A stretch of DNA of 64,000 nt from a virus. Positions 1 to 64,000 of this stretch are shown here, piece by piece. The position numbers and the translations under genes are program-made. The stretch spans positions 20,697 to 84,696 of the IMG/VR virus record IMGVR_UViG_3300044712_000792; one strand, written 5' to 3'. The notes below the pieces were generated by a model that saw nothing but the letters and a program-made list of their open reading frames with translations, searched no databases and had not been told where the DNA came from. Numbering within the stretch: position 1 is the stretch's first letter; every line of letters starts with the position of its first letter.

Positions 1-981
1 CAGGGGGAATACCTAGTCTTGCACGGAATTAAGCTACAATTCGTTTTTATAGAGAAGGGTTTGGCTAAAGAGTCATTTGAACACCCTGATTACATAGAAC
101 TTGATGGATTAACTATCAAAGTAGAAGCACCGGAATATCTTATTGCTAAATACACAGATATTCAAAGGGGTAAGGATTTAATCAAAATCCATAACCTATT
201 AAGGGATTCAAGTGTTGATTTCAAAAAGCTTAAGGATATTTTAGTTAGATACAATCTTCTAGCTAAATACAATATTCTTGTTAAGAAGTTTGGACTTGAT
301 ACCTTAAAGGAACAAAAGTTTGTATCAGAACATAGTGATAAGGAACTGTTTGAAAGGAAAGAGAGATACCATAAAGAAATGGCACATCTTCCTATTAAAG
401 AAAAAATAGAACAGATAAATGGTATTCTCGCTTTAAGCGAACAGATTAAACAAATAAAGGAGAGAAATATGGTTAAGGAAGGTAAAGAAAAGTCAAAAAA
501 GCAGGTTGGTTATTTGCTTTCAAAGAATAGCCCTCTTACAAAAAAGCAAAAGGACAAATTAAAAGACGAATTGCATAGTGGAGAAGTTACTATAAAAGAG
601 GCATATGAGAATAGTCCTAAAGCCTCTAGTAATGTGGATTTCATTATAAAGTCTATTGATAATTTAACCCTAGATATAAACGAACCTTACAATGTAGATG
701 AGAAAATCACAGCTTCTAGGCTAATTGTTGATGTTGTTGAAGATGCACTTGATAGCGTGTGTCCAGACTTTTTTAGGTTATATGACATTAAGACAGCGAA
801 GTTTGGGAAAAAGCAGATGGGTGGGTCTATTGTATATTTAATCCCCTTTACTGTTATTGACAAAGACACCACTAATACAATCTTTTGGGGTGAAATAAAA
901 GGTGAAGTTATGCCCTTTAACGGAACTGAAAACGGTGCTGTTAAAAAGGTAACTATATTCAATCTCCAAAAAGAGGGATAA
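1..981 (+). CDS. Nucleotidyltransferase-like protein (5'-truncated by window edge)
   Basis: The reading frame is open to the first base of the window, so the true start lies upstream; a TTG at 19 is only the first possible start inside. The early visible part (HGIKLQFVFI, then IKVEAPEYLIAKYTD and RGKDLIKIHNLL) matches the C-terminal half of AbiEii/MNT-type nucleotidyltransferase domains, where a conserved Pro-Glu-Tyr-Leu and Arg-x-Lys-Asp segment follows the catalytic part. The GS...DxD catalytic motif would be upstream and is not visible. The middle is Lys/Glu-rich and the last ~120 residues are unrecognised. It is the first gene of a tightly coupled + strand run: its TAA directly abuts the next ATG. 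It could be an antitoxin-like or tRNA/RNA-modifying nucleotidyltransferase; the role is unknown. Confidence 0.5.
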   Translation, partial: QGEYLVLHGIKLQFVFIEKGLAKESFEHPDYIELDGLTIKVEAPEYLIAKYTDIQRGKDLIKIHNLLRDSSVDFKKLKDILVRYNLLAKYNILVKKFGLDTLKEQKFVSEHSDKELFERKERYHKEMAHLPIKEKIEQINGILALSEQIKQIKERNMVKEGKEKSKKQVGYLLSKNSPLTKKQKDKLKDELHSGEVTIKEAYENSPKASSNVDFIIKSIDNLTLDINEPYNVDEKITASRLIVDVVEDALDSVCPDFFRLYDIKTAKFGKKQMGGSIVYLIPFTVIDKDTTNTIFWGEIKGEVMPFNGTENGAVKKVTIFNLQKEG

Positions 982-1305
982 ATGATTGTTGTAAAGCAGT
1001 TAGATGATAAAACTTATGAAATCATTGAGGAAATGAAGATTACTTCTTTATGGTTTTCTGAACTTGACACAGAGATTTTAAAATCTAATATAAAGTTGGC
1101 TACCATAGAAGTGTCGGAAGATGATGAAGCTAAAAGAGTTGCGTTTAATGAAGGTTTAAAAGACCACCTAGAAAAGAGAAAGAAAATTGATTTCTATGAT
1201 AGGCTTTGCGTTTCAATAGAAGACATTGTATTACTTAAATTTGTTGCTAATATAACCACAGATGAGATACTAGAAAAATTTAGAAACAAGCTGAAAAGCT
1301 GGTAG
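982..1305 (+). CDS. Hypothetical protein (107 aa)
   Basis: No family recognised. The ATG directly follows the stop of the preceding nucleotidyltransferase-like gene, with a GAGGG ribosome binding site inside that gene, so the two are probably translationally coupled. The protein is acidic and helical in character, and its C-terminal segment (IEDIVLLKFVANITTDE) resembles the region following the catalytic core in nucleotidyltransferases. It may be a partner of the upstream protein; this is inference from position only. Confidence 0.6.
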   Translation: MIVVKQLDDKTYEIIEEMKITSLWFSELDTEILKSNIKLATIEVSEDDEAKRVAFNEGLKDHLEKRKKIDFYDRLCVSIEDIVLLKFVANITTDEILEKFRNKLKSW

Positions 1306-1306
1306 G

Positions 1307-1642
1307 ATGAAAATGTACTATATATCTTTTTTTGAAATCAAAAAAGGTGAAAAACCAACAGAAAAAAATACTAGAAAAATTACATATTCTATTTCTAGCC
1401 TTTTTATGGATTGTGTTATAGAGGTAATAATTGGTGGAATACAAAAATTTGAAGAACTTAAATTTTATAATGTTAGTAGAGAACAATTGATTTTTTTGTT
1501 AGATTTTTGCGAAAAATATATTATTCGCCATTTAAGTACACATCTTATGCATGCTATTGGAGATTTATATGAACTTATAAATAACTATCAATTTGAGGTT
1601 AATGATTTATATGTACAAATAGGGGAGGTAGGTGAAAGATGA
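1307..1642 (+). CDS. Hypothetical protein (111 aa)
   Basis: Unrecognised small protein rich in Ile, Phe and Tyr. It starts one base after the previous stop and its own stop overlaps the next start (ATGA), placing it in one transcription unit with its neighbours. No signal peptide or clear motif is visible. Confidence 0.55.
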   Translation: MKMYYISFFEIKKGEKPTEKNTRKITYSISSLFMDCVIEVIIGGIQKFEELKFYNVSREQLIFLLDFCEKYIIRHLSTHLMHAIGDLYELINNYQFEVNDLYVQIGEVGER

Positions 1643-1902
1643 TTAGTGAAAAGGCTATTTTGTCCATTAAAAAAGATGTTGCTAGATTAAAAAGTAAAGT
1701 TGAAGAACTAGGTTTAAATATTGAACTGCTTGAACATCATTGTGAAGATTATGAGAAGTTTTTGGACAAAGAAGGAAGTTGCACAGATGAATTTCTTTCT
1801 GATTATGCTGGTGATATTCAAGAATTTATTGATGACATAGAAAAGAATGTTGAAGATGTAGATACAGAGGCTATGGATTTCCTTGAGGGTCTTATTAAAT
1901 AA
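1639..1902 (+). CDS. Hypothetical acidic helical protein (87 aa)
   Basis: Small acidic protein with heptad-like leucine/isoleucine spacing over most of its length, suggesting a coiled coil or helical bundle. The start overlaps the previous stop by four bases. It is the last gene before a conserved intergenic element. Function unknown. Confidence 0.6.
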   Translation: MISEKAILSIKKDVARLKSKVEELGLNIELLEHHCEDYEKFLDKEGSCTDEFLSDYAGDIQEFIDDIEKNVEDVDTEAMDFLEGLIK

Positions 1903-1903
1903 C

Positions 1904-1933
1904 ATTATTGTGTGTTTGTTTTAATAATTGGAG
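1904..1933 (+). promoter_or_regulatory. Conserved SD-adjacent element, copy 1 of 5
   Basis: One of five near-identical intergenic elements with the core TTTGTTTTAATAA, preceded by ATTATTGTGTG and followed directly by the GGAGG ribosome binding site of the gene at 1941. It lies in the only real gap between two tightly packed gene groups. It is either a phage promoter or an mRNA-level translation or processing signal. Confidence 0.65.
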
Positions 1934-1940
1934 GTAGCAA

Positions 1941-2132
1941 ATGAATTGGTTGATTGGGTGTACGAAAAAAGGCTGTAAGTGCCACGACACCAAAGAAGAT
2001 ACATTTACTTGTTCTAGTTGCGGAAAGTCTTATACATTTGAGGAATACGCAGGAGTATTTGAAGGTAAATGTTATTGTGTGTGGTGCTGTACTATAGCAA
2101 AGAAGGTGGTTTCGGAAGAGAAAAATGGATAA
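1941..2132 (+). CDS. Small Cys-rich zinc-ribbon-like protein (63 aa)
   Basis: Contains Cys pairs at CxxC spacing (CSSCG) and a second cluster (CYCVWCC), with further Cys and His near the N terminus, so it probably binds zinc. A GGAGG ribosome binding site sits eight bases before the ATG, right after conserved element 1. The end overlaps the next gene by eight bases. No specific function can be assigned. Confidence 0.6.
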   Translation: MNWLIGCTKKGCKCHDTKEDTFTCSSCGKSYTFEEYAGVFEGKCYCVWCCTIAKKVVSEEKNG

Positions 2133-2964
2133 CAAAAAACTTTCAACCACCTGTTCCTTATGTAAGCAGAACTTCCCACCAGAAGATATGCAAGATATGG
2201 CTTTACTGCCAGCCAATTTAATTCATCATTATGAGGAATGGTTCGGTAAGCCATTAGAAGTTCAAGTAGATAGTGAACAAAGTAAAGCTATTGTTTGTTA
2301 TAATTGTTTTGTTAGGTACTCTGGAACGCAACACACAACACAATTAGACATACTTTCAAATAGTTGGGATAAGTATGCCATTAAAGACGATTTACTATCT
2401 TTGGCTTTAATACACGGAAGAAAATTAAGCTATTTAATGCGATTTGCTGGGGCTATAAGGTTGCACGAAGAATCGGTTGCGGAACATTCATATTGGGTTA
2501 CTTTGATAAGTTATGCGATAAGTCAGAAGTATTTCAAGGATATACCCATAAATACGCAAAATCTGTTCATTACAGCAATGTTTCACGACTGGTCAGAGAT
2601 TATCACTTCCGATGTGATTACTCCTCTTAAAGTCCAAATAAAGAAGCTATACGACCAAATAGAGGATAACATCGTAGCTAGTCTAGAAAAGAAAATTGGC
2701 ATAGACAACCTATCCTCTTTGATGTCAGATTTTAATAATCTAACCTCTGTTGAAGGTGCAATAGTAGCAATAGCCGATAAAATTTCTTGTTATCTATATA
2801 TTCGTGAAGAGGCGTTGCTTGGAAATCAAAATTTTAGGAAAGGTGTGTTGGCAAAAGTAGAAAATGATTTGTTTGATATGGTTGGGAAAATCAAACTTCC
2901 TTCAGACCAAGTAGCTATATTTGAACAAGCAATAGAAGAAATAATAAAAACAATCGAGGATTAA
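2125..2964 (+). CDS. YfbR-like HD 5'-deoxynucleotidase with N-terminal zinc ribbon
   Basis: The C-terminal ~200 residues match the YfbR/HDDC2 branch of HD phosphohydrolases: SVAEHSYWV with His121, the HD pair in MFHDWSEIITSD (His154-Asp155), and a later DKISCYLYIREEALLGN segment that matches the E. coli enzyme closely. Such enzymes dephosphorylate deoxynucleoside 5'-monophosphates and feed nucleotide salvage. The first ~65 residues carry two CxxC pairs (Cys10/13 and Cys58/61) forming a zinc ribbon that YfbR itself lacks. It sits directly before primase in the replication block. Known for the family: metal-dependent dNMP hydrolysis. Inferred here: a role in reshaping the nucleotide pool. Confidence 0.88.
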   Translation: MDNKKLSTTCSLCKQNFPPEDMQDMALLPANLIHHYEEWFGKPLEVQVDSEQSKAIVCYNCFVRYSGTQHTTQLDILSNSWDKYAIKDDLLSLALIHGRKLSYLMRFAGAIRLHEESVAEHSYWVTLISYAISQKYFKDIPINTQNLFITAMFHDWSEIITSDVITPLKVQIKKLYDQIEDNIVASLEKKIGIDNLSSLMSDFNNLTSVEGAIVAIADKISCYLYIREEALLGNQNFRKGVLAKVENDLFDMVGKIKLPSDQVAIFEQAIEEIIKTIED

Positions 2965-3906
2965 ATGACTTCTCTAGAGCTTAAAGATAAGATTATAAAC
3001 GAGTTATCACCATATAAGTATAGTCAAACAGAATCACATATGATACTTTGGTGTCCTTTTTGTGATGATAGAAGCCATTCTCATGCCCACTTATATTTTG
3101 CAAAAGACACATTAAAATGGCATTGTTTTATGTGTGGGACATCTGGAAATAGACCCTTTGAATTACTTGAAAAGTATGGAATTCATATTAACTATTATGA
3201 CTATCTTGACCTATTCCTTAAAGATGTTGATGTTGTTAGGGAAAGCGTTGAACTAGAGGAAGACAACGAAGAACTGAAAGAGTTTGCGGAACAATATAAA
3301 AATATACAGCCCAATACCGATGCTTATAACTATCTAAAGACAAGGCTTATAAGCGATTATGACATAGAATTCTCTTGGAAACTATGGGACAAATATCCAG
3401 AATACATTTTTTGGGTTTATTTTGATGCTAATTATAAAATAAAATACTATATTGGGCGGAATTATGTTAATCCCAAGCCAAAGAAGAAATATCTCAATGC
3501 TAAAAATTTGTCTGTTCCTTTTGTGGTATTTCATAAACAAGACCCGTTGTTTATTGCTAAAAAAGAGAAGTATGGAATCTTTCTAGTAGAAGGTATATTT
3601 GATGCTTACAATACACCCTTTACAGCCGTCCCATTGTTCTCAAAGAATATTAATAGTTCTTTGATTACAGATATTTCTAATTACTGCTTTACAAATAATG
3701 CTTTTCCAATTATAGCTGTTGATTCTGATGCTGAAAAGGAAAGATATACTATTGCGAAAAAACTGTTTGACAATGGTGTAAATACTATTGGTTTATTTAC
3801 TTTCGGTAAAGATGAAAAAGACTTTGGGGAAGGTAAGCACAAATTTTTAGGTTATAAAGAGTTCATACCAAAGATTAAATATTACAATCCTTATGTGAAA
3901 CTGTAA
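2965..3906 (+). CDS. DNA primase (CHC2 zinc finger plus Toprim)
   Basis: The N terminus has a primase zinc-binding fold: LWCPFCDD (Cys30, Cys33), His residues near 38-42 and WHCFMCGTSG (Cys54, Cys57). The C-terminal half carries the Toprim core: FLVEGIFDAY with the acidic Glu209, then IIAVDSD (Asp253, Asp255). The length of 313 aa is short for DnaG and typical of phage primases. It makes RNA primers for DNA replication. No helicase domain is fused and no helicase gene is in this window. It follows the nucleotidase without a gap. Confidence 0.9.
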   Translation: MTSLELKDKIINELSPYKYSQTESHMILWCPFCDDRSHSHAHLYFAKDTLKWHCFMCGTSGNRPFELLEKYGIHINYYDYLDLFLKDVDVVRESVELEEDNEELKEFAEQYKNIQPNTDAYNYLKTRLISDYDIEFSWKLWDKYPEYIFWVYFDANYKIKYYIGRNYVNPKPKKKYLNAKNLSVPFVVFHKQDPLFIAKKEKYGIFLVEGIFDAYNTPFTAVPLFSKNINSSLITDISNYCFTNNAFPIIAVDSDAEKERYTIAKKLFDNGVNTIGLFTFGKDEKDFGEGKHKFLGYKEFIPKIKYYNPYVKL

Positions 3907-3925
3907 CGCCTCCCATTACCATTAG

Positions 3926-3945
3926 AAAAAGAATATAATATAAAA
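3926..3945 (+). promoter_or_regulatory. Possible late-promoter-like AT box
   Basis: AGAATATAATATAAAAGG in the short gap before the gene at 3956 resembles the AAAAGAATATAAA boxes of the late region. It lies almost on top of the ribosome binding site, closer to the start codon than the clear late boxes, so a promoter role is doubtful. Confidence 0.3.
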
Positions 3946-3955
3946 GGAGGCACAA

Positions 3956-4171
3956 ATGCCTATGAAAATAAATGTAGTTGGCAAATGCCCTAATTGTGAT
4001 GCAAATAACTTTATGGTTATTGGAACAACCACCTATACGGGTTATGTAGACGAAAACGGAGAACTTCACTTAACAACCGATAGTACACCAGCAATAGAGA
4101 ATGATGTTGATTGTATTGGTTGTGGTGAAAGTTTCCCAATAACCTCATTCTTAAAAGTTAGTATAGAGTAA
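3956..4171 (+). CDS. Small zinc-ribbon protein (71 aa)
   Basis: Two CxxC knuckles (GKCPNCDAN near residue 12 and DCIGCGES near residue 58) frame a beta-rich middle, the layout of a zinc ribbon. AAGGAGG precedes the ATG. Lies between primase and the SAP protein. Probably a nucleic-acid or protein-binding accessory; specific role unknown. Confidence 0.65.
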   Translation: MPMKINVVGKCPNCDANNFMVIGTTTYTGYVDENGELHLTTDSTPAIENDVDCIGCGESFPITSFLKVSIE

Positions 4172-4180
4172 GGAGTAAAA

Positions 4181-4438
4181 ATGTCATCAAATAAAATGGC
4201 AGATTACTTATACGAAAAAATATTCCACACATATAAAAGAGTTGGAAGAATACAAGCTAGAGAAATGTTGCTGAAATTAACAATTCCTGATTTGAGAGAT
4301 ATATGTTATAGCACAGGTATGCCAAGTGAAGGGTCTAAAACTAAATTGGTTGATACTGTTATGCATAAGATGGAGATTCAACACAATCTATCTAGTGCTG
4401 ATAGTGTAAAGTTCTTTGACGACGAATTCTCCCCTTAA
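4181..4438 (+). CDS. SAP-domain-like protein (85 aa)
   Basis: Residues ~28-65 fit the SAP helix-extended-helix DNA-binding motif: LTIPDLRDICYSTGMPSEG followed by SKTKLVDTVMHKM. SAP domains bind AT-rich DNA in repair and chromatin proteins. It is the last gene before conserved element 2 and DNA ligase, which fits a DNA-metabolism role. Start supported by AAGGAG upstream. Confidence 0.6.
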   Translation: MSSNKMADYLYEKIFHTYKRVGRIQAREMLLKLTIPDLRDICYSTGMPSEGSKTKLVDTVMHKMEIQHNLSSADSVKFFDDEFSP

Positions 4439-4442
4439 AAAA

Positions 4443-4473
4443 ATTATTGTGTATTTGTTTTAATAATTGGAGG
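4443..4473 (+). promoter_or_regulatory. Conserved SD-adjacent element, copy 2 of 5
   Basis: ATTATTGTGTATTTG then TTTTAATAATT runs straight into GGAGG of the DNA ligase gene. It is nearly identical to copy 1 over about 30 bases although the flanking genes are unrelated, so the element itself is conserved. Confidence 0.65.
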
Positions 4474-4478
4474 CTACT

Positions 4479-5450
4479 ATGAGAATGGTTAGACCGATGG
4501 GAGCAGTTACCCCCACTAAAGAAAAACTTGAAAAGGCTTATGCTAGTTCGGATTGGCATGCCGAACCTAAAATGGACGGGTCTAGATATATTGCCCAAAT
4601 CATTGATGGTAAAGTATTTCTGACATCAAGAAGAGAATCAGTTAAAGGCGGAATGGTTGATAAAACTCTCAATGTTCCTCATATAATTGAAGAACTTTCT
4701 AAACTTCCTAATTGTATTCTTGATGGTGAAATAGACAATAGGGATATTAGAGATTTCCATAGAGTTCAAGGCATTATGGGTTCTCTGCCTGACAAAGCTT
4801 GGGAAAAACAAGGGTTTAATATTAAGGAAGAAACTAAACCAGAAATTCTAGCAGGTATCATATATCCAAAGGGGGAAGGCCCTCTTGTTTACAAAGTGTT
4901 TGACATCCTTGAGATTAATGGTATGGATTTAAGACCTACCCATTTAGCCCATAGGATGATACATCTTAAGATAATCAAGGATATGAAATATGTTCTTCGT
5001 GTTCCTATGATTACAGGTGAAGAAAACAAAAGAAAAGCCTTTGAAGAAGCCATCAATAATGGTATGGAAGGAATCATATTGAAGAATAGATGTGCTCCTT
5101 ATGTAGAAGATAAAAAGCCAGCCAATGTTTGGTATAAAGTCAAGCTGTGCAACACTTACGATGGTGTGGTAGTTGGTTATAAAATGGGTGAAGGTAAGTA
5201 CAAAGACACTCTTGGAACACTTACTATTTCTCAATATAAAGATGGAAAGCTGACTGAAGTTGCTGAAATAAGCGGAATGACAGATGCCCAAAGGAATGAA
5301 TTCAAAAACCGAATAGATGGTGGTGATTTGAATTGGGTTGTTGAATTTAAAGCACAAGAAACTGATGCTAATGGTAGGTATAGACATCCAAGGTTTGCTA
5401 GGATTAGGCTTGACAAAGCACCTACTCAATGTAAATATGGAGAAGCATAA
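4479..5450 (+). CDS. ATP-dependent DNA ligase
   Basis: A compact 323-aa ligase with an adenylation domain and C-terminal OB fold. Motif I is PKMDGSRY with the nucleotide-accepting Lys31. Others visible are LDGEIDN, the VFDILEING segment (motif III), EGIILKN (motif IV) and WYKVKL (motif V). It seals nicks during phage replication or repair. The start is placed at ATG 4479, six bases after GGAGG; an in-frame TTG at 4467 overlaps the ribosome binding site and is unlikely. First gene after conserved element 2. Confidence 0.92.
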   Translation: MRMVRPMGAVTPTKEKLEKAYASSDWHAEPKMDGSRYIAQIIDGKVFLTSRRESVKGGMVDKTLNVPHIIEELSKLPNCILDGEIDNRDIRDFHRVQGIMGSLPDKAWEKQGFNIKEETKPEILAGIIYPKGEGPLVYKVFDILEINGMDLRPTHLAHRMIHLKIIKDMKYVLRVPMITGEENKRKAFEEAINNGMEGIILKNRCAPYVEDKKPANVWYKVKLCNTYDGVVVGYKMGEGKYKDTLGTLTISQYKDGKLTEVAEISGMTDAQRNEFKNRIDGGDLNWVVEFKAQETDANGRYRHPRFARIRLDKAPTQCKYGEA

Positions 5451-5581
5451 TGACTAGGTTTATAGTGGAACTGTGTATATGGGCAATTAGCGTTGTTCTT
5501 GCAATGATTTATGGATACTGTTGTGGCTATGATGGTGGGTATCTTAAAGGTTTGAAAGATGGCGGAAAAACAAATGCTTGA
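5450..5581 (+). CDS. Small membrane protein (43 aa)
   Basis: An ATG overlapping the ligase stop opens a 43-codon frame. Residues ~5-26 (FIVELCIWAISVVLAMIYG) form one hydrophobic segment, followed by a Gly/Tyr/Lys-rich tail. The frame fills the gap between ligase and the next gene exactly. Function unknown. Confidence 0.5.
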   Translation: MTRFIVELCIWAISVVLAMIYGYCCGYDGGYLKGLKDGGKTNA

Positions 5582-5753
5582 CCTTAAGGACGAGTGTGAA
5601 AAATACAAAGAGAAAGTTCAAGATGCTGTTGGCAACTTGCTTTCTAATTTAAGTGACCTTGAAAGAGTTGAAGCAAAAGATGGTGACAGATTTTGTTTTA
5701 GAATAAAAGATGTTGCCGAAGCTATAAAGAGATTCAAGAAAGACCTGGAATAG
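5559..5753 (+). CDS. Small coiled-coil-like protein (64 aa)
   Basis: Charged Lys/Glu-rich helical protein with heptad-like spacing (LKDECEKYKEKVQDAVGNL). It overlaps the preceding small membrane protein by 23 bases and has AAAGG upstream. Unrecognised; likely a small accessory factor. Confidence 0.5.
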   Translation: MAEKQMLDLKDECEKYKEKVQDAVGNLLSNLSDLERVEAKDGDRFCFRIKDVAEAIKRFKKDLE

Positions 5754-5763
5754 GAGGAATAAA

Positions 5764-6042
5764 ATGTTAGATTTTATTTGTTCTTTGTTCGGTGAAAAGG
5801 TTAAGGATAAGCCAGCCAATTATGATGAATTACATTGGACAGATAAGGAACTACACAAGAGGCCTATTTATTTAGAAGTTCCTAGAAAGACACCTACACA
5901 TAGCGTTTTTTGTTTTTGTTCTGATTGCGAAAAAATGCAACCTATGGCTACCAACTGCACTTGTTTCGTGTGTGGTTCAAAGTCAATAGCGGTTAGATGC
6001 AACAATAATGCACCAATAAGGACAGATTTGGATGAGGTATAA
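5764..6042 (+). CDS. Cys-rich hypothetical protein (92 aa)
   Basis: The C-terminal half has a zinc-ribbon layout: CFCSDCEK followed by CTCFVCGSKS about 20 residues later. AGGAGG precedes the ATG. One of several small Cys-rich proteins in this segment; function not assignable. Confidence 0.6.
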   Translation: MLDFICSLFGEKVKDKPANYDELHWTDKELHKRPIYLEVPRKTPTHSVFCFCSDCEKMQPMATNCTCFVCGSKSIAVRCNNNAPIRTDLDEV

Positions 6043-6163
6043 TTTAGGATATTTCCACTATTCCCCAAGGCTTGTTGTTATAAAAAGGTCTTGGTTTAAG
6101 GAATGTTTAATACATTGGCTATGGTGGACTTGGCGATATGAAATATGTGATGGTAGGATATAG
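6032..6163 (+). CDS. Small Trp/Tyr-rich hypothetical protein (43 aa)
   Basis: An ATG ten bases after AAGGA, overlapping the end of the previous gene by 11 bases, opens 43 codons rich in aromatic and basic residues (HWLWWTWRYE near residue 28). It fills a gap that otherwise has no gene. No homology recognised, so the call rests on start signal and spacing. Confidence 0.4.
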   Translation: MRYNLGYFHYSPRLVVIKRSWFKECLIHWLWWTWRYEICDGRI

Positions 6164-6174
6164 GGAGGTTGAAA

Positions 6175-6432
6175 ATGCCTAAATGCGTTCGTTGTGGATA
6201 TGAAAATTGTAAATGTGATGTTGATGATGGGTGTCTATGTTGTCCAAAGCATTGCTTCTCTAAAAAACAGATAGATTATTTTGACTCTGTTCCTAAAGCA
6301 ACAGTAATGGAAATTTTTGACCTTGCTGAAGCTATTGAGAAAACCAAATATTTAAGCAGACAACATAAAGAACTTGTAACTAGATACTACACACTAAAGG
6401 ACGAAATTTGTGGTGTAAAAGCGGAGGAATAA
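6175..6432 (+). CDS. Small Cys-rich protein (85 aa)
   Basis: The N terminus is dense in cysteines (CVRCGYENCKC, then CLCCPKHC within 30 residues), probably binding one or two zinc ions. The rest is helical. GGGAGG lies six bases before ATG 6175, which decides the start over an in-frame TTG at 6169 that touches the ribosome binding site. Function unknown. Confidence 0.6.
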   Translation: MPKCVRCGYENCKCDVDDGCLCCPKHCFSKKQIDYFDSVPKATVMEIFDLAEAIEKTKYLSRQHKELVTRYYTLKDEICGVKAEE

Positions 6433-6684
6433 ATGCCTGACATTTCTATGTGTTTGGGTGGTGAGTGTCCTTTCAAAGAAAAGTGCTATAGATATACTGC
6501 CACACCTGATAAATTTGCCCAAACTTATTCCGATTTTCCTAAACAGCTGCAAAAGAATAAGAATGGTAAATACAAGCATTGTGAGCACTTTATGGCAATA
6601 CCAGAACCTATGACCAAGGAAGAATATTTGGAAGCCCTATGTGGCTTATATCAGCATTGGGATGTGAAAAAATGGAGCGATTAG
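6433..6684 (+). CDS. Small Cys-containing protein (83 aa)
   Basis: Starts directly after the preceding stop. Contains MCLGGECPFKEKCYRY near the N terminus and KHCEHF near residue 55, a CxxxxC...C...C pattern seen in small phage metal-binding proteins. It overlaps the next gene by 13 bases. Confidence 0.55.
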   Translation: MPDISMCLGGECPFKEKCYRYTATPDKFAQTYSDFPKQLQKNKNGKYKHCEHFMAIPEPMTKEEYLEALCGLYQHWDVKKWSD

Positions 6685-6902
6685 GTAAGATACTGCTTAA
6701 ATTGTCTTTGATTTTAATGTCAATATTTATGTTGCTTGGTGGTATTATAATAATTGATGTTATACTCTTTGGCGAGAATCAGCACACATTATTTATTGCT
6801 ATTTTAATTTGGATAATCTATGCTTTTTGTTTTCTTGATGTAATTGAATATCCCAAAGGTGTTCCAGCTAAAATTTTTAAGTGGCTAATTAGTTGGAAAT
6901 AG
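6672..6902 (+). CDS. Two-helix membrane protein (76 aa)
   Basis: Two hydrophobic stretches are visible: LLKLSLILMSIFMLLGGIII near residues 7-30 and LFIAILIWIIYAFCFLDV near 40-57, a hairpin membrane topology. ATG 6672 is preferred to an upstream in-frame ATG at 6639 because it limits overlap with the previous gene. Function unknown; a holin role cannot be shown. Confidence 0.5.
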   Translation: MERLGKILLKLSLILMSIFMLLGGIIIIDVILFGENQHTLFIAILIWIIYAFCFLDVIEYPKGVPAKIFKWLISWK

Positions 6903-6911
6903 GAGATTAAG

Positions 6912-7028
6912 ATGATTAATATTGAAGCTAGAAAAGGAAGATTTCATTTTTTGCTTGGTATTTCATTGGGGTTTTGGTTAGGCTTTTGTTCAGCCTTTCT
7001 TTTAATGACACTTTCTTTTATGAAATAG
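6912..7028 (+). CDS. Small membrane protein (38 aa)
   Basis: AGGAG precedes an ATG opening 38 codons. After a short basic N terminus (EARKGRF) one transmembrane segment follows (FLLGISLGFWLGFCSAFLLM). It sits between two genes with matching spacing and its own ribosome binding site. Confidence 0.5.
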   Translation: MINIEARKGRFHFLLGISLGFWLGFCSAFLLMTLSFMK

Positions 7029-7037
7029 GAGATTGAA

Positions 7038-7385
7038 ATGGAATATGCTAAAATAAATGTAAACAGACAGCGGTGTTTTCCTTTTTGCCATAAATATTTT
7101 GATATATGGGAATTTCAAGAACGAGTAACATCAAATACTTATTATATTGAAAATGTTGGTTGGAGAGATGTGTGTGTTAAATGTGGCAAAATGAGGTTTT
7201 GGATATATGGTGATTGTGGTGAGGTAACAGGCAAAGAAAAGGAAGTAATTATGTCTAAATTGATTGACAAAGGAACATATTTCATTCTTGATGAACCTGT
7301 GCATCATTTAATTGATGTAACTTATAAAGGCGAAATAACACCAGCGTATTTTGAACGATTAAGACAAGAAGAGATTAATAAATAG
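7038..7385 (+). CDS. Hypothetical protein with Cys pairs (115 aa)
   Basis: RCFPFCHKY near residue 11 and DVCVKCGKM near 47 suggest a zinc-binding N-terminal half; the C-terminal half is helical and acidic. AGGAG precedes the start. It lies immediately before a predicted nucleotidyltransferase. Confidence 0.55.
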   Translation: MEYAKINVNRQRCFPFCHKYFDIWEFQERVTSNTYYIENVGWRDVCVKCGKMRFWIYGDCGEVTGKEKEVIMSKLIDKGTYFILDEPVHHLIDVTYKGEITPAYFERLRQEEINK

Positions 7386-7394
7386 GAGGATATT

Positions 7395-8174
7395 GTGGAA
7401 CTTCTTAAAACTATTTTGACGGACAAAAACAATAAATTTGATATGTATGAACACTCTATTGTTCTAGCATACCGAGGAAGTATCTCACACGGAACATATA
7501 TCCCAAAAGACGACCCTAATCATATTGATGATAAGGATATTATGGGTATTGTTATCCCACCACTAGATTACTACTTTGGCTTAAAGACCTTTGAACAGTT
7601 TGAAAGGATTGAACAGTATTGGGACATTGTTCTATATGATTTCATTAAAGCTGTAAAGCTATTTGTGAAATCAAACCCAAATATTATGCAATTACTGTGG
7701 ACACCAGAGAAGCACATCTTAAAAACTACTGAAATCTTTAACACTTTATGTGCTAATAGACAGCTTTTTGTCAATAAAGAAATCTATAAGTCGTATTGTG
7801 GGTATGCTTATTCTCAATTAAAAAAGATGACACACGGAGCATATCAGGGCTATATGGGAGAAAAGCGTAAAAAGCTTGTTCAGGAATTTGGCTTTGATGC
7901 TAAAAACGCACAGCACCTTATTAGGCTTTTAAGGCAGGGGGTTGAGTTCCTTAATACAGGTGAGTTGATTGTGGAAAGACCTGATAGGGAAGAACTTATT
8001 GACATTAAGACTGGTAAATGGTCTTTAGAGAAAGTAGAACGAGAAGCAACCATTCTGTTTTCAACTATGGAAGAAGCATACAATAACTCAAAACTTCCAA
8101 ATGAACCTAATGTAGAAGCTATTAATAAACTTGTAAGTGAATTACTTTTTAACTACTATAGAAGAAATAAATAA
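7395..8174 (+). CDS. Predicted nucleotidyltransferase (COG3541-like)
   Basis: Carries the polymerase-beta-type nucleotidyltransferase signature RGSISHGT (residues 27-34) followed by DDKDIMGIVIPP with paired acidic residues Asp46/Asp48. The downstream segment DIVLYDFIKAVKLFVKSNPN fits the COG3541 family common in phages. Family knowledge: proposed nucleotidyltransferases linked to RNA repair, mostly uncharacterised. GTG start with AGGAGG seven bases upstream. It is the last gene before conserved element 3. Confidence 0.75.
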   Translation: MELLKTILTDKNNKFDMYEHSIVLAYRGSISHGTYIPKDDPNHIDDKDIMGIVIPPLDYYFGLKTFEQFERIEQYWDIVLYDFIKAVKLFVKSNPNIMQLLWTPEKHILKTTEIFNTLCANRQLFVNKEIYKSYCGYAYSQLKKMTHGAYQGYMGEKRKKLVQEFGFDAKNAQHLIRLLRQGVEFLNTGELIVERPDREELIDIKTGKWSLEKVEREATILFSTMEEAYNNSKLPNEPNVEAINKLVSELLFNYYRRNK

Positions 8175-8205
8175 TTATGTGTTTGTTTTAATAAGTAGAA
8201 GGAGG
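8174..8205 (+). promoter_or_regulatory. Conserved SD-adjacent element, copy 3 of 5
   Basis: AATTATGTGTTTG then TTTTAATAAG directly upstream of AAGGAGG of the gene at 8211. The core TTTGTTTTAATAA is intact; the TTG of copies 1 and 2 is shortened to TG. Confidence 0.65.
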
Positions 8206-8210
8206 ATTAG

Positions 8211-8432
8211 ATGAAATTCCAAAAGCTGATACTGATAACGGAAGCAAACTTATATCTTAATATAGATAAGATAGTAAGCGTAGAACAACATCAACAGAAA
8301 CCAGATGTTATACATATTATGGTTGAAGGTAGCACAAATCCTTACATAATCTCACTAGCAGAGTTTGAAAAGAAACTGCTTCCCCACATACAAAATTCAC
8401 TTGTTTCAGCTACACAACTCTTTAATGATTAA
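8211..8432 (+). CDS. Hypothetical protein (73 aa)
   Basis: Small protein with a beta-rich N-terminal half and helical C terminus. AAGGAGG follows conserved element 3 and precedes the ATG by five bases. The pattern of an isoleucine-rich strand followed by VSVEQHQQKPDVIHIMV resembles small phage accessory proteins but no family is recognised. Confidence 0.55.
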   Translation: MKFQKLILITEANLYLNIDKIVSVEQHQQKPDVIHIMVEGSTNPYIISLAEFEKKLLPHIQNSLVSATQLFND

Positions 8433-8442
8433 GGAGGATGCC

Positions 8443-8823
8443 ATGTTAGGGAATTTTCGGTTATGGGTTCCGTCAAAAAAGACGATGTTATACGCCAAAC
8501 GAAACGACGAAGATACGCTAATCCTCAAACTAGAACTTGATGGTAGTGATTCTTGGAGGGTTTTTGTTGAAGACATCCGCTGGCAGAAGTTTGAATCATT
8601 TACCGAAAGAACAGCAACCATACTCTTTGATAGCGGAGTAAAGGACAAAACGGGAAGACACATCTATGATGGTGATGTTGTTCTAGTTGATGGCCTTGTC
8701 GCAACTGTGTTTTACAGCGAAAGGTTTGGCGGATTTGAAGTCCAAGCAACTGGCAATAGCATAGGCTTTTACAGGGACATTGAAGTTCTAGGAAACATTT
8801 ACGAGAACCCAACTCTGGTATAA
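8443..8823 (+). CDS. YopX family protein
   Basis: The C-terminal ~80 residues match YopX: FDSGVKDKTGRHIYDGDVV, a beta-rich middle, then IEVLGNIYENPTLV at the end, as in YopX proteins of Bacillus prophages and many phages. The function of the family is unknown. The start is set at ATG 8443, five bases after AAGGAGG; the frame is open further upstream but that part overlaps the previous gene. Confidence 0.85.
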   Translation: MLGNFRLWVPSKKTMLYAKRNDEDTLILKLELDGSDSWRVFVEDIRWQKFESFTERTATILFDSGVKDKTGRHIYDGDVVLVDGLVATVFYSERFGGFEVQATGNSIGFYRDIEVLGNIYENPTLV

Positions 8824-8825
8824 CA

Positions 8826-9308
8826 ATGTGTTGTCCTACAAACGCTTATAGTATTGCTATGTTAAAGAAAAAGTCAGCTAAAGGCTTTGACATAAATAAG
8901 GTTGAAGTCAGACAGCCAAGAACGAGAATGGAAATTATTAATGAATTGACAACTTTATTGGACAACAAACTCTATGTATATGGTTGGCAGGCTGTTGATT
9001 TATTTTCGTATTCATTACAAAAACCAAAAGATATGATTAGAAAAAGAAGTTGTAAACCAAGTGACTATCAAATATTTAGGCTATTTGTTGCTTACTATAA
9101 GGACAAACCTATTGGTTGGTTGGTTGAAACTAAATGGGTGCAATCTCTTTGGAGAGATAAAGAAGTATGGCAATACACAAAACCATATTTTAGAAATAAA
9201 GGTGTGGCTAAATTGTTGTCTCAAATGGCAGGGTATGATAAAAGAATGTATGAAAGCAAGGAGGAATTTGAAAATGACGAAATACAGATTAAAGCAGATA
9301 AATGCTGA
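8826..9308 (+). CDS. GNAT-like acetyltransferase, putative (160 aa)
   Basis: The middle segment reads like the strand-turn-strand and acetyl-CoA-binding helix of a GNAT fold: LFVAYYKDKPIGWLVETKW, then PYFRNKGVAKLLSQM, where RNKGVA resembles the pyrophosphate-binding (Q/R)xxG(x)A motif. The first ~90 residues and the substrate are not recognisable. No strong ribosome binding site is seen. It overlaps the next gene by 35 bases. Confidence 0.5.
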   Translation: MCCPTNAYSIAMLKKKSAKGFDINKVEVRQPRTRMEIINELTTLLDNKLYVYGWQAVDLFSYSLQKPKDMIRKRSCKPSDYQIFRLFVAYYKDKPIGWLVETKWVQSLWRDKEVWQYTKPYFRNKGVAKLLSQMAGYDKRMYESKEEFENDEIQIKADKC

Positions 9309-9528
9309 TTGTTATGTTATTGAAAAGGAATTTATAGATAGTGACGGTAGGGCTTATTGGCAAGAATGTAATGACCGTGGTTATCATGTTACAGGCGCTA
9401 CTCTACAAGAAACAAACGATGAGGTAGTTTTGTATTGGGGGGATGAGGGTAGAGAAGATGCCATTGCTATGATTGAATTTTGGCTTAAGTACCCCGATGG
9501 TTTTGTTGTTTATGAAGCAGGAGTATAA
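9274..9528 (+). CDS. Hypothetical protein, tandem paralogue A (84 aa)
   Basis: Start at ATG 9274, nine bases after AAGGAGG inside the previous gene; the frame is open upstream but that part is out of frame with the acetyltransferase-like gene. The N terminus (MTKYRLKQINADCYVIE) matches that of the next gene (MGKYRVRQVNPSEYVVE), marking a tandem duplication. Function unknown. Confidence 0.6.
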   Translation: MTKYRLKQINADCYVIEKEFIDSDGRAYWQECNDRGYHVTGATLQETNDEVVLYWGDEGREDAIAMIEFWLKYPDGFVVYEAGV

Positions 9529-9529
9529 A

Positions 9530-9769
9530 ATGGGAAAGTATAGAGTTAGACAGGTTAATCCATCAGAATATGTAGTCGAGGGTTTTATTTATTCGCATAC
9601 TGACGAAGGTGTTGAAATATGGAATTGGTTGCCTATTGATAAATGGGGGTCTGTATGTAACTGTGTTTTGGCAACTTGTATTTTCACAGATTTAAGAAAA
9701 GCAAAACAAATGGCTGAATTTAAAGCTACAGATGAACAAGACAATATAATATTTGAAATTGGAGAGTAA
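9530..9769 (+). CDS. Hypothetical protein, tandem paralogue B (79 aa)
   Basis: Starts one base after the stop of its paralogue, at ATG 9530. The first ~25 residues align well with the neighbour, then the two diverge, and both end near an acidic, aromatic tail. Likely a small beta-rich protein. Function unknown. Confidence 0.6.
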   Translation: MGKYRVRQVNPSEYVVEGFIYSHTDEGVEIWNWLPIDKWGSVCNCVLATCIFTDLRKAKQMAEFKATDEQDNIIFEIGE

Positions 9770-9770
9770 A

Positions 9771-10064
9771 ATGATGACATTTCTGTTGGTTTTGGGTGTG
9801 TGTATATTGTGTGGTGTTACCAGATGGTTTGTCAATAAGTACCTTATGATTAAGCCATACAACCCAATAGAAATACAATTCCGGAGTTTTGAAATACTTA
9901 ATACTGACTGTCCTTTTGCCACCCCATTAATGGATAGAGATGTTGAAGGGAAGCCAGAAGTTATTGGGAGTTGTTGTACTTTAGTGATGAAAAAAGCATG
10001 TTCAGAGACGATATGCCCATTGCTTAAAATCTATGATGAACGAGGAGAAGAAGGGGATTATTGA
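9771..10064 (+). CDS. Membrane-anchored Cys-containing protein (97 aa)
   Basis: Begins with a hydrophobic segment (MMTFLLVLGVCILCGVTRWF) followed by a soluble part with several cysteines (CPFATP, SCCTLV, KKACSETICPLL). GGAG lies six bases upstream of ATG 9771. The topology suggests a membrane-anchored protein with a disulfide or metal site. Function unknown. Confidence 0.5.
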   Translation: MMTFLLVLGVCILCGVTRWFVNKYLMIKPYNPIEIQFRSFEILNTDCPFATPLMDRDVEGKPEVIGSCCTLVMKKACSETICPLLKIYDERGEEGDY

Positions 10065-10159
10065 TTAATAAAATCCTATACTTAATTTTTTGTTTAATGT
10101 GTTTTACAATATATGGTGATTCTTTGGTGGCTTACAAGTCTGCTTGCAATTCTTGGTAG
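10061..10159 (+). CDS. Possible small hydrophobic peptide (32 aa)
   Basis: A TTG overlapping the previous stop opens 32 codons with a hydrophobic core (ILYLIFCLMCFTIYG) and GGGG upstream. It overlaps the next gene in a different frame. Weak support: unusual start codon and no recognised relatives. Confidence 0.25.
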   Translation: MINKILYLIFCLMCFTIYGDSLVAYKSACNSW

Positions 10160-10337
10160 CATCCTTAATATAAGAAAAAACTATTGGTGTTTTGTTATTT
10201 GGATTATAACGAACTTGGTCTGGGGTTTTGTTGACCTAATCAATAAAAACCCTAGATGCTTGTTCTTTTTTGTAGGTATAGGTATGTGTATTTGGGGATT
10301 ATTAAAATGGGTAAAAGAAAGGAAAACCGATGGATAA
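10113..10337 (+). CDS. Small multi-helix membrane protein, PnuC-like fragment (74 aa)
   Basis: Almost entirely hydrophobic, with WWLTSLLAILGSILNIRKN, CFVIWIITNLVWGFVDL and a third segment near the C terminus. The pattern of small-residue helix, LNI-Lys-Asn, then IW-TNL-W resembles small phage proteins annotated as PnuC-like. At 74 aa it is far shorter than a real nicotinamide riboside transporter, so transport activity is not implied. Confidence 0.5.
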   Translation: MVILWWLTSLLAILGSILNIRKNYWCFVIWIITNLVWGFVDLINKNPRCLFFFVGIGMCIWGLLKWVKERKTDG

Positions 10338-11124
10338 AATAGCCTTTTGGATTATCACTTACAAAGACATATCAAACATTAAACCGATGGTAGAAAAAAT
10401 TTCAGAGATTACCAACTTTCCCTTTAGTATTCAGATACTTGACAACACAGATGATGACCCAACAATACTAGAATCTTTGAAAGCTATTGAGACTGAATAC
10501 AAAGAAAAGGGTGTAGATATAACAATTCATACCGCTGGAAAAAATTTGTATTGGAGTAAGGGTATGAATTATCTAGACGAAAACACAGAATTTACTCCGT
10601 ATGTAATTTATCTGTGTTCTAGGCATATCACAATCAATGACATTAGTGGCTTTGATGATATGATAAACGCACTAAAAGATAATCCTAAAGCTGCACAGTC
10701 TGGTAGAGTTGCTAGATGTGCTGGTCTATATTACTTTAAGGCACAGAACGCACCTTACCCACCACCTCCAGAGAAGTTTCTACATACTTTTCCTAGATTT
10801 CTCCCTAAATTAGAAGGTAAGTTTAGTAGATTAGAGATATTCAAAGGTGGTAGGATTTATACCCATGTTCAAGGTGGTTTGTTTGCTTTTAACAGACAGA
10901 TTTTAAGAGATGTAACTGGCTATGATGAAGTTTTAGTTCATTATTATTCTGACCTTGAAATGGGGGTCAGACTACAATGTTACGGATATGACCTAGTTAA
11001 TGTTCCAACTATTTATAGTGCAATAACAAACATAGAAGTTATACCTAAAGGTGAGTTTAAGATAATGCACTCCTATGCAGACCAGAAAGTAGAAGGAGCG
11101 GAGACAGCTAATGAAAGACCTTAA
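10330..11124 (+). CDS. Glycosyltransferase family 2-like protein
   Basis: A GT-A-type layout: IAFWIITYKD at the N terminus, IQILDNTDDDP (acidic nucleotide-sugar-binding part), then GKNLYWSKGMNYL where GT2 enzymes have the GxNxG segment. Near the C terminus VQGGLFAFNRQIL and YYSDLEMGVRLQCYGYDLV match the acceptor-side region. It should transfer a sugar from a nucleotide sugar; the acceptor is unknown. Its end overlaps the next glycosyltransferase by 14 bases, so the two probably work in one pathway. Confidence 0.75.
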   Translation: MDKIAFWIITYKDISNIKPMVEKISEITNFPFSIQILDNTDDDPTILESLKAIETEYKEKGVDITIHTAGKNLYWSKGMNYLDENTEFTPYVIYLCSRHITINDISGFDDMINALKDNPKAAQSGRVARCAGLYYFKAQNAPYPPPPEKFLHTFPRFLPKLEGKFSRLEIFKGGRIYTHVQGGLFAFNRQILRDVTGYDEVLVHYYSDLEMGVRLQCYGYDLVNVPTIYSAITNIEVIPKGEFKIMHSYADQKVEGAETANERP

Positions 11125-12310
11125 AGTTTTGTATAGTATTTCAGATGTTAATGGTTGTTCATTTTATCGTATGTTTGTTCCAGCTTCAGCATTAAGACGA
11201 GATAATGTAAATGCTATTATAACAAATTTGAGTGATGCTAATATCAATACTGATGATGAAGATATTTGTATTATTCAAAGGCAATATCTACCAGAAGCAT
11301 TTGAAGCTATTATCCGTAAAAGGCAAAAAGGTATTAAGATTGTTGGAGAATTGGACGACAACTTCTGGAACATACCTAAAGAGAATAGTAACAGATTTGC
11401 TTATGATAGCAGTTTTATAAAGCAACAGGAAGAAAAAGCTAGACAAGAAGGTAAATTAGGGGAAGGGCAGCATTTCCTTGATACAAAACATTTCTTGACA
11501 GAATTTATAAGAATGTGTGATGCTGTAATAGTATCTACATATTCGTTAGCCAATGTCATAAAACAGTTTAATAAGCATGTATATGTGTCTTACAATTATC
11601 TAGCCGATGATTTGTTCTTTTACATTAACCCACCACTTAAGATAGTTAAAGGAGAAAAGATAAGGATATTGTGGACAGGTTCACCCACGCACGATGGTGA
11701 TGTTCCTTTCGCTATTGAGGCTATTAAAAACCTTATTAGAAAAGGGAACAACATACAATTTGTTATTCTTGGAACACCTCCTATGCAGTATTCTCCAGAA
11801 TTTGTAATAGATGAAACACTTGAAATTCACCATCCAATAACTCCAGTTCCTTCTTATTATCATTATCTCCAAACTATACCAGCACATATTGGTATAGCAC
11901 CTTTAGCCAAAAACGCTTTTAACGACTGTAAGAGTTGGATTAAGGGGTTGGAATATGGTATGAGTGGGTATTGCCCTCTATTGCAGAAGTCTAACCCATA
12001 CTCGTCATTAGCGTATGAATTAGGGTATAGAATACCTCTAGTTGAAAAGAACACAACTCCTGCCTGGGAAGGTGCTTTACAACATTTAATTGAAGATACT
12101 GAATACACTTATAATACTGCTTGTAAATTCCAAAAAGATGTTGTAACTAAATTTGGTGCGTTCGCCCATAGAAATGATTATCGTGATTTATTTGATAAGA
12201 TAATGCACCTAGAACACAATCAGTATATGCCTAAACAATTACCATTGAGAACACCCCCTCCTACTGATGGCACTCCTATAGCAGCATACACAAAAGTAGT
12301 AACTTCATAA
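11111..12310 (+). CDS. Glycosyltransferase (GT-B type, family 4-like)
   Basis: The N-terminal half starts VLYSISDVNGCSFYRMFVP, typical of phage-encoded GT4-like proteins, with DDNFWNIP in the middle. The C-terminal Rossmann-like half contains ILWTGSPTHDGDVPFAIEAI and later WIKGLEYGMSGYCPLLQ, where donor-binding residues lie. The acceptor could be DNA, a virion protein or a host glycan. Next to a C5 methyltransferase and coupled to a GT2 enzyme, DNA glycosylation is a thought, but no hydroxymethylase is visible here. Confidence 0.75.
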   Translation: MKDLKVLYSISDVNGCSFYRMFVPASALRRDNVNAIITNLSDANINTDDEDICIIQRQYLPEAFEAIIRKRQKGIKIVGELDDNFWNIPKENSNRFAYDSSFIKQQEEKARQEGKLGEGQHFLDTKHFLTEFIRMCDAVIVSTYSLANVIKQFNKHVYVSYNYLADDLFFYINPPLKIVKGEKIRILWTGSPTHDGDVPFAIEAIKNLIRKGNNIQFVILGTPPMQYSPEFVIDETLEIHHPITPVPSYYHYLQTIPAHIGIAPLAKNAFNDCKSWIKGLEYGMSGYCPLLQKSNPYSSLAYELGYRIPLVEKNTTPAWEGALQHLIEDTEYTYNTACKFQKDVVTKFGAFAHRNDYRDLFDKIMHLEHNQYMPKQLPLRTPPPTDGTPIAAYTKVVTS

Positions 12311-12312
12311 TT

Positions 12313-12345
12313 TTATTGTGTATTTGTTTTATAATATGAGGGAGG
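12313..12345 (+). promoter_or_regulatory. Conserved SD-adjacent element, copy 4 of 5
   Basis: TTATTGTGTATTTG then TTTTATAATATGA leads into GGGAGG of the methyltransferase gene. This copy has TTTTATAAT instead of TTTTAATAAT; the rest matches. Confidence 0.65.
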
Positions 12346-12349
12346 TTGA

Positions 12350-13600
12350 ATGTTTGTTCCTAGATTATTGTTTGAAGATACTGATGACATTCCATTGACC
12401 CTTGAAAATGGGGATAAAGGTATAAATGTATTAAGCCTTTTTGATGGAATAAGTTGTGCTAGACTTGCATTAGATAAAGCAAACATAAAGGTAAATACTT
12501 ATTATGCCTCTGAAATTGACAAGTATGCTATTGCTATTTCCAAAAAGAATTACCCAAGCATTATACCTATTGGTTGTGTGGAAAACATAAGTTTTATAGA
12601 TAATACTTTAATATCACATATTGACGATATGATAACTTTCAAAAATCCTAGTATTGATTTGATTATAGGTGGTAGTCCTTGTCAAGACCTTTCAATAGCA
12701 AATAAGGGTAGGGAAGGTTTGGCGGGTAAAAGGTCAGGTCTGTTTTGGGAGTATGTAAGAATAGTAAAAGAAATAAGGCCAAAGTATTTCATATTGGAAA
12801 ATGTAGCCTCAATGCCTAAAGAAGCTAAAATGGTTATTACAGAAGCATTGTTTGGTGTTACTCCTAATATTATAAATGCTTCTTTAGTTTCGGCACAGCA
12901 AAGGAAAAGGCTGTTTTGGGTCGGAGTTAAAAATGGAGATACTTATGATTCTGTTCTAATCCCACAGCCTACCGATAAAGGAATTATGCTTAAAGATATA
13001 ATAGTCAATGAGGTTGATGAGAAATACATTATTTCAGATAAGCATTATGAACGAATGAAAAGCCATAATAAGAACTTTAAGGTTAGAGATTTGGATGGTA
13101 AAACAACTACTATTATAGCTTCTTATTATAAAATACCTTCAGATGGTAACTATGTGCGAGTAGCAAAAGCACCAAACGGTAAAATATTGGTGATACATAT
13201 GGACAAGACACCCCATTCTTTTAAAGAAGTAAGAACAGATATAGGGAAAGCAAAGAGAAGAGAACATAGAAAATTGACTGGTGAAGATACTACAAGGCGT
13301 GGTATAGATGATAAAATGTATATTCCAAACACTTCTGGTAAAGCTAACTGTGCCACAACAGCAGTAGGTGTAGAAGGTTTAATAGCCGATACTGATTATG
13401 TTAGAAAGCTATTACCTATTGAGTTTGAAAGATTACAATGCATCCCTGATTATTATACTGCTTTAGGTATAGATGAATTGGGAAAAGAAATAGAGATTAG
13501 TGATACCCAAAGATATAAAACATTGGGAAATTCGTTCAACGCAGAGGTAGTAGCACATATTTTCCGTTACATATCGCAGAAAGAATATAAATCTGCGTAA
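12350..13600 (+). CDS. DNA (cytosine-5) methyltransferase
   Basis: All core C5 motifs are readable: motif I LSLFDGISCARLAL, motif IV GGSPCQDLS with catalytic Cys111, motif VI ILENVASM (Glu150), motif VIII SAQQRKRLFW, and motif X YKTLGNSFNAEVVAHI at the end. The target-recognition part (~240-340) is variable. It methylates cytosine C5, probably to protect phage DNA from host restriction; no cognate restriction gene is next to it. It is preceded by conserved element 4 and followed by a tRNA-like gene. Confidence 0.93.
   Translation: MFVPRLLFEDTDDIPLTLENGDKGINVLSLFDGISCARLALDKANIKVNTYYASEIDKYAIAISKKNYPSIIPIGCVENISFIDNTLISHIDDMITFKNPSIDLIIGGSPCQDLSIANKGREGLAGKRSGLFWEYVRIVKEIRPKYFILENVASMPKEAKMVITEALFGVTPNIINASLVSAQQRKRLFWVGVKNGDTYDSVLIPQPTDKGIMLKDIIVNEVDEKYIISDKHYERMKSHNKNFKVRDLDGKTTTIIASYYKIPSDGNYVRVAKAPNGKILVIHMDKTPHSFKEVRTDIGKAKRREHRKLTGEDTTRRGIDDKMYIPNTSGKANCATTAVGVEGLIADTDYVRKLLPIEFERLQCIPDYYTALGIDELGKEIEISDTQRYKTLGNSFNAEVVAHIFRYISQKEYKSA
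13578..13592 (+). promoter_or_regulatory. Late-box-like sequence at the end of the methyltransferase gene
   Basis: AGAAAGAATATAAAT lies in the last codons of the methyltransferase gene, about 20 bases before the tRNA-like gene. The AAGAATATAAA part matches the late-region box and is framed by the inverted repeat CGCAGA/TCTGCG (13575-13580 and 13592-13597). It could serve the tRNA-like gene and the sigma-like gene at 13805, or be chance in coding sequence. Confidence 0.35.
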
Positions 13601-13611
13601 AAATAGTCCGT

Positions 13612-13685
13612 AGGCGGTTGGTGAAATAGTATCACAGATGGCTTTGACCCATCAGTCGTTGGAGCGTAACCAGCACCGCCTGCCA
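13612..13685 (+). tRNA. tRNA-Gln-like gene (anticodon TTG) with non-canonical loops
   Basis: A 74-base cloverleaf can be drawn by hand. The acceptor stem is AGGCGGT/ACCGCCT (7 bp). The D stem is GTGA/TCAC, the anticodon stem GATGG/CCATC with loop CTTTGAC, the variable loop has 4 bases, and the T stem is GTTGG/CCAGC with one T-G pair. Discriminator G and CCA are encoded. The anticodon TTG reads CAA. G73, G2-C71 and G3-C70 agree with known glutaminyl-tRNA synthetase identity elements. The D loop (AATAGTA) lacks the GG pair and the T loop is AGCGTAA rather than TTCRANY, so it is unusual and may be missed by scanners or be non-functional. Confidence 0.6.
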
Positions 13686-13735
13686 ATATCTACAATATAT
13701 AGTCCTATTACTAAACGCAACCACAATTAGTGCTA

Positions 13736-13755
13736 CTTGACAAAATCAAGTTTTT
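13736..13755 (+). terminator. Weak terminator-like hairpin after the tRNA
   Basis: CTTGA-CAAAA-TCAAG forms a 5-bp hairpin followed by TTTTT. The stem is short and AT-rich, so termination would be weak. The same bases contain TTGACA, a -35-like hexamer, but no good -10 box lies at 17 bases; TATTAT follows at 19. Confidence 0.3.
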
Positions 13756-13773
13756 GATACATATTATATATGC

Positions 13774-13790
13774 AAGGCAATGGATGCCTT
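13774..13790 (+). promoter_or_regulatory. Hairpin directly upstream of the sigma-like gene's ribosome binding site
   Basis: AAGGCA-ATGGA-TGCCTT forms a 6-bp stem with 5-base loop, ending immediately before GAGGGAGG. Its position suggests control of translation or mRNA stability of the gene at 13805. Confidence 0.4.
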
Positions 13791-13804
13791 GAGGGAGGTG
13801 GCAG

Positions 13805-14821
13805 ATGAAAAGGACAGAAGGAAATGAAGAAAAGAAGGCCTTGACAAACGCCACCGGAAATGATATATTAGATAGTGGGAGGTTCGGGATGGAAGTAGTA
13901 GAGAAGAAGAAAAGAGGAAGACCTAGGAAGGTTGTTCCTGTTGTTGAAACCATTGTGGAAGAATCTGTAAATGATGTGATGGAGAAGGTTATGGCAAATG
14001 TAGATGCGGATAACATTACCTTTGATGTCTGTTCTAATTGCGGTTCTATGCTGATTAAAGAAGACAACGAAATGGTTTGTCCTAATTGCGTAGAACTTCC
14101 AATTTCAAAGACTTGTTCAGAGTGTGGTGGATTTCTTATGGAAGTTGATGGAGAGACCATTTGTGGTTCTTGCGGTAAAGTTTTCTCCGACACTCCCAAT
14201 GTAAACGCTTGCTCTGATTGCGGTGGTGTCATCTTTACCGAGGAAGACGAGAGCATGTGTTCTTGCTGTGGGAAGGTGTTCTTCGTAAAAGAAGCAAAGG
14301 AAGAAGTTGTTGTGAATGAGGTATTTACCGATGAATTGGCAAATATCATCAAGTCAGAACATCAGCTTTTTTCTAATCTTGCTTCTAAATACGCCAATTC
14401 CTTCACTGGCGATAAGGAAGACTTGTATAACGACTTGGTAATCAAGACTTACGAAATCTACAATGCCAAGGCAAGCCAGTTCTGCGGTTACAATGCGGAC
14501 TTCAGAAACTTCCTTATTAGGTCACTCAAGAACTACTGCCTTAACTCTATTTCCTACGCTAATAGGCACGGAAATAAGGAAGCCAATGAAATACCCGAAA
14601 ACTACCACAAGGCTTCCACTACGATTGAATACAACGACCTTACGGCAAGGGAAAGGTATTTGATAGAGGTATTTGATGTCCTAGATACAGAGAAGTATAA
14701 CATCAAGAAGTGGGACGACAAACGCCTTCTAAATACCGTCTGTGTGGATATAGCTGAAAAAGAGAACACAGACCCTCACTACATCTTGAGAGAGTTTAAG
14801 GTTCTAGCTTCTAAACTATAA
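13805..14821 (+). CDS. Sigma-factor-like protein with AT-hook and three zinc ribbons
   Basis: Three parts are visible. Residues 36-42 are an AT-hook (KRGRPRK). Residues 76-155 hold three consecutive CxxC...CxxC zinc ribbons (Cys76/79/92/95, Cys104/107/120/123, Cys136/139/152/155). Residues ~180-255 read like sigma-70 region 2 (SNLASKYANSF, GDKEDLYNDLV, FRNFLIRSLKNYCLNSIS). A clear region 4 is absent, as in T4 late sigma gp55. Base composition is noticeably more GC-rich than neighbours. An RBS hairpin precedes it. I infer a phage transcription factor, perhaps for the late AATATAAA boxes. A general DNA-binding protein is the alternative. Confidence 0.55.
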   Translation: MKRTEGNEEKKALTNATGNDILDSGRFGMEVVEKKKRGRPRKVVPVVETIVEESVNDVMEKVMANVDADNITFDVCSNCGSMLIKEDNEMVCPNCVELPISKTCSECGGFLMEVDGETICGSCGKVFSDTPNVNACSDCGGVIFTEEDESMCSCCGKVFFVKEAKEEVVVNEVFTDELANIIKSEHQLFSNLASKYANSFTGDKEDLYNDLVIKTYEIYNAKASQFCGYNADFRNFLIRSLKNYCLNSISYANRHGNKEANEIPENYHKASTTIEYNDLTARERYLIEVFDVLDTEKYNIKKWDDKRLLNTVCVDIAEKENTDPHYILREFKVLASKL

Positions 14822-14863
14822 CCTTAACATTGCTTGGATTGGCTATTGAAAGGAGAGTGTGCG

Positions 14864-15319
14864 ATGAAAGTAGAACTCAAGAACCTCGAAGGACACGACG
14901 GACACGATAGCTTTTGCTTCAGAGCAACCCTTTATGTTGATGGGGTTAAAAGTGGCGATGTAACCAATGATGGCAATGGTGGTTGTCATATGTTTGATGA
15001 TTGGAATGTTGCCAAAAAGCTAAATGAGTATGCCAAAACCTTACCCAAAAACAAATTTCCAGCAGAGTTGGGTGGTGGGGAATATGAACAGAGTGCAGAC
15101 TCTTTGGTTGATGATGCTATTGATGCTTACTTTAAAGCTAAAGACGAGAAGAAATTCAAAAAGGCTTTGGAAACTATGACACTTTTCACGCTACCCGAAG
15201 ATAAAGCTAAAGGTATTGCCTATAGGTCTCTTAAAGCACCTTATAGCGAAAAGACAAAAAGCTTCATTCTGTCAAAATTTCCCAATGCTACCATTTTGAA
15301 TGAGGGAGGTAGAAAATGA
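14864..15319 (+). CDS. Hypothetical protein (151 aa)
   Basis: The N-terminal half is a probable alpha/beta domain (LEGHDGHDSFCFRATLYVDG); the rest is Lys-rich and helical. The first codons are as GC-rich as the upstream sigma-like gene, then composition falls to the local level. AAGGAGA lies ahead of ATG 14864, which is preferred over an upstream in-frame start. Function unknown. Confidence 0.65.
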   Translation: MKVELKNLEGHDGHDSFCFRATLYVDGVKSGDVTNDGNGGCHMFDDWNVAKKLNEYAKTLPKNKFPAELGGGEYEQSADSLVDDAIDAYFKAKDEKKFKKALETMTLFTLPEDKAKGIAYRSLKAPYSEKTKSFILSKFPNATILNEGGRK

Positions 15320-15582
15320 AAAAGTACATTGTTTGGGACAGAACCGATGAAGGAGAATCTAAACCCGATGTTAGAGAGGCTGTGGAGGCTGTAGTTCCAA
15401 AAGAAAGAATCAATGTATTTAAACTTTGTTGGTATTTAATTATCAACAAGCGTTTTCGCTTCTTTCTTGAAGAAACACTTAAATATGCCTTAAGACATTC
15501 TGATAGCTATTGTGGTGAAGGTGCAAGCGATGTAATATTGTTTAGGCATACGAAAGCCTACGGAAAAATATGGAAAAACTAA
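15316..15582 (+). CDS. Hypothetical protein (88 aa)
   Basis: Four-base overlap with the previous stop and a GGGAGG ribosome binding site. No family recognised; it has an aromatic, basic middle (KLCWYLIINKRFRFF). It is the last gene before a clear terminator. Confidence 0.6.
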   Translation: MKKYIVWDRTDEGESKPDVREAVEAVVPKERINVFKLCWYLIINKRFRFFLEETLKYALRHSDSYCGEGASDVILFRHTKAYGKIWKN

Positions 15583-15605
15583 ATAGATGTTAGCGTTTTG
15601 TAGGT

Positions 15606-15636
15606 AAGGGTTGGTAGAAATATCAACCCTTTTTTA
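15606..15636 (+). terminator. Rho-independent terminator
   Basis: AAGGGTTG and CAACCCTT form a perfect 8-bp stem around a 10-base loop, followed by a T tract. It ends the transcription unit containing 13805-15582 and abuts conserved element 5. Confidence 0.85.
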
Positions 15637-15664
15637 TTATGTATTTGTTTTAATAAGTAGGAGG
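15635..15664 (+). promoter_or_regulatory. Conserved SD-adjacent element, copy 5 of 5
   Basis: ATTATGTATTTG then TTTTAATAAG, followed by AGGAGG of the gene at 15670. It begins at the T tract of a strong terminator, which is the best evidence that the element starts transcription. Confidence 0.7.
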
Positions 15665-15669
15665 TTGTA

Positions 15670-15936
15670 GTGACTACAATAACAGATGAACAATTGAAAA
15701 ATTTAGCTAATTTAATAGAAGACATAAAAAGAGAGAACAGTAGACAAATTGATAAGTGGGGAGTTCAAAGCTGTTCACCCTTTGAGTGGATTACTTGGTT
15801 GACAGAAGAAACAGGTGAATTAGCACAAGCAGTTTCAGAACATTATTATAGAGGAAAGCCCAAAGAAGAGATATATAAAGAAGCCATACAAGTTGCATCT
15901 TTAGCATTAAAAATTGCGGAAATTCATAGGAGTTAA
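15670..15936 (+). CDS. MazG-like nucleotide pyrophosphohydrolase
   Basis: An 88-aa all-helical protein with the MazG/dUTPase-superfamily pattern: EWITWLTEETGELAQAV (the ExxE(12-28)ExxD-type first acidic cluster) and later KEEIYKEAIQVASLALKIAE. Family members hydrolyse (d)NTPs to monophosphates. Short MazG-like proteins are common in phages. GTG start after AGGAGG, directly behind conserved element 5. Confidence 0.75.
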   Translation: MTTITDEQLKNLANLIEDIKRENSRQIDKWGVQSCSPFEWITWLTEETGELAQAVSEHYYRGKPKEEIYKEAIQVASLALKIAEIHRS

Positions 15937-15940
15937 TGTG

Positions 15941-16294
15941 ATGGATTTTATGAAAATGTATATTCTAGAGGGTAAAGTACCTGTTGTTTGTGAAGATAGA
16001 ACAAAATATCTTGAATGGTTTTCAAACCATTTACGCAGAAGAGTGGCAAAAACAGAGAAAAATGATATAGTTGTTAGTACGGTTTTTTTAGGACTTAATC
16101 ACGGAATAGATGCAGCCAAACCAATACTATTTGAAACTATGGTATTTGGAGGTAAGTTTGATTCATATGCTGAACGCTATAGTACATGGGAAGAAGCGGA
16201 ACGAGGTCACGAAAATATGGTAAATCTAGTGTTTCCGAAAGTTTGGTGGGAAAAAATATTAGAAGCTATCTTTAGGTTTTTTAAGGAGGAATAG
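15941..16294 (+). CDS. Conserved phage protein of unknown function (117 aa)
   Basis: Belongs to a widespread phage family recognisable by VSTVFLGLNHG, ILFETMVFGG and RYSTWEEAERGHENMV. Function unknown; the conserved His residues (NHG, GHENM) could bind metal. ATG 15941 lies eight bases after AGGAG and is preferred over the in-frame GTG at 15938. Confidence 0.7.
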   Translation: MDFMKMYILEGKVPVVCEDRTKYLEWFSNHLRRRVAKTEKNDIVVSTVFLGLNHGIDAAKPILFETMVFGGKFDSYAERYSTWEEAERGHENMVNLVFPKVWWEKILEAIFRFFKEE

Positions 16295-16825
16295 ATGAAT
16301 TATATAGTTTTTGATTTAGAGGCTACATGTTGGAAAGAAGAACCATATAAAAAAGATATGGAAACTATTGAAATAGGTGCAGTTAAATTCAACGACAAGG
16401 GTGAAGTTATTGATGTGTTTGATGTTTATATTAAACCAACATTAAACCCTATTCTATCAGACTTTTGTAAGGAATTAACTCACATAACGCAAGAAACTGT
16501 TGACAATGCTAAAAACGGCAAAGAAGTCATAGAACGCTTTAGGTCTTGGGTTGGTGGGGGTTGGCTGTGTTCTTGGGGTTGGTATGACAAAAGACAACTT
16601 AAAATGGATTGCAAATTACACGGCATAGATGCTGATTGGCTTAAAAACCACATTAGTGTAAAGCATCAGTACATGGAAATGAAAGGTCTTGAAAAGTGTG
16701 GTTTAGGTAAAGCTATGGAATTAGAAGGTATTAAATTTTCAGGAACTCCACACAATGGATTTGATGATGCCTACAATATTGGTGTTATATTTCAGAAATA
16801 TTTTGACAAATGGATATTTAAATGA
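16295..16825 (+). CDS. DEDDh 3'-5' exonuclease
   Basis: All exonuclease motifs are visible: Exo I FDLEATCW (Asp7, Glu9), Exo II SWGWYDKRQL (Asp98) and Exo III TPHNGFDDAYN (His153, Asp158), giving the DEDDh set. It resembles the ERI1/KapD-like branch of the RNase T/DnaQ superfamily, acting on single-stranded DNA or RNA ends. It is the last gene of the + strand block, and its stop directly abuts the stop of the convergent tail gene. Confidence 0.88.
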   Translation: MNYIVFDLEATCWKEEPYKKDMETIEIGAVKFNDKGEVIDVFDVYIKPTLNPILSDFCKELTHITQETVDNAKNGKEVIERFRSWVGGGWLCSWGWYDKRQLKMDCKLHGIDADWLKNHISVKHQYMEMKGLEKCGLGKAMELEGIKFSGTPHNGFDDAYNIGVIFQKYFDKWIFK

Positions 16826-17896
16826 TTATCCGTAAGTGATGATTTCTGTCATAATATCTACCTTACCTGCTGTTGCCTCTGTAAATGTTAAGGTAAAGTA
16901 TGTGACATAGTTTGTCAATGTATAATTAGCTTCTGGAACTACATCACTATTTGCATCCCAAACAACCAAATGCTGTGTTGTGGTCGGTGCATAAGCTATA
17001 GTCCAAGTAGTAGATGCCGTATCTTGTTCATGAGTATATAATTTTTCAATAGTTACAAGTTCTCTTAATTCTTCGGTTGTGGTGGTAGAACTAGCTACTG
17101 CTTCCGAAGCTTTTTTTTGCAAGAAAACAGAAGTAATAGACTTTTCCACTCTTGAGGGTAGGGTTGGTAAATAAGCCTCAAGCGTAAAAGTTGCAGAAGC
17201 TCTAACCATTCTTTCTGTATCTGCTGCTGCTATTAGACTTGTTTGTGCTATTGTATTATCAAAATGGCATCGTATCACTTCGGCAAAATCTATCTGTGGG
17301 GCGTAAATAGAAAAGTAAAAATCTGGCTGAAATGGAAGGAGAAATTGTTCAGTAAGCATTTGCAATTCTTGCTGATATTTAGTCCAAAAATTAACTGTAT
17401 ATTTCAAGTCCATCTGTTTATGGACACCTTTACTCTCAACAAATTTCTTCGTTAGGTCATCAAACCACACCCTTCTTTTATGGGAAATAGCCAAAGTCGG
17501 ACCACGATTTACAACCCTAGTGCTGTCAGTTCTTACAAAAGAGATAGCAGGTAGATTTATTCTACCCATCATATTGCCTACGCCTTCCTTCTGATTGGCT
17601 GAAAATAACCTTTCTGGAACTCCGTAGGTGATATTTGTAACTGGTATTACATCTTGATTAGCGGCATCTAATATCTCAAAACCCTTAAACCACTTCTTGA
17701 GCATACCATCATATACCTCTAAAAAGCCACTATAAGCGTTTTTAACACCCCTTGAGTTAAGCCCTAGTATGAAGTCATAGGTAGTCTGTTCTTCGCTTCC
17801 TTTCCATTGATAAGAAGCGTCATAGCCTTCACCCTCATTTTTGATACCTACAGTATAAGATTGAAAGATACCTGGGTTATTAATGCTATCTACCAT
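16826..17896 (-). CDS. Tail sheath stabiliser (T4 gp15-like) with C-terminal Ig-like domain
   Basis: The middle fits the T4 gp15/tail-completion family: GRINLPAISFVRTDSTRVV, then a 'Tyr-Thr-Val-Asn-Phe' strand and MLTEQFLLPFQPDFYFSIY, matching the conserved EQ-Leu-Pro-Phe-Pro segment. In T4 this protein caps the tail and stabilises the sheath. The last ~68 residues (289-356) form an added beta domain (HEQDTASTTWTIAY...) that also occurs in the 37595-41632 protein. At 356 aa it is longer than T4 gp15 (272 aa), which the added domain explains. Confidence 0.6.
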   Translation of the reverse strand: MVDSINNPGIFQSYTVGIKNEGEGYDASYQWKGSEEQTTYDFILGLNSRGVKNAYSGFLEVYDGMLKKWFKGFEILDAANQDVIPVTNITYGVPERLFSANQKEGVGNMMGRINLPAISFVRTDSTRVVNRGPTLAISHKRRVWFDDLTKKFVESKGVHKQMDLKYTVNFWTKYQQELQMLTEQFLLPFQPDFYFSIYAPQIDFAEVIRCHFDNTIAQTSLIAAADTERMVRASATFTLEAYLPTLPSRVEKSITSVFLQKKASEAVASSTTTTEELRELVTIEKLYTHEQDTASTTWTIAYAPTTTQHLVVWDANSDVVPEANYTLTNYVTYFTLTFTEATAGKVDIMTEIITYG

Positions 17897-18349
17897 TTAT
17901 TCTCCATAATGTTTTGCCCCTAATGCCTTTAGTTTTTCAATAATATCTTTTACATTTCTACCTGATTTTTCCAATGTTTCTGCCATATCTAAAGGTGTTT
18001 TTTTATAACTTTTGTAACCCCGTGGAGAAAGCCAACTATAAGACACCAAAAAGTTTACATCAAGTTTTGTACTTTTAGCATATGCTAAAAATAGTCTTAC
18101 CATATTAAGTCTTTTATTAAATAAAGCAAGGGAAAATGGGGTATGTTGTCCTATTCTAGTATTAACATCAATCTTCAGTTCTTTAGCACAAGACAAAACA
18201 AGTTTAAGCATATCATATCTATAATACTCTACCATATAATATAAATTATCATAAGCATTTATATTAGCACCCTGTTCAAGAAGCTGAACAAATGTAAAAA
18301 AGTTATTATGTACTACAGAACTTCTTAATTCAAAATTAAGGTCAGCCAC
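17897..18349 (-). CDS. Ankyrin-repeat protein (150 aa)
   Basis: Three to four repeats: LLEQGANINAYDN, then units ending in AKELKIDVN and AKSTKLDVN, each followed by a turn and a TPF/TPL helix start, and a final LKALGAKH cap. Ankyrin repeats mediate protein binding. GTG start with GGGAGAG just upstream. Placed between two virion genes, with stop and start almost touching. Confidence 0.85.
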   Translation of the reverse strand: MADLNFELRSSVVHNNFFTFVQLLEQGANINAYDNLYYMVEYYRYDMLKLVLSCAKELKIDVNTRIGQHTPFSLALFNKRLNMVRLFLAYAKSTKLDVNFLVSYSWLSPRGYKSYKKTPLDMAETLEKSGRNVKDIIEKLKALGAKHYGE

Positions 18350-19465
18350 TTAACTCTCCCTTACCGTTACAATACCTGTTCTAGTTTCTATTTCCAAATT
18401 AGGTAATGTTACGGTCAGTTTCCATCTATACTTCCTAGCTTTTAGATATGCATGATGTGTTATAGCATCAGTAGACTCAAATACATAGACATAATCTGGC
18501 TGCGTATCCGTGTATGTTAATGCGGGTTCTGTAGCTGGAGGTACTATTTCAACTATACCTATTAAACCACTAGTAATTGTATTACCAGTTGAAGTTATTC
18601 TGTATATTCTGTACTCTATAGCATCGCTAACCGCTGTCCAGGTCAAGGTAACATAATCATTATCTCCTAGAGGCGGAGCAGATGGGATTTGAACTTCTTG
18701 GGATATGATTAGTCGTCTAGCTGTAACAGCAACAACGATGTAAGTATATGTATATGCAGTAGATGTAGCCACTTTGGTTAATACAGCAGTAGGGGCTTCA
18801 AAGGCACATTTAGGTGTTGTTCCTCTAGTTACCCCTGTAAAATCTCCGTGATGTTTAATACAATAACAACCAGAGAACATTGTGTCATAAAAAAGTTCTA
18901 ATATCTGAAACTTTGAGGAACTAAAGATATAATCCTCAAATGTTATGGTTAAAATGAATGTGTCTTCCCAATAAAACGGCTTGAATTGCTTCCATGTAGT
19001 AATCAAATCTGTTGTCATTAAAAGAGTTACACCATTATTCAAATCTCCAATCCATTCAAATTCTGGTTCAATTTTAGCTGTCTTCTCTTGTAATCCGCAG
19101 GTTAAATACTTTCCCTTTAGATTAATCTTCTTCTTTTCTTCGGTAAGAACTAGTGTATTTTCTCTTGGGTTTGTTTGAACTTGTTTGTTAATTTTAGTGT
19201 TCTTGGCAGTTACCAATACGCTTACCCAAAATACTATCGGAACTGCCTCTAAATTAAGGTCAAATACAATGGAACTAGCCAATATGGTTAGGTCTTCTAT
19301 TTCAGCTTTACCAACAACTCTATCATTTACAAAGAATAGAACATCTACCGAATTGCTAGATACTTCTTGTTTTGCATATAGTTCTTCTAAAGTTGTAATA
19401 GTATCTTGTTCTACCGACCACTCTAATTTTAAGTCTTTATTGTTTATTGATTTTTCTACAATCAT
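18350..19465 (-). CDS. Virion structural protein with Fn3-like domain (371 aa)
   Basis: The first ~230 residues are beta-rich and unrecognised. Residues ~240-310 look like a fibronectin type III domain (YTYIVVAVTARRL, then YVTLTWTAVSDAIEYRIYRI). Such domains decorate phage tails and may bind surface carbohydrates. It lies between the gp15-like and gp25-like genes, with ankyrin genes on both sides, in one - strand unit. Probably a tail or baseplate component. Confidence 0.6.
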   Translation of the reverse strand: MIVEKSINNKDLKLEWSVEQDTITTLEELYAKQEVSSNSVDVLFFVNDRVVGKAEIEDLTILASSIVFDLNLEAVPIVFWVSVLVTAKNTKINKQVQTNPRENTLVLTEEKKKINLKGKYLTCGLQEKTAKIEPEFEWIGDLNNGVTLLMTTDLITTWKQFKPFYWEDTFILTITFEDYIFSSSKFQILELFYDTMFSGCYCIKHHGDFTGVTRGTTPKCAFEAPTAVLTKVATSTAYTYTYIVVAVTARRLIISQEVQIPSAPPLGDNDYVTLTWTAVSDAIEYRIYRITSTGNTITSGLIGIVEIVPPATEPALTYTDTQPDYVYVFESTDAITHHAYLKARKYRWKLTVTLPNLEIETRTGIVTVRES

Positions 19466-19992
19466 TCAGTAACCTTATGTTTTTCCATAAATCGTATAAT
19501 TTTTTCTTTATCTGGCCCTTTAGCAAACCCAAAACTAGTCAGATTCCAATTACATGCTCTATAAGGGTCCGCCCCTAGTTTTATTAGAAATTCCACATTA
19601 TCAAAATCACCCATATCACAAGCACACATTAAAGGTGTGATGCCATTTTTATTACCATAATCAGCACTACAACCACCATCAATTAATTTTTGCAATAACA
19701 CCCTATCAGTAATTCTAGCCCACATAGCAAAATGTATTATAGTATTCCTATAATTTTTTGTTTTAGCCTTTAAATTTAGCTTTAGGTCTTTTGCATTATT
19801 AAGCATAAACCTAGCCATATCAATTCTATTTTCGTTGAGCATATGGGCTAACAAAGGAATTTCATCATCGCTATATCTATTAGTAACATAAGTGTTAGCA
19901 GAAACACCATTATCTAGTAATTCATATAATTGTCTTAAGCTATTTTTCTCAACAGCTTCCGTTAGTTTTTCTATTACATTTTCTATTGGCAT
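19462..19992 (-). CDS. Ankyrin-repeat protein (176 aa)
   Basis: The clearest canonical repeats of the set: LLDNGVSANTYV, NAKDLKLNLKAKTKN, LIDGGCSADYGNKNGITPL and MCACDMGDFDNVEFLIKLG, giving about five units. The start touches the gp25-like gene's stop, and the end overlaps the next gene by four bases, so it is embedded in the tail operon. Confidence 0.88.
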   Translation of the reverse strand: MPIENVIEKLTEAVEKNSLRQLYELLDNGVSANTYVTNRYSDDEIPLLAHMLNENRIDMARFMLNNAKDLKLNLKAKTKNYRNTIIHFAMWARITDRVLLQKLIDGGCSADYGNKNGITPLMCACDMGDFDNVEFLIKLGADPYRACNWNLTSFGFAKGPDKEKIIRFMEKHKVTE

Positions 19993-19993
19993 T

Positions 19994-20398
19994 TTACATC
20001 ACATTATTGCTTGAGAAATTGAATAAGAACTGTTGGTCGGTTGAGGTTTCAGTATTCCTTACATTCATAACAATTATCATTTTTACATTGTAATCTTCTG
20101 TATCACCAACTGGACTGAATGTTATGTACAAAGAATCCACAGCTAAATATGACAGATATTTTTTCATTTGTAAGGTTATTATATTACGAATTTCTTGGAT
20201 TACTAGGTCTGTTGATGGGGCAAACAAGTAACTTCTTATGCCTATACCGAACTCTGGGTATCCTACTCTTTCACCTGGAACAGTCATAAGTAGCTGATAA
20301 ATATTGACATACATACCTTCAACAGAACTTCTATCTGTGCCTTGAAAATATCCATCGGTCATAGATTTTTTGAAAGGTATTAAAATGCTATTTGGCAC
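19994..20398 (-). CDS. Baseplate wedge protein, gp25-like
   Basis: The full-length 134-aa protein matches the GPW/gp25 family: LMTVPGERVGYPEFGIGI, LFAPSTDLVIQEI and a beta-rich C terminus. In T4 gp25 bridges the baseplate inner wedge and sheath. GTG start with AAGGAG five bases upstream. Its presence firmly marks a contractile tail. Confidence 0.9.
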   Translation of the reverse strand: MPNSILIPFKKSMTDGYFQGTDRSSVEGMYVNIYQLLMTVPGERVGYPEFGIGIRSYLFAPSTDLVIQEIRNIITLQMKKYLSYLAVDSLYITFSPVGDTEDYNVKMIIVMNVRNTETSTDQQFLFNFSSNNVM

Positions 20399-20401
20399 TT
20401 A

Positions 20402-20626
20402 TCACTCCTTTTGTTTATATTCTTTACGGTCATTCAATATAGCAGAACCTTCATATTGTATCAATAATGTTATTTCAATAATCCCTGTTTTGTTGTCCCT
20501 TGTTGCTGAAATTGTTTTAACATCATTTACCGAACCCCACCTTCCTTGACAATTTTCCAAAATTTCGTTAATCTCTTCCGTTACATCGCTTTCGCTACCT
20601 TTGAATGTCTTGATTAAAACCTTCAT
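20402..20626 (-). CDS. Hypothetical late protein (74 aa)
   Basis: First gene of the leftward late unit, about 50 bases behind the late-promoter box. Small alpha/beta protein (VLIKTFKGSESDVTEEINE, then IIEITLLIQY). The pattern resembles small ferredoxin-like-fold proteins but no family is recognised. Confidence 0.65.
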   Translation of the reverse strand: MKVLIKTFKGSESDVTEEINEILENCQGRWGSVNDVKTISATRDNKTGIIEITLLIQYEGSAILNDRKEYKQKE

Positions 20627-20673
20627 AAGTCTCCTTCACGAGTTTTGGTGTCAATTTCTTGAACCGGGCTTTA

Positions 20674-20687
20674 CTTTATATTCTTTT
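20674..20687 (-). promoter_or_regulatory. Late promoter candidate, leftward
   Basis: On the - strand AAAAGAATATAAAG, 48 bases before the start of the gene at 20626. It matches the box at 53437-53450 over 13 bases and contains a TATAAA core like T4 late promoters (TATAAATA). No -35 box is evident. Confidence 0.65.
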
Positions 20688-20694
20688 CCGAATT

Positions 20695-20710
20695 AGAATA
20701 GAATATAAGA
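20695..20710 (+). promoter_or_regulatory. Late promoter candidate, rightward (giant genes)
   Basis: AGAATAGAATATAAGA, the same box on the + strand about 45 bases before the first giant gene. It is an imperfect inverted copy of the leftward box; the two are separated by only a few bases. A further AAATATAAGAA follows at 20729-20740. Confidence 0.6.
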
Positions 20711-20755
20711 TAAATGGTTATTTACCTTGAAATATAAGAAAAAAAGGGGTCAATT

Positions 20756-23700
20756 ATGGTCAAATTAATAGAGGCAGACATTCCTGTTAGAATATTGCTT
20801 TCTGAAGCTAAATTGAGAGATGTATATGAACAATATAAGCTAACAGATGAAGAAAAACTGTATTTTAACCAAATCATTGAAAAACAAAGACATTTACAAA
20901 AATATATGCCACACATAATAAAATTCATCAAAGAGGATGGGTATGCCCCAAGTGTAGTCTTTGAGATATTCAATCTGTTTGAAAAATACAAAGATGTTGT
21001 CCCACATAAAGACTTTATGGATGCTAAATATTATTCTACGCTTTTAGACTTTAGACAAGCAATAAAAGTAGCACAAAGAGAGAAAAAAGCAGCTGTAATT
21101 GGTGGAGTAAACCCTAGTGTTGTTGAACGAATTGAGAATGGATTAAAACAGTTTTCAACAACAACATTTCTAGTTTCTGAAACAGACGAATATTGGGTTA
21201 TTTATATTGGGTCGTTTCCAGCTAGTGTTTATTTCTGTGAAGAACCTAGAAAACAGACATCAAAACTCGGTGGACCTCCTTGGTGTATTGGAGCCCAAGA
21301 AGGCAATTACAATAACTACCATCGTGATTACAAATCGTGTTTTTTGATTCAACCCAAAGATGGATATATGAAAAGCACCATTTTCTATGCTAGTGCTACC
21401 GCTCTTGAAAGAACAGATATTATGAACACAATGCATTATGATGAAGGTCCCTGGCATGGTGTCCTTAAGGTAATCAGAGAAAATGAAATGGTGAAAAAGA
21501 TTTGGGAGGTTAGAAGGGCGCAGCCTAGTCTTGCTATAAAAGATGTATCATTTTTTGTTATATCTGGTATTCCTGTTGGGACAGATTCTATGAAAACAAT
21601 TGAAACGCTAATAGAAAAAGAAGGAATAACTTTAACAAAAGATGAATGGGAGGAAATAAAGAAAAGTCCACAAACAGTTCTATCAAGAATATCATCTTGT
21701 CCTAGTAATAAAGGGTTTTTTTATTGGATAGCTTATGCTGGTATTTGGCCAGAGTATTATGACATTTATTGTAAGGGTAGTGCTAAATTGTATGATTCAA
21801 AACTACCATTCAAATTGAAAGTAGACTTGGTGAAAGCAGGGTCAAATTATGGAACACATTTAATGTATTCGTTTGGGACATTAATGAGCAAACTTGGTGA
21901 CATTAAAGTTGATGATTTTCTTGACGAAGCAACCGTTGCCACACTATTCAACGAGTACAAGAAAGACAATAATAACACTTTAGAACTATTGTCACAACTT
22001 AATTTTGATACAAAGGAAGAAAAACTTATTGATTTCATAAGATTCGCTGTTGCCCACCCAAAACTTCTTCGTTCCCCAGCTACAGCTAATAGTATATTTC
22101 ATGATGCTAATGCCCATCTTGCCCATTTTACAGCAAATTTAATGCTTCAAACACTACAACTGTTAGAAAAAAAGGTTAAAATATCCGATATACTAAAAAA
22201 ATTAGTTCCAGAAACAGATTATGAAACAAAAATTATAGCATATAATTCTATGGGTTTACCTGCTTGGGAGATGACACAAGAAAATTTAGTAAACGGTAGC
22301 ATAGAGGCTGTCGCAGAGATAGAAAAGAATCGTGCAACCCTAAAGAAAGGTTATAGTATAGAGTATTTGAAATTGTATGTGTTTACATATCCAGAGTTAC
22401 TCCCAATACTATTATCGGAACACAATTATGCTCAAACATTTAAGAATTTCTACAATATTACCGCAGAAACTAGAGATAAATTTGTTAAATTTTATGTTTC
22501 TATACCTCAATCTTATAGAGATTTGTTTGAGAAAATACTTACCGATATTGGGTACACTACTGATACGGCATTAGTAGAATCGTTTATGGAAGCTTATAAA
22601 GCAGATGCCTCATTTTTGGATGAAAAACAGATATACACAATCTTTAAACACGCTATTAACAACTATGGTAATGGTTATTTTTCTTGGATTAACGGCCCTT
22701 TACAACAGTTATTTACAGACCCAGCAGTTAAAAACCCTATGAGTAACGCTATAAATTTTTACCCTAGAATATTTAGACCTATTGAAGGAACAGCTAACTT
22801 CAAAAAAATAATACAACAATATAATAGATTTCAAGATGCTGTGCGTTATGCTTCAAGTCATGATGTTAGACCAAGTTCAAGAACTTGGGGTAATAATTTA
22901 ACTTTTGAAATGTTGCAAATGTATACAGACCAGCAACTTACAAATATGTATATGCTAACAAATTATCTTTCATTTAGCCCAGACAACGAAACTACTCAAG
23001 AAGTCATATATATGTTTTCTAATGAAGTAGTTGCTGCATTTGTAGCATCTAACCCAAAGATAAAAGATATTAATAAAGTAGGTCTAATATTTTTCAATTT
23101 AAAAAAACTATTGAAAACAGAAGAAAAAATGTTAGAATACTTAAAATCAAATGTGGTTAATGATGTTATAGCTGATTGTGATTCTCTTGAAGCTCTGGAA
23201 ACACTTGGTAAGTTTGGTGCGTTCCTTATAGCTGCAAATAAAGAAAAGTTTGAAAAATTCCTAGCCGAAACAAAAGAGTGGAGTTCTGGGCTTATAAAGT
23301 ATCTTTTAGCTTTTCAATATGGCACTTTAGATAATGGAGTAATAGATGCAATTTTAAGGCATAAATCGGTTTTTGAAGAAGCGTTCAAAACTAGTACTTT
23401 TAAGGATTTCCCAAATTCGTTAGTCCAACAAGCCTATAATATGTTTTCTTATAATGTTTATCATGGTGGTGGTCTGTCTAATGTTGAAACTATTAAGCTA
23501 TTCCTTTCTATGGATTTTAAGAATTTAATAGAACCATTAGACCTAGCAAAGCAAAACAATTTATGGAATTGGATGGCGTATGCTGTTGGTAGGACTTCTT
23601 CATATAGCAGTAGTATGCCTACTGTTGGTTCTCCTGCTGCGGTAACATCAATAACTAAATTACAAGAAATGGCATTCAAATTACCTAAACTAATAGCATT

Positions 23701-24949
23701 AGCAAAGCAATTAACCCGAATGGAAACATTAAAACGTCAAGATGGTGGGGTTAAAAGACTTTATACCAATATTGATTACATTTTAGCTTTTAGCGAAACC
23801 TTGGAGATAGGGAAAATCCTTTTTGATGGTGTATATGATACCCCTACTATAGATAAAAAATTTGCTAAAGTGGCGAGCCTTAACTTAAAACACCCCGGAT
23901 ATGCTATGTTACATATGCTACACGGAGTAATAAAGGCAGAAGTACTAAAAAGTTTAGATGAATATATGCCAGCGATTATGACAATACTTAAATGGGATTA
24001 TGCAAAACTACAAAATTTGTTGGGTAAAATAAACATATCTGATATAGCAGAAGCTTCACAGAACAATACACTAGAAGAACTCTTGTCAAACCAAGAATAC
24101 ATACACATAACCTTACCAAATTGCTTGTATGATTTACTCCAATTTGCGGAAGATGGCGATTATCATTACGGAATAGCTATAAATGCTATACCAGAGGTTG
24201 GTATTGCAACCTATTCAAACACAGAAGTATCGTTGGTGGCTTTACATAAAACTATTAAATCAAAATCTATTGTAGTAATTTTAAAAAATCATAGGTTTGT
24301 TTTACCTAATAGGAGTAAGGGTAGAAAATCTAGTGATGTTAATATTGTTATTGAAAAATTTAAGGCTAGTATTTCTGATGTAAAGTTTTTTGATAAGTTT
24401 AATGACGATAAGTATAGTGGTCGCATTGAATTAATCAAACATTTAGTTCCAGATAATAGTCAAGAAATAGATAAAGTAGTATCTCATATTTTATCTACTT
24501 GGGATAATTCAATGAAAGGACTTGGCAGGAAAATACAGGTATATGTTATGTTTTATGGGGATTCTAGTGGTATTACGGTTAATAAGTTATTGGTAGATTT
24601 TATAGAGGCGAATCTTAATGCAGGGTTTTTGGGTAGCCTTCTAAATGCATATAATTACTATATGCCAACCATTTCAAAAGAGAAAAAAACAAGGTTCTGG
24701 TATATAGCAGGGTTGGCTTGTGTGTTTGGTGTTAAAAACAATATTGATGTCGCAAAAATAAGTGGATGGACACCAGTCCTTTCACAATTAAAAATGGCTA
24801 GTTTGACATTTGATTTAAAGGATACAATTAAACAGATATTCAATTTGCGAGTTCCGTTACTAACTTCAATAGAGAAGTTAGAAATATCATCAAGTAACAA
24901 GCATGCATTAAAAACTCTTATGAATTTAGAAGGTATAGAACAATGGTAA
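20756..24949 (+). CDS. Giant protein 1 (1397 aa), WCIG-domain family
   Basis: First of three tandem paralogues. The N terminus (KLIEAD, then ILLSEAKL) has two (I/L)-x-E/Ala sites like the T4 capsid-targeting cleavage signal. Residues ~20-60 hold a helical motif (LQKYMPHIIKFIKED); ~130-230 the shared domain with ETDEYWVIYIGSFPASVYF and PPWCIGA (Trp176-Cys177). The remaining ~1150 residues are helix-rich, without recognised catalytic motifs, and align with giant 2. Directly behind a late promoter. I infer a virion-internal or ejected protein; function unknown. Confidence 0.9.
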   Translation: MVKLIEADIPVRILLSEAKLRDVYEQYKLTDEEKLYFNQIIEKQRHLQKYMPHIIKFIKEDGYAPSVVFEIFNLFEKYKDVVPHKDFMDAKYYSTLLDFRQAIKVAQREKKAAVIGGVNPSVVERIENGLKQFSTTTFLVSETDEYWVIYIGSFPASVYFCEEPRKQTSKLGGPPWCIGAQEGNYNNYHRDYKSCFLIQPKDGYMKSTIFYASATALERTDIMNTMHYDEGPWHGVLKVIRENEMVKKIWEVRRAQPSLAIKDVSFFVISGIPVGTDSMKTIETLIEKEGITLTKDEWEEIKKSPQTVLSRISSCPSNKGFFYWIAYAGIWPEYYDIYCKGSAKLYDSKLPFKLKVDLVKAGSNYGTHLMYSFGTLMSKLGDIKVDDFLDEATVATLFNEYKKDNNNTLELLSQLNFDTKEEKLIDFIRFAVAHPKLLRSPATANSIFHDANAHLAHFTANLMLQTLQLLEKKVKISDILKKLVPETDYETKIIAYNSMGLPAWEMTQENLVNGSIEAVAEIEKNRATLKKGYSIEYLKLYVFTYPELLPILLSEHNYAQTFKNFYNITAETRDKFVKFYVSIPQSYRDLFEKILTDIGYTTDTALVESFMEAYKADASFLDEKQIYTIFKHAINNYGNGYFSWINGPLQQLFTDPAVKNPMSNAINFYPRIFRPIEGTANFKKIIQQYNRFQDAVRYASSHDVRPSSRTWGNNLTFEMLQMYTDQQLTNMYMLTNYLSFSPDNETTQEVIYMFSNEVVAAFVASNPKIKDINKVGLIFFNLKKLLKTEEKMLEYLKSNVVNDVIADCDSLEALETLGKFGAFLIAANKEKFEKFLAETKEWSSGLIKYLLAFQYGTLDNGVIDAILRHKSVFEEAFKTSTFKDFPNSLVQQAYNMFSYNVYHGGGLSNVETIKLFLSMDFKNLIEPLDLAKQNNLWNWMAYAVGRTSSYSSSMPTVGSPAAVTSITKLQEMAFKLPKLIALAKQLTRMETLKRQDGGVKRLYTNIDYILAFSETLEIGKILFDGVYDTPTIDKKFAKVASLNLKHPGYAMLHMLHGVIKAEVLKSLDEYMPAIMTILKWDYAKLQNLLGKINISDIAEASQNNTLEELLSNQEYIHITLPNCLYDLLQFAEDGDYHYGIAINAIPEVGIATYSNTEVSLVALHKTIKSKSIVVILKNHRFVLPNRSKGRKSSDVNIVIEKFKASISDVKFFDKFNDDKYSGRIELIKHLVPDNSQEIDKVVSHILSTWDNSMKGLGRKIQVYVMFYGDSSGITVNKLLVDFIEANLNAGFLGSLLNAYNYYMPTISKEKKTRFWYIAGLACVFGVKNNIDVAKISGWTPVLSQLKMASLTFDLKDTIKQIFNLRVPLLTSIEKLEISSSNKHALKTLMNLEGIEQW

Positions 24950-27900
24950 AAAAACTTATTACCGAAGCTAGATTAAGGGATGTTTATACCAAATACAACT
25001 TGACTGACGATGAAAAAACCTATTTTAATAAGGTCATTGAGAAGCAAAAATTTATGCAGAAGTATATGCCACAAATTGTCAAATTCGTCAAACAAGATGG
25101 GGAAGAAGCAGATTTTGTTCTTGATGTATTTAATACATTTGAAAACTACAAGGATAAGGTTGAACATAAGGACTTTTTAGACGAGAAGGCTTACCCAGAT
25201 TTGTATTCGTATAGGGCTGCTGTTAAAAACTTTATGACCACAAAACGAGTAGCATCAAATCCTATCAGAGAAAATGTTGAAAATGGGCTAAACCAATTCA
25301 GCACAACAACTTACCTTGTTAAAGAAACAGATAATTTTTGGCTTATTTATATAGGTTCTTTTCCAGCTAGTGTGTATTTCTGTACAGAACCAAGAAAAGT
25401 AACGGGTCGTCTAGGAGGCTCACCTTGGTGTATTGGTGCTAATGAAAGTAACTATAATGGTTATCACGATGGTGGCAATTTGTGCTTTATTGTAATGTTT
25501 AAAGATACATACGATAAAAGCACCATTTATTATGCAAATAGAAGTGGGTTTACTAGAACAGACATTATGAACCACGCATACAATACTGATGCTGGTACTA
25601 TTTGTGATGGTGTTTATCAGATTATAAAAGCAGACCCTATGGTAAATAAACTGTGGGATGCTAGAAATAAAGTGGGTAACTCAATACCAATAAGTTTTGT
25701 GTCTTCTTTTGTTTTAGCTGGAATGGAAGTATCTTCAGATAAGAATTTGTTATTAGATGCTGTTTTGAAGAAGCACAATATTCAACTTAATGGGGAAGAA
25801 TTAGACCTATTAAAAAGAAGGTTTAGTATCTCTGCTACAACTGTTTTGAATTATATGAGTGAAGCCCCTACTAAAGAAGATTATTGGCATTGGGTTAGAG
25901 TGTCAGCAACAATGCAAGGCCAGGGCCTACTAGTAAGTCGTAATTTGAGTAAGCTATTGTATAATTCAAAAGTTCCATTTTCAGTTAAGAAAAAAATAGC
26001 AAGAGCTCCAGATGGTGGTGCCCCTGATATGTGGTATAGATTTTCATATCTTATATACCCCTTAAATATAGATGACCTTGATTCTTTGTTCCCTGGTGAT
26101 TTGCTATCAGAGTTTATTGAGGCTACTACGCCAACTTTAATGAGAAATGAGATTTTTAATTGGTTTTATGCGAGTGCTGGACTTGAATTTTCAGAGTACA
26201 AAAAAGAAGAACTTATTGGATTACTTGAATTTATTAAAACAAATCCTTCCTTCGTTTCTGCAATTCTTGGTAGTATCAGTAAATTTAGCAAATTTACTGT
26301 TGGGTTATTGCTACAAGCGTTTAATCTTTTATTGAAAAAAGAAGCAAATGTTGATACTATGTTAGATAAGCTAGTTCCTTCTACAGAATATGAAACTAAA
26401 ATATTAGAGATATTGAAGATAGGTTCGTTAAGCACTTGGAAACTAACAAAAGAACAAGTAATGGCCGCCGATTTGGAAGTATTAAAACAAGTAAATGAAA
26501 AAGCAAATATAGATATAATTGTACAATATGGACTATCTCAATCTGCAATTAGATATCTTACACTTAAATACCCTAAAATTATAACAATACTAAAAGAAGC
26601 ACATAAATTTCTTTACAACACAGGTTTTATTGGTGGACAGGGGGAAGAAGAATTTATCACAGGATTATTAAAATTCCCACCAGAACAAATACGGGAGTTT
26701 AACAAAGCATTTGAATCAACAGGCTATTCTATGGATAATGGAATTGCTTATTGTTTGGGTTGTTTATTCAAATCTGATATAAGCTTTTTATCCCCAGAGT
26801 TACAAATTAGTTGTGTGCGCTGGACAATAAATAGCTATGGTAATGAATATTTTTCTTTCAGTAGAGGCTTGTTAAGGAATGTGCCATTTTTTCCAAAACA
26901 GAAAGAGGTTACACTACTCCCTAACATATTTGACCAACCTATTATGATGTTCAAACCAGCAGAAGGAACTGCCAATTTTAAAAAGATTCTAGCCAACTAT
27001 GAGAAATTTCTTAATGCAATTTTTTATGTTCAATCTAGTGGTTTGACATTAAACTATCAGACAGAATTTTTTAGGTCTATGTCATATGAAACCCTCTCAA
27101 TGTATTCAGAATACCAATTAACAAATCTATTTTTGTTATCACCTTATCTATCAAATCAACAAGAAAATGATGAGACCAAAGATGTAGCTTTAAAATACTC
27201 TAGAAGATTAATACTAGCATTCTTGAAAAGCCTACCACGAATCTCAAATATAAACCATGTTGGACCTTTACTTAACAAATTAAAGGGTTTGTTGGGCACA
27301 GAAGAAAAAATGATTGAGTTTATGAGTAGCCATTCTATTAGCACTAATATGATTCACTTGAAAACTATAGAGCAAATGGAAAAACTATCTAGATATGGTA
27401 TGTTTAATTTAACAGCTAGTTATGAGAATATGGAAGCCTTTTTTTCAGAAACAGAAGATATATATGTTGAAGTGGCTAGATATATGAAATTGTCAGGCAT
27501 TTCAGAACTAAACAATTCGGTTATTACAGAAGCATTAAAAACTATTGGATTGTTCAGAACTGAAGTTAAAAAAAGCAACTTTTTGAAGCTATCTCCGATA
27601 AACTTTAATGCCGTAAACGCTTTTTGGTTAAATATGGTGTATAAAACAAATTCTAATTATATTTGGCTAACTGAACATATTAGCTTATTTTTCAGTATGG
27701 ATTTTGAACGCCTAGACCGTATGGCACCAGAATTTGTTAAACCAAACGCTTTTGCTGGTTGGCTACAAAGTTTCTATAATGGTGGGAATCTTTGGAATGC
27801 TGGGGACGAGAAGGCAAAATCTGCAATAGAAAATGCCTTAAATTATTTAGAATCCGTAATGCCAATCAGAGAGATGTTTAAAAAGTTGGGTGTGACAAAT

Positions 27901-29160
27901 TATTCAAATGATGGGTCTTCTGGGGCTTCTAGGGTATTAAAATATGGTAAATTTCTATTAGACACCTGGGAAAACGATAAAGTAACTACAACCATCATTA
28001 AAAATATACACGCAAATTCTTATTCTACATCTTGGATGCCAATTGTTGAAAAACTTCTTCCACAATTAAAGCACCCTAGTTATGCCTTTCTACCGCTTAT
28101 CTTTTCTGGTGATGTAACTACCGAATCCATAATAAAAATTAATGACATTATGCCAATTCTTGTGGAAAAAACTAACTATGACTATTCTAAACTTTTCTCT
28201 TTGTTACAGCATTTGACTACTGAAGAGATAAAAGAAGCTATTGCTAATAACACATTTGATGATATTATTGATATTACAAATTATAGAAAAATTATATTAC
28301 CTAGTTGGCTTGGGGGTATAACAGTAATAAGTGAAACAGATGATTTTATCTATGGTATTGCCTTCAAAACGCTTAATCCACTTATCACACACCCTTCAAC
28401 AAGAGATAAAATAAATCTTGTTGCAATACACAAAAGTTTACCAAATAAAAGCGTATATGCTATTTTGGAAAACCATGTTATTACCTTGCCTGCTGGAAGC
28501 ACAATAGACCCAATAGACCTTCAGCCTTTGATTAAAGAGTTCAAACATATGTTAAGTCAAGAACATATCATTAAGAAGTTGATTTCAGCAGGTTACCCTT
28601 CTTATATTAGTGCTATATACCCTAACGACTTGGCAACAAAAGAAAGAATATGTAAATTTATCTTCTCCAATAGTCTTAACAACAACTTTATGATTGATAT
28701 GGCTAACAAAATTGCTCTGTATATTTCTATGTACTACAAAAGTGGAGAACTCGAAATAAATAAAATGCTAATGGACTATTTAGAAGGATTGGTAACTAGA
28801 AGTGATGCCCCAAGTGGACACATTGACACTATGCTAGGTGGTAGTCAATATTATAAGCCAAATATGGAGTCTTCTAAAAAAACACTCTATTGGTTTGTTT
28901 GTTGTCTTGCTATACTGTTGGGCATTAAAAACGGCATAGACATACGAACTAGAACTGCGTTTGATAACTATTATAACTACTTAAGGCCTAGTTTTCTTAC
29001 TATGGACGGTAGAAGTATAATAAAGGATATGTTTGACCTTAAACCTCCCATTTTAGATTCAATAGATAACTTGGTTCTCCCGGGTAACGAAGATACAAAT
29101 ACCCATAATAAAGGCGTCATTAAAATGCTTTTGGGCTTGGAAGGAATTAAAGAATGGTAA
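24943..29160 (+). CDS. Giant protein 2 (1405 aa), WCIG-domain family
   Basis: Starts within the last codons of giant 1 (shared ATGGTAA). N terminus MVKKLITEARLRDVY, with I-T-E/A after residue 8. It aligns with giant 1 along its length: QKYMPQIVKFVKQDG, QFSTTTYLVKETDNFW, GGSPWCIGANES (Trp162), VPSTEYETKILEI, FKPAEGTANFKKIL, and the end LEGIKEW versus LEGIEQW. Giants 1 and 2 are closer to each other than to giant 3. Probably an extended helical-repeat body behind a small N-terminal domain; no enzyme signature seen. Confidence 0.9.
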   Translation: MVKKLITEARLRDVYTKYNLTDDEKTYFNKVIEKQKFMQKYMPQIVKFVKQDGEEADFVLDVFNTFENYKDKVEHKDFLDEKAYPDLYSYRAAVKNFMTTKRVASNPIRENVENGLNQFSTTTYLVKETDNFWLIYIGSFPASVYFCTEPRKVTGRLGGSPWCIGANESNYNGYHDGGNLCFIVMFKDTYDKSTIYYANRSGFTRTDIMNHAYNTDAGTICDGVYQIIKADPMVNKLWDARNKVGNSIPISFVSSFVLAGMEVSSDKNLLLDAVLKKHNIQLNGEELDLLKRRFSISATTVLNYMSEAPTKEDYWHWVRVSATMQGQGLLVSRNLSKLLYNSKVPFSVKKKIARAPDGGAPDMWYRFSYLIYPLNIDDLDSLFPGDLLSEFIEATTPTLMRNEIFNWFYASAGLEFSEYKKEELIGLLEFIKTNPSFVSAILGSISKFSKFTVGLLLQAFNLLLKKEANVDTMLDKLVPSTEYETKILEILKIGSLSTWKLTKEQVMAADLEVLKQVNEKANIDIIVQYGLSQSAIRYLTLKYPKIITILKEAHKFLYNTGFIGGQGEEEFITGLLKFPPEQIREFNKAFESTGYSMDNGIAYCLGCLFKSDISFLSPELQISCVRWTINSYGNEYFSFSRGLLRNVPFFPKQKEVTLLPNIFDQPIMMFKPAEGTANFKKILANYEKFLNAIFYVQSSGLTLNYQTEFFRSMSYETLSMYSEYQLTNLFLLSPYLSNQQENDETKDVALKYSRRLILAFLKSLPRISNINHVGPLLNKLKGLLGTEEKMIEFMSSHSISTNMIHLKTIEQMEKLSRYGMFNLTASYENMEAFFSETEDIYVEVARYMKLSGISELNNSVITEALKTIGLFRTEVKKSNFLKLSPINFNAVNAFWLNMVYKTNSNYIWLTEHISLFFSMDFERLDRMAPEFVKPNAFAGWLQSFYNGGNLWNAGDEKAKSAIENALNYLESVMPIREMFKKLGVTNYSNDGSSGASRVLKYGKFLLDTWENDKVTTTIIKNIHANSYSTSWMPIVEKLLPQLKHPSYAFLPLIFSGDVTTESIIKINDIMPILVEKTNYDYSKLFSLLQHLTTEEIKEAIANNTFDDIIDITNYRKIILPSWLGGITVISETDDFIYGIAFKTLNPLITHPSTRDKINLVAIHKSLPNKSVYAILENHVITLPAGSTIDPIDLQPLIKEFKHMLSQEHIIKKLISAGYPSYISAIYPNDLATKERICKFIFSNSLNNNFMIDMANKIALYISMYYKSGELEINKMLMDYLEGLVTRSDAPSGHIDTMLGGSQYYKPNMESSKKTLYWFVCCLAILLGIKNGIDIRTRTAFDNYYNYLRPSFLTMDGRSIIKDMFDLKPPILDSIDNLVLPGNEDTNTHNKGVIKMLLGLEGIKEW

Positions 29161-32100
29161 GAAAACTTATTACCGAAGCGTCTCTTAAAGAATGGTATGC
29201 TAAATTTGGCGTTACTGCTGATGAAAAAGCTATTTATGATGATATAATAGCTAAACAACCATATATGCAAAAGTATATTGGCAGAATTGTAAAATGGCAT
29301 AAAGTTGATAGAGAAAAGCTAAAGGATATTATTGACAACCTAATCAAGTTTGATGAGAACATTAAGAATATTGCAGATAGAGATATATACTCAAAGAAAT
29401 ATGAGTTCCTAGATGCAGTAAAAGAAGTCATTGAGAACCTACCAAAATGGTTTGATAGGCTTAATATACCGAAAGAGTTTGAGAAGATATTGGCAAGACA
29501 CCCTAAAGATGCCTTTAAACTCACAGAAACAGCCGATTACTTCGTGTTCTATATAGGGTCATATGATGCCTCTACCGACCTTTGTTATTACCCAAGGCTT
29601 TATACTGACTATTTACTATCAATTCACACTCCTAGCACAAATAATGGTTGGTGTATAGGACAGCCTAATACTAGAGGCTTCTTTGACGGACAGAGGGGTT
29701 CAGATGGGTTATATTTCCTAGTTCAATATAAGACCACTTTCAAAAAAAGCTGTATCTATATTCTTCATTCTGATGGTAGTTTCCGTAGGCATAATGTCCA
29801 TAATTACCCTGGTAGTGGTTTTCCTGATGAACAAGAACCTGGTATAATGAAGATGGCATTTGACGACGAAAGGATAGTGAAAATATTTGCGGAACAAAAA
29901 AGGTATGCTTATCGTATGATTATAGATTTCATCTCTTGGAAAGTTATTGGTGGTATGGAAATCAAAAGTGATTTTGATGTATTACTAAATGTCCTAAATG
30001 ACAAATATCAACTTGGTTTGACGGATGAACAAAAAGCAAAATTAAAAGATTTTAATGCAACATTAAACTCTGGTGCGTGGACATCTTCTAGAAACATAAT
30101 CAATAGAATTTCGGCACATCCCAAGATAGAAAGATATTTCTTATGGATGTCTGCTGGTTATGGCGATTATACTTTAGACAAACCAGTAATGGCGTATTTT
30201 GAAATGATTTATAAGTGTAAAAACCTTACTAATGATATGAAACAGCAACTTACTAATAGACCTGCTGGACACATTAAATTAAACCAAGATATTACCTATG
30301 ATGACCTTATAGCTAGCCCAGAAACTCAAATACCTGTAGATAACTTAAAAGACTTTTACAGTTTTGTTCTACCATATATAGACAAGAGTGATAAAACTAA
30401 TCTACCTAAAGCGGTTTTACTTTATAATAAACTTATTGGGGAGGGTAGAAGGGATAAATTTATTGATGATAGTGGTCGTTTTATGGTTAGAGGACTTAAT
30501 GTTGACTTGTTAATTTCTTTATTTGAAGCTGTTCTAGAAAATCCAAGGATACTTTTTAAGACTTGGGCTAAAGAAACAACCCCAAACAATGACTATGAAA
30601 ACATTATACTTGAGATTATAAGAAAAGATTTGTTTAGAGGAAAGCCTTTAACCCCAGAAGTTATTAAAGCACTTGATATTTCAATGATTGATTCTATGAA
30701 AGAGAAACTAGGAACAGTATTTTCAAGTACAAGTATGATTAATGACGCCTTATATTTCTTTTGTTTATTCCCACAAACTTCAGATAATTATAAGATATTT
30801 TCTCATATAGCAAGAAATTACCATGATGTTCCTTATGAGGATATGAGAGATTTGTTGAATGTTTTGACACCACAACAAATAAAAGAATTCAATTATTGTT
30901 TAGACCCAGACCATTTTGGATATACTTACGATAAAGATATGATGAGAAGGATATATGTTATCTTTGGTGCTGAACAAAAAGAGTTCCCCACAGATGTAAC
31001 AAGGCGTTTGATGCAAGCAGGTTTAACTAAAAGTAATGGGAGTTGTTTTGCAATTGCTTGTAAAGAAATATTAGGAATGACCACCACAGCCTCATCAGTT
31101 TTAAATACAACATTAAACAATAGTCCTATGGAATATATAACAGTTAATACATATAAAAGGGCTAAAGTTGTTGCAGAAAAGATTGTTGGTTCTTTGAGTT
31201 TAATCCCCGGCACTATTTCCTTTAGGTTTAGTAGTAACTGTAGCTTCTTTAATATTGACAATGTGTTAGCATTAAAAGAGCAAGAATTGGCTAATGCTAT
31301 AATCTATTCTAGCGGTATTCCAGGGGAATCAGTTTATTTAATGCCGTTCTTGAGAGAGTTTTCACCTGAATTTATTGCTACACTAATAGATTTACAAAAT
31401 AATAGTTTGGATATAGAAGACTATTATGTTGCTCTAGAGGTCTTCTTGAACTTAAAAAAGATACTAGTTGAAGAAGAAAAAATATTAAAATTTTTAGGGA
31501 CAATAAATAGACTTGATAGTTCCTTATTGCTAGCAAGTACTGTTGAAGAATTAGAACAAGCAAAATTGTTTGTTGGTATTGCTATGTCTTTCCCAGATGT
31601 AGAGACAAAGAAAACATTATTGAAGGCTATTGCTGGTGCTGAAAAAGAATTGTTATTTGCCTTTAAGGTTCACAGTCTAATACTAACGAAAGAAGTTATT
31701 GACCTGTTCTTAAGCAAAAAAGAGGAGTTAATAAAAGCATATAACAATAACTTCATTTTCAATTGTGAGTATAGTGGAGATAAAGCTAAACAGAAAATAT
31801 CCCGTTTTTTTATGCCTATGATTAATACATATTTACACAATTTTTGGACAAACTACTATAATCCAGAATACATAAATGCATTAAATAACTTTGATTTTGA
31901 AAAAACATATCCTATTTTGATGAGTATATGTGGTGGTTCAATAAGGAATTCTTCTTGCCCTCTAATTAGTGCTTTTGTCCCTGGCACTGGAACTTTAGTC
32001 GGAACACTAGAAAAAAACCTTAAAAAATATGAAGAATTTGTATTAACACAAGCAGAGAAATTGAATGTATTAATTAAAAACTCAAAATTCAGCGGTATAT

Positions 32101-33284
32101 TACTTACTTCTGGTGATAGGAATACTTATAGAGTGATAAAATATGCGGATTGGATTATAACATATTCTGATACTACAGTAATTAATACTGTGTTATATTA
32201 CATTATGTATAGTACACAAAGTTCTATAGATGACACCATTAATTTGCTTGCAACGGCTGGAATTAAGCATCAAGGCTATGCCGTACATCACACCATCCGA
32301 CCATATCTTGATAATATAGAACTCATTAAAGGTCTTGATAGCTTCTTACCAGAGATATTCAAAGAATTTAGTTTCTCATATGATTCAGACACAGAAAAAA
32401 GTTCAATGTTTGCACAATTATTACGAACAAAAACAGCACCAGAAATTATAGAAATTATCAAAGAAAAGGGTGCTGTTGAAAAGGCTGTAAGAGAATCAGC
32501 ACAAAAAAGCTATAACGAAGCCATTAAGGAAACATTAAAGGGTAATGTGATATTTAAGGAAACAAATGAGAATCTGTATGTTTATAGGTTGGCTACTTCA
32601 AACAATTTGATATTTAAAAAGCATGCTGGTAGCTTGCCAGATATTTCACAAGAATATTTTTCATTTATGATTGTAAACAAGGAAAACGAGATTGAGAATT
32701 GTCATTATCAAATGGGTTCAGATTTAAGACTTAAGCAAACATCTAACACAGCTTGTTCTGTTTCTGGGGATTTGAAAACATCTTTTATAGAATGGGCACA
32801 AACACCAGAAGGTTTTAGTATAGTGTTAGCAACCCCAATAAGAAGCGATGTGTTTATGGCTGTGTATGGCAATAACAATGAACTAGTTATGGAAAAAATG
32901 CTAGCTTTAGAACTCTATGTTTCTGTTAGCTTTGATGATTGTATGTCAATATTCCAGTTGATAAGAGGACAAAAAGTGGTGGATGATGAATTGATGAATT
33001 ACCTTATGGAGAAGGCTGATGTTAAACAGACATATAGAAAGGCTACTGATGGATTGCCTAACAAAGCATTTTATGTTGATTGTGCTGTGATTTGTTGTAT
33101 AGCTAGGAACGACGCTAGTACTAATATTGATGATGTTAAAACGGCATTATCACCAAGAACTGATTTTGATGCAATAGCAATGAAGGTATTTGATGTGCCA
33201 GAAATAACAAATGCTGTCATAGATGGATTACACCTTGACGATGACCACAAGGCTATGTTAAGAAAAATGAGAGCTAACTTTTAG
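29154..33284 (+). CDS. Giant protein 3 (1376 aa), WCIG-domain family
   Basis: Again begins in the preceding gene's last codons (ATGGTAA). N terminus MVRKLITEASLKEWY, QKYIGRIVKWHKVD, LTETADYFVFYIGSYDAS, NNGWCIGQPN (Trp166). The body is more diverged from giants 1 and 2 but keeps the TTPNNDYENIILEI segment at the matching place. It ends without the GI(E/K)(Q/E)W tail. Its last 11 bases overlap the convergent baseplate hub gene; no terminator is visible between them. Confidence 0.9.
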   Translation: MVRKLITEASLKEWYAKFGVTADEKAIYDDIIAKQPYMQKYIGRIVKWHKVDREKLKDIIDNLIKFDENIKNIADRDIYSKKYEFLDAVKEVIENLPKWFDRLNIPKEFEKILARHPKDAFKLTETADYFVFYIGSYDASTDLCYYPRLYTDYLLSIHTPSTNNGWCIGQPNTRGFFDGQRGSDGLYFLVQYKTTFKKSCIYILHSDGSFRRHNVHNYPGSGFPDEQEPGIMKMAFDDERIVKIFAEQKRYAYRMIIDFISWKVIGGMEIKSDFDVLLNVLNDKYQLGLTDEQKAKLKDFNATLNSGAWTSSRNIINRISAHPKIERYFLWMSAGYGDYTLDKPVMAYFEMIYKCKNLTNDMKQQLTNRPAGHIKLNQDITYDDLIASPETQIPVDNLKDFYSFVLPYIDKSDKTNLPKAVLLYNKLIGEGRRDKFIDDSGRFMVRGLNVDLLISLFEAVLENPRILFKTWAKETTPNNDYENIILEIIRKDLFRGKPLTPEVIKALDISMIDSMKEKLGTVFSSTSMINDALYFFCLFPQTSDNYKIFSHIARNYHDVPYEDMRDLLNVLTPQQIKEFNYCLDPDHFGYTYDKDMMRRIYVIFGAEQKEFPTDVTRRLMQAGLTKSNGSCFAIACKEILGMTTTASSVLNTTLNNSPMEYITVNTYKRAKVVAEKIVGSLSLIPGTISFRFSSNCSFFNIDNVLALKEQELANAIIYSSGIPGESVYLMPFLREFSPEFIATLIDLQNNSLDIEDYYVALEVFLNLKKILVEEEKILKFLGTINRLDSSLLLASTVEELEQAKLFVGIAMSFPDVETKKTLLKAIAGAEKELLFAFKVHSLILTKEVIDLFLSKKEELIKAYNNNFIFNCEYSGDKAKQKISRFFMPMINTYLHNFWTNYYNPEYINALNNFDFEKTYPILMSICGGSIRNSSCPLISAFVPGTGTLVGTLEKNLKKYEEFVLTQAEKLNVLIKNSKFSGILLTSGDRNTYRVIKYADWIITYSDTTVINTVLYYIMYSTQSSIDDTINLLATAGIKHQGYAVHHTIRPYLDNIELIKGLDSFLPEIFKEFSFSYDSDTEKSSMFAQLLRTKTAPEIIEIIKEKGAVEKAVRESAQKSYNEAIKETLKGNVIFKETNENLYVYRLATSNNLIFKKHAGSLPDISQEYFSFMIVNKENEIENCHYQMGSDLRLKQTSNTACSVSGDLKTSFIEWAQTPEGFSIVLATPIRSDVFMAVYGNNNELVMEKMLALELYVSVSFDDCMSIFQLIRGQKVVDDELMNYLMEKADVKQTYRKATDGLPNKAFYVDCAVICCIARNDASTNIDDVKTALSPRTDFDAIAMKVFDVPEITNAVIDGLHLDDDHKAMLRKMRANF

Positions 33285-35679
33285 ACTGTTTTTCAAAATC
33301 GGCTGTGCTATTGATATTTAGCTTCTTTATGGAGAAGTTCTTAACATTAACAGCAAAGTTCTTATCACCTGTTCTATACCATTTGCGATTTGAAGCTATC
33401 TTTTCTTTGACTGTTTCAAGTGTAATCTCTTCCCCTGCTGAAGCCATTTCTAATACTTGGCTTCTAACCATATCACCGCCAAATTTAGTGGCTAACAAAG
33501 CTACATCTTTCCTAGCTTGCACATCTTCTATGTCATCCATTTTAGAGAAATTTTCGCAGTAATTGGTTAGGATTTCTTTTGTTGTTTGTGTCTGTGAATT
33601 GTAGTATTGTTGTATGGAATTCTGTGAGGTATTAGCCCCTAGATTTTGTGGGTTATCATAAGACTTACCACCAGCATTAGTCTGTATTGTATTTGAAATA
33701 TTTGCTAGTTCCTCATTAGAGAATAGACCTAGAACACCACTATAAATACTACTTAATTCGCTTATAATACCACCAATCAAATTTCCAAAAATGGCGGCGA
33801 TACCCAAAGCACCCAATAACCATTCAAGGTAATTAGTTATCTTTAAGAAGGTTAAAGCTTGCTTTCTAGGAATAATGTCAACACTTATGGAAGATGGTGT
33901 TTCAACTAAACCCGTGGTTGAATTAAACTTAATACCACTTGAACTTGTTTGCAGTTCTGGTCCTACACATCCATCATCAGGACCTAAATTGGCAATTTTT
34001 AAAACCTTTAATTGATGTGTCCACATACCTTCATTCAATGTTTCTGATATACCATTAATCATATATATCCCTCTTATCCAAGGCAATAACGCTGGTGAGT
34101 ATTCATCAAAATCAATAGCGATAACTGTTCCTATCATAGTGCATAAGTCGGGGTCTCCAAGAACTTCTAAATTTCCACCAATACCTAACATAGCTACACT
34201 ATCTACGGACTTAACAGAATCCGCCTGCGCTTCATTAGTAGTGTCTTCTGGATTTGCTGGTGAATCTGTTTTAGGTAATGGTTTACAAGCAGCACCACCT
34301 TCTCCAGCAATTTGTTGCGTTCCTGTTGTTGTAGAATTTTCTTTCGGTAAATCTGTTTCTGGTATCTTTTGTTTTGGTATATTTTGAGGGCCGCCTCTAG
34401 CCACATATAGTCCGAACACATTATTAGAATCTAAATCAAATCTAATTACTGTAGCGTGTGGACTTCTTATTGGAGTGGCATATATGAAGTATTTTATTAC
34501 TTCTTGCTTACCTGGGATAGTATCAGAACTTATAGCAGTTTCTTCAGGGGCAACTGTAATAGCACAAAAAGTTGAATTCTTGGGAACACGAAAACTTTTT
34601 TTATCCTCTTCACCGATTCGTATTTTAAAAGCATCTGTGTCCGCAATGGTTGTCATCTGTACCCAACTCTCCCCATCAAAAACAAGATAATCAGTAGGGC
34701 TACCAGTCATACGACTACCAACAGTCATTTCTTTGAATTCATATTTTACCTTTTCTTCTGTTGGATAATCTGTTTTTACTTTGTCACAAATCCAAGACTT
34801 AAATGGTGCTGTTCCGGGGTTCCAGTCAGCAAAACTTTTAGCTTTGCCTTTCCAAACAGTAGTATCTCCGTTATAGGCAGATTGTGGCAAAAATGTCTCA
34901 TTTGTATTATCTGTAATTAAATAATACTTCCCACTTTTTCCAAATATATCATTACCAGCTTTATGTTGCATTTTCCAAGCTTCTATTAATGCTTGAGGGA
35001 ATGTTATATCTCCACTAGCACTATCAGTTCCAGATTGGTTTTGTGAATCTGGCGGTGCTAATTGCCAACAACTTATTGTTGTGTTCATTTTAGTAGAAAC
35101 TGAATCTACAAAAGTAAAGGTATAAGTAGCACCAAAATATTCAACATCTACTGTTAAATCAAACAAAGTCAAATCATCGCCTAAAGGTGCCCCGTAAGTA
35201 TCTAGATAAGTTGGGTCACTACTTTGCCAACCATAAACCATACTCATCATCACGCTAGCTTTATCACCATTTTTTAAAGCGTTCATATAGACATTCATTA
35301 AAGAACAATCTAGTAATCTACCTTGAGGGTCATAAATAATAAGTTTAACGGTATTTCCACCTTCCGATACATTCCTCTCAATATTGACTTGTCTTAAAAA
35401 GTTTCTTGTTTGTTTTCCATCATCTGTAACAAACATTCTATAAATGGCATCATCATACAAAACACTAGACTGTTCTTCACCTTCTTCAACTAAAATATCC
35501 CCAGAAGGGTTTGGGTACAATCTGATATATCCTATTTTATTATCATATTTATCAATCCATTTAAGTATTATGCGAATATCAGTTGTTATTACAGGGATAA
35601 AAGTATCAGAAGAAACTCTAGTAGCTTCTACTAAAGCTTCATTGTAAAGGGGGTAGCCGAAAGAGAATTGGGTTGCCAT
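33274..35679 (-). CDS. Baseplate hub protein (gp27/gpD-like), 801 aa
   Basis: Position next to the gp5-like spike gene, size and beta-rich N-terminal half (VKLIIYDPQGRLLDCSLMN, VEYFGATYTFTFVDS) fit a baseplate hub that the spike sits on. Residues ~440-500 are a low-complexity Pro/Thr/Ser linker. Around 610-650 a hydrophobic stretch (WLLGALGIAAIFGNLIGG) could be membrane-interacting during injection. The C terminus is charged and helical. The family call rests on gene order and fold pattern rather than a signature motif. Confidence 0.65.
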   Translation of the reverse strand: MATQFSFGYPLYNEALVEATRVSSDTFIPVITTDIRIILKWIDKYDNKIGYIRLYPNPSGDILVEEGEEQSSVLYDDAIYRMFVTDDGKQTRNFLRQVNIERNVSEGGNTVKLIIYDPQGRLLDCSLMNVYMNALKNGDKASVMMSMVYGWQSSDPTYLDTYGAPLGDDLTLFDLTVDVEYFGATYTFTFVDSVSTKMNTTISCWQLAPPDSQNQSGTDSASGDITFPQALIEAWKMQHKAGNDIFGKSGKYYLITDNTNETFLPQSAYNGDTTVWKGKAKSFADWNPGTAPFKSWICDKVKTDYPTEEKVKYEFKEMTVGSRMTGSPTDYLVFDGESWVQMTTIADTDAFKIRIGEEDKKSFRVPKNSTFCAITVAPEETAISSDTIPGKQEVIKYFIYATPIRSPHATVIRFDLDSNNVFGLYVARGGPQNIPKQKIPETDLPKENSTTTGTQQIAGEGGAACKPLPKTDSPANPEDTTNEAQADSVKSVDSVAMLGIGGNLEVLGDPDLCTMIGTVIAIDFDEYSPALLPWIRGIYMINGISETLNEGMWTHQLKVLKIANLGPDDGCVGPELQTSSSGIKFNSTTGLVETPSSISVDIIPRKQALTFLKITNYLEWLLGALGIAAIFGNLIGGIISELSSIYSGVLGLFSNEELANISNTIQTNAGGKSYDNPQNLGANTSQNSIQQYYNSQTQTTKEILTNYCENFSKMDDIEDVQARKDVALLATKFGGDMVRSQVLEMASAGEEITLETVKEKIASNRKWYRTGDKNFAVNVKNFSIKKLNINSTADFEKQSKS

Positions 35680-36632
35680 TATATTATACTCAAACTTCCT
35701 GTAAGTGTAGCCATACCAGTAATTTTAATGGTTGGGGCAGTTATGGTTAATAGAGGGGTTGTCATTGTTATTGAAGTGGTGGCGGTGTCAGTAATTGTAG
35801 TGCCTTCAATAGAGGTCATACAAGATTCATTTCCTACCATAGTTTGAACCATACCTTGAACTGTTGAATTTTGAGTTCCTGTGATAGAACAATCTTGCGT
35901 GGCTATGGCAGTAATATCTTCTTTAGCTGTCATAAATATGTTCTTTGCCATTAATGTTAAAGTCTCTTTACACATAATAGTAATATTGTCATTTTCGGCA
36001 TCCATAAGGATTGTATTACCATGTTTATCAAGTGCTTGGATTCTACAACCCTTTTGCCCTTCGTAAATAGTGATTTCATTGCCTTTAGCACCACAACAAG
36101 TAATAAGTTCTTCGTCTTTCTGGTCAGAGATTATAACCTTACGATTACCTGGGGTTCTTAACTCTATTTGATAATGGTCTTTTTCTTCTCTGCATTGTAT
36201 TATATGACCGTTTGGAGTCTGCCAACCCCAAGCATTAGGAACTACACCATCTCCTTCATATCTGTCATAAGCCTCAATAGATTTAGTATCTTGCTGATAC
36301 CACCCACCAATTATTACAGCATTGTCATTGGCATTTACCGAAGGTTCAAATAAAACGAATACTTTTGCACCAGTAGGATAAGGTAGGTAAGAACCATACT
36401 TTTTACCGCTCTCCTGACCTCCACCAAAGGCATTCATTGTCCAAGCCCATACCGATTGCTTGTCTGGAGCTATAGATGGCGTTAAACCCTCAATAAGCAC
36501 CTTAACACGCCCAAACTTGTCTGGGTCTACATTGTCAACTATTACACCACGATACAGAACTCCTCTTTTGGGGAATTCAGCATCTTGGTTAATCCATTTA
36601 AAATATTTTGCTTGTAATGCATCAACAGGCAT
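35679..36632 (-). CDS. Baseplate spike, gp5/VgrG-like (317 aa)
   Basis: The N-terminal OB-fold is clear: RGVIVDNVDPDKFGRVKVLI, then PTGAKVFVLFEPSVNAND and VIIGGWYQQD. Residues ~130-317 become a repetitive beta-helix with short valine/threonine/isoleucine strands (ITDTATTSITMTTPLLTI), the spike needle. There is no lysozyme domain, unlike T4 gp5. It pierces the host envelope at contraction, with the PAAR-like protein (51400) as likely tip. AAAGGA lies ahead of the ATG. Confidence 0.88.
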   Translation of the reverse strand: MPVDALQAKYFKWINQDAEFPKRGVLYRGVIVDNVDPDKFGRVKVLIEGLTPSIAPDKQSVWAWTMNAFGGGQESGKKYGSYLPYPTGAKVFVLFEPSVNANDNAVIIGGWYQQDTKSIEAYDRYEGDGVVPNAWGWQTPNGHIIQCREEKDHYQIELRTPGNRKVIISDQKDEELITCCGAKGNEITIYEGQKGCRIQALDKHGNTILMDAENDNITIMCKETLTLMAKNIFMTAKEDITAIATQDCSITGTQNSTVQGMVQTMVGNESCMTSIEGTTITDTATTSITMTTPLLTITAPTIKITGMATLTGSLSII

Positions 36633-36653
36633 TATTTATCCTTTCAAATTATA

Positions 36654-37121
36654 TTACTTTGCCCCTAATTCAAGTAATTTTGCCTTAATTTTTTCAAGAG
36701 GTGCTATATCACTATGTTGAGTATTTTTGATGTTATTCAATACTCTATTTACTCGCCCTAAAATAGTCTCAAACGATTCTTTTGATATATGGTTTATGTT
36801 TATATTTATGTTATGTTCTTTTGCCATATTTAACAAAGTAAGAGTATTCTTATGTTTGTTCCAAGATACAGATAAATATAAAACACTATTACCAGCTTTA
36901 GTTACATAAGCCAAGTTGGTCTTTAAAGTATCTGCGTTTCTTATAAGGATATCTGCCATTTTATCCTGAATACCAGGTTGGTAACTCATACATACTAGGA
37001 GTGGGGGATAATCATTGACCGTTCGTTTGTAGTTTACATTAACCCCTTCTTCAATACAGCAAATAAATTCGTAGAAATTACCATCGTTAATTGCTTTTAG
37101 AAATCTCTCTTCTAGTTTCAT
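36654..37121 (-). CDS. Ankyrin-repeat protein (155 aa)
   Basis: Repeats include CIEEGVNVNYKR, a unit with NADTLKTNLAYVTKAGNSV, and NMAKEHNINININ, ending LKAKLLELGAK. This is the family's characteristic layout, in which the helix-2 segment runs 'Asn-Ala-Lys-x-Leu-Lys-Leu-Asp-Val-Asn'. Its start overlaps the neighbouring ankyrin gene's stop by four bases. Confidence 0.8.
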   Translation of the reverse strand: MKLEERFLKAINDGNFYEFICCIEEGVNVNYKRTVNDYPPLLVCMSYQPGIQDKMADILIRNADTLKTNLAYVTKAGNSVLYLSVSWNKHKNTLTLLNMAKEHNINININHISKESFETILGRVNRVLNNIKNTQHSDIAPLEKIKAKLLELGAK

Positions 37122-37594
37122 TTTTTCAACTCTTTTTTTCTTTTAGCACCGAGTTCTACCAATTTCTCCCTAACTTGTTCAATATCATGTTCTCTCCACC
37201 CTGCTGGTAAATCGTGATACATAATATCTAAAGGAGTTGCATTCACATCATTGCTTACATTATTAACATTTAATCCTATTCTTTTAGCGTTATTTAACAA
37301 GTACAAAGTGAATTCCAAGTTAGCTTTGTACAACGACCAACTTAATACGGTATTGCCTCCAAGAGTTCTTTGGTTGACAGCTAACTTTAATTTGTCAGCA
37401 CTATCTATCAATAACATAGCAAATTTGGTTCTGTATCTGTCTATACAAGAAACAAGTATTGGCTGGCCAAACTGTAAACCATATTCATTAACATTTATAC
37501 CACTTTCAACACACATAATAAACTTATATATGTTATTATTAATAATGGCTTCGTGTAAATCGTATAAGTTATACTTATACTCCTTTATTTTCAC
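37118..37594 (-). CDS. Ankyrin-repeat protein (158 aa)
   Basis: Repeats: CVESGINVNEYG, DSADKLKLAVNQRTLGGNT and NNAKRIGLNVNNVSNDVNA, with a capping VREKLVELGAKRK. GTG start with GGAG upstream. It is paired with the ankyrin gene at 36654 (four-base overlap), which probably arose by local duplication. Confidence 0.83.
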   Translation of the reverse strand: MKIKEYKYNLYDLHEAIINNNIYKFIMCVESGINVNEYGLQFGQPILVSCIDRYRTKFAMLLIDSADKLKLAVNQRTLGGNTVLSWSLYKANLEFTLYLLNNAKRIGLNVNNVSNDVNATPLDIMYHDLPAGWREHDIEQVREKLVELGAKRKKELKK

Positions 37595-40500
37595 TTATAT
37601 CTCCAACACAAATACTTGTTGCATAACTTGATATTCTCCTTGGTATTTCGGGAATAAGACCACCTTTATTATGTTCTCTCCTGCTATTAAATAAGAGATA
37701 AGGTCTATTGTGGTGGACATACTAGTATGTAGCTTACTCAATGAACCAAATGTACCACTAGCAAATAGGTCTACATCATTAACAAAAACTGAAATATTCT
37801 TGAAAATACCTTGTTCTATTGAGTTCACATATAGAACTTCTCCTAATATAGAGAATACACCAAGACATTGTTTCGGTTCATTAATTGTAACAGGAATCCT
37901 AGTCAATCCTCCAAGTTTTCCATACCACTTTCTATTATAGAAGCCGTCCTTATCTACAAACAAGCAATCTCCTTCTGCTGGAACTTTTAAGTAAATGCTT
38001 CCAGAGAAAGAAGTTGTGCCGTAGTTCTTTTGTAGATTTACCATATTCAAATATGAGTTCTTAATCATAGTATATGAATCGGAAGTATCTACAAAATATC
38101 CATTCTTCCATTTGTTCATACCCCAATAATCTTCAATATCGCAATAATAGACAGCAGACTGATTGCTTCTAAATGACAATACGCCATCATAGACATTGTT
38201 AAATTCTATTGTAGTATTTGGTTCAACATCAATATATGAACCTGAAATTTCTATTACAGACCCATTATACATATTTGCAGATGAAAGAACAACACTATCC
38301 TTAAGTATCTCACCAGTTACGATATAACTAGATGTATCTACTGTAGCTGTTATTACAAATGTTTGGGTTGTTCCAATACTGGTGATAGTTTTCGTAAGAG
38401 CTAAAGGTGTTATAGTTGTAGGGCTAGGACTTATTGTATCATAGCCTGCGGTTGCTGTTCCAGTTCCAGATATTCTAATTAAATTACCAGAAACACTAGG
38501 AATTCCAACTACTGTGAAAAATGCTACTGTTCCACTTAATGTAGTCGTAAGAGTTCCTGTTGCGGCTGTTGTTCCTATTGTGTAAGTATCCCCTGCTGTG
38601 GCTTCCATAGTCCCTGTTGTCGTTATAACATAGCTACTTGTTGTTGCTGGATATGTGAACTTATAGCCATTCTTAACAGCCTTAAAAGTATAAGCCCCAG
38701 GATTTAATGTGAAATTGGCTAATCCGCTAGTATTTGTCCTAAAAACACCAACAACATCATCTGTATTATAATGTGATAACTCTGAAACCAAATCAACATT
38801 TTCTATTGGATTGGCACTAGCGTCAACAACAGAGATTACACCAGAAGCTGCACTAGTCAAAACATTAGCTGTTATAGTTACTCCTTTATCTGTATTTGTA
38901 TTGACTGTTATAGGTGCGGGCTGTGGAGTTCCATCTATGATAAAGCTATAATAATTCGTTTGTGTTGGGTAGACAAAACATTGTAAGGTATACACATTAG
39001 CATCTTCCACATCAATACTGAAATTACCCGTGGCTGTGGTAGTATCTATTTTAACATATCTATTAAAATCAACTGTGCCAGAATCATTGGTTTTGCTTAT
39101 GATATGGACATAGGCGTTTTTACCTATACCAAGACCATTAACAACACCAGATAGAGTTACTATGTTTGATGCTGAAGAAGGTGCTGTAAAGCTGTAAGTA
39201 GTATTAGCACCATTAACATATACATCCATAGAAACCGGATAAGCACTAACATCTGTTACGAGTTTGTATAGCCCGTTTTCTGCTGTAATAGTATATGTTC
39301 CATTTCTTGATGTTAAGCTAAAATTGTTTGCCTCATAAGTAGTAATACCTGTTGCTTGTGATGTATCGTAATAGCTTGATTTATAAGACTTTGTAACAGT
39401 ATAATCTACCGAACTTATTGTGGCACTTGAACCTTCCCAAAGACTATCACCCCAAGCATCATTATCTATTTCTGGTGCTACAAATAATACTGTCTTACCA
39501 TCACAAGGTTTATAATCCAAAATCCTATGTGTTGGTGAAAGTCTGTCTGATTGTGATAATTGGAAATAAGGTATGTAAGTAGTATCATAACTTGATGCTG
39601 CTGTTGAATGAACTCCTAGAATTCCTGTTTTAAAATCAACTTCAGTAACGGTAGAAGAATCTCCGGCGGCATTACAAGTTGCGGTTATAACCATAGTTTC
39701 GTTTTTAGGTATCATTGGAACTACTGTTGTTCCTGTTGACATAATCCTATAAAATTCAGCACCACTATTATTTGGAGTTCTGAAAAACATTACTTTATCC
39801 CAATCGGCATTTGCAGTTACAGTCAATGTAGCAGAGAAATTACTAGCAGCAGTAATAGTTGCTGATTGTATTAGTTCTGATATACCACCACTTGCATACA
39901 TAACCATATACCCAAATCTATAACTACCAGCCACTATGTTTCCACCAGTAGCAGTTGTAACTTGTAATGTAGCTGTGGGTTTTATTGGAACATAGAAATT
40001 GCTATCCAATGTTAAGTTTGAAATTGTGGTATCTAGAACATCTCCATATTTAGTAAATACTCCAATCATTGGCATATTGGGTGCTATAAACACATCTTTA
40101 GCCCAAGGATAGGTCAATGCCAAATTCTTTCCATATATCTTGTAGTCATTATAATCCAATTCAAGGACAATATCATCAAAATAGAATGGTCTAAAAGTTG
40201 CTATCGTTGCAGTTCCATCTATTGTTTCAGCAGTATTATATGTTAGTATAGTTTCAGTCCCAGAAGGTGTAGCACTTGTTAAATCAATTAATTGCTTTCT
40301 TGAATCTTGTAAATAATAATTTATTATGTCTATATCAAGTGGTTGGTCTATTGTAGCTTTGTTGTATGGGGTTGTGTCGTCTAAAGTTAATGTGACTGGT
40401 GTTGTTAAAGATACTTCATAATTCGCATTTACATTAGAGTCTGGTTCTGGTAAACATTCTATTAATTCACTTGTTTCGCTTCTCCACTTCTCCTTATAAT

Positions 40501-41632
40501 CAAAATCAACTTCAAGCAATCTTAATGTAGATTTTAGGCTTGATACTCTTCCTTTTAGTTTAAGTAATGGGAATAAATATCTAGCTTGCCAACGCCATAT
40601 TTCAGAGTTTTGAGTTAAAGTACTCCAACCCAAATTTCTTAACAAGTAAGGAAGCCAACCATCAGGACATTCTAAATAATCAATTAGTGCTAATAAATCC
40701 CCATCTGTATATACGCCTTGATAGAAAGTTGTTACGCTATCCCAAAAGCCATTTAGGTGTTGGTAGTTATCTGTTTCTTTATAGATTGAAGGGATATACC
40801 TAAACATTTGTTTCTTGAACTTATAGTATTTCCCAAAATCATCATTATATGAAATTGTCTGTAAAGGCATTTCTGTTTCACCAGAAGTAGTAAATGGTTC
40901 ATATGCTGGTGAATATGCGTAAACACTTACAGGACAACCAGTTTTCCAAGTGTGGTTAGTAAGGACATTTAATACTCCGCTTTGTGGCGAAGTAAATACA
41001 ACATCAAAAGTTGTAGTGTTATCAACAATCGTATATGTAGCAGACAATTCTTTACCATAGAAATCCGTTATAGTAAGACCGAAATATTGATTGTAGGCAA
41101 AGTCAATAGTCCAAGTTGCTTCTGCTGTGTTCTGCGTATGTTCGTGAATTGACACACTTGCAGAAGAAAAATATGTCATACTGTTATTAAGGAAGTCATA
41201 AGGAGGTGTGACATAAGTAGGGTAAATAACTTCAAGACTATATCTGCTAATCTTCTGAACCCTATAGATTTCAGCACCTATTAAGGCTACAAAATCAACA
41301 GGCATATTTGAAGTATCTGTATAAATGATTGTGTCACCATTTACAAAGTCATCAGTCAAATAAGTAACTGGAACAAAATCTCCTTCTACTTTGAAATAAC
41401 AGATTGGGGCATATCCAGTTGTCCCTGGTATCATACGCCAAGCATATTCATCTGTGGCATCAAGTTCAGAGTATAGAACATACTTTTCTGAATAATACAT
41501 CTCTTCATCATACATTTTTAAGTAACCTGTTGCTGGAAGCTTTTCTATATCTTCTTCATACAACACAGCCATAATGTTGCTTTTATGATAAACAAGAGTA
41601 AAATTCTTTTGAGTAATTTCTATTGCATTCAT
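37595..41632 (-). CDS. Large tail protein: gpI-like domain fused to adhesin-like beta domains (1345 aa)
   Basis: Residues ~270-375 match phage tail protein I (FRYIPSIYKETDNYQHLNGF, ALIDYLECPDGWLPYL, LFPLLKLKGRVSSLKSTLRL), a baseplate-fibre connector. Residues 163-226 carry the same beta domain as the gp15-like protein (EHTQNTAEATWTIDF). The C-terminal ~900 residues are Thr/Ser/Val-rich beta repeats, including a carboxypeptidase-regulatory-like unit (PGAYTFKAVKNGYKF). I infer a baseplate protein extended into a receptor- or glycan-binding fibre. Confidence 0.72.
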   Translation of the reverse strand: MNAIEITQKNFTLVYHKSNIMAVLYEEDIEKLPATGYLKMYDEEMYYSEKYVLYSELDATDEYAWRMIPGTTGYAPICYFKVEGDFVPVTYLTDDFVNGDTIIYTDTSNMPVDFVALIGAEIYRVQKISRYSLEVIYPTYVTPPYDFLNNSMTYFSSASVSIHEHTQNTAEATWTIDFAYNQYFGLTITDFYGKELSATYTIVDNTTTFDVVFTSPQSGVLNVLTNHTWKTGCPVSVYAYSPAYEPFTTSGETEMPLQTISYNDDFGKYYKFKKQMFRYIPSIYKETDNYQHLNGFWDSVTTFYQGVYTDGDLLALIDYLECPDGWLPYLLRNLGWSTLTQNSEIWRWQARYLFPLLKLKGRVSSLKSTLRLLEVDFDYKEKWRSETSELIECLPEPDSNVNANYEVSLTTPVTLTLDDTTPYNKATIDQPLDIDIINYYLQDSRKQLIDLTSATPSGTETILTYNTAETIDGTATIATFRPFYFDDIVLELDYNDYKIYGKNLALTYPWAKDVFIAPNMPMIGVFTKYGDVLDTTISNLTLDSNFYVPIKPTATLQVTTATGGNIVAGSYRFGYMVMYASGGISELIQSATITAASNFSATLTVTANADWDKVMFFRTPNNSGAEFYRIMSTGTTVVPMIPKNETMVITATCNAAGDSSTVTEVDFKTGILGVHSTAASSYDTTYIPYFQLSQSDRLSPTHRILDYKPCDGKTVLFVAPEIDNDAWGDSLWEGSSATISSVDYTVTKSYKSSYYDTSQATGITTYEANNFSLTSRNGTYTITAENGLYKLVTDVSAYPVSMDVYVNGANTTYSFTAPSSASNIVTLSGVVNGLGIGKNAYVHIISKTNDSGTVDFNRYVKIDTTTATGNFSIDVEDANVYTLQCFVYPTQTNYYSFIIDGTPQPAPITVNTNTDKGVTITANVLTSAASGVISVVDASANPIENVDLVSELSHYNTDDVVGVFRTNTSGLANFTLNPGAYTFKAVKNGYKFTYPATTSSYVITTTGTMEATAGDTYTIGTTAATGTLTTTLSGTVAFFTVVGIPSVSGNLIRISGTGTATAGYDTISPSPTTITPLALTKTITSIGTTQTFVITATVDTSSYIVTGEILKDSVVLSSANMYNGSVIEISGSYIDVEPNTTIEFNNVYDGVLSFRSNQSAVYYCDIEDYWGMNKWKNGYFVDTSDSYTMIKNSYLNMVNLQKNYGTTSFSGSIYLKVPAEGDCLFVDKDGFYNRKWYGKLGGLTRIPVTINEPKQCLGVFSILGEVLYVNSIEQGIFKNISVFVNDVDLFASGTFGSLSKLHTSMSTTIDLISYLIAGENIIKVVLFPKYQGEYQVMQQVFVLEI

Positions 41633-41635
41633 CTA

Positions 41636-42703
41636 TTATTTCCTTGCTTTAAGTATTATATTACGTTGCCTTACTGATGCATGTTCTTTTCCGTATTTTG
41701 TGAGTTTAGCCCCATTGTTTATTAAAATGTCAATAAGGTTATCATAACCCTGATATATTACCCAATCCAACAATGTCTTACCTTCATATTTTGTATTTAC
41801 ATCGCCACCGTTTTTCAGCATTATTGAAAGTGCCCAACTATTTGTGTTTGTTATAACTAACTTTGTTAATAGTGGTTGACTACCAACCTTCATATTAGGT
41901 ATGTCTACCCCATTGGTTTTAGCGGTTTTAACAATATTTTCAATAATAATAACAGGTAAATAATGCACAAGAAGATAATAAAATTCCATTGGAAATTTTG
42001 CCGCTAAAAATGCGTATACTTGTTCTGGCACTTCTTCCAAATTATCCACACCATCAACATAGTTATTTCTATCAAAGAATAAAACACTTTCATCGCTAGA
42101 TATGTTAATAAAATACATAGTATAAAGGTCTTTTTTGTTTTGACATAGAATCAAATGTTCGTCTTGGTCTTGAACATATTCATAAAACCAATTTCTATCA
42201 ACATCAGGAATACCAATACAAAAAGCACTAACCTTTTTATCACTAGACTTTTTAGCATATTCCCTTTGTGGTTGCCCAAAAAAGATAGCAGCTTCAGGCT
42301 TAAACAGGTCTATAAAGTAATAATCTTTTGTTTCAAATAACAACTTTGCTTCAGATGGAAATTTCTTAAGTCCAATACCCACAAAATCAGCAGGACTTTT
42401 AAATTTGTTAAGCTGTTCAAGAATTTTTTGTTCTGCTGTCTTGAAATCAGAATACATTTTGTTGCTTATATCTTTAACTAAAAGCTTTGGGTTGTTCTTG
42501 TTTTGTTCCAATACTTTTATGAAATCAGTTATATTGTCCATTTCAATCTTTTGCGTTTTATGCCATTCAGCAATCCTAGCAAAATATTTATGCTGAATAC
42601 CAGTTGGGTCCAGGTCCTCATATAAACTAATTTCTCTAGGAGTTAGGTTAAACTTCTTAATAGCATTTTTTACAATTGCGGATTCTACTATGTATTGTTT
42701 CAT
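41636..42703 (-). CDS. WCIG-type domain protein fused to ankyrin repeats (355 aa)
   Basis: N terminus MKQYIVESA has I-V-E before Ser, like the giants' N termini. Then YEDLDPTGIQHKYFARIAEW, ETKDYYFIDLFKPEAAIFF and SAFCIGIPD (Cys162) place it in the giant-protein family. Residues ~268-345 are ankyrin repeats (MLKNGGDVNTKYEGKTLL, ILINNGAKLTKYGK). It thus joins the two accessory families of this phage in one chain. Overlaps the next ankyrin gene by four bases. Confidence 0.82.
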   Translation of the reverse strand: MKQYIVESAIVKNAIKKFNLTPREISLYEDLDPTGIQHKYFARIAEWHKTQKIEMDNITDFIKVLEQNKNNPKLLVKDISNKMYSDFKTAEQKILEQLNKFKSPADFVGIGLKKFPSEAKLLFETKDYYFIDLFKPEAAIFFGQPQREYAKKSSDKKVSAFCIGIPDVDRNWFYEYVQDQDEHLILCQNKKDLYTMYFINISSDESVLFFDRNNYVDGVDNLEEVPEQVYAFLAAKFPMEFYYLLVHYLPVIIIENIVKTAKTNGVDIPNMKVGSQPLLTKLVITNTNSWALSIMLKNGGDVNTKYEGKTLLDWVIYQGYDNLIDILINNGAKLTKYGKEHASVRQRNIILKARK

Positions 42704-43248
42704 TCGTCTACCCCTGCGTATTTATCTAACAAATTTCTAATTGGGAAGTAATTAATGTGATTTTTCAGCTCGTCCAAAGAATTATAATCCTCTTCTTCCA
42801 CAACAGCACCATTTTCAAGTAATAATCTAACCATCTCTACATTCATATTCCAAATAGCGAAAGTTAAAGGCCCTGAACCACTCCTATTTTTTACATTAAC
42901 ATTACAACCTAAATTGAACATCATTTTTGCTATCTTAAAAATAAGATTCTCGTCATCTTTGTTGACCCCTCGTTTCCCAACCAACATACTTATAGATGTT
43001 GCACCATCAAGAGATTTCTTGTTTACATTTAGCTTAAGCTCTTTGGCATTACGCAATAACAACATAACTATATCATAATACTGATGTTTTATACAAGTTG
43101 TAAGCAATGTGTTACCCCAATCATTCGGAAGTGAAAAATTTACATCTCCGCCATTTTCTATATAAGTAATTACATCCACTAAACAAGGAAGCCCCTGTAA
43201 TATGTTTTTTTGTATTTTGTCTTGTAAAGCCTTATGTTCTTCTGTCAT
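42700..43248 (-). CDS. Ankyrin-repeat protein (182 aa)
   Basis: Repeats: YIENGGDVNFSLPNDWGNT, RNAKELKLNVNKKSLDGAT and NLGCNVNVKNRSGSGPL, then LLLENGAVVEEED. It overlaps both neighbours by four bases, forming a run of three coupled genes (43661, 43248, 42703) that all carry ankyrin repeats. Confidence 0.87.
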   Translation of the reverse strand: MTEEHKALQDKIQKNILQGLPCLVDVITYIENGGDVNFSLPNDWGNTLLTTCIKHQYYDIVMLLLRNAKELKLNVNKKSLDGATSISMLVGKRGVNKDDENLIFKIAKMMFNLGCNVNVKNRSGSGPLTFAIWNMNVEMVRLLLENGAVVEEEDYNSLDELKNHINYFPIRNLLDKYAGVDE

Positions 43249-43661
43249 TCCGTTGGCCTATAATATTTTATTACCAAGCTTGAAATCCTTTGTGGGAGAT
43301 AACTATTAGCATAATCAGCATCTTGTTGTCTTACAATCGCACCAGCTTCCAACAATAATGAGAGAACAGCTAGTCCATCTGGGTTTTCAGTCCTACCAGC
43401 CAATAACATTTCCAATGGTGTACATTGACCAACAGATTCTTTGTTTACATCTAACTTCAATTCTTCCTTATGCTTTAATAAAAAAAATATGAGCTTATAT
43501 ACTTGGTATTTTATCGTGCTAGTCAATATAGTATTTCTAAAATCATATTCGTTTTGAGCATTAACATCACCACCAAGTTCAAGATAGGTGATTAACTTTA
43601 GAAAAGCACTTGGACTTTTCTCCATTATTGCGTCAAATAATTCAACTTCTGTTTTCTTCAT
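43245..43661 (-). CDS. Ankyrin-repeat protein (138 aa)
   Basis: Repeats: YLELGGDVNAQNEYDFRNT, KHKEELKLDVNKESVGQCT and LLLEAGAIVRQQD. The start at 43661 shares one base with the stop of the gp6-like gene (TAATG) and has GGAG upstream; the frame is open 16 codons further into that gene, which is less likely. Confidence 0.8.
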   Translation of the reverse strand: MKKTEVELFDAIMEKSPSAFLKLITYLELGGDVNAQNEYDFRNTILTSTIKYQVYKLIFFLLKHKEELKLDVNKESVGQCTPLEMLLAGRTENPDGLAVLSLLLEAGAIVRQQDADYANSYLPQRISSLVIKYYRPTE

Positions 43662-46333
43662 TAAGAGTTCTCCGTAGTAGTTATAAGAAGAATGAGAATA
43701 TTTGGACAAACATAAATGGGGCTTGCTTCGGATACTAAATACGCTCTAGGGGATGTTGTAGAACCAGAAGAATAAATGTTCCTTGTAATACCATAAAGCA
43801 CATTACTTATCTTCTTTTGGTAAGCAATAAATTCATTCTCTATTCTGATAATACCTTGTTCTGGAAGCAGGCTTAAATCAGAGTTATATTGGTCGTCTAG
43901 TGTAATAGACTCTACTTCATTGTTAGCAGCTATATCAGTCTTTAAGTAGTATGTCATAGTTTGGTCTGTTGAAAGAACTTGGTTAAGAGGTGCTATTGCT
44001 GCTTTGTAAGGAAGCAATCCAATGATGTGTGTATCTGGAACACCTGTAATGTCTTCTTCAACAGAGATTGGGATATAGTTTGAAAGACTTGGGTTGGTTG
44101 AATTAATAATGTATTGTGTTGCATGTTCATATAGGATAGACTTAACTTCTTGATGTCCTTGTATTGCCGAAATTAAAGGGGAAATTTCCATGTCCTTACC
44201 AAGACCCCAACGAGTATTTGTAAGGTTAAAGTAATCTTCAATTGAAAGTCTAATTTTATCCATCAATAAGTTGTAGTTGGAATAGCTTGAAACTTTTATT
44301 TTCAATAGCATATACACAGGGAGAATATCACCTTCAAGGATAAGAGTTTCGTTTACTCCTACTTTATACTTATCAATAGCTCTGTAAAGGTCAGGTCTAA
44401 CACCTCCAAGGTTTATAATTGAATCTTCCAAGTGAGATGAGATTTGCGTATTCTGATACCCTCTGCTTATAATGTTCAAATATTTATAAGCATCATAACT
44501 AGTTTCATAAGTAATGTTACCACTAGAGTCTGTAGTTTTCTTATAATAAGGAGTTGAAGCTACTTGCAGTAACTCGTTATCCATCTGCACTATAGCAAAA
44601 TTATCTGTTCCCCCAGGCCACTCTAATGTTCCCAATTTACCAACATCTAAACCTTCATAATTAAAGGTTTCGGGGGCGTCAGAAGATAGTTGTAGCATAT
44701 AGTTAGGGTCGTTCATAACATAACAGCCTACAACATCTCCAGAAGAAAAGATATTAGTAACATCTTCTGGTATAGTAATATCCAAATATTCATCATTAAC
44801 AGGAGTTAAGACCATATCAAATTCCTTACTAACCCCTTTGGCACTAATCATTGACACATAATCCAAAGGAGTTTCGTTTGAAGTTCCATTTTTCTTTAAC
44901 TCATTTCTGTTAGCAACGTAGAAATCGTTTGTTTCATTAACCCTTGCTAAAGGATAAAGCAATCTTATTGAAGTTGTTTCAGTAGAACTGTTGTAATTTA
45001 TGGCCTGTATAATGTTATAATCTAACGAATTCCTTAATTTTGTGTTTTCAGTTCCACGAATAGGTCTTAAATAACCTTCTTCAGTTGATTGATAATTAAC
45101 TATAAGGAGTTTTATTAGATTTCCAGTGGCATCATTATCTACTAAATAGGCTTTGGCTTTCGCTATACCGCTGAAATTACTAGCAAAATAAGCAAAGTCC
45201 TCACCAGAAACTAATCTGTTTTGAGACCTTATCTTGAATGGGTGGTAGTATTTAGCCTTTTCTAGAGTGTCTCCTTCAGAACCGCCAAATGTCTGGATAA
45301 AGTTTTCTAATAAAGCGTTAGTTCTAAAAGAACCGTTCCTATAGGCAGGGACAGCTATCTTCAGAGACCCCTTACGAATGCTCTTGTGGGCTCCGCCACC
45401 TACCCTATAAACGACTTTAATAGCCGAACCCATAGGAGGTATCACCCCAAACGCAGAATTGCCGAATTTGATGGTCATTTTGAAACTGCCATCCCATTCC
45501 AACTCAAAGTGTTTATCGGTAGTTGTACTATATATTAGTGAATCAACCTCTTTCCAGTCTGTTTCAAGCAAGCCAGTCTGACTATTCTGGACTGTTATAC
45601 CTACCCTAAACCCAGAAAGTGGGTCTTGGCACACAGGAAACGAAGAAAGTTGGAATTTTTGGTTAGGTTTGCCGTTAGAATAGAAGGTTTCTGGTACACT
45701 TCTGCCTTCTACTATAGCAAATTTGCTTACAGGAGCATCAACAGAGGTACTCATATCAGAATTTAAAGAATTTGCAGGTATTACAACGAAATTTGTGGGG
45801 TTATCTGACAATAATGCGGTATAATTCAGAGTGTAATCGGTATTAACCTCAAATATTTCATAACTTATCTTATCTTGACCAGAAGAGAAGGTAAATTTAG
45901 TTCCAGGTGCTATTGTTATTGCAGAAGTATCGTTTTCTGTCCTACTAAACCTTAAATTGATGAAATTGTTGTTACTATCTGTTTGATATAAGAAAGAACA
46001 AGAAGGTAAAGATATCTTTATACCTGTTAATAGTGCCATTTTGGTATAAACATCAAGAGAACTGACAGAATCAAGGTAAAACTGTTTCGTTGTGTAATCT
46101 ACTTTATACCCAAACATAGCTGTGGCATAAGCTACTATTTCCATTAGCATCATACCTGAACTTGATTCAGCAAAGTCAGTCCAATCAGGGTAGTTTATCC
46201 TTATATAGTCCAGTAAGATAGCTCTTAATTCTTCAAAGGTATAATTTAATGCGTAATTAGGCAAGGTTCTTAAATAGATTAAAAATCCTCTGCTTAATTC
46301 ACTTGATGGGGGTAGGCAAGATACTGTTGACAT
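43661..46333 (-). CDS. Baseplate wedge protein, gp6/J-like (890 aa)
   Basis: The N terminus is typical of gp6/baseplate-J proteins: LLDYIRINYPDWTDFAESS, then MMLMEIVAYATAMFGYKVDY and FYLDSVSSLDVYTKMALLTG. Later RYGAHK-type and GEDFAYFASNFSGIAKAKAY segments match the J family core. It forms the baseplate wedge ring. AAGGAG precedes the ATG. The length is near that of T4-like gp6 with an insertion region. Confidence 0.88.
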   Translation of the reverse strand: MSTVSCLPPSSELSRGFLIYLRTLPNYALNYTFEELRAILLDYIRINYPDWTDFAESSSGMMLMEIVAYATAMFGYKVDYTTKQFYLDSVSSLDVYTKMALLTGIKISLPSCSFLYQTDSNNNFINLRFSRTENDTSAITIAPGTKFTFSSGQDKISYEIFEVNTDYTLNYTALLSDNPTNFVVIPANSLNSDMSTSVDAPVSKFAIVEGRSVPETFYSNGKPNQKFQLSSFPVCQDPLSGFRVGITVQNSQTGLLETDWKEVDSLIYSTTTDKHFELEWDGSFKMTIKFGNSAFGVIPPMGSAIKVVYRVGGGAHKSIRKGSLKIAVPAYRNGSFRTNALLENFIQTFGGSEGDTLEKAKYYHPFKIRSQNRLVSGEDFAYFASNFSGIAKAKAYLVDNDATGNLIKLLIVNYQSTEEGYLRPIRGTENTKLRNSLDYNIIQAINYNSSTETTSIRLLYPLARVNETNDFYVANRNELKKNGTSNETPLDYVSMISAKGVSKEFDMVLTPVNDEYLDITIPEDVTNIFSSGDVVGCYVMNDPNYMLQLSSDAPETFNYEGLDVGKLGTLEWPGGTDNFAIVQMDNELLQVASTPYYKKTTDSSGNITYETSYDAYKYLNIISRGYQNTQISSHLEDSIINLGGVRPDLYRAIDKYKVGVNETLILEGDILPVYMLLKIKVSSYSNYNLLMDKIRLSIEDYFNLTNTRWGLGKDMEISPLISAIQGHQEVKSILYEHATQYIINSTNPSLSNYIPISVEEDITGVPDTHIIGLLPYKAAIAPLNQVLSTDQTMTYYLKTDIAANNEVESITLDDQYNSDLSLLPEQGIIRIENEFIAYQKKISNVLYGITRNIYSSGSTTSPRAYLVSEASPIYVCPNILILLITTTENS

Positions 46334-46335
46334 TG

Positions 46336-46881
46336 TTACTCCTTATATAATATTCGGTAGCCACTAGATGTTAATTTTGCATTATAATAATCTTTCCACA
46401 TATCCGTATTCATTAGGTCTTTAACACGCTTTTCTCCAGCAAGCTTAAAGAACAAATCACGTCTTTTTAAGGCTTCTCTACTATTTAAAGCTATAAATAT
46501 ATTGGTTAATTCCCTCAAATAAGTATCTATGTGGTTATCTATATCAGCCTTAACCAAATCTGGATACATATTGCAGATTCGTTCGGCTAGAGTGCTCGTG
46601 GATATAAACAACAGAAATCTAAAAGCATTAGAAGTAGCACAACGAACTTTAAATGTATCAAAAAGCCCTGTATCAATTTCTGTAAGATGTTCAAGAATAA
46701 AACGAGTAACTACTGATGGTGAGTCAAGGTCTGGGTCGCCATTTATACCACCTAATCTCATCATAAAATTACTACAATCACCATTATAGGCGGATAGCTT
46801 TTTCCCAGACTCTAGATAAGTGATTAAATAGTATAAGCTATCTCTTCTAATTACTTCGTCTAATGCTTCTCTATCAGTCAT
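46336..46881 (-). CDS. Divergent ankyrin-family protein (181 aa)
   Basis: The N terminus (TDREALDEVIRRDSLYYLITYLESGKKL) parallels the next gene and the first unit of the ankyrin genes (residue-poor helix then YLESG). Later repeats are too degraded to call ankyrin by eye. Paralogue of 46874-47440. Function unknown. Confidence 0.6.
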   Translation of the reverse strand: MTDREALDEVIRRDSLYYLITYLESGKKLSAYNGDCSNFMMRLGGINGDPDLDSPSVVTRFILEHLTEIDTGLFDTFKVRCATSNAFRFLLFISTSTLAERICNMYPDLVKADIDNHIDTYLRELTNIFIALNSREALKRRDLFFKLAGEKRVKDLMNTDMWKDYYNAKLTSSGYRILYKE

Positions 46882-47440
46882 TTTTTATACCCATTAATAT
46901 TTTAGTCCATTTCTCATATGTGTCTGGTAACATCTTATCTTTAAATAACTCAAAAAAACTTACTAATTTTTCGTTTCGTGTCCTTAATAAGTGTTGTGGT
47001 ATTAAAGAGAAAAGCAAATTCACTCTCACATCTGTATTGTTATCAGGGTCAAGACCCGCATGATTATTTAAATAGTGACACTCATAACCAAAATAAGAAG
47101 TGAAATCAGTTTCTATATTTTGTGCCACAACGCTTTTATATTGACTCGCAATAAGTTTAGCACAGCTAGCCTTCTTACACAAAAACAAAAAGTATCTAAA
47201 TGTTGACGATGTGTTGCAAGTAAAACCAGAAAATTTACCAAACAAATCAATACCCAATTCAGTAGCATATCGTATAGAAAAATGAGCCAAATTATCAGCA
47301 CTATTAACATATGCCATTATTGGAAAATTTGAGCATTGGTCGTCAACTACATTTAGTTTTTTCCCGGACTCTAGATAAGCTATGAACTTAACTAGACTTT
47401 TCCGTTCTATGATTTTGAGTAATTCTTCTCTATCCGCCAT
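46874..47440 (-). CDS. Divergent ankyrin-family protein, paralogue (188 aa)
   Basis: Aligns with the preceding entry: MADREELLKIIERKSLVK, YLESGKKLNVVDDQCSNF versus YLESGKKLSAYNGDCSNF, and STFRYFLFL versus NAFRFLLFI. The start at 47440 shares bases with the protease gene's stop (TGATG); the frame is open eight codons upstream. Likely a local duplication. Confidence 0.6.
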   Translation of the reverse strand: MADREELLKIIERKSLVKFIAYLESGKKLNVVDDQCSNFPIMAYVNSADNLAHFSIRYATELGIDLFGKFSGFTCNTSSTFRYFLFLCKKASCAKLIASQYKSVVAQNIETDFTSYFGYECHYLNNHAGLDPDNNTDVRVNLLFSLIPQHLLRTRNEKLVSFFELFKDKMLPDTYEKWTKILMGIKND

Positions 47441-48363
47441 CAGCCCAATCCCATAATAACCCAAGGACTAAAAGTATAATCTTGGTAGAATTGAAACGGC
47501 ATAAAGTAGTAACCACCTTTACCCCATGCGTTTCCCCAACTATTACGAACCTTAAAGTATTGAGTGTCTAAATCATATCCTACCAATACTGTGCAATGTC
47601 CTCCTTGGTTCTTTTCATCTGAACTAGGCATTTCCAATATACCATCATTAAGTATCTTTGTGCTTGTAATTGAATTAAAACAATATTGCCCAAATATAAC
47701 TGGAACTCCTTTATCTAACATAGAACAAGCCTGGGCTACATCATTTTCATTTAGCTTTAAGTACTTATTAATCTTGAAGTTAGCACCATCAGCATAGGCT
47801 TCTTTAGTTGGTTGTGTTTTCCATAATTTCAATTCATAAGGCCAAATTGATTCTACGCATACTCCATATTTTTGACAAGCCTTTAAAGCATCTCTTACAT
47901 ACATACCGCTATCTTCATTGACAGTTCCCATAATCAATCTACCATTGTAATATACATACAATCTACTTCTATCAATAAAAGTATTATCAGTCTTTTCATA
48001 TAGTTCAATAGCACCTACTATTGATTGTGCTACGCAAGAACCCAACTCACCTTGGTTCTCTATCATTGAAAATTTAGGTGTTAAATCTACTTGCCTCTTA
48101 ATAACAGTAGTAGGCTCAAGCATAACTTGGTCAGCATACAAATCCCTTGAGTCAATAGGGTCTGGGTGGCAAGCAAATACCCATTTAGCATCTGGGTTGG
48201 TTAAAAGTAAATATAGAAAGGCTGCTTCTTGTGCTAACCTTTCTTCTCCAGGAAATATTTGTTCTAAAGGTATCTTGTTCTCAATAGCAATCGTGACGAA
48301 CTTCTTAATAGTATCCACTTCTTCTTGGGTGAAGCCATAATGATTTTCAGGGCCATAAGGCAT
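47440..48363 (-). CDS. Papain-like (C1) cysteine protease
   Basis: The full papain triad and oxyanion residue are readable in family order: NQGELGSCVAQS (Gln104, Cys110), GGHCTVLVGYD (His256) and VRNSWGNAWGKGGYYFMP (Asn274). The first ~90 residues form an unrecognised, possibly propeptide-like, region. No signal peptide is visible. AGGAGG precedes the ATG. A C1-type peptidase inside a baseplate gene run is unusual. It could process virion proteins, degrade surface proteins or act after ejection. Confidence 0.88.
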   Translation of the reverse strand: MPYGPENHYGFTQEEVDTIKKFVTIAIENKIPLEQIFPGEERLAQEAAFLYLLLTNPDAKWVFACHPDPIDSRDLYADQVMLEPTTVIKRQVDLTPKFSMIENQGELGSCVAQSIVGAIELYEKTDNTFIDRSRLYVYYNGRLIMGTVNEDSGMYVRDALKACQKYGVCVESIWPYELKLWKTQPTKEAYADGANFKINKYLKLNENDVAQACSMLDKGVPVIFGQYCFNSITSTKILNDGILEMPSSDEKNQGGHCTVLVGYDLDTQYFKVRNSWGNAWGKGGYYFMPFQFYQDYTFSPWVIMGLG

Positions 48364-48378
48364 TTCAACCTCCTTTAG

Positions 48379-49395
48379 TTATTCTGTGGCAAATAAATAA
48401 TAGTGTCCATATTGGCTAACCTCATCTGTTGCGTTTGGTCTCCCAATACAAAGTTGTGGAACATAAAAAGACCTGCTTGTGCCATTTACATAAAGGTCTA
48501 CATTAACATTTTTTGTTAGTAAATATGGATAATTGTTATCTGCTGAAAAAGTGGTAGCTCGTACACCAGTGTATCCATTTGAACAAGTTATTAAATAAGG
48601 ATTATTATAAAGTTTTTTTGTGGCAGAATATGGAAACGGACCACACATAAGCATTGTTAAGGTTTCTTGATTGAACATTGGGTTTTGTGGCAACCATCCT
48701 TTTGTTGCATTAGTTGGGGCTGCTTCATCATACACAAAATATGCTGGTCTACTAAATTCGTGACTAGTTTTTGTGGTTGGTGTTGAAATTATATTAAAAA
48801 TATTTGAACTTGCTGATAATGCTGTCGCATCTGCGTGTGTGGTGGTCATAAATACTATCCCTGCCGCTCCACTAGTGCCAGTCATAGTGCAAGTATAACC
48901 TATAGCAATAATATCAGATGTTTTAGTTCCATCTAATGAATATGCTCGTTCTATGTTTAACATATTTGTAGCACCATAATAACGAGATGAGCTATCCATC
49001 ATTTTTATTTTTGCTTGTAAAATAGATAAGCCAGAGTCATATCCATTAACCACATGCTCTGAAGCAATTACCGATGTGCCACCTGTTGCCGTATCTGTTA
49101 AAGTTATTGTATATGGTGTAACCCCAACTCCTTTGTTTGTAATATTAGTATTATCCCCAGATAGCGTAGAACCAAATGTAATTATTATAGTATTATCAGA
49201 ACCTCCAGTTGCCACTTTTACATAAAAAGGCATGCTAGCTGCAAAGCTATCATTAATAGAAAATAAAGCATAAGCACTAGCAGCACTAGATACATATGTC
49301 CATTTTCCTAATCCTACAAAATAGTCTACCATATCTATTAATTCATTGTAAGAAGAAACAGTATATGAACCAGTCCTATTAAAATAAGTTGTCAT
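48379..49395 (-). CDS. Distal tail protein (338 aa)
   Basis: Beta-rich, Ser/Thr-rich virion protein. The C-terminal VDLYVNGTSRSFYVPQLCIG matches ISVKQDGVIRSFYLLSQ of the next gene, so both share an ending and probably an arrangement. Start overlaps nothing; two bases separate it from its paralogue. Confidence 0.65.
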   Translation of the reverse strand: MTTYFNRTGSYTVSSYNELIDMVDYFVGLGKWTYVSSAASAYALFSINDSFAASMPFYVKVATGGSDNTIIITFGSTLSGDNTNITNKGVGVTPYTITLTDTATGGTSVIASEHVVNGYDSGLSILQAKIKMMDSSSRYYGATNMLNIERAYSLDGTKTSDIIAIGYTCTMTGTSGAAGIVFMTTTHADATALSASSNIFNIISTPTTKTSHEFSRPAYFVYDEAAPTNATKGWLPQNPMFNQETLTMLMCGPFPYSATKKLYNNPYLITCSNGYTGVRATTFSADNNYPYLLTKNVNVDLYVNGTSRSFYVPQLCIGRPNATDEVSQYGHYYLFATE

Positions 49396-49396
49396 C

Positions 49397-50860
49397 TTAA
49401 GTCCTCGCTAACGCTATCCAGCATTTATATGGAGTCTTCTTTGTTGTATTTGTCTGTGAAAGTAAATAAAAACTTCGTATTACACCGTCTTGTTTTACCG
49501 ATATGGAAGAACCTTTGCTTAAACTATCATAAGGAACAAATATCATTAATCTAGGTGCTCCATACATACCATTGCTCCCCAAAAACATCGGTCCTAATCC
49601 TAATGTATAGCCTAAAGTTGTTGTATATTTTCCTGGAAAATCGCTATCATAATCATATGTTATCGGTGCCAGATTTAAACATGATGTCATTGTGTTGGTG
49701 CTAAACTCATAATCTATAATATAACAATATGAAGAATTCGCATTAGAACTAGCGTTGTATTTCAATGCTATTATTTTTCCAGGTATAATATTCCCAGCCA
49801 AATCTCTAGCCCGTTCAAGCAATAAACCTACACAGTTTGTTCCAGCAGAAGCAATATGCGTAAAATTCATACCACTTGAATAAGCATTCATATACCATAC
49901 ATATGTAATGTTGTATTCAGAGTTTACTATGGCTGTCTTGCCAAATCCAGTAACATCGGTAGTGGGTATGCTAAAAGAACTTGCTAATGCCGTACCTGAA
50001 ATACCTTTTCCAATATCAATATTAAACCCAAAGCTACCATTAATACCCGCATCAGTTGTGTATGTTATTTTTATGTATATAGGGTATGTGTCTTGGTATG
50101 CATCCTGCATATGATATATCTGATAAAAAGGTGACGCAACTGCTGAAGAAACGAAATTTTTAGGTGTCGCAGAAGAAGCAACTGATTGAGGAACTAAACA
50201 TCTAACATTTAAATACCTAGTTGCATCACTAGCACCTATTGCTCTGGTTGGGGCGTAGTTTGTAATTTTAATATAATAATAAGCACTTGATGTACTTAAC
50301 TCGCCCCCATGTCCTTGTTGCCACCCAGCTGGTTCGTCAAAAGTTATGTTTCCAGAGGTAACCATAGACCAGTTTTTGTTGGGGCTAGAAAGCGCGGAAC
50401 ACCCAACTGTTGTGTCTATCACGCTAGTTAAAGATTGCCAAGTATTACCATCAAAATATTCATATGTAGGGTCTGTATCGCACGAAGAAACTATAGCCGT
50501 TCCAGTTACTAATTTTGCCATAACATGATGAAATTTATTTTTGCATCCTAGATATATTGATGCTGGACGCCCTGTAGCTGTCCCCGTGGCGGCGCCTTTC
50601 CAAAAAGCAATATCGCCACTATTTAAATCATATAATAAAGGTTTTGGTTCTGCTGTTGCCTCAACAGTTGTAGAAGTTCCAGACAACAATTTGCTAGAAA
50701 CTGCATCAAAATAATACAACTCTTCATCTGTATTGCTTTCATAATCCAAAACCCAACCAGCATTTTCTAGTGTTGTTTTTATTGAATTGGCATATGTTGA
50801 TGGACAAGAAAATGGATAAGTATATGTGTCCGTTTCTGATGTAAATAAAGTTACAGGCAT
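49397..50860 (-). CDS. Distal tail or fibre-associated protein (487 aa)
   Basis: Larger relative of the preceding gene. Residues ~130-215 form a jelly-roll-like unit (TYEYFDGNTWQSLT, IDTT, TSGNITFDEPAGWQQ, YYYIKITNY) also found in the gene at 50864. The remainder is beta-rich. Likely a host-contact or baseplate-fibre protein; receptor unknown. Confidence 0.65.
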   Translation of the reverse strand: MPVTLFTSETDTYTYPFSCPSTYANSIKTTLENAGWVLDYESNTDEELYYFDAVSSKLLSGTSTTVEATAEPKPLLYDLNSGDIAFWKGAATGTATGRPASIYLGCKNKFHHVMAKLVTGTAIVSSCDTDPTYEYFDGNTWQSLTSVIDTTVGCSALSSPNKNWSMVTSGNITFDEPAGWQQGHGGELSTSSAYYYIKITNYAPTRAIGASDATRYLNVRCLVPQSVASSATPKNFVSSAVASPFYQIYHMQDAYQDTYPIYIKITYTTDAGINGSFGFNIDIGKGISGTALASSFSIPTTDVTGFGKTAIVNSEYNITYVWYMNAYSSGMNFTHIASAGTNCVGLLLERARDLAGNIIPGKIIALKYNASSNANSSYCYIIDYEFSTNTMTSCLNLAPITYDYDSDFPGKYTTTLGYTLGLGPMFLGSNGMYGAPRLMIFVPYDSLSKGSSISVKQDGVIRSFYLLSQTNTTKKTPYKCWIALART

Positions 50861-50863
50861 AAT

Positions 50864-51400
50864 TTAATCTCCTATAATTGGTTTATTGGGGCGCATTACA
50901 ACGCAATAATAAGGTATGACTCTTAATTGTGGTAAGCCGTCTAGCATTATATTCTCTACCGTTGTAATATTATTGAATACATTTAAGAAATTGCTATGAC
51001 CAGTTCCAGCTATCGTTAGCTTAAGCCAATAGTAGTTTGTTGTAGTCCAAACTGTTGTAGGTATCCAAGATGTTGCTGAAGATGTTGGGAATGAAATAAC
51101 TCCACTATTGTTAAATCCAGAAGTGGTATCTGTAATTTGACCGGCAGTTATTGTAGTCCAAGAAGGTGTGGTTCCATTTTTATAATATTTTACTACTAAC
51201 CCTGACAAAGTTGCTGTGTAACTTTCAAGCCAAAAATAAGTTCTGTAGAAAGGTGTAGGTCTCCCAATATACAAATCTAAATTCTTATTAAATTCAACAT
51301 AAGCAGTATTATTTGTGGTTAATAAAGCGGTAGACCAATCTGTGTAAACTGTTTCGTATATGTTAGTTACAGCTATTATTTTAGTGCTTTGGTCAAACAT
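50864..51400 (-). CDS. Tail protein with jelly-roll-like domain (178 aa)
   Basis: KYYKNGTTPSWTTIT, ITDTTSGFNNSGVISF and NYYWLKLTIAGTG fit the same module as in the 49397 protein: aromatic 'W-x-x-Leu/Ile', Asp-Thr-Thr, Ser-Gly-strand, then YxWLK. The module is common in phage tail and baseplate proteins. Overlaps the PAAR-like gene by one base. Confidence 0.62.
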   Translation of the reverse strand: MFDQSTKIIAVTNIYETVYTDWSTALLTTNNTAYVEFNKNLDLYIGRPTPFYRTYFWLESYTATLSGLVVKYYKNGTTPSWTTITAGQITDTTSGFNNSGVISFPTSSATSWIPTTVWTTTNYYWLKLTIAGTGHSNFLNVFNNITTVENIMLDGLPQLRVIPYYCVVMRPNKPIIGD

Positions 51401-51648
51401 TATATGCTCACTATAACTTTAGTTTGAGTGGAAATCATAGTTCCAGCAGAGGTAGTACACCCCATATATGCAACTGGTTTTCCTCCAACTAATATCTTAA
51501 CACTACCTTGAGTTATTGTAGCAGAACCGCCAGTATCTCCCATTAAAGCAACAGGTATTCCACTTATGGTAAATTTTGTTAATGCACTAGGAGTCCAACT
51601 TGTATTACCTGAAGTGTCTTGGTCTGTCTTTACACAAACATTTGGCAT
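51400..51648 (-). CDS. PAAR-like spike-tip protein (82 aa)
   Basis: Residues ~25-80 match the PAAR-like/DUF4280 pattern: FTISGIPVALMGDTGG, then VKILVGGKPVAYMGCTTSAG. PAAR proteins form the sharp tip on gp5/VgrG spikes. The length of 82 aa suits a minimal tip. It likely caps the spike at 35679. Confidence 0.72.
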   Translation of the reverse strand: MPNVCVKTDQDTSGNTSWTPSALTKFTISGIPVALMGDTGGSATITQGSVKILVGGKPVAYMGCTTSAGTMISTQTKVIVSI

Positions 51649-51659
51649 ATTAAATCCTT

Positions 51660-52385
51660 TTAATGGTTTGCTATTTCAGCCCCAGCGTAACCGCCAAGGA
51701 TGCCAACACCTAATCCAATAAGGAACTTCTTATACTTTTCTTTCTTTGCTGAATCTCTTAATGTCTTTACTTCTGCTTTGTATTCAACTTCTTTACTATC
51801 AAATTTCTTAACAGTATCTTGATATGTAGTAATGGTATTTATATCTGTTAGCAATACCTTATTTAGTGTATCATTAGTTAAGAGGAGCGTATCTCTCTGT
51901 TCTTTAAATTGCCCTCTTTCGGTTAATTCTACTTGTAGTTTAGTGGTGTTTCCAATACTAAATCTACGACCACCATCAGGCTGGTACCAAGATTCTTTAT
52001 ATCCAAGCTCATAGAATACTTTATCCTGTTCTGGTTGTGGAAGAGGTTTATTGACTTGGTTAATTATTTTGGCATAGTTATAAGCAATATCATCATACTT
52101 CTTTTTGTAATCCTCAACATCTTCCATCAAGTCTTTTCGTTCTTTGTCAAGTTCTTCAAGCTTCTTATTATTTTCAGCAATCTGCTTATCATAGCCTTCT
52201 ATCTTATTTTTGTAGAACTCTAAATTCTTGTTGTAGTCTTGCATAGTGGTATAAAGAAAATAACCACCAGTCATACAGAGAAACAAAACTACAATGCCTA
52301 CTCCTATAAGCAAATAATGATACACTCTAGCTGGAATCTCATTCTTTGCCTCTGCTAATAGTTGTTTAATATCTTTCTCATCCAT
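51660..52385 (-). CDS. Membrane-anchored coiled-coil protein (241 aa)
   Basis: An N-terminal transmembrane segment (YLLIGVGIVVLFLCMTGGYF, residues ~26-46) is followed by a long coiled coil (KIEGYDKQIAENNKKLEELD) and a C-terminal Gly-rich hydrophobic segment (FLIGLGVGILGGYAGAEIA). GAGGAG lies before ATG 52385, which is preferred over the TTG two codons upstream. It resembles inner-membrane spanins in topology but the C-terminal hydrophobic part is unusual. A role in lysis or in a membrane complex is possible. Confidence 0.6.
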   Translation of the reverse strand: MDEKDIKQLLAEAKNEIPARVYHYLLIGVGIVVLFLCMTGGYFLYTTMQDYNKNLEFYKNKIEGYDKQIAENNKKLEELDKERKDLMEDVEDYKKKYDDIAYNYAKIINQVNKPLPQPEQDKVFYELGYKESWYQPDGGRRFSIGNTTKLQVELTERGQFKEQRDTLLLTNDTLNKVLLTDINTITTYQDTVKKFDSKEVEYKAEVKTLRDSAKKEKYKKFLIGLGVGILGGYAGAEIANH

Positions 52386-52387
52386 TG

Positions 52388-53371
52388 TCAACTCCTCATA
52401 TATTCTGCAACAAAATTATCTATTGCTCTCTGTGTAAATCCACATTCTGAAACTAACAGTTTTAGAAATTCAATAATCTCCTTTTTTTCTGTATCATAAG
52501 CAGTTAGAGCATATTCAGATGTAACATCTAAAATCTTTTTCTTATAATTTGTGAAAATGGCTTTATTTAATACATCTTTATAATCCAACGCCTCTATGTA
52601 CGACCTTAAATATGAAAAGTCATTTTCTTCTAACACTAACTCTAATATGTATGAAAACAGTTTTGTTTTTTTAACTCGTTTTATACTAGGAGTGTAATCA
52701 TCATCCAAATTCCAATCATCATTATTTGAATCCCAAAAAAATATCACAACATCTAAACCATCTTCAAATGAGATTTCAAAAACTCCGCAATCCTCTATTT
52801 TAGTTAAGGATTGGACAAACACAAATGCACTATACATTGAATCGCCTCTAAATGTATAAGAAGCAAACATATTATGTTTATCGGGTCTAGCTATACACCA
52901 TTTTGAAGCTTCACTCAATGTAATGGCTTTATCCTTAAGCAACCTTTGAACACTACCATAATAAATGGCTTCTTCTTTTGACCTTAATGGGATAAAGGCA
53001 CAAGAACCCTCAACCCAATTAACAGAATTGAATTTTTTGATTCCTTCCTTTATAAAAGCTTCTGGGGTTGGTGGCAGACCTGTTGCTTCAGCTAAAATTT
53101 CCCTTGTTTTTTCCATATCATCATATATAGGGTTGTTAATATCTTTCTCTTTGAGTTTTGGACTATTCTTAAGCCTTTCAAAAAACAATATAGTTTGTTG
53201 TACTGAATCTTGTTGTTTTCCTTTTAAATACCAAAAACACATCCTATCCAAATACTTTTTTGTTGGGGTGGGGTCCAGGGTGGCTAGGTATTTAATAGTC
53301 CCAAGTGATATATTTTTACCAGAATATTTTTTAGCCGCTTGTTCTATTCTACTTTCTAGTAATATTTCCAT
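52388..53371 (-). CDS. WCIG-type domain protein (327 aa)
   Basis: N terminus MEILLESRIEQAAKKY has L-L-E before Ser. Then LDPTPTKKYLDRMCFWYLKG, a motif common in uncharacterised phage proteins, and ASKWCIARPDKHN (Trp158-Cys159) in the place of the giants' WCIG. The C-terminal ~80 residues are helical and may be decayed ankyrin repeats. First gene of the leftward late unit, 66 bases behind the late-promoter box. Probably a short relative of the giant proteins. Confidence 0.78.
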   Translation of the reverse strand: MEILLESRIEQAAKKYSGKNISLGTIKYLATLDPTPTKKYLDRMCFWYLKGKQQDSVQQTILFFERLKNSPKLKEKDINNPIYDDMEKTREILAEATGLPPTPEAFIKEGIKKFNSVNWVEGSCAFIPLRSKEEAIYYGSVQRLLKDKAITLSEASKWCIARPDKHNMFASYTFRGDSMYSAFVFVQSLTKIEDCGVFEISFEDGLDVVIFFWDSNNDDWNLDDDYTPSIKRVKKTKLFSYILELVLEENDFSYLRSYIEALDYKDVLNKAIFTNYKKKILDVTSEYALTAYDTEKKEIIEFLKLLVSECGFTQRAIDNFVAEYMRS

Positions 53372-53436
53372 TATATGTCCTCATCCTTATTTGAAAATAG
53401 GTTTTTTAAATAGAGGTCTCATTGTTTCCTCTTTTG

Positions 53437-53450
53437 GTTTATATTCTTTT
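53437..53450 (-). promoter_or_regulatory. Late promoter candidate, leftward
   Basis: AAAAGAATATAAAC on the - strand, an exact inverted copy of the box at 53470-53483 with 19 bases between them. It stands 66 bases before the 327-aa gene that opens the large leftward late unit. Confidence 0.7.
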
Positions 53451-53469
53451 TCTGCCAATAATCTACTCT

Positions 53470-53483
53470 AAAAGAATATAAAC
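53470..53483 (+). promoter_or_regulatory. Late promoter candidate, rightward
   Basis: AAAAGAATATAAAC, the perfect partner of the leftward box, 39 bases before the ATG at 53523. The two form a 14-bp perfect inverted repeat that serves as a divergent promoter pair. Confidence 0.7.
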
Positions 53484-53522
53484 AGAAAGCAGATTCTTTG
53501 TGTATCTCAAAGGAGCAAATCA

Positions 53523-53978
53523 ATGTTTAAAAGACTTTTTGACCCCGATATTAGTGCTTGGCAAATCGGGGAACGAAAATTACGCTTTATCTCATATATC
53601 TTAAACCAGTTCTTTAGGATAGGTTTATTGGAAGTTGTAGCTTATTTTGCTTTGCTTACGGCTAAATACAAATTGAAGATAGACTTTATCAATACTGCTG
53701 AATACATAACTCTTATACAGACTGTTAATTATTTCTATCTTGGTGCTGGTGGTATCCTTTCTGGTATCTACACTTATGGAAACAAAGAAGAATGGAAAGC
53801 TCGTGGAAACTATAACGCAAATGATAATATGAACGCTAATTATGTTACCCCAAATAATACAAGCAATATCAACATAACAATACCAAAAGCACCTACGCCA
53901 AATACAAAACCTGACCCTAACGCACCACCTTCTACTGATAACACTTCGGTATTTAATCCTCCAAAGGGTGATGTATGA
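53523..53978 (+). CDS. Two-helix membrane protein with P/T/N-rich tail (151 aa)
   Basis: Two hydrophobic segments are visible (GLLEVVAYFALLTAKY near 38-53 and LGAGGILSGIYTY near 76-88), followed by a Pro/Asn/Thr-rich tail. AAGGAG precedes the ATG. First gene of the rightward late unit. Topology would fit a holin or other membrane protein; a lysis role is not shown. Confidence 0.55.
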   Translation: MFKRLFDPDISAWQIGERKLRFISYILNQFFRIGLLEVVAYFALLTAKYKLKIDFINTAEYITLIQTVNYFYLGAGGILSGIYTYGNKEEWKARGNYNANDNMNANYVTPNNTSNINITIPKAPTPNTKPDPNAPPSTDNTSVFNPPKGDV

Positions 53979-54400
53979 GAACTGTTGATAGAGAATTACA
54001 TTTAGCTATAGAAGAAAACTCAATTCCTAGGTTTTTCGCAGCACTAGAAGCCGGGGCAGATGTAAATAGTTTGTATTCAGACGGAAACGAAAGAACGGCT
54101 TTTGCGGAAGCTTGTGCCAATAATAGAGTAACTATGGTAAGAATAATAATTGATAATGCTGAAAAATTAAAACTAGATGTGAATAAATATACTGGTTGTG
54201 GTTTTACGGCACTATCATTAGGTGTAATACATATTGAAATAGTAAAATTGTTATTGAAAAATAAGGAGAAATTGGGATTAAATGTAAATTTGGGTGGAAT
54301 TAAAGGCCCATTGTATAGAGCTAATAGAACGGCCTTTCAGAATAGAGCTGACCAATATGAAATCATTGGGTTATTAAAGGCTGCAGGGGCTACTGAATGA
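53975..54400 (+). CDS. Ankyrin-repeat protein (141 aa)
   Basis: Repeats: ALEAGADVNSLYSDGNER, DNAEKLKLDVNKYTGCGFT and KNKEKLGLNVNLGG, ending LLKAAGATE. Four-base overlap with the upstream membrane protein. Fits the family's LKLDVN-type helix ends exactly. Confidence 0.86.
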   Translation: MRTVDRELHLAIEENSIPRFFAALEAGADVNSLYSDGNERTAFAEACANNRVTMVRIIIDNAEKLKLDVNKYTGCGFTALSLGVIHIEIVKLLLKNKEKLGLNVNLGGIKGPLYRANRTAFQNRADQYEIIGLLKAAGATE

Positions 54401-54436
54401 GAACAAAATGCTATAGTTATTTAATGGAAGAAGAAA

Positions 54437-55966
54437 ATGCCAATAACTGATGGAAGTATTAGAGTTCCACCTCGAATAGAGCTTGAAGAAAGTGTAGTAA
54501 ATGCATTAACCTTTGATAATGGTGATTATGCATTAGTCGTAACCGCACCTACAAATCTAGTAGTTGGTGAAAGTGGGTTATTCAAAGTTGAAGTATATGA
54601 TGCTGGATTGCTCGATGTAACCAACTTATGTACTGTATTGTGGGAGTTTGGTGATAGCTATTTGGTAAATATACCACCTTCTCCAAATGAAAAGTTTCTA
54701 TTCCCAGAGACTAGAAGCGAAGACCTTTGTGAAGATGACATCTATATGTACACACAGGAACTTGACCCTCATCATGGAAAAGGTGGGGAACTTGTTTCTT
54801 ATATTTGGGATGCTACAACAGGTGAATTAGTGCCTTGGCTGACACCTTCTGGTCTATTATATGGAAATACTGCTAGAGCTAGCTTTACTAGTGGTGTATA
54901 TAATCAAATAGAAGTTGGAACACCTGCCGCAGAAGCAACTGGAATGTACGCTATTATTGAAAATATTTGGAAAGTTGCTGGAATTCAAGAAAATGCTTTC
55001 ACAGTAGTTCAACCATTCTTCACCCATTTTACTTCTATGCCAGCAAATACACCTACAAAATTCTATATCTATGATAATCTTGTCTATCAAGAAACACCAT
55101 CAATAACATCGCAAAGAACTTTATTGCATTGTGGGTATGGAATTTATAACGAGAAGAATGGAACGTTCGTAGATGTGAGTAATACAGAGATACCAGAAAC
55201 TTGCGAAGACAAATATCTAGTTACCTATGTTGCTTATGAGATTACCCAAGTATCAGGAACAAAATATGTATTAGGAACAAACACAATCACCTCTCTTGAT
55301 GCTGGATTAATTTCATCGTTCTGGTATAATGTTTCAAGTGGCAGTAATGCTATTTCTGGTGGTGGGACATTTGCTAGCAATACCCTAACCATAACAGGTG
55401 TGAACCCTTATTATTTTACTGATACTGGAACTGGTATTTTAAGAGGGTTGCCAATCGTATTAAGTGGTGATACTACATCATATTACTCATTGATAGATAC
55501 TAACACCGAAAATACTATTACTATGATGACAACAGGGATGACGGGAACTTCTTTTAATTATCAAATTTTCTTTAAGCAACAGCCAATTATCTTAATGAAA
55601 CAAGCCGAATTATATGATACAGAACTTACTGTATTTTCCCTATACCCAATTCAAAACTATATTGATTTATATGGTAGTTGTTATATGGCGTTTGAAAATG
55701 GTGAGATAATAGAGATAATAGATGTAACTTCAACTGGCTCAAATATTTACACTATTACTGTTGTTAGACAAGCATTGTTTGGAGACTTATATCCTCTTAA
55801 AAAACATACAGTTGGGAGCTTTTTACACGATGTTAATTTTAGAGGTTCAAGGTGTGTGTCTGGAGATACTGAAGCATCTAGGGAGTTTGATAATGCCTTT
55901 ATGATGTATGACAGAGTTTATAAACAGAACTATGTGTTTGCTCCATATACTTTGTATGATACGTAA
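54437..55966 (+). CDS. Virion structural protein (509 aa)
   Basis: Beta-rich, Thr/Tyr-rich protein of late-gene character; the segment VVGESGLFKVEVYDAGLLD suggests an Ig-like fold near the N terminus, and the C terminus has a compact charged part (DTEASREFDNAFMMYD). No exact family recognised. Likely a tail or decoration protein. It is followed by two ankyrin genes. Confidence 0.6.
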   Translation: MPITDGSIRVPPRIELEESVVNALTFDNGDYALVVTAPTNLVVGESGLFKVEVYDAGLLDVTNLCTVLWEFGDSYLVNIPPSPNEKFLFPETRSEDLCEDDIYMYTQELDPHHGKGGELVSYIWDATTGELVPWLTPSGLLYGNTARASFTSGVYNQIEVGTPAAEATGMYAIIENIWKVAGIQENAFTVVQPFFTHFTSMPANTPTKFYIYDNLVYQETPSITSQRTLLHCGYGIYNEKNGTFVDVSNTEIPETCEDKYLVTYVAYEITQVSGTKYVLGTNTITSLDAGLISSFWYNVSSGSNAISGGGTFASNTLTITGVNPYYFTDTGTGILRGLPIVLSGDTTSYYSLIDTNTENTITMMTTGMTGTSFNYQIFFKQQPIILMKQAELYDTELTVFSLYPIQNYIDLYGSCYMAFENGEIIEIIDVTSTGSNIYTITVVRQALFGDLYPLKKHTVGSFLHDVNFRGSRCVSGDTEASREFDNAFMMYDRVYKQNYVFAPYTLYDT

Positions 55967-55975
55967 GGAGAAGCT

Positions 55976-56476
55976 GTGACATACGAACAAGACAATCTTA
56001 TTTCAGCAATAGCAAACCATAGATATATGTTAGCTATTTCTATGCTAGAAACGATGGATTTAAATTTTATTGTTGAAGGAAGGGGTGGTTTTACCTATAC
56101 TATGCCATTCTTAATATGGTTATATGAATTTTATATTAACAATAAGGACGATATAACATATAAAATATTAAACGATATAATAGACCATTCCGATGCTCTC
56201 AATATTGACTTGGGACAAAAATCATCTTTTGGTGACGACCTTTTACTTTATGTTATAGGGTATCAGGATGTAAATTTGGTTCATAAATTGGTAGAAAAGG
56301 GTGTGTCTCTTATAGATATTAGGGGTGGAATGGCCCCTGGACAAAACTCACCTACAACCCTTTTATCATACGCAAAAATGTCTAGTGCTACCATAAAGGG
56401 TGAAGAAATATATGACTATTTGGAGGCAAAAACAAATGAAGCTTTACATAACCTAAAAAACGAGTATAAAGGGTAG
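55976..56476 (+). CDS. Ankyrin-family protein (166 aa)
   Basis: Weaker repeats: a unit ending DHSDALNIDLGQKSSFGDDL and KLVEKGVSLIDIRGGMAPG. GTG start with AAGGAG upstream. It is most similar to the next gene (both contain GDDL after a 'KSS/KSH-x-x-Gly' turn), marking a tandem duplication. Confidence 0.68.
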   Translation: MTYEQDNLISAIANHRYMLAISMLETMDLNFIVEGRGGFTYTMPFLIWLYEFYINNKDDITYKILNDIIDHSDALNIDLGQKSSFGDDLLLYVIGYQDVNLVHKLVEKGVSLIDIRGGMAPGQNSPTTLLSYAKMSSATIKGEEIYDYLEAKTNEALHNLKNEYKG

Positions 56477-56479
56477 GAA

Positions 56480-56956
56480 ATGATTAAAGAAATGACTAAA
56501 GAACAAAAAGAATTAATAGATTTAGTTGACAGTAATGTTTCTTTTATATATATGATTTCAAAAATAGAAAATGTTGATTTGAATTTTAATTTTCCTAATA
56601 CTACACCTTTTATTTTTTACTTATATGGCAAACTTCCGTCAAGCCCACAGAGGAAATTGTTGAAGGCTATAATAGAAAATAAGGACAAACTAAAAGTTGA
56701 TTTAGAGATAAAATCACATTATGGGGATGACTTAATAATGTGTGCTATTGGAGATAGAGGCGTAGATATGGTAAAAATGCTTCTTGATGCAGGTGTTGAT
56801 ATTTCATATAAAAGAGGTAACGGAAGGGGGCGAACTATGCCAGATTGCCCAGCTACACCACTAATGTATGCTAAATGGGTGGCAAAAGATTCTGGTAATG
56901 ACCCAAAGAGTTTACTAATACTAGAACTGTTAAAACAAAAAGGAGAATCAAAATGA
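56480..56956 (+). CDS. Ankyrin-family protein (158 aa)
   Basis: A unit ending ENKDKLKVDLEIKSHYGDDL is followed by MLLDAGVDISYKRGNGRG and TPLMYAKWVAKDSGN, and the end LLKQKGESK. Paralogue of the preceding gene; its last codons overlap the next gene by four bases. Confidence 0.75.
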   Translation: MIKEMTKEQKELIDLVDSNVSFIYMISKIENVDLNFNFPNTTPFIFYLYGKLPSSPQRKLLKAIIENKDKLKVDLEIKSHYGDDLIMCAIGDRGVDMVKMLLDAGVDISYKRGNGRGRTMPDCPATPLMYAKWVAKDSGNDPKSLLILELLKQKGESK

Positions 56957-57450
56957 AGATAAATTCGCAATTGCCAATCAAAGGAAAATTTAGTGCTTAT
57001 GTTATAGATAATGATACAAAGAAAATTATCTATGAAAAGTCAAATCAGATTCAATATGCTGGAAGTCATGATATTGCTGTGGCTTTAACAAACACAACCG
57101 CAGTATGTCCAAAGCTAGCCTCTATTATGACAACCATTCCACAAGCTACTGACCCTGGTGCTGCTAAAGGAAAGACTTGGAATGTAAGCGATTGGGATGT
57201 TACGGTTCTATCTGGAACATCATTTCTAGCTACCCCAAGTTCAGAGGGACAGCAGCAAGTCATTATTTGCCAAGCATTGTTTTTGGATTACCTCATGACT
57301 TCTGATGGTGAAGATGGAAAATATTATGAATTTGCTTTGGTGCTAGATACTGGAAACGCTTTAGCTTATGAATATGTTAGTGGGGGTATTTCGTGGGGCG
57401 CTGGGCAGACTTTACAAGTAATTTGGACGCTCTATCTCGGAAGTGCTTGA
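56953..57450 (+). CDS. Tail-related protein, duplicate A (165 aa)
   Basis: Beta-rich protein with the N-terminal segment KGKFSAYVIDNDTKKIIYEK and NQIQYAGSHDIAVAL. The same layout occurs in the next gene (RGEFDVFSLKDNKLLYSD, NQVQTAGAKTIAKLL). Likely small virion proteins that arose by duplication. Confidence 0.6.
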   Translation: MKINSQLPIKGKFSAYVIDNDTKKIIYEKSNQIQYAGSHDIAVALTNTTAVCPKLASIMTTIPQATDPGAAKGKTWNVSDWDVTVLSGTSFLATPSSEGQQQVIICQALFLDYLMTSDGEDGKYYEFALVLDTGNALAYEYVSGGISWGAGQTLQVIWTLYLGSA

Positions 57451-57458
57451 GGTATGAT

Positions 57459-57995
57459 ATGAGAAAAGCCCAATTTCAAATGAAAGAAAAGTTCTATTAT
57501 AGGGGTGAATTTGATGTTTTCTCCTTAAAAGACAATAAGTTACTATACTCTGACCATAATCAAGTTCAAACAGCAGGAGCAAAAACAATAGCCAAACTAC
57601 TTTGTCTAGGTCAGTTTGGTAGGGAGAAGCCCGTTTTTTCCAACATAAAGGCTTCTATTTCCAACGAAACAGCACAGGGGGTTGATACCATACTGCTTCC
57701 AGGAGAATTTACCTCTAATGTCGTAGAAGCTTCAAGATTTTATACTTCAATAGAATCTAATCCGAATAAAGAACAAAATATTGATTGTTATGGAGAATTT
57801 TTAACTGTTCCACCTTCATATTTGATAACAGAATCAGGTACTTACACATCAGAACCCTTTTATCATTTTGGGTTATATTTGAGTTCTATGTCAGATATTG
57901 AGGAGTACTTGTTCGCCTATAAATACATTGAGAAGGGTATAATCTATCCAGAAGGCTTTGGTATTAGAATTAGGTGGAGGTTAAGGTTCTTATGA
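57459..57995 (+). CDS. Tail-related protein, duplicate B (178 aa)
   Basis: Start at ATG 57459 after GAGG; the open frame extends upstream into the neighbour. It keeps the duplicated N-terminal pattern, then has a distinct C terminus ending in WRLRFL. Function unknown; probably a structural protein. Confidence 0.6.
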   Translation: MRKAQFQMKEKFYYRGEFDVFSLKDNKLLYSDHNQVQTAGAKTIAKLLCLGQFGREKPVFSNIKASISNETAQGVDTILLPGEFTSNVVEASRFYTSIESNPNKEQNIDCYGEFLTVPPSYLITESGTYTSEPFYHFGLYLSSMSDIEEYLFAYKYIEKGIIYPEGFGIRIRWRLRFL

Positions 57996-58507
57996 GTTCA
58001 GCACATTCTAGAGCGGAAGACATTTTTAGAAAATTAACAATGAACGAATCTGTGTCTTTTTATACTTTCAACAAACTTATTGAACAAGATATAGAAGAAT
58101 TTGGTCCTGACATTGATTATACCATATTGGCATTGGAACTATATTCGCAAAATTCATTGTCACTAAATCAATGTGCTTACTGGCTTTTAAGTTCTGACTT
58201 GCCAATAGATTATGATAGAACTGTTACTAATTGGACATTTATGAATTTAATTATGTATGATTACATATCCGCTGGTGGGGTGAGACCAGTATTAACCAAA
58301 AAAATTGAAAGGGTTGTAATGCCCAATATGACAGCAATAGGTATTAAAAAATCCTTCGATATTTTAATGGAAAAAATTAATAGAGGACACGACAAAGATA
58401 CGATTAAAAACTACTTTAGTCTATTTTATTATTTACTTGAACAATATGGAAAAGATAAACTAGTTCCAGAAATAATGGAAACAAAGAGTGAGTTTTTAAG
58501 TAAGTAA
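57992..58507 (+). CDS. Hypothetical helical protein (171 aa)
   Basis: Start at ATG 57992, overlapping the previous stop by four bases. Helix-rich protein without clear ankyrin hallmarks (HSRAEDIFRKLTMNES, LSLNQCAYWLLSSDL). Because it sits between ankyrin and virion genes it could be a strongly diverged member of the ankyrin set. Confidence 0.55.
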   Translation: MSSAHSRAEDIFRKLTMNESVSFYTFNKLIEQDIEEFGPDIDYTILALELYSQNSLSLNQCAYWLLSSDLPIDYDRTVTNWTFMNLIMYDYISAGGVRPVLTKKIERVVMPNMTAIGIKKSFDILMEKINRGHDKDTIKNYFSLFYYLLEQYGKDKLVPEIMETKSEFLSK

Positions 58508-58518
58508 AAGGGGTTTAT

Positions 58519-59079
58519 ATGTCATCTGAATACAATGAGATGCTATTTGAAGGAATTTATGAAAACAATATGTATAAGTTCATTATGGCACTAGAGAACG
58601 GTGCTGATGTAAATGCTTTTTCTACTAAAATAGAACTTCGTTTTGGGGCGCGAGTAGCACCTCTATACATTGCATGTCATATGGATAAAATGACAATGAT
58701 TAAAATATTAATAGAGAATTGTGAAAAATTGAAATTGGATATAGGTGCTACACAAGACGCTTTACTTGGTTCTGGGTTTAATGTTCTTATGTCTATGTGT
58801 TGCTCTGGTTCAAATAAACTCCCAATTGTAAAAATGTTAGTTGAAAACAGAAAACATCTTAAATTGAAGCTAGACGCTATATATGAAGATGGAAGAACAG
58901 CTTTAATATTTGCTATATGTAATAGTGTAGGAATAGCAGAATGGCTTTTAGAGAATTACCCTGATGAATTGGACATCAATAAGAAATCTAAACACGGTTC
59001 TACGGCACTAAAAGAAGCAAAGGCGCGTGAGTTGAAGAAGTGTGTAAAGCTATTAAAGGCGTTGGGTGCGAAAGAATAA
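58519..59079 (+). CDS. Ankyrin-repeat protein (186 aa)
   Basis: Strong repeats: ALENGADVNAFSTK, ENCEKLKLDIGATQDALLG, ENRKHLKLKLDAIYEDGRTAL and AEWLLENYPDELDIN, ending LLKALGAKE. Ends just before a late-promoter box. Confidence 0.87.
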   Translation: MSSEYNEMLFEGIYENNMYKFIMALENGADVNAFSTKIELRFGARVAPLYIACHMDKMTMIKILIENCEKLKLDIGATQDALLGSGFNVLMSMCCSGSNKLPIVKMLVENRKHLKLKLDAIYEDGRTALIFAICNSVGIAEWLLENYPDELDINKKSKHGSTALKEAKARELKKCVKLLKALGAKE

Positions 59080-59092
59080 GATATTTGAAACT

Positions 59093-59106
59093 AAAAGAAT
59101 ATAAAC
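59093..59106 (+). promoter_or_regulatory. Late promoter candidate, rightward (fibre unit)
   Basis: AAAAGAATATAAAC, identical to the box at 53470-53483, 47 bases before the ATG at 59153. It lies in one of the few gaps of this block. Confidence 0.65.
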
Positions 59107-59152
59107 ACAAGAGTTTCTATACCTTGAATTTCACTAATATCTAGGATAACTA

Positions 59153-59764
59153 ATGGAAAATGTAACATTAGATTTAAGAATAAAATTCATAAACGCTGTG
59201 AGGGCGAATAATACTCCTAGATTTATTGAGGCTATTGAGTTGGGTCTTGGTGCTAATATAAATAATCCATTAGGTGTTGCTGGATATTTTGATGATACAC
59301 CTTTATTAGTAACTGTTAAACAAAAAAGATATAATCTGACAAAAATATTGTTAGATAACTATGACTCATTAAAATTAGATGTGAATGTTTTATGTGAAAG
59401 ACAAAAGAATAGTATGGGTAGTGGCTGGAACGGGCTTACACCATTCTTATATTGTTGTGGTAGTATAGGAGACATTAATGAACAGACTGTTTTGTTGTTT
59501 TTATCTAAACATAAGGAGTTAAATCTTGATTTGACAACACAAAGTCATTTTGGTAACACCGCCCTTATGTATTTGCTATATAATCACCCAACTATTGTTC
59601 CAGGTATTTTAGAAAAATACGGTCATTTGGATTGGGGTGTCTTTTTAGAAGATTGTGAACACGATGATATAGTAAAATTTGCCAGAAAGTTTTACAAATA
59701 CGACCTAGGTGTAATAGACACACTAATAGAAATGCAAATGAGAACGAATGCGAGGAATAAATGA
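59153..59764 (+). CDS. Ankyrin-repeat protein (203 aa)
   Basis: Repeats: AIELGLGANINNPLG, DNYDSLKLDVNVLCE, SKHKELNLDLTTQSHFGNTAL. The longest ankyrin protein in the window. Four-base overlap with the fibre gene that follows, so the two are translationally coupled. Confidence 0.85.
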   Translation: MENVTLDLRIKFINAVRANNTPRFIEAIELGLGANINNPLGVAGYFDDTPLLVTVKQKRYNLTKILLDNYDSLKLDVNVLCERQKNSMGSGWNGLTPFLYCCGSIGDINEQTVLLFLSKHKELNLDLTTQSHFGNTALMYLLYNHPTIVPGILEKYGHLDWGVFLEDCEHDDIVKFARKFYKYDLGVIDTLIEMQMRTNARNK

Positions 59765-62658
59765 GTGAATACATTAGCATAAATGACGCATATCCAGTTA
59801 CTAGATATACAACAGAAAGTTATAGTGCTGCTGATGACAATAAACCATTTACAGACCTTGAAGACAGGGCTAATTGGTTTTCTTCGTTGTATAATCAACT
59901 TGGGTTCTATTACATTGGCAATAGCACAACTCTATCAGCTCTCACTAACTACTCTCTAGTAACTATTAATGTTAGTGGTATAATTTCTGAACTGTCTGGA
60001 GTATCAACAACACTACCTGCAAGTTCTTTAATTGGAATAGTTTACACATTAAACGAACAAACCTTACCATTATACACAGCCACGGGACCTACTACTTATT
60101 ATTACCCTGTTGTTATGGCTTCTGACTTTTTAAGTATTCCAATATTAACAACTTATTTTGAAGACACTACCTGGAATGAACCTGCCGCTGGGTCAAGAAA
60201 TTATGACTCCTATATGGTAGGTGATTATATTTACTATGATAAGGGAACATACACAATGGCAGCTTTCCCTGTTACTGTTACGGTCACATCAACAACTTAT
60301 CTAGGTGATGATGAAGGTAAGAAAATTAGACTAGGAAAAATCGTAGCAAAAACTAATACCAATTATGTGATTAAGTTCAACTCTACTGAAATGTATGGTA
60401 GTGGTATTACATTCGCAAATAAGCACGAAGACCTTTTAGACATAGCCTCACAAGATGTTACTGCTTGTGGAACTTGGGTTGATTCACATTCTGGATATAG
60501 ACCTACTATTTTAAGAACTAGTGTCATTACAGCAGCTACATCAGGGGATTTGATAGGACAATACGAAGGTACTTATGAACCATATAATAGCAGAGGTATA
60601 GTAGTAGGAATATTGGCTTATTCAGATGTTCTATATTCTTACATTATGGTTTCTGGTGTGTGGGATATTACTGTTAGGGAAACGACACCGACAGGCTTAA
60701 CTATTGACAATACTGATATTGGGAGAACTATTTGGGCTTCTGAAACTTCTGGTAATGTTACAGTTACTCCGCCAACAGATATAACAAAAGCTATTGTTCC
60801 TGTTGGTAGAGTAGTTTCAACCAATCAAATATTCATAGCACCAGCAAATGGATTTAACAGCTATATTGAAATGCTTTCAGATTTAACAAACAATCAGGCT
60901 TCTCCAGATGCTATGACTTCAGCATTAGAACTCCAACAGGATTTTAGTGGTATTGAAGTTACCTCAATAGCTGGAACTGGCGACCCGATTAAGAACATGA
61001 AATTAAGAAAGATTAATTCGGATTGCCCTGTTCATATTACTCCTTTGACACAGACTATTAGTGGAACAAACTTGACAAATCACTGGTTCGCTTTAACTGA
61101 AAATAGCTGGATGAACGATGTCTATGTTGATTATCTTTGGACTGGAAACTCAACTTCTAAAACAAATAGTAATACATATTTAGGGAACGATTTACAACCT
61201 TATAGCTATATTTTACAATACAATTATGACCCTTATGTCCCTGGTATAAATGGAAGTTATAGGTTGGGTTGGCATAGTTGGAAAGATGCACAATCACTAG
61301 ACCTATCTGGAATAACTTATGATAGCACAGCAAAAACTATTACACTAGAAGCCTCTGGTGCTGACAACATTTACATTTGGCATAGTGCTAAAATGCTAAC
61401 TGAAATGGGTTGGGCTAATTCTATTCCTTGGGCTGGATTGTTTATGATGGTTCACGATGTGTCAACGGAAACAAAAATGTGCTTATTCTCTTATGAGGGG
61501 TATAGCGGATTTGATACAGATACTTTTACATTCAACAATGTAAATATCTACACTAAAACATCTAGCGGAAATATGATTTCAAACCCTACTTGGACATACG
61601 CAGCTACAGGTCAATGGCAAACTCTTGATACCACTGGCTGGATGTTTGCTTCATTCCCAATGGGTGGGATAAGATTAAAAATAAGTGGCAATGGGACATT
61701 CAATAAAATTTCCAATGTTCCTCCTTATAGCCTTAAATGGAGTAATCTGAAAAAGGGTGGTATATCTGTATTGGGTGCTGTTGATACTAGTACGGCTTCT
61801 GGGCAATTAGCTTGGGACACAACAAATGATTTGACTGGCTTATTTACAGGGCTATCCACAAAAACCGATTTAGAAACCACATACGCAGGGATTGATTATA
61901 CTAGTGGAGGGACAACCGCTATAACATTGGCTACACACCCAACAGTAATACATAAAGCTAGTTATCACCCATACTGCATAAACCAATCTATAACAGCAAC
62001 GGCAGGTGTTTCAAACCCACTTGTTTATACTGCTGGTTGGACAGATTTGGTATATACACCAGAATACATTGACACAACTTACGGACCAACTAGAGAATGG
62101 GGTTATTACGCATTAACAACAAATGAACCAGCAAGTCCAATTCTAGCGGTATCTGGTTTCCCTCACCCTCAAACTATGAACACAACACTTCAAACAAATG
62201 GTGTAATGGTAAAATTGGTTTTAAGTGGAGACCCAACAATATACTATGGCATAACTAGTTCAATAACAACATCAGGTGCTACTGGAACTGCTGGTATTCT
62301 AATGCCTTTAAGCTACGGAATAACTGGAACTCATACTGTAACTGGATACGAATTATACACAATAAATGATGACATTGTGAATAAAGCATCATACATTATG
62401 GACGACGATGGTCAAGAGTTATGGGTTGATGTTTCTAAAAAAAGTACATATAGGGCCTATTCTGTAATGTTTGAAATAGTTGATGTAAAGCCTTCATCTA
62501 TGTTAGAAATAATGCCAGCACAATCACACTTTAATAATATGAAGAACTCTTTAAAATCAATAGTGCTAGGATGTGCGATGTATTCAAAGATGACAGAAAC
62601 AGATAAAATCGTTACCTACATTCAGAACAGAGCTTCAGCACCAAGTACAAATACATAA
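59761..62658 (+). CDS. Large tail-fibre-like protein (965 aa)
   Basis: Long Thr/Ser/Gly/Tyr-rich beta protein (e.g. SVTVTSTTYLGDD-like repeats) with a helical end (HFNNMKNSLKSIVLGCAMYS). Its N terminus (DDNKPFTDLEDRANWFSSL) parallels that of the next gene (GDNIPFDSIDARHNWFTQT), which suggests a shared attachment domain. Probably a host-binding fibre. Confidence 0.65.
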   Translation: MSEYISINDAYPVTRYTTESYSAADDNKPFTDLEDRANWFSSLYNQLGFYYIGNSTTLSALTNYSLVTINVSGIISELSGVSTTLPASSLIGIVYTLNEQTLPLYTATGPTTYYYPVVMASDFLSIPILTTYFEDTTWNEPAAGSRNYDSYMVGDYIYYDKGTYTMAAFPVTVTVTSTTYLGDDEGKKIRLGKIVAKTNTNYVIKFNSTEMYGSGITFANKHEDLLDIASQDVTACGTWVDSHSGYRPTILRTSVITAATSGDLIGQYEGTYEPYNSRGIVVGILAYSDVLYSYIMVSGVWDITVRETTPTGLTIDNTDIGRTIWASETSGNVTVTPPTDITKAIVPVGRVVSTNQIFIAPANGFNSYIEMLSDLTNNQASPDAMTSALELQQDFSGIEVTSIAGTGDPIKNMKLRKINSDCPVHITPLTQTISGTNLTNHWFALTENSWMNDVYVDYLWTGNSTSKTNSNTYLGNDLQPYSYILQYNYDPYVPGINGSYRLGWHSWKDAQSLDLSGITYDSTAKTITLEASGADNIYIWHSAKMLTEMGWANSIPWAGLFMMVHDVSTETKMCLFSYEGYSGFDTDTFTFNNVNIYTKTSSGNMISNPTWTYAATGQWQTLDTTGWMFASFPMGGIRLKISGNGTFNKISNVPPYSLKWSNLKKGGISVLGAVDTSTASGQLAWDTTNDLTGLFTGLSTKTDLETTYAGIDYTSGGTTAITLATHPTVIHKASYHPYCINQSITATAGVSNPLVYTAGWTDLVYTPEYIDTTYGPTREWGYYALTTNEPASPILAVSGFPHPQTMNTTLQTNGVMVKLVLSGDPTIYYGITSSITTSGATGTAGILMPLSYGITGTHTVTGYELYTINDDIVNKASYIMDDDGQELWVDVSKKSTYRAYSVMFEIVDVKPSSMLEIMPAQSHFNNMKNSLKSIVLGCAMYSKMTETDKIVTYIQNRASAPSTNT

Positions 62659-62670
62659 GAGAGGTAAAAG

Positions 62671-64000
62671 ATGTCAATTAGACCAGCAGATATTTTAACA
62701 ATCGCCCCAATAGTAACTTATACAGCTACAACTGCTTACAATGCAGGCGGCGATAATATCCCTTTTGATAGTATTGATGCTAGACATAATTGGTTCACAC
62801 AAACATCGGCAAAGGGTGGATTAATAACAGTAGGAAAAACAACTGAAAGTGGTCTATTAACTAATACTCTTGTTGCTCTGAATATAGAAGACAACAGCAT
62901 AACAGCAATCACTAGTGCTTGTAGTGCTTTGGCTTACAATGAAATCCCTGCTTTAATTACCACTATTGTTGGAACTGGTTCTGGAGCTGTAAAATATGCT
63001 ATCTCTACAATGTACTATTACTATTGCGTAATACAATCAAAATTCATTGACATACCTGTTTCTAGTTTTGCTGCTTCTGGTGCTGAAATTGGTTGTCCTA
63101 TTTATTACAATTGGGATAACGAAAATTTTGAATGGGCTAGTAGAACTGCTACGGCTGCACCTGCTGGAAATATTCTAATCAATTACAAGTCTAAAAAAAT
63201 ACCTTTGGGAAACATAGTAGCTATTGTTAATTATAGTTCTACACCTTATTATACTGTAAAATTTGGTTCACAAGAAGGTATGGGAACTGGATTAGATGCT
63301 ACTGTTATGGGGGATGTTTACCACTCTACATTAAGCGATATTTCTAGCCAAGAATCAGACACCCATAGCACTTACAATTATGACCATTATCTATATGCCA
63401 ATAAGGTTATAACCCCCACAGTTACATCTCCTTCGTTTGTGGCTATTTCTGGTGCTAGTGGTTTAAGCACTTCTGTTGATTCTACCGCTAAAACATACAC
63501 CATTACAAATATATCTCCTACAAGCGGAATGGTAAATGAATGTTATTTTTGGAGTATACCTGTTGGCACTACTGATATGGTTGGATTAGTTTCTGTTTAT
63601 ATAACTGATTCTGTAACAGGTAGGATTACTTCTAATTACTTTGCGGTATCCGGAACTGCCGATACTACAGGAACTATTGTTGTTGACATAATCTCTAATA
63701 ACCAAATAGTGATTACATATAATGTAGGTTCAACTGTTTTAGACCCTGAAATTGCACCAAATATGGACCCTCAATTGTGGGTTTTTACAAATACAGATTC
63801 TTTCTACGATTCAACTAATGAGGTAATAAGCACAAGCATTGCAACAGTTACAGGTGCTGAAGAAATAACATTTAGTGTTACTGCAACAGATATTGTCAGT
63901 TCTACAAATTTAAGGAATACACAGTTAATAATTCTAGAAACAACAGTAACATCTGGTGCTACTGATTATGATGGAGTTCTTGTATATCACTATAATCCTA
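62671..64000 (+). CDS. Tail-fibre-like protein, 3'-truncated by window end
   Basis: ATG 62671 follows GAGG and 443 codons are readable without a stop to the window end. The N terminus parallels the preceding fibre gene; the rest is Thr/Ser/Ala-rich with beta character. It is a tandem paralogue that probably binds hosts with a different C-terminal part; the end is not visible. Confidence 0.6.
   Translation, partial: MSIRPADILTIAPIVTYTATTAYNAGGDNIPFDSIDARHNWFTQTSAKGGLITVGKTTESGLLTNTLVALNIEDNSITAITSACSALAYNEIPALITTIVGTGSGAVKYAISTMYYYYCVIQSKFIDIPVSSFAASGAEIGCPIYYNWDNENFEWASRTATAAPAGNILINYKSKKIPLGNIVAIVNYSSTPYYTVKFGSQEGMGTGLDATVMGDVYHSTLSDISSQESDTHSTYNYDHYLYANKVITPTVTSPSFVAISGASGLSTSVDSTAKTYTITNISPTSGMVNECYFWSIPVGTTDMVGLVSVYITDSVTGRITSNYFAVSGTADTTGTIVVDIISNNQIVITYNVGSTVLDPEIAPNMDPQLWVFTNTDSFYDSTNEVISTSIATVTGAEEITFSVTATDIVSSTNLRNTQLIILETTVTSGATDYDGVLVYHYNP

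What the first reader, a model, noticed from the sequence alone, without database searches (positions are those of the whole stretch)
20756..53371. Five late proteins begin with a T4-like capsid-targeting and prohead-protease cleavage sequence
Seen: giants 1-3 (20756, 24943, 29154), the 355-aa protein (41636-42703) and the 327-aa protein (52388-53371) all start with a short peptide containing (I/L)-x-E before Ala or Ser: LLSE/A, LITE/A, LITE/A, IVE/S, LLE/S. Known: T4 internal proteins IPI-III and Alt carry an N-terminal capsid-targeting sequence cleaved by prohead protease gp21 after (L/I)-x-E (IPIII MKTYQEFIAE/A; Alt MELITE/L). The resemblance to MVKKLITE/A is close. Inference: these five proteins are packaged into the head, cleaved and ejected with DNA. 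This would be a new family of very large internal proteins.
Basis: partly seen in the sequence, partly recalled or inferred. Interest (0 to 1): 0.88.

Follow-up and report, generated by a model that had tools for sequence, protein, structure and literature searches.

The report
Capsid-cargo leaders on jumbo-phage proteins
Five proteins of an uncultured phage, three of them very large, belong to one widespread family of giant phages; each starts with a short tag like the one phage T4 uses to load proteins into its head and then cut off, so they are probably packaged and delivered into the host, although no one has yet seen them in a virus particle.

Summary
The motif is real at all five places, but the five proteins are paralogues, not independent cases: a profile built only from other phages picks exactly these five from the contig (E 8e-23 to 1e-4; next 4e-3). 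The family is widespread in jumbo phages and has no Pfam name. Across 44 members the residue just before the first helix is Glu in 36, with Leu/Ile two residues earlier in 40: the L/I-x-E specificity of T4 gp21. All ten relatives with an S77 (gp21-type) prohead protease have Glu there; three with a terminase but no S77 do not. In four S77 phages the major capsid protein also starts with such a leader, and in two of them the leader sits on many unrelated proteins. A PA5oct member, encoded beside the terminase, was reported in virions by mass spectrometry. This supports a capsid-targeting, protease-cleaved leader. Packaging, cleavage and ejection are not shown; this 84.7-kb fragment holds no protease, capsid or terminase gene; the function of the giants' large C-terminal part is unknown. 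It extends a T4 mechanism to an unnamed cargo family.

The parts
20756..20806 (+). G1 leader, MVKLIE|ADIPVRILLSE|, two L/I-x-E sites in tandem
   Evidence: aligned P1 Glu
24943..24966 (+). G2 leader, MVKKLITE|
29154..29177 (+). G3 leader, MVRKLITE|
42683..42703 (-). p355 leader, MKQYIVE|
53354..53371 (-). p327 leader, MEILLE|
20756..24949 (+). G1, 1397 aa, giant family member
   Evidence: 32% identical to G2 over its whole length; outside-family profile E 4.8e-6
24943..29160 (+). G2, 1405 aa, giant family member
   Evidence: outside-family profile E 1.3e-10
29154..33284 (+). G3, 1376 aa, giant family member
   Evidence: outside-family profile E 4.5e-7; matches p355 at 4.7e-9
41636..42703 (-). 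p355, 355 aa, family member with a weak ankyrin match at its C-terminus
   Evidence: matches p327 at 4.6e-14; Ank_2 E 0.0014, below the curated cut-off; outside-family profile E 1.1e-4
52388..53371 (-). p327, 327 aa, family member closest to the outside relatives
   Evidence: outside-family profile E 8.2e-23
24943..25671 (+). N-terminal domain of G2 (residues 1-243): helical part followed by a beta part with the Trp-Cys-Ile-Gly motif
   Evidence: AlphaFold2 model, mean pLDDT 81; alignments A1 and A6

Best explanation
The five proteins are cargo of the phage head. Their first 6-17 residues act like the T4 capsid-targeting sequence: they dock the protein on the prohead core, and a gp21-type (S77) prohead protease encoded on the missing part of the genome cuts after L/I-x-E, leaving the mature protein to start at Ala or Ser. 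The released proteins stay in the head with the DNA and enter the host at infection. Behind the leader sits a shared adaptor (helical part, then usually a Trp-Cys-Ile/Thr beta part that may be PcfJ-like), and the variable C-terminal part is the effector; in relatives it is ankyrin, LRV/HEAT, pentapeptide or DUF4116 repeats, or a PARP-type ADP-ribosyltransferase. Shown: motif, homology, conservation of the site, its co-occurrence with the S77 protease, and the same leader on capsid and other proteins of relatives. Inferred: targeting, cleavage, ejection, effector role, and the presence of the protease in this phage.
For: (1) Homology: a profile from 39 non-window members ranks exactly these five first among the contig's ORFs. 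(2) Site: in 44 members P1 is Glu in 36, P3 is Leu/Ile in 40, P2 is free, P1' is mostly G/D/S/N/A; T4 gp21 cuts after L/I-X-E (PMC9026906). Leaders vary in length but end in the same site, and several carry two or three sites in tandem, as reported for propeptides of phiKZ. (3) Co-occurrence: all ten S77-positive phages have Glu; three with a terminase but no S77 (a 257-kb and a 336-kb contig, Caulobacter phage CcrBL9) have Ala, no leader, or Lys, Fisher p=0.0035. (4) Major capsid proteins of S77 phages start MSNRLFE|S (PA5oct), MANLFE|N (SCTP-2), MGALLE|S (321-kb contig G019), MSANAKFLNE|A (LR756511). (5) Leaders M[KR]..[LIF]xE| are enriched in SCTP-2 (29/430 against 11/1692 internal, p=9e-13) and G019 (18/323 against 10/1251, p=5e-7), on 17 unrelated protein groups each, and not in S77-negative G022 (1/234 against 8/888). 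(6) The PA5oct member EST35_0205 is annotated as found by ESI-MS/MS and is encoded right after the large terminase subunit. (7) By summed protein similarity the nearest of the six compared genomes is LR756511, which is S77-positive.
Against: The contig holds no S77 protease, T4-type capsid protein or terminase, so the enzyme is not shown for this phage. No mature N-terminus is known for any member. The PA5oct mass-spectrometry list also flags an ssDNA-binding protein and a UvsX-like recombinase, so detection is not proof of packaging. The crude leader test is weak in PA5oct (p=0.03) and not significant in LR756511 (p=0.2) or in T4 itself (p=0.1). Three further large S77-negative contigs have no recognised head gene, and one of them (L169, 194 kb) keeps Glu. 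Related genomes are not independent samples.
Confidence: 0.7

Rival explanations
1. The leader is a docking peptide only: the proteins bind the prohead core or another virion part through it, and no cleavage takes place.
For: In T4 IPIII targeting and processing depend on different residues of the leader, and Asp at P1 blocks processing but not targeting (PMC9026906). No processed N-terminus is known here.
Against: Glu at P1 is the most conserved position around the start of the alignment apart from the Leu/Ile at P3, while P2 is free and leader length varies; P1 changes in phages without S77; several sites occur in tandem. A pure docking peptide would not need this pattern.
Confidence: 0.15
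2. The motif is simply the N-cap and first turn of the domain's first helix, kept for folding; the proteins are ordinary cytoplasmic phage proteins.
For: The AlphaFold2 model of G2 starts helix 1 at residue 2, across the motif, and the helix after the motif is itself conserved.
Against: Confidence is low in residues 1-5 of the model. Ala, Lys or nothing is tolerated at the site in S77-negative relatives with the same domain. The same kind of leader occurs on unrelated proteins and on capsid proteins.
Confidence: 0.1
3. Chance: L/I-x-E is common near N-termini and was noticed because the paralogues share it.
For: Background is about 15% for L/I-x-E and 2% for L/I-x-E-[AS]; the five share ancestry; other late proteins of the window match too.
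Against: Conserved in 36 of 44 diverged members at the aligned position; co-occurs with S77.
Confidence: 0.05

Closest known systems
T4 internal proteins IPI-IPIII and Alt with the capsid-targeting sequence cut by gp21 (PMC9026906)
   Same: Short N-terminal leader ending in L/I-x-E before a small residue; in S77 relatives many unrelated proteins share it; one relative (L156) carries a PARP-type ADP-ribosyltransferase domain behind the leader, as Alt is an ADP-ribosyltransferase.
   Different: No Pfam or PHROG match of the window proteins to the T4 proteins; the giants are far longer than the T4 internal proteins; protease and capsid genes are not on this fragment; virion location is not shown.
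Ejection proteins of phiKZ-like phages SPN3US, phiKZ and 201phi2-1 (PMC5694885, PMC9026906)
   Same: Giant-phage head cargo with N-terminal propeptides cut after x-x-E by a gp21-related protease, some with several sites.
   Different: Their motif is A-x-E or S/A-x-E and several SPN3US propeptides exceed 100 residues; here L/I-x-E and 6-17 residues.
Phage P1 DarB (PMC9024508)
   Same: Very large (250 kDa) protein packaged by an N-terminal signal of fewer than 30 residues.
   Different: No common leader among the Dar proteins was found by BLAST in that study; no sequence link was tested here.
PHROG families phrog_17056 and phrog_28193 (unknown function), with PA5oct EST35_0205
   Same: Twenty and sixteen of 29 aligned members match these families; the window proteins belong to the same superfamily by profile.
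   Different: The giants are 1,376-1,405 aa in tandem; the window proteins themselves do not match these two families.
Polyvalent proteins of phages and conjugative elements (PMC5512222)
   Same: Proposed to be packaged and injected, mixing domains such as ADP-ribosyltransferases; one relative matches ART-PolyVal weakly, another PcfJ weakly.
   Different: The window proteins show no recognised polyvalent-protein domain; an N-terminal leader of this kind was not mentioned in the passages read.

Membership tests
T4-type capsid-targeted, gp21-processed cargo | N-terminal leader of about 10-20 residues ending in L/I-x-E | tested here: met
   6-17 residues, sites aligned across the family; three of the five leaders are shorter than 10 residues
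T4-type capsid-targeted, gp21-processed cargo | The phage encodes an S77 (gp21-type) prohead protease | tested here: inconclusive
   None on the 84.7-kb fragment, but capsid and terminase genes are missing too; present in ten relatives with the site
T4-type capsid-targeted, gp21-processed cargo | The protein is inside the virion head | not testable with these tools
   Only indirect: PA5oct member annotated ESI-MS/MS
T4-type capsid-targeted, gp21-processed cargo | Mature N-terminus right after the Glu | not testable with these tools
   No proteomic data on N-termini for this phage or a relative were found
T4 IPI-III/Alt by homology | Sequence match to these families | tested here: not met
   No such Pfam or PHROG match
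Jumbo-phage leader-adaptor family (related to phrog_17056/phrog_28193) | Match to a profile built without window proteins | tested here: met
   Five best hits of the contig, E 8e-23 to 1e-4, next 4e-3
Jumbo-phage leader-adaptor family (related to phrog_17056/phrog_28193) | DPT...KY, KDIN..Y and WC[IT] motifs | tested here: met
   p327 and p355 have DPT and KDI(N/S); the giants keep KY, K(D/N) and WCIG but lack DPT; p355 has FCIG
PcfJ-like (PF14284) | Score above the curated cut-off | tested here: not met
   One relative, L164, 20.8 bits against 25; structural hits with prob 0.75-0.84 but low TM-score; none for window proteins
Polyvalent proteins | Several recognised effector domains in one chain | tested here: not met
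   No Pfam domain in the giants

The most novel reading that the evidence does not exclude
Jumbo phages with T4-type heads carry a large, modular, sequence-predictable cargo: a cleavable L/I-x-E leader, a shared adaptor domain and interchangeable effector domains, which in this lineage has grown into three tandem proteins of about 1,400 aa delivered into the host; in relatives with another head type the cleavage residue has switched (Glu to Ala), so leader and head protease evolve together.
Probability: 0.45. Interest if true: 0.78.

Novelty: new variant of a known kind. Interest (0 to 1): 0.62.

Why it matters
If true, the proteins that jumbo phages carry into the host could be listed from sequence alone by their leader, including ADP-ribosyltransferase-like and repeat proteins now filed as hypothetical, and the three giants would be among the larger head cargo known. 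It gives direct predictions for cultured phages (PA5oct, SCTP-2) that one proteomics run can test.

Tried and rejected
Baseplate protein in genome contigs: no relative, host unknown. Two contigs related by the baseplate protein (L004, L005) hold neither the family nor S77. PDB fold search of the N-terminal model: nothing below E 0.3. AlphaFold2 of the giants' C-terminal 1,153 residues: pLDDT 43, not used. HK97-type and XkdF-type prohead proteases in the S77-negative relatives: no match over the curated cut-off, so their protease is unknown. A later start in G1 was rejected (GTT at codon 11). A first Fisher test with six large S77-negative contigs (p=0.0014) was replaced by the stricter one limited to those with a terminase (p=0.0035).

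Full report
Observation. The window is part of an 84,696-base virus record with contractile-tail genes (baseplate wedge, sheath stabiliser, hub). G1 carries two sites in its leader, MVKLIE|A and LLSE|A, and cannot start at codon 11, which is GTT. L/I-x-E near a start is common by chance (about 15%), L/I-x-E-[AS] is not (about 2%).

One family, not five cases. G1 and G2 are 32% identical over their length, G3 matches p355 at 4.7e-9, and p355 matches p327 at 4.6e-14. They share an N-terminal domain of about 250 residues, modelled with mean pLDDT 81. The viral fold search pointed to jumbo-phage proteins, among them a PA5oct structural protein. A profile search then found the homologue in PA5oct, EST35_0205, and one in the 595-kb phage LR756511. 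With the PA5oct protein as query, 63 viral-contig loci were found, and three more with the LR756511 protein. A profile built from 39 members without any window protein ranks exactly the five window proteins first on the contig (8e-23, 1.3e-10, 4.5e-7, 4.8e-6, 1.1e-4; next 3.8e-3).

The site is conserved. After removing near-duplicates and correcting starts, 44 members align. P1 is Glu in 36, Ala in 5; P3 is Leu or Ile in 40; P2 is free; P1' is mostly G, D, S, N or A. The leader before it runs from a few to about 30 residues or more and often holds two or three such sites. T4 gp21 cuts after L/I-X-E, the T4 leaders target proteins into the head, and phiKZ propeptides hold redundant sites (PMC9026906).

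It goes with the T4-type head. The S77 (gp21-type) protease is present in PA5oct, SCTP-2, LR756511 and T4 and, over the curated cut-off, in ten of 26 viral contigs with the family; some of those contigs are near-copies of one phage, so seven of them plus PA5oct, SCTP-2 and LR756511 make ten distinct S77 phages. All ten have Glu at P1. The T4-type capsid protein (phrog_138) was sought in eight of them and found in all eight. Three relatives without S77 have a terminase, so their head genes are not simply missing: P1 is Ala (257-kb contig), there is no leader (336-kb contig), or it is Lys (CcrBL9). Fisher p=0.0035, without correction for ancestry. Three other large S77-negative contigs show no recognised head gene and were set aside; one keeps Glu.

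Capsid and other proteins carry the same leader. Major capsid proteins (phrog_138) start MSNRLFE|S, MANLFE|N, MGALLE|S and MSANAKFLNE|A. In SCTP-2 and the 321-kb contig G019 such leaders are enriched over internal-Met controls (p=9e-13 and 5e-7) and sit on 17 unrelated groups each; S77-negative G022 shows none of this. The test is weak or not significant for PA5oct, LR756511 and T4, where few proteins carry the leader.

Modules. Relatives place different C-terminal parts behind the shared N-terminal part: LRV/HEAT, ankyrin, pentapeptide and DUF4116 repeats, and in L156 a PARP-type domain (E 2e-6). L156 and L119 are 85% identical over the first 137 residues and then differ, PARP in one and Trp-Cys plus ankyrin in the other. 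p355 has a weak ankyrin match. The giants' C-terminal part has no match and no usable model.

Conclusion. A capsid-targeting, protease-cleaved leader on cargo proteins is the best-supported reading (about 0.7). What is missing is direct evidence: virion location, mature N-termini, and the protease gene of this phage. PA5oct EST35_0205 was flagged by mass spectrometry, but so were proteins of DNA metabolism in the same list.

Noticed in passing
window 17897-18349, 19462-19992, 36654-37594, 42700-43709, 46336-47464, 53975-54400, 55976-56956, 58519-59764: About thirteen short paralogous ankyrin-like ORFs are interleaved with the tail genes on both strands; one (58519-59079) matches Ank_2 at 3.7e-22.
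   Followed up: partly
window 47440-48363 (-): Papain-family (C1) cysteine protease gene within the tail cluster (Pfam 1.3e-15), with homologues in LR756511 (157 bits) and G022.
   Followed up: partly
L023, L027, L032, L038 (Salicola phage SCTP-2): Many SCTP-2 proteins carry MK(I/V)..LxE leaders, including a tandem group at 209-214 kb and a protein at 103 kb that look by eye like ADP-ribosyltransferases; not tested.
   Followed up: partly
L189-L193 (321-kb contig G019): A set of small proteins starts with near-identical leaders such as MSKIIRLTE|NDLIRLVNKVIKEQ or MKYIITE|SQL.
   Followed up: partly
L139, L140, L145, L150, L158: Relatives without a detected S77 protease have Ala in place of Glu at the site (VIEA|S, FLEA|A, LRIA|G, IRIA|G); their head protease was not identified.
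   Followed up: partly
L119 and L156: Two proteins 85% identical over 137 N-terminal residues differ completely afterwards, one with a Trp-Cys domain and ankyrins, one with a PARP-type domain: apparent effector swap.
   Followed up: yes
window 8211-8432 (+): A 73-aa early-region ORF starts MKFQKLILITEANLYL; probably a chance match to the motif.
   Followed up: no
window 51400-51648 (-) and 13612-13685 (+): PAAR-like spike-tip protein (phrog_281, 2.6e-6) and a tRNA-Gln gene.
   Followed up: no
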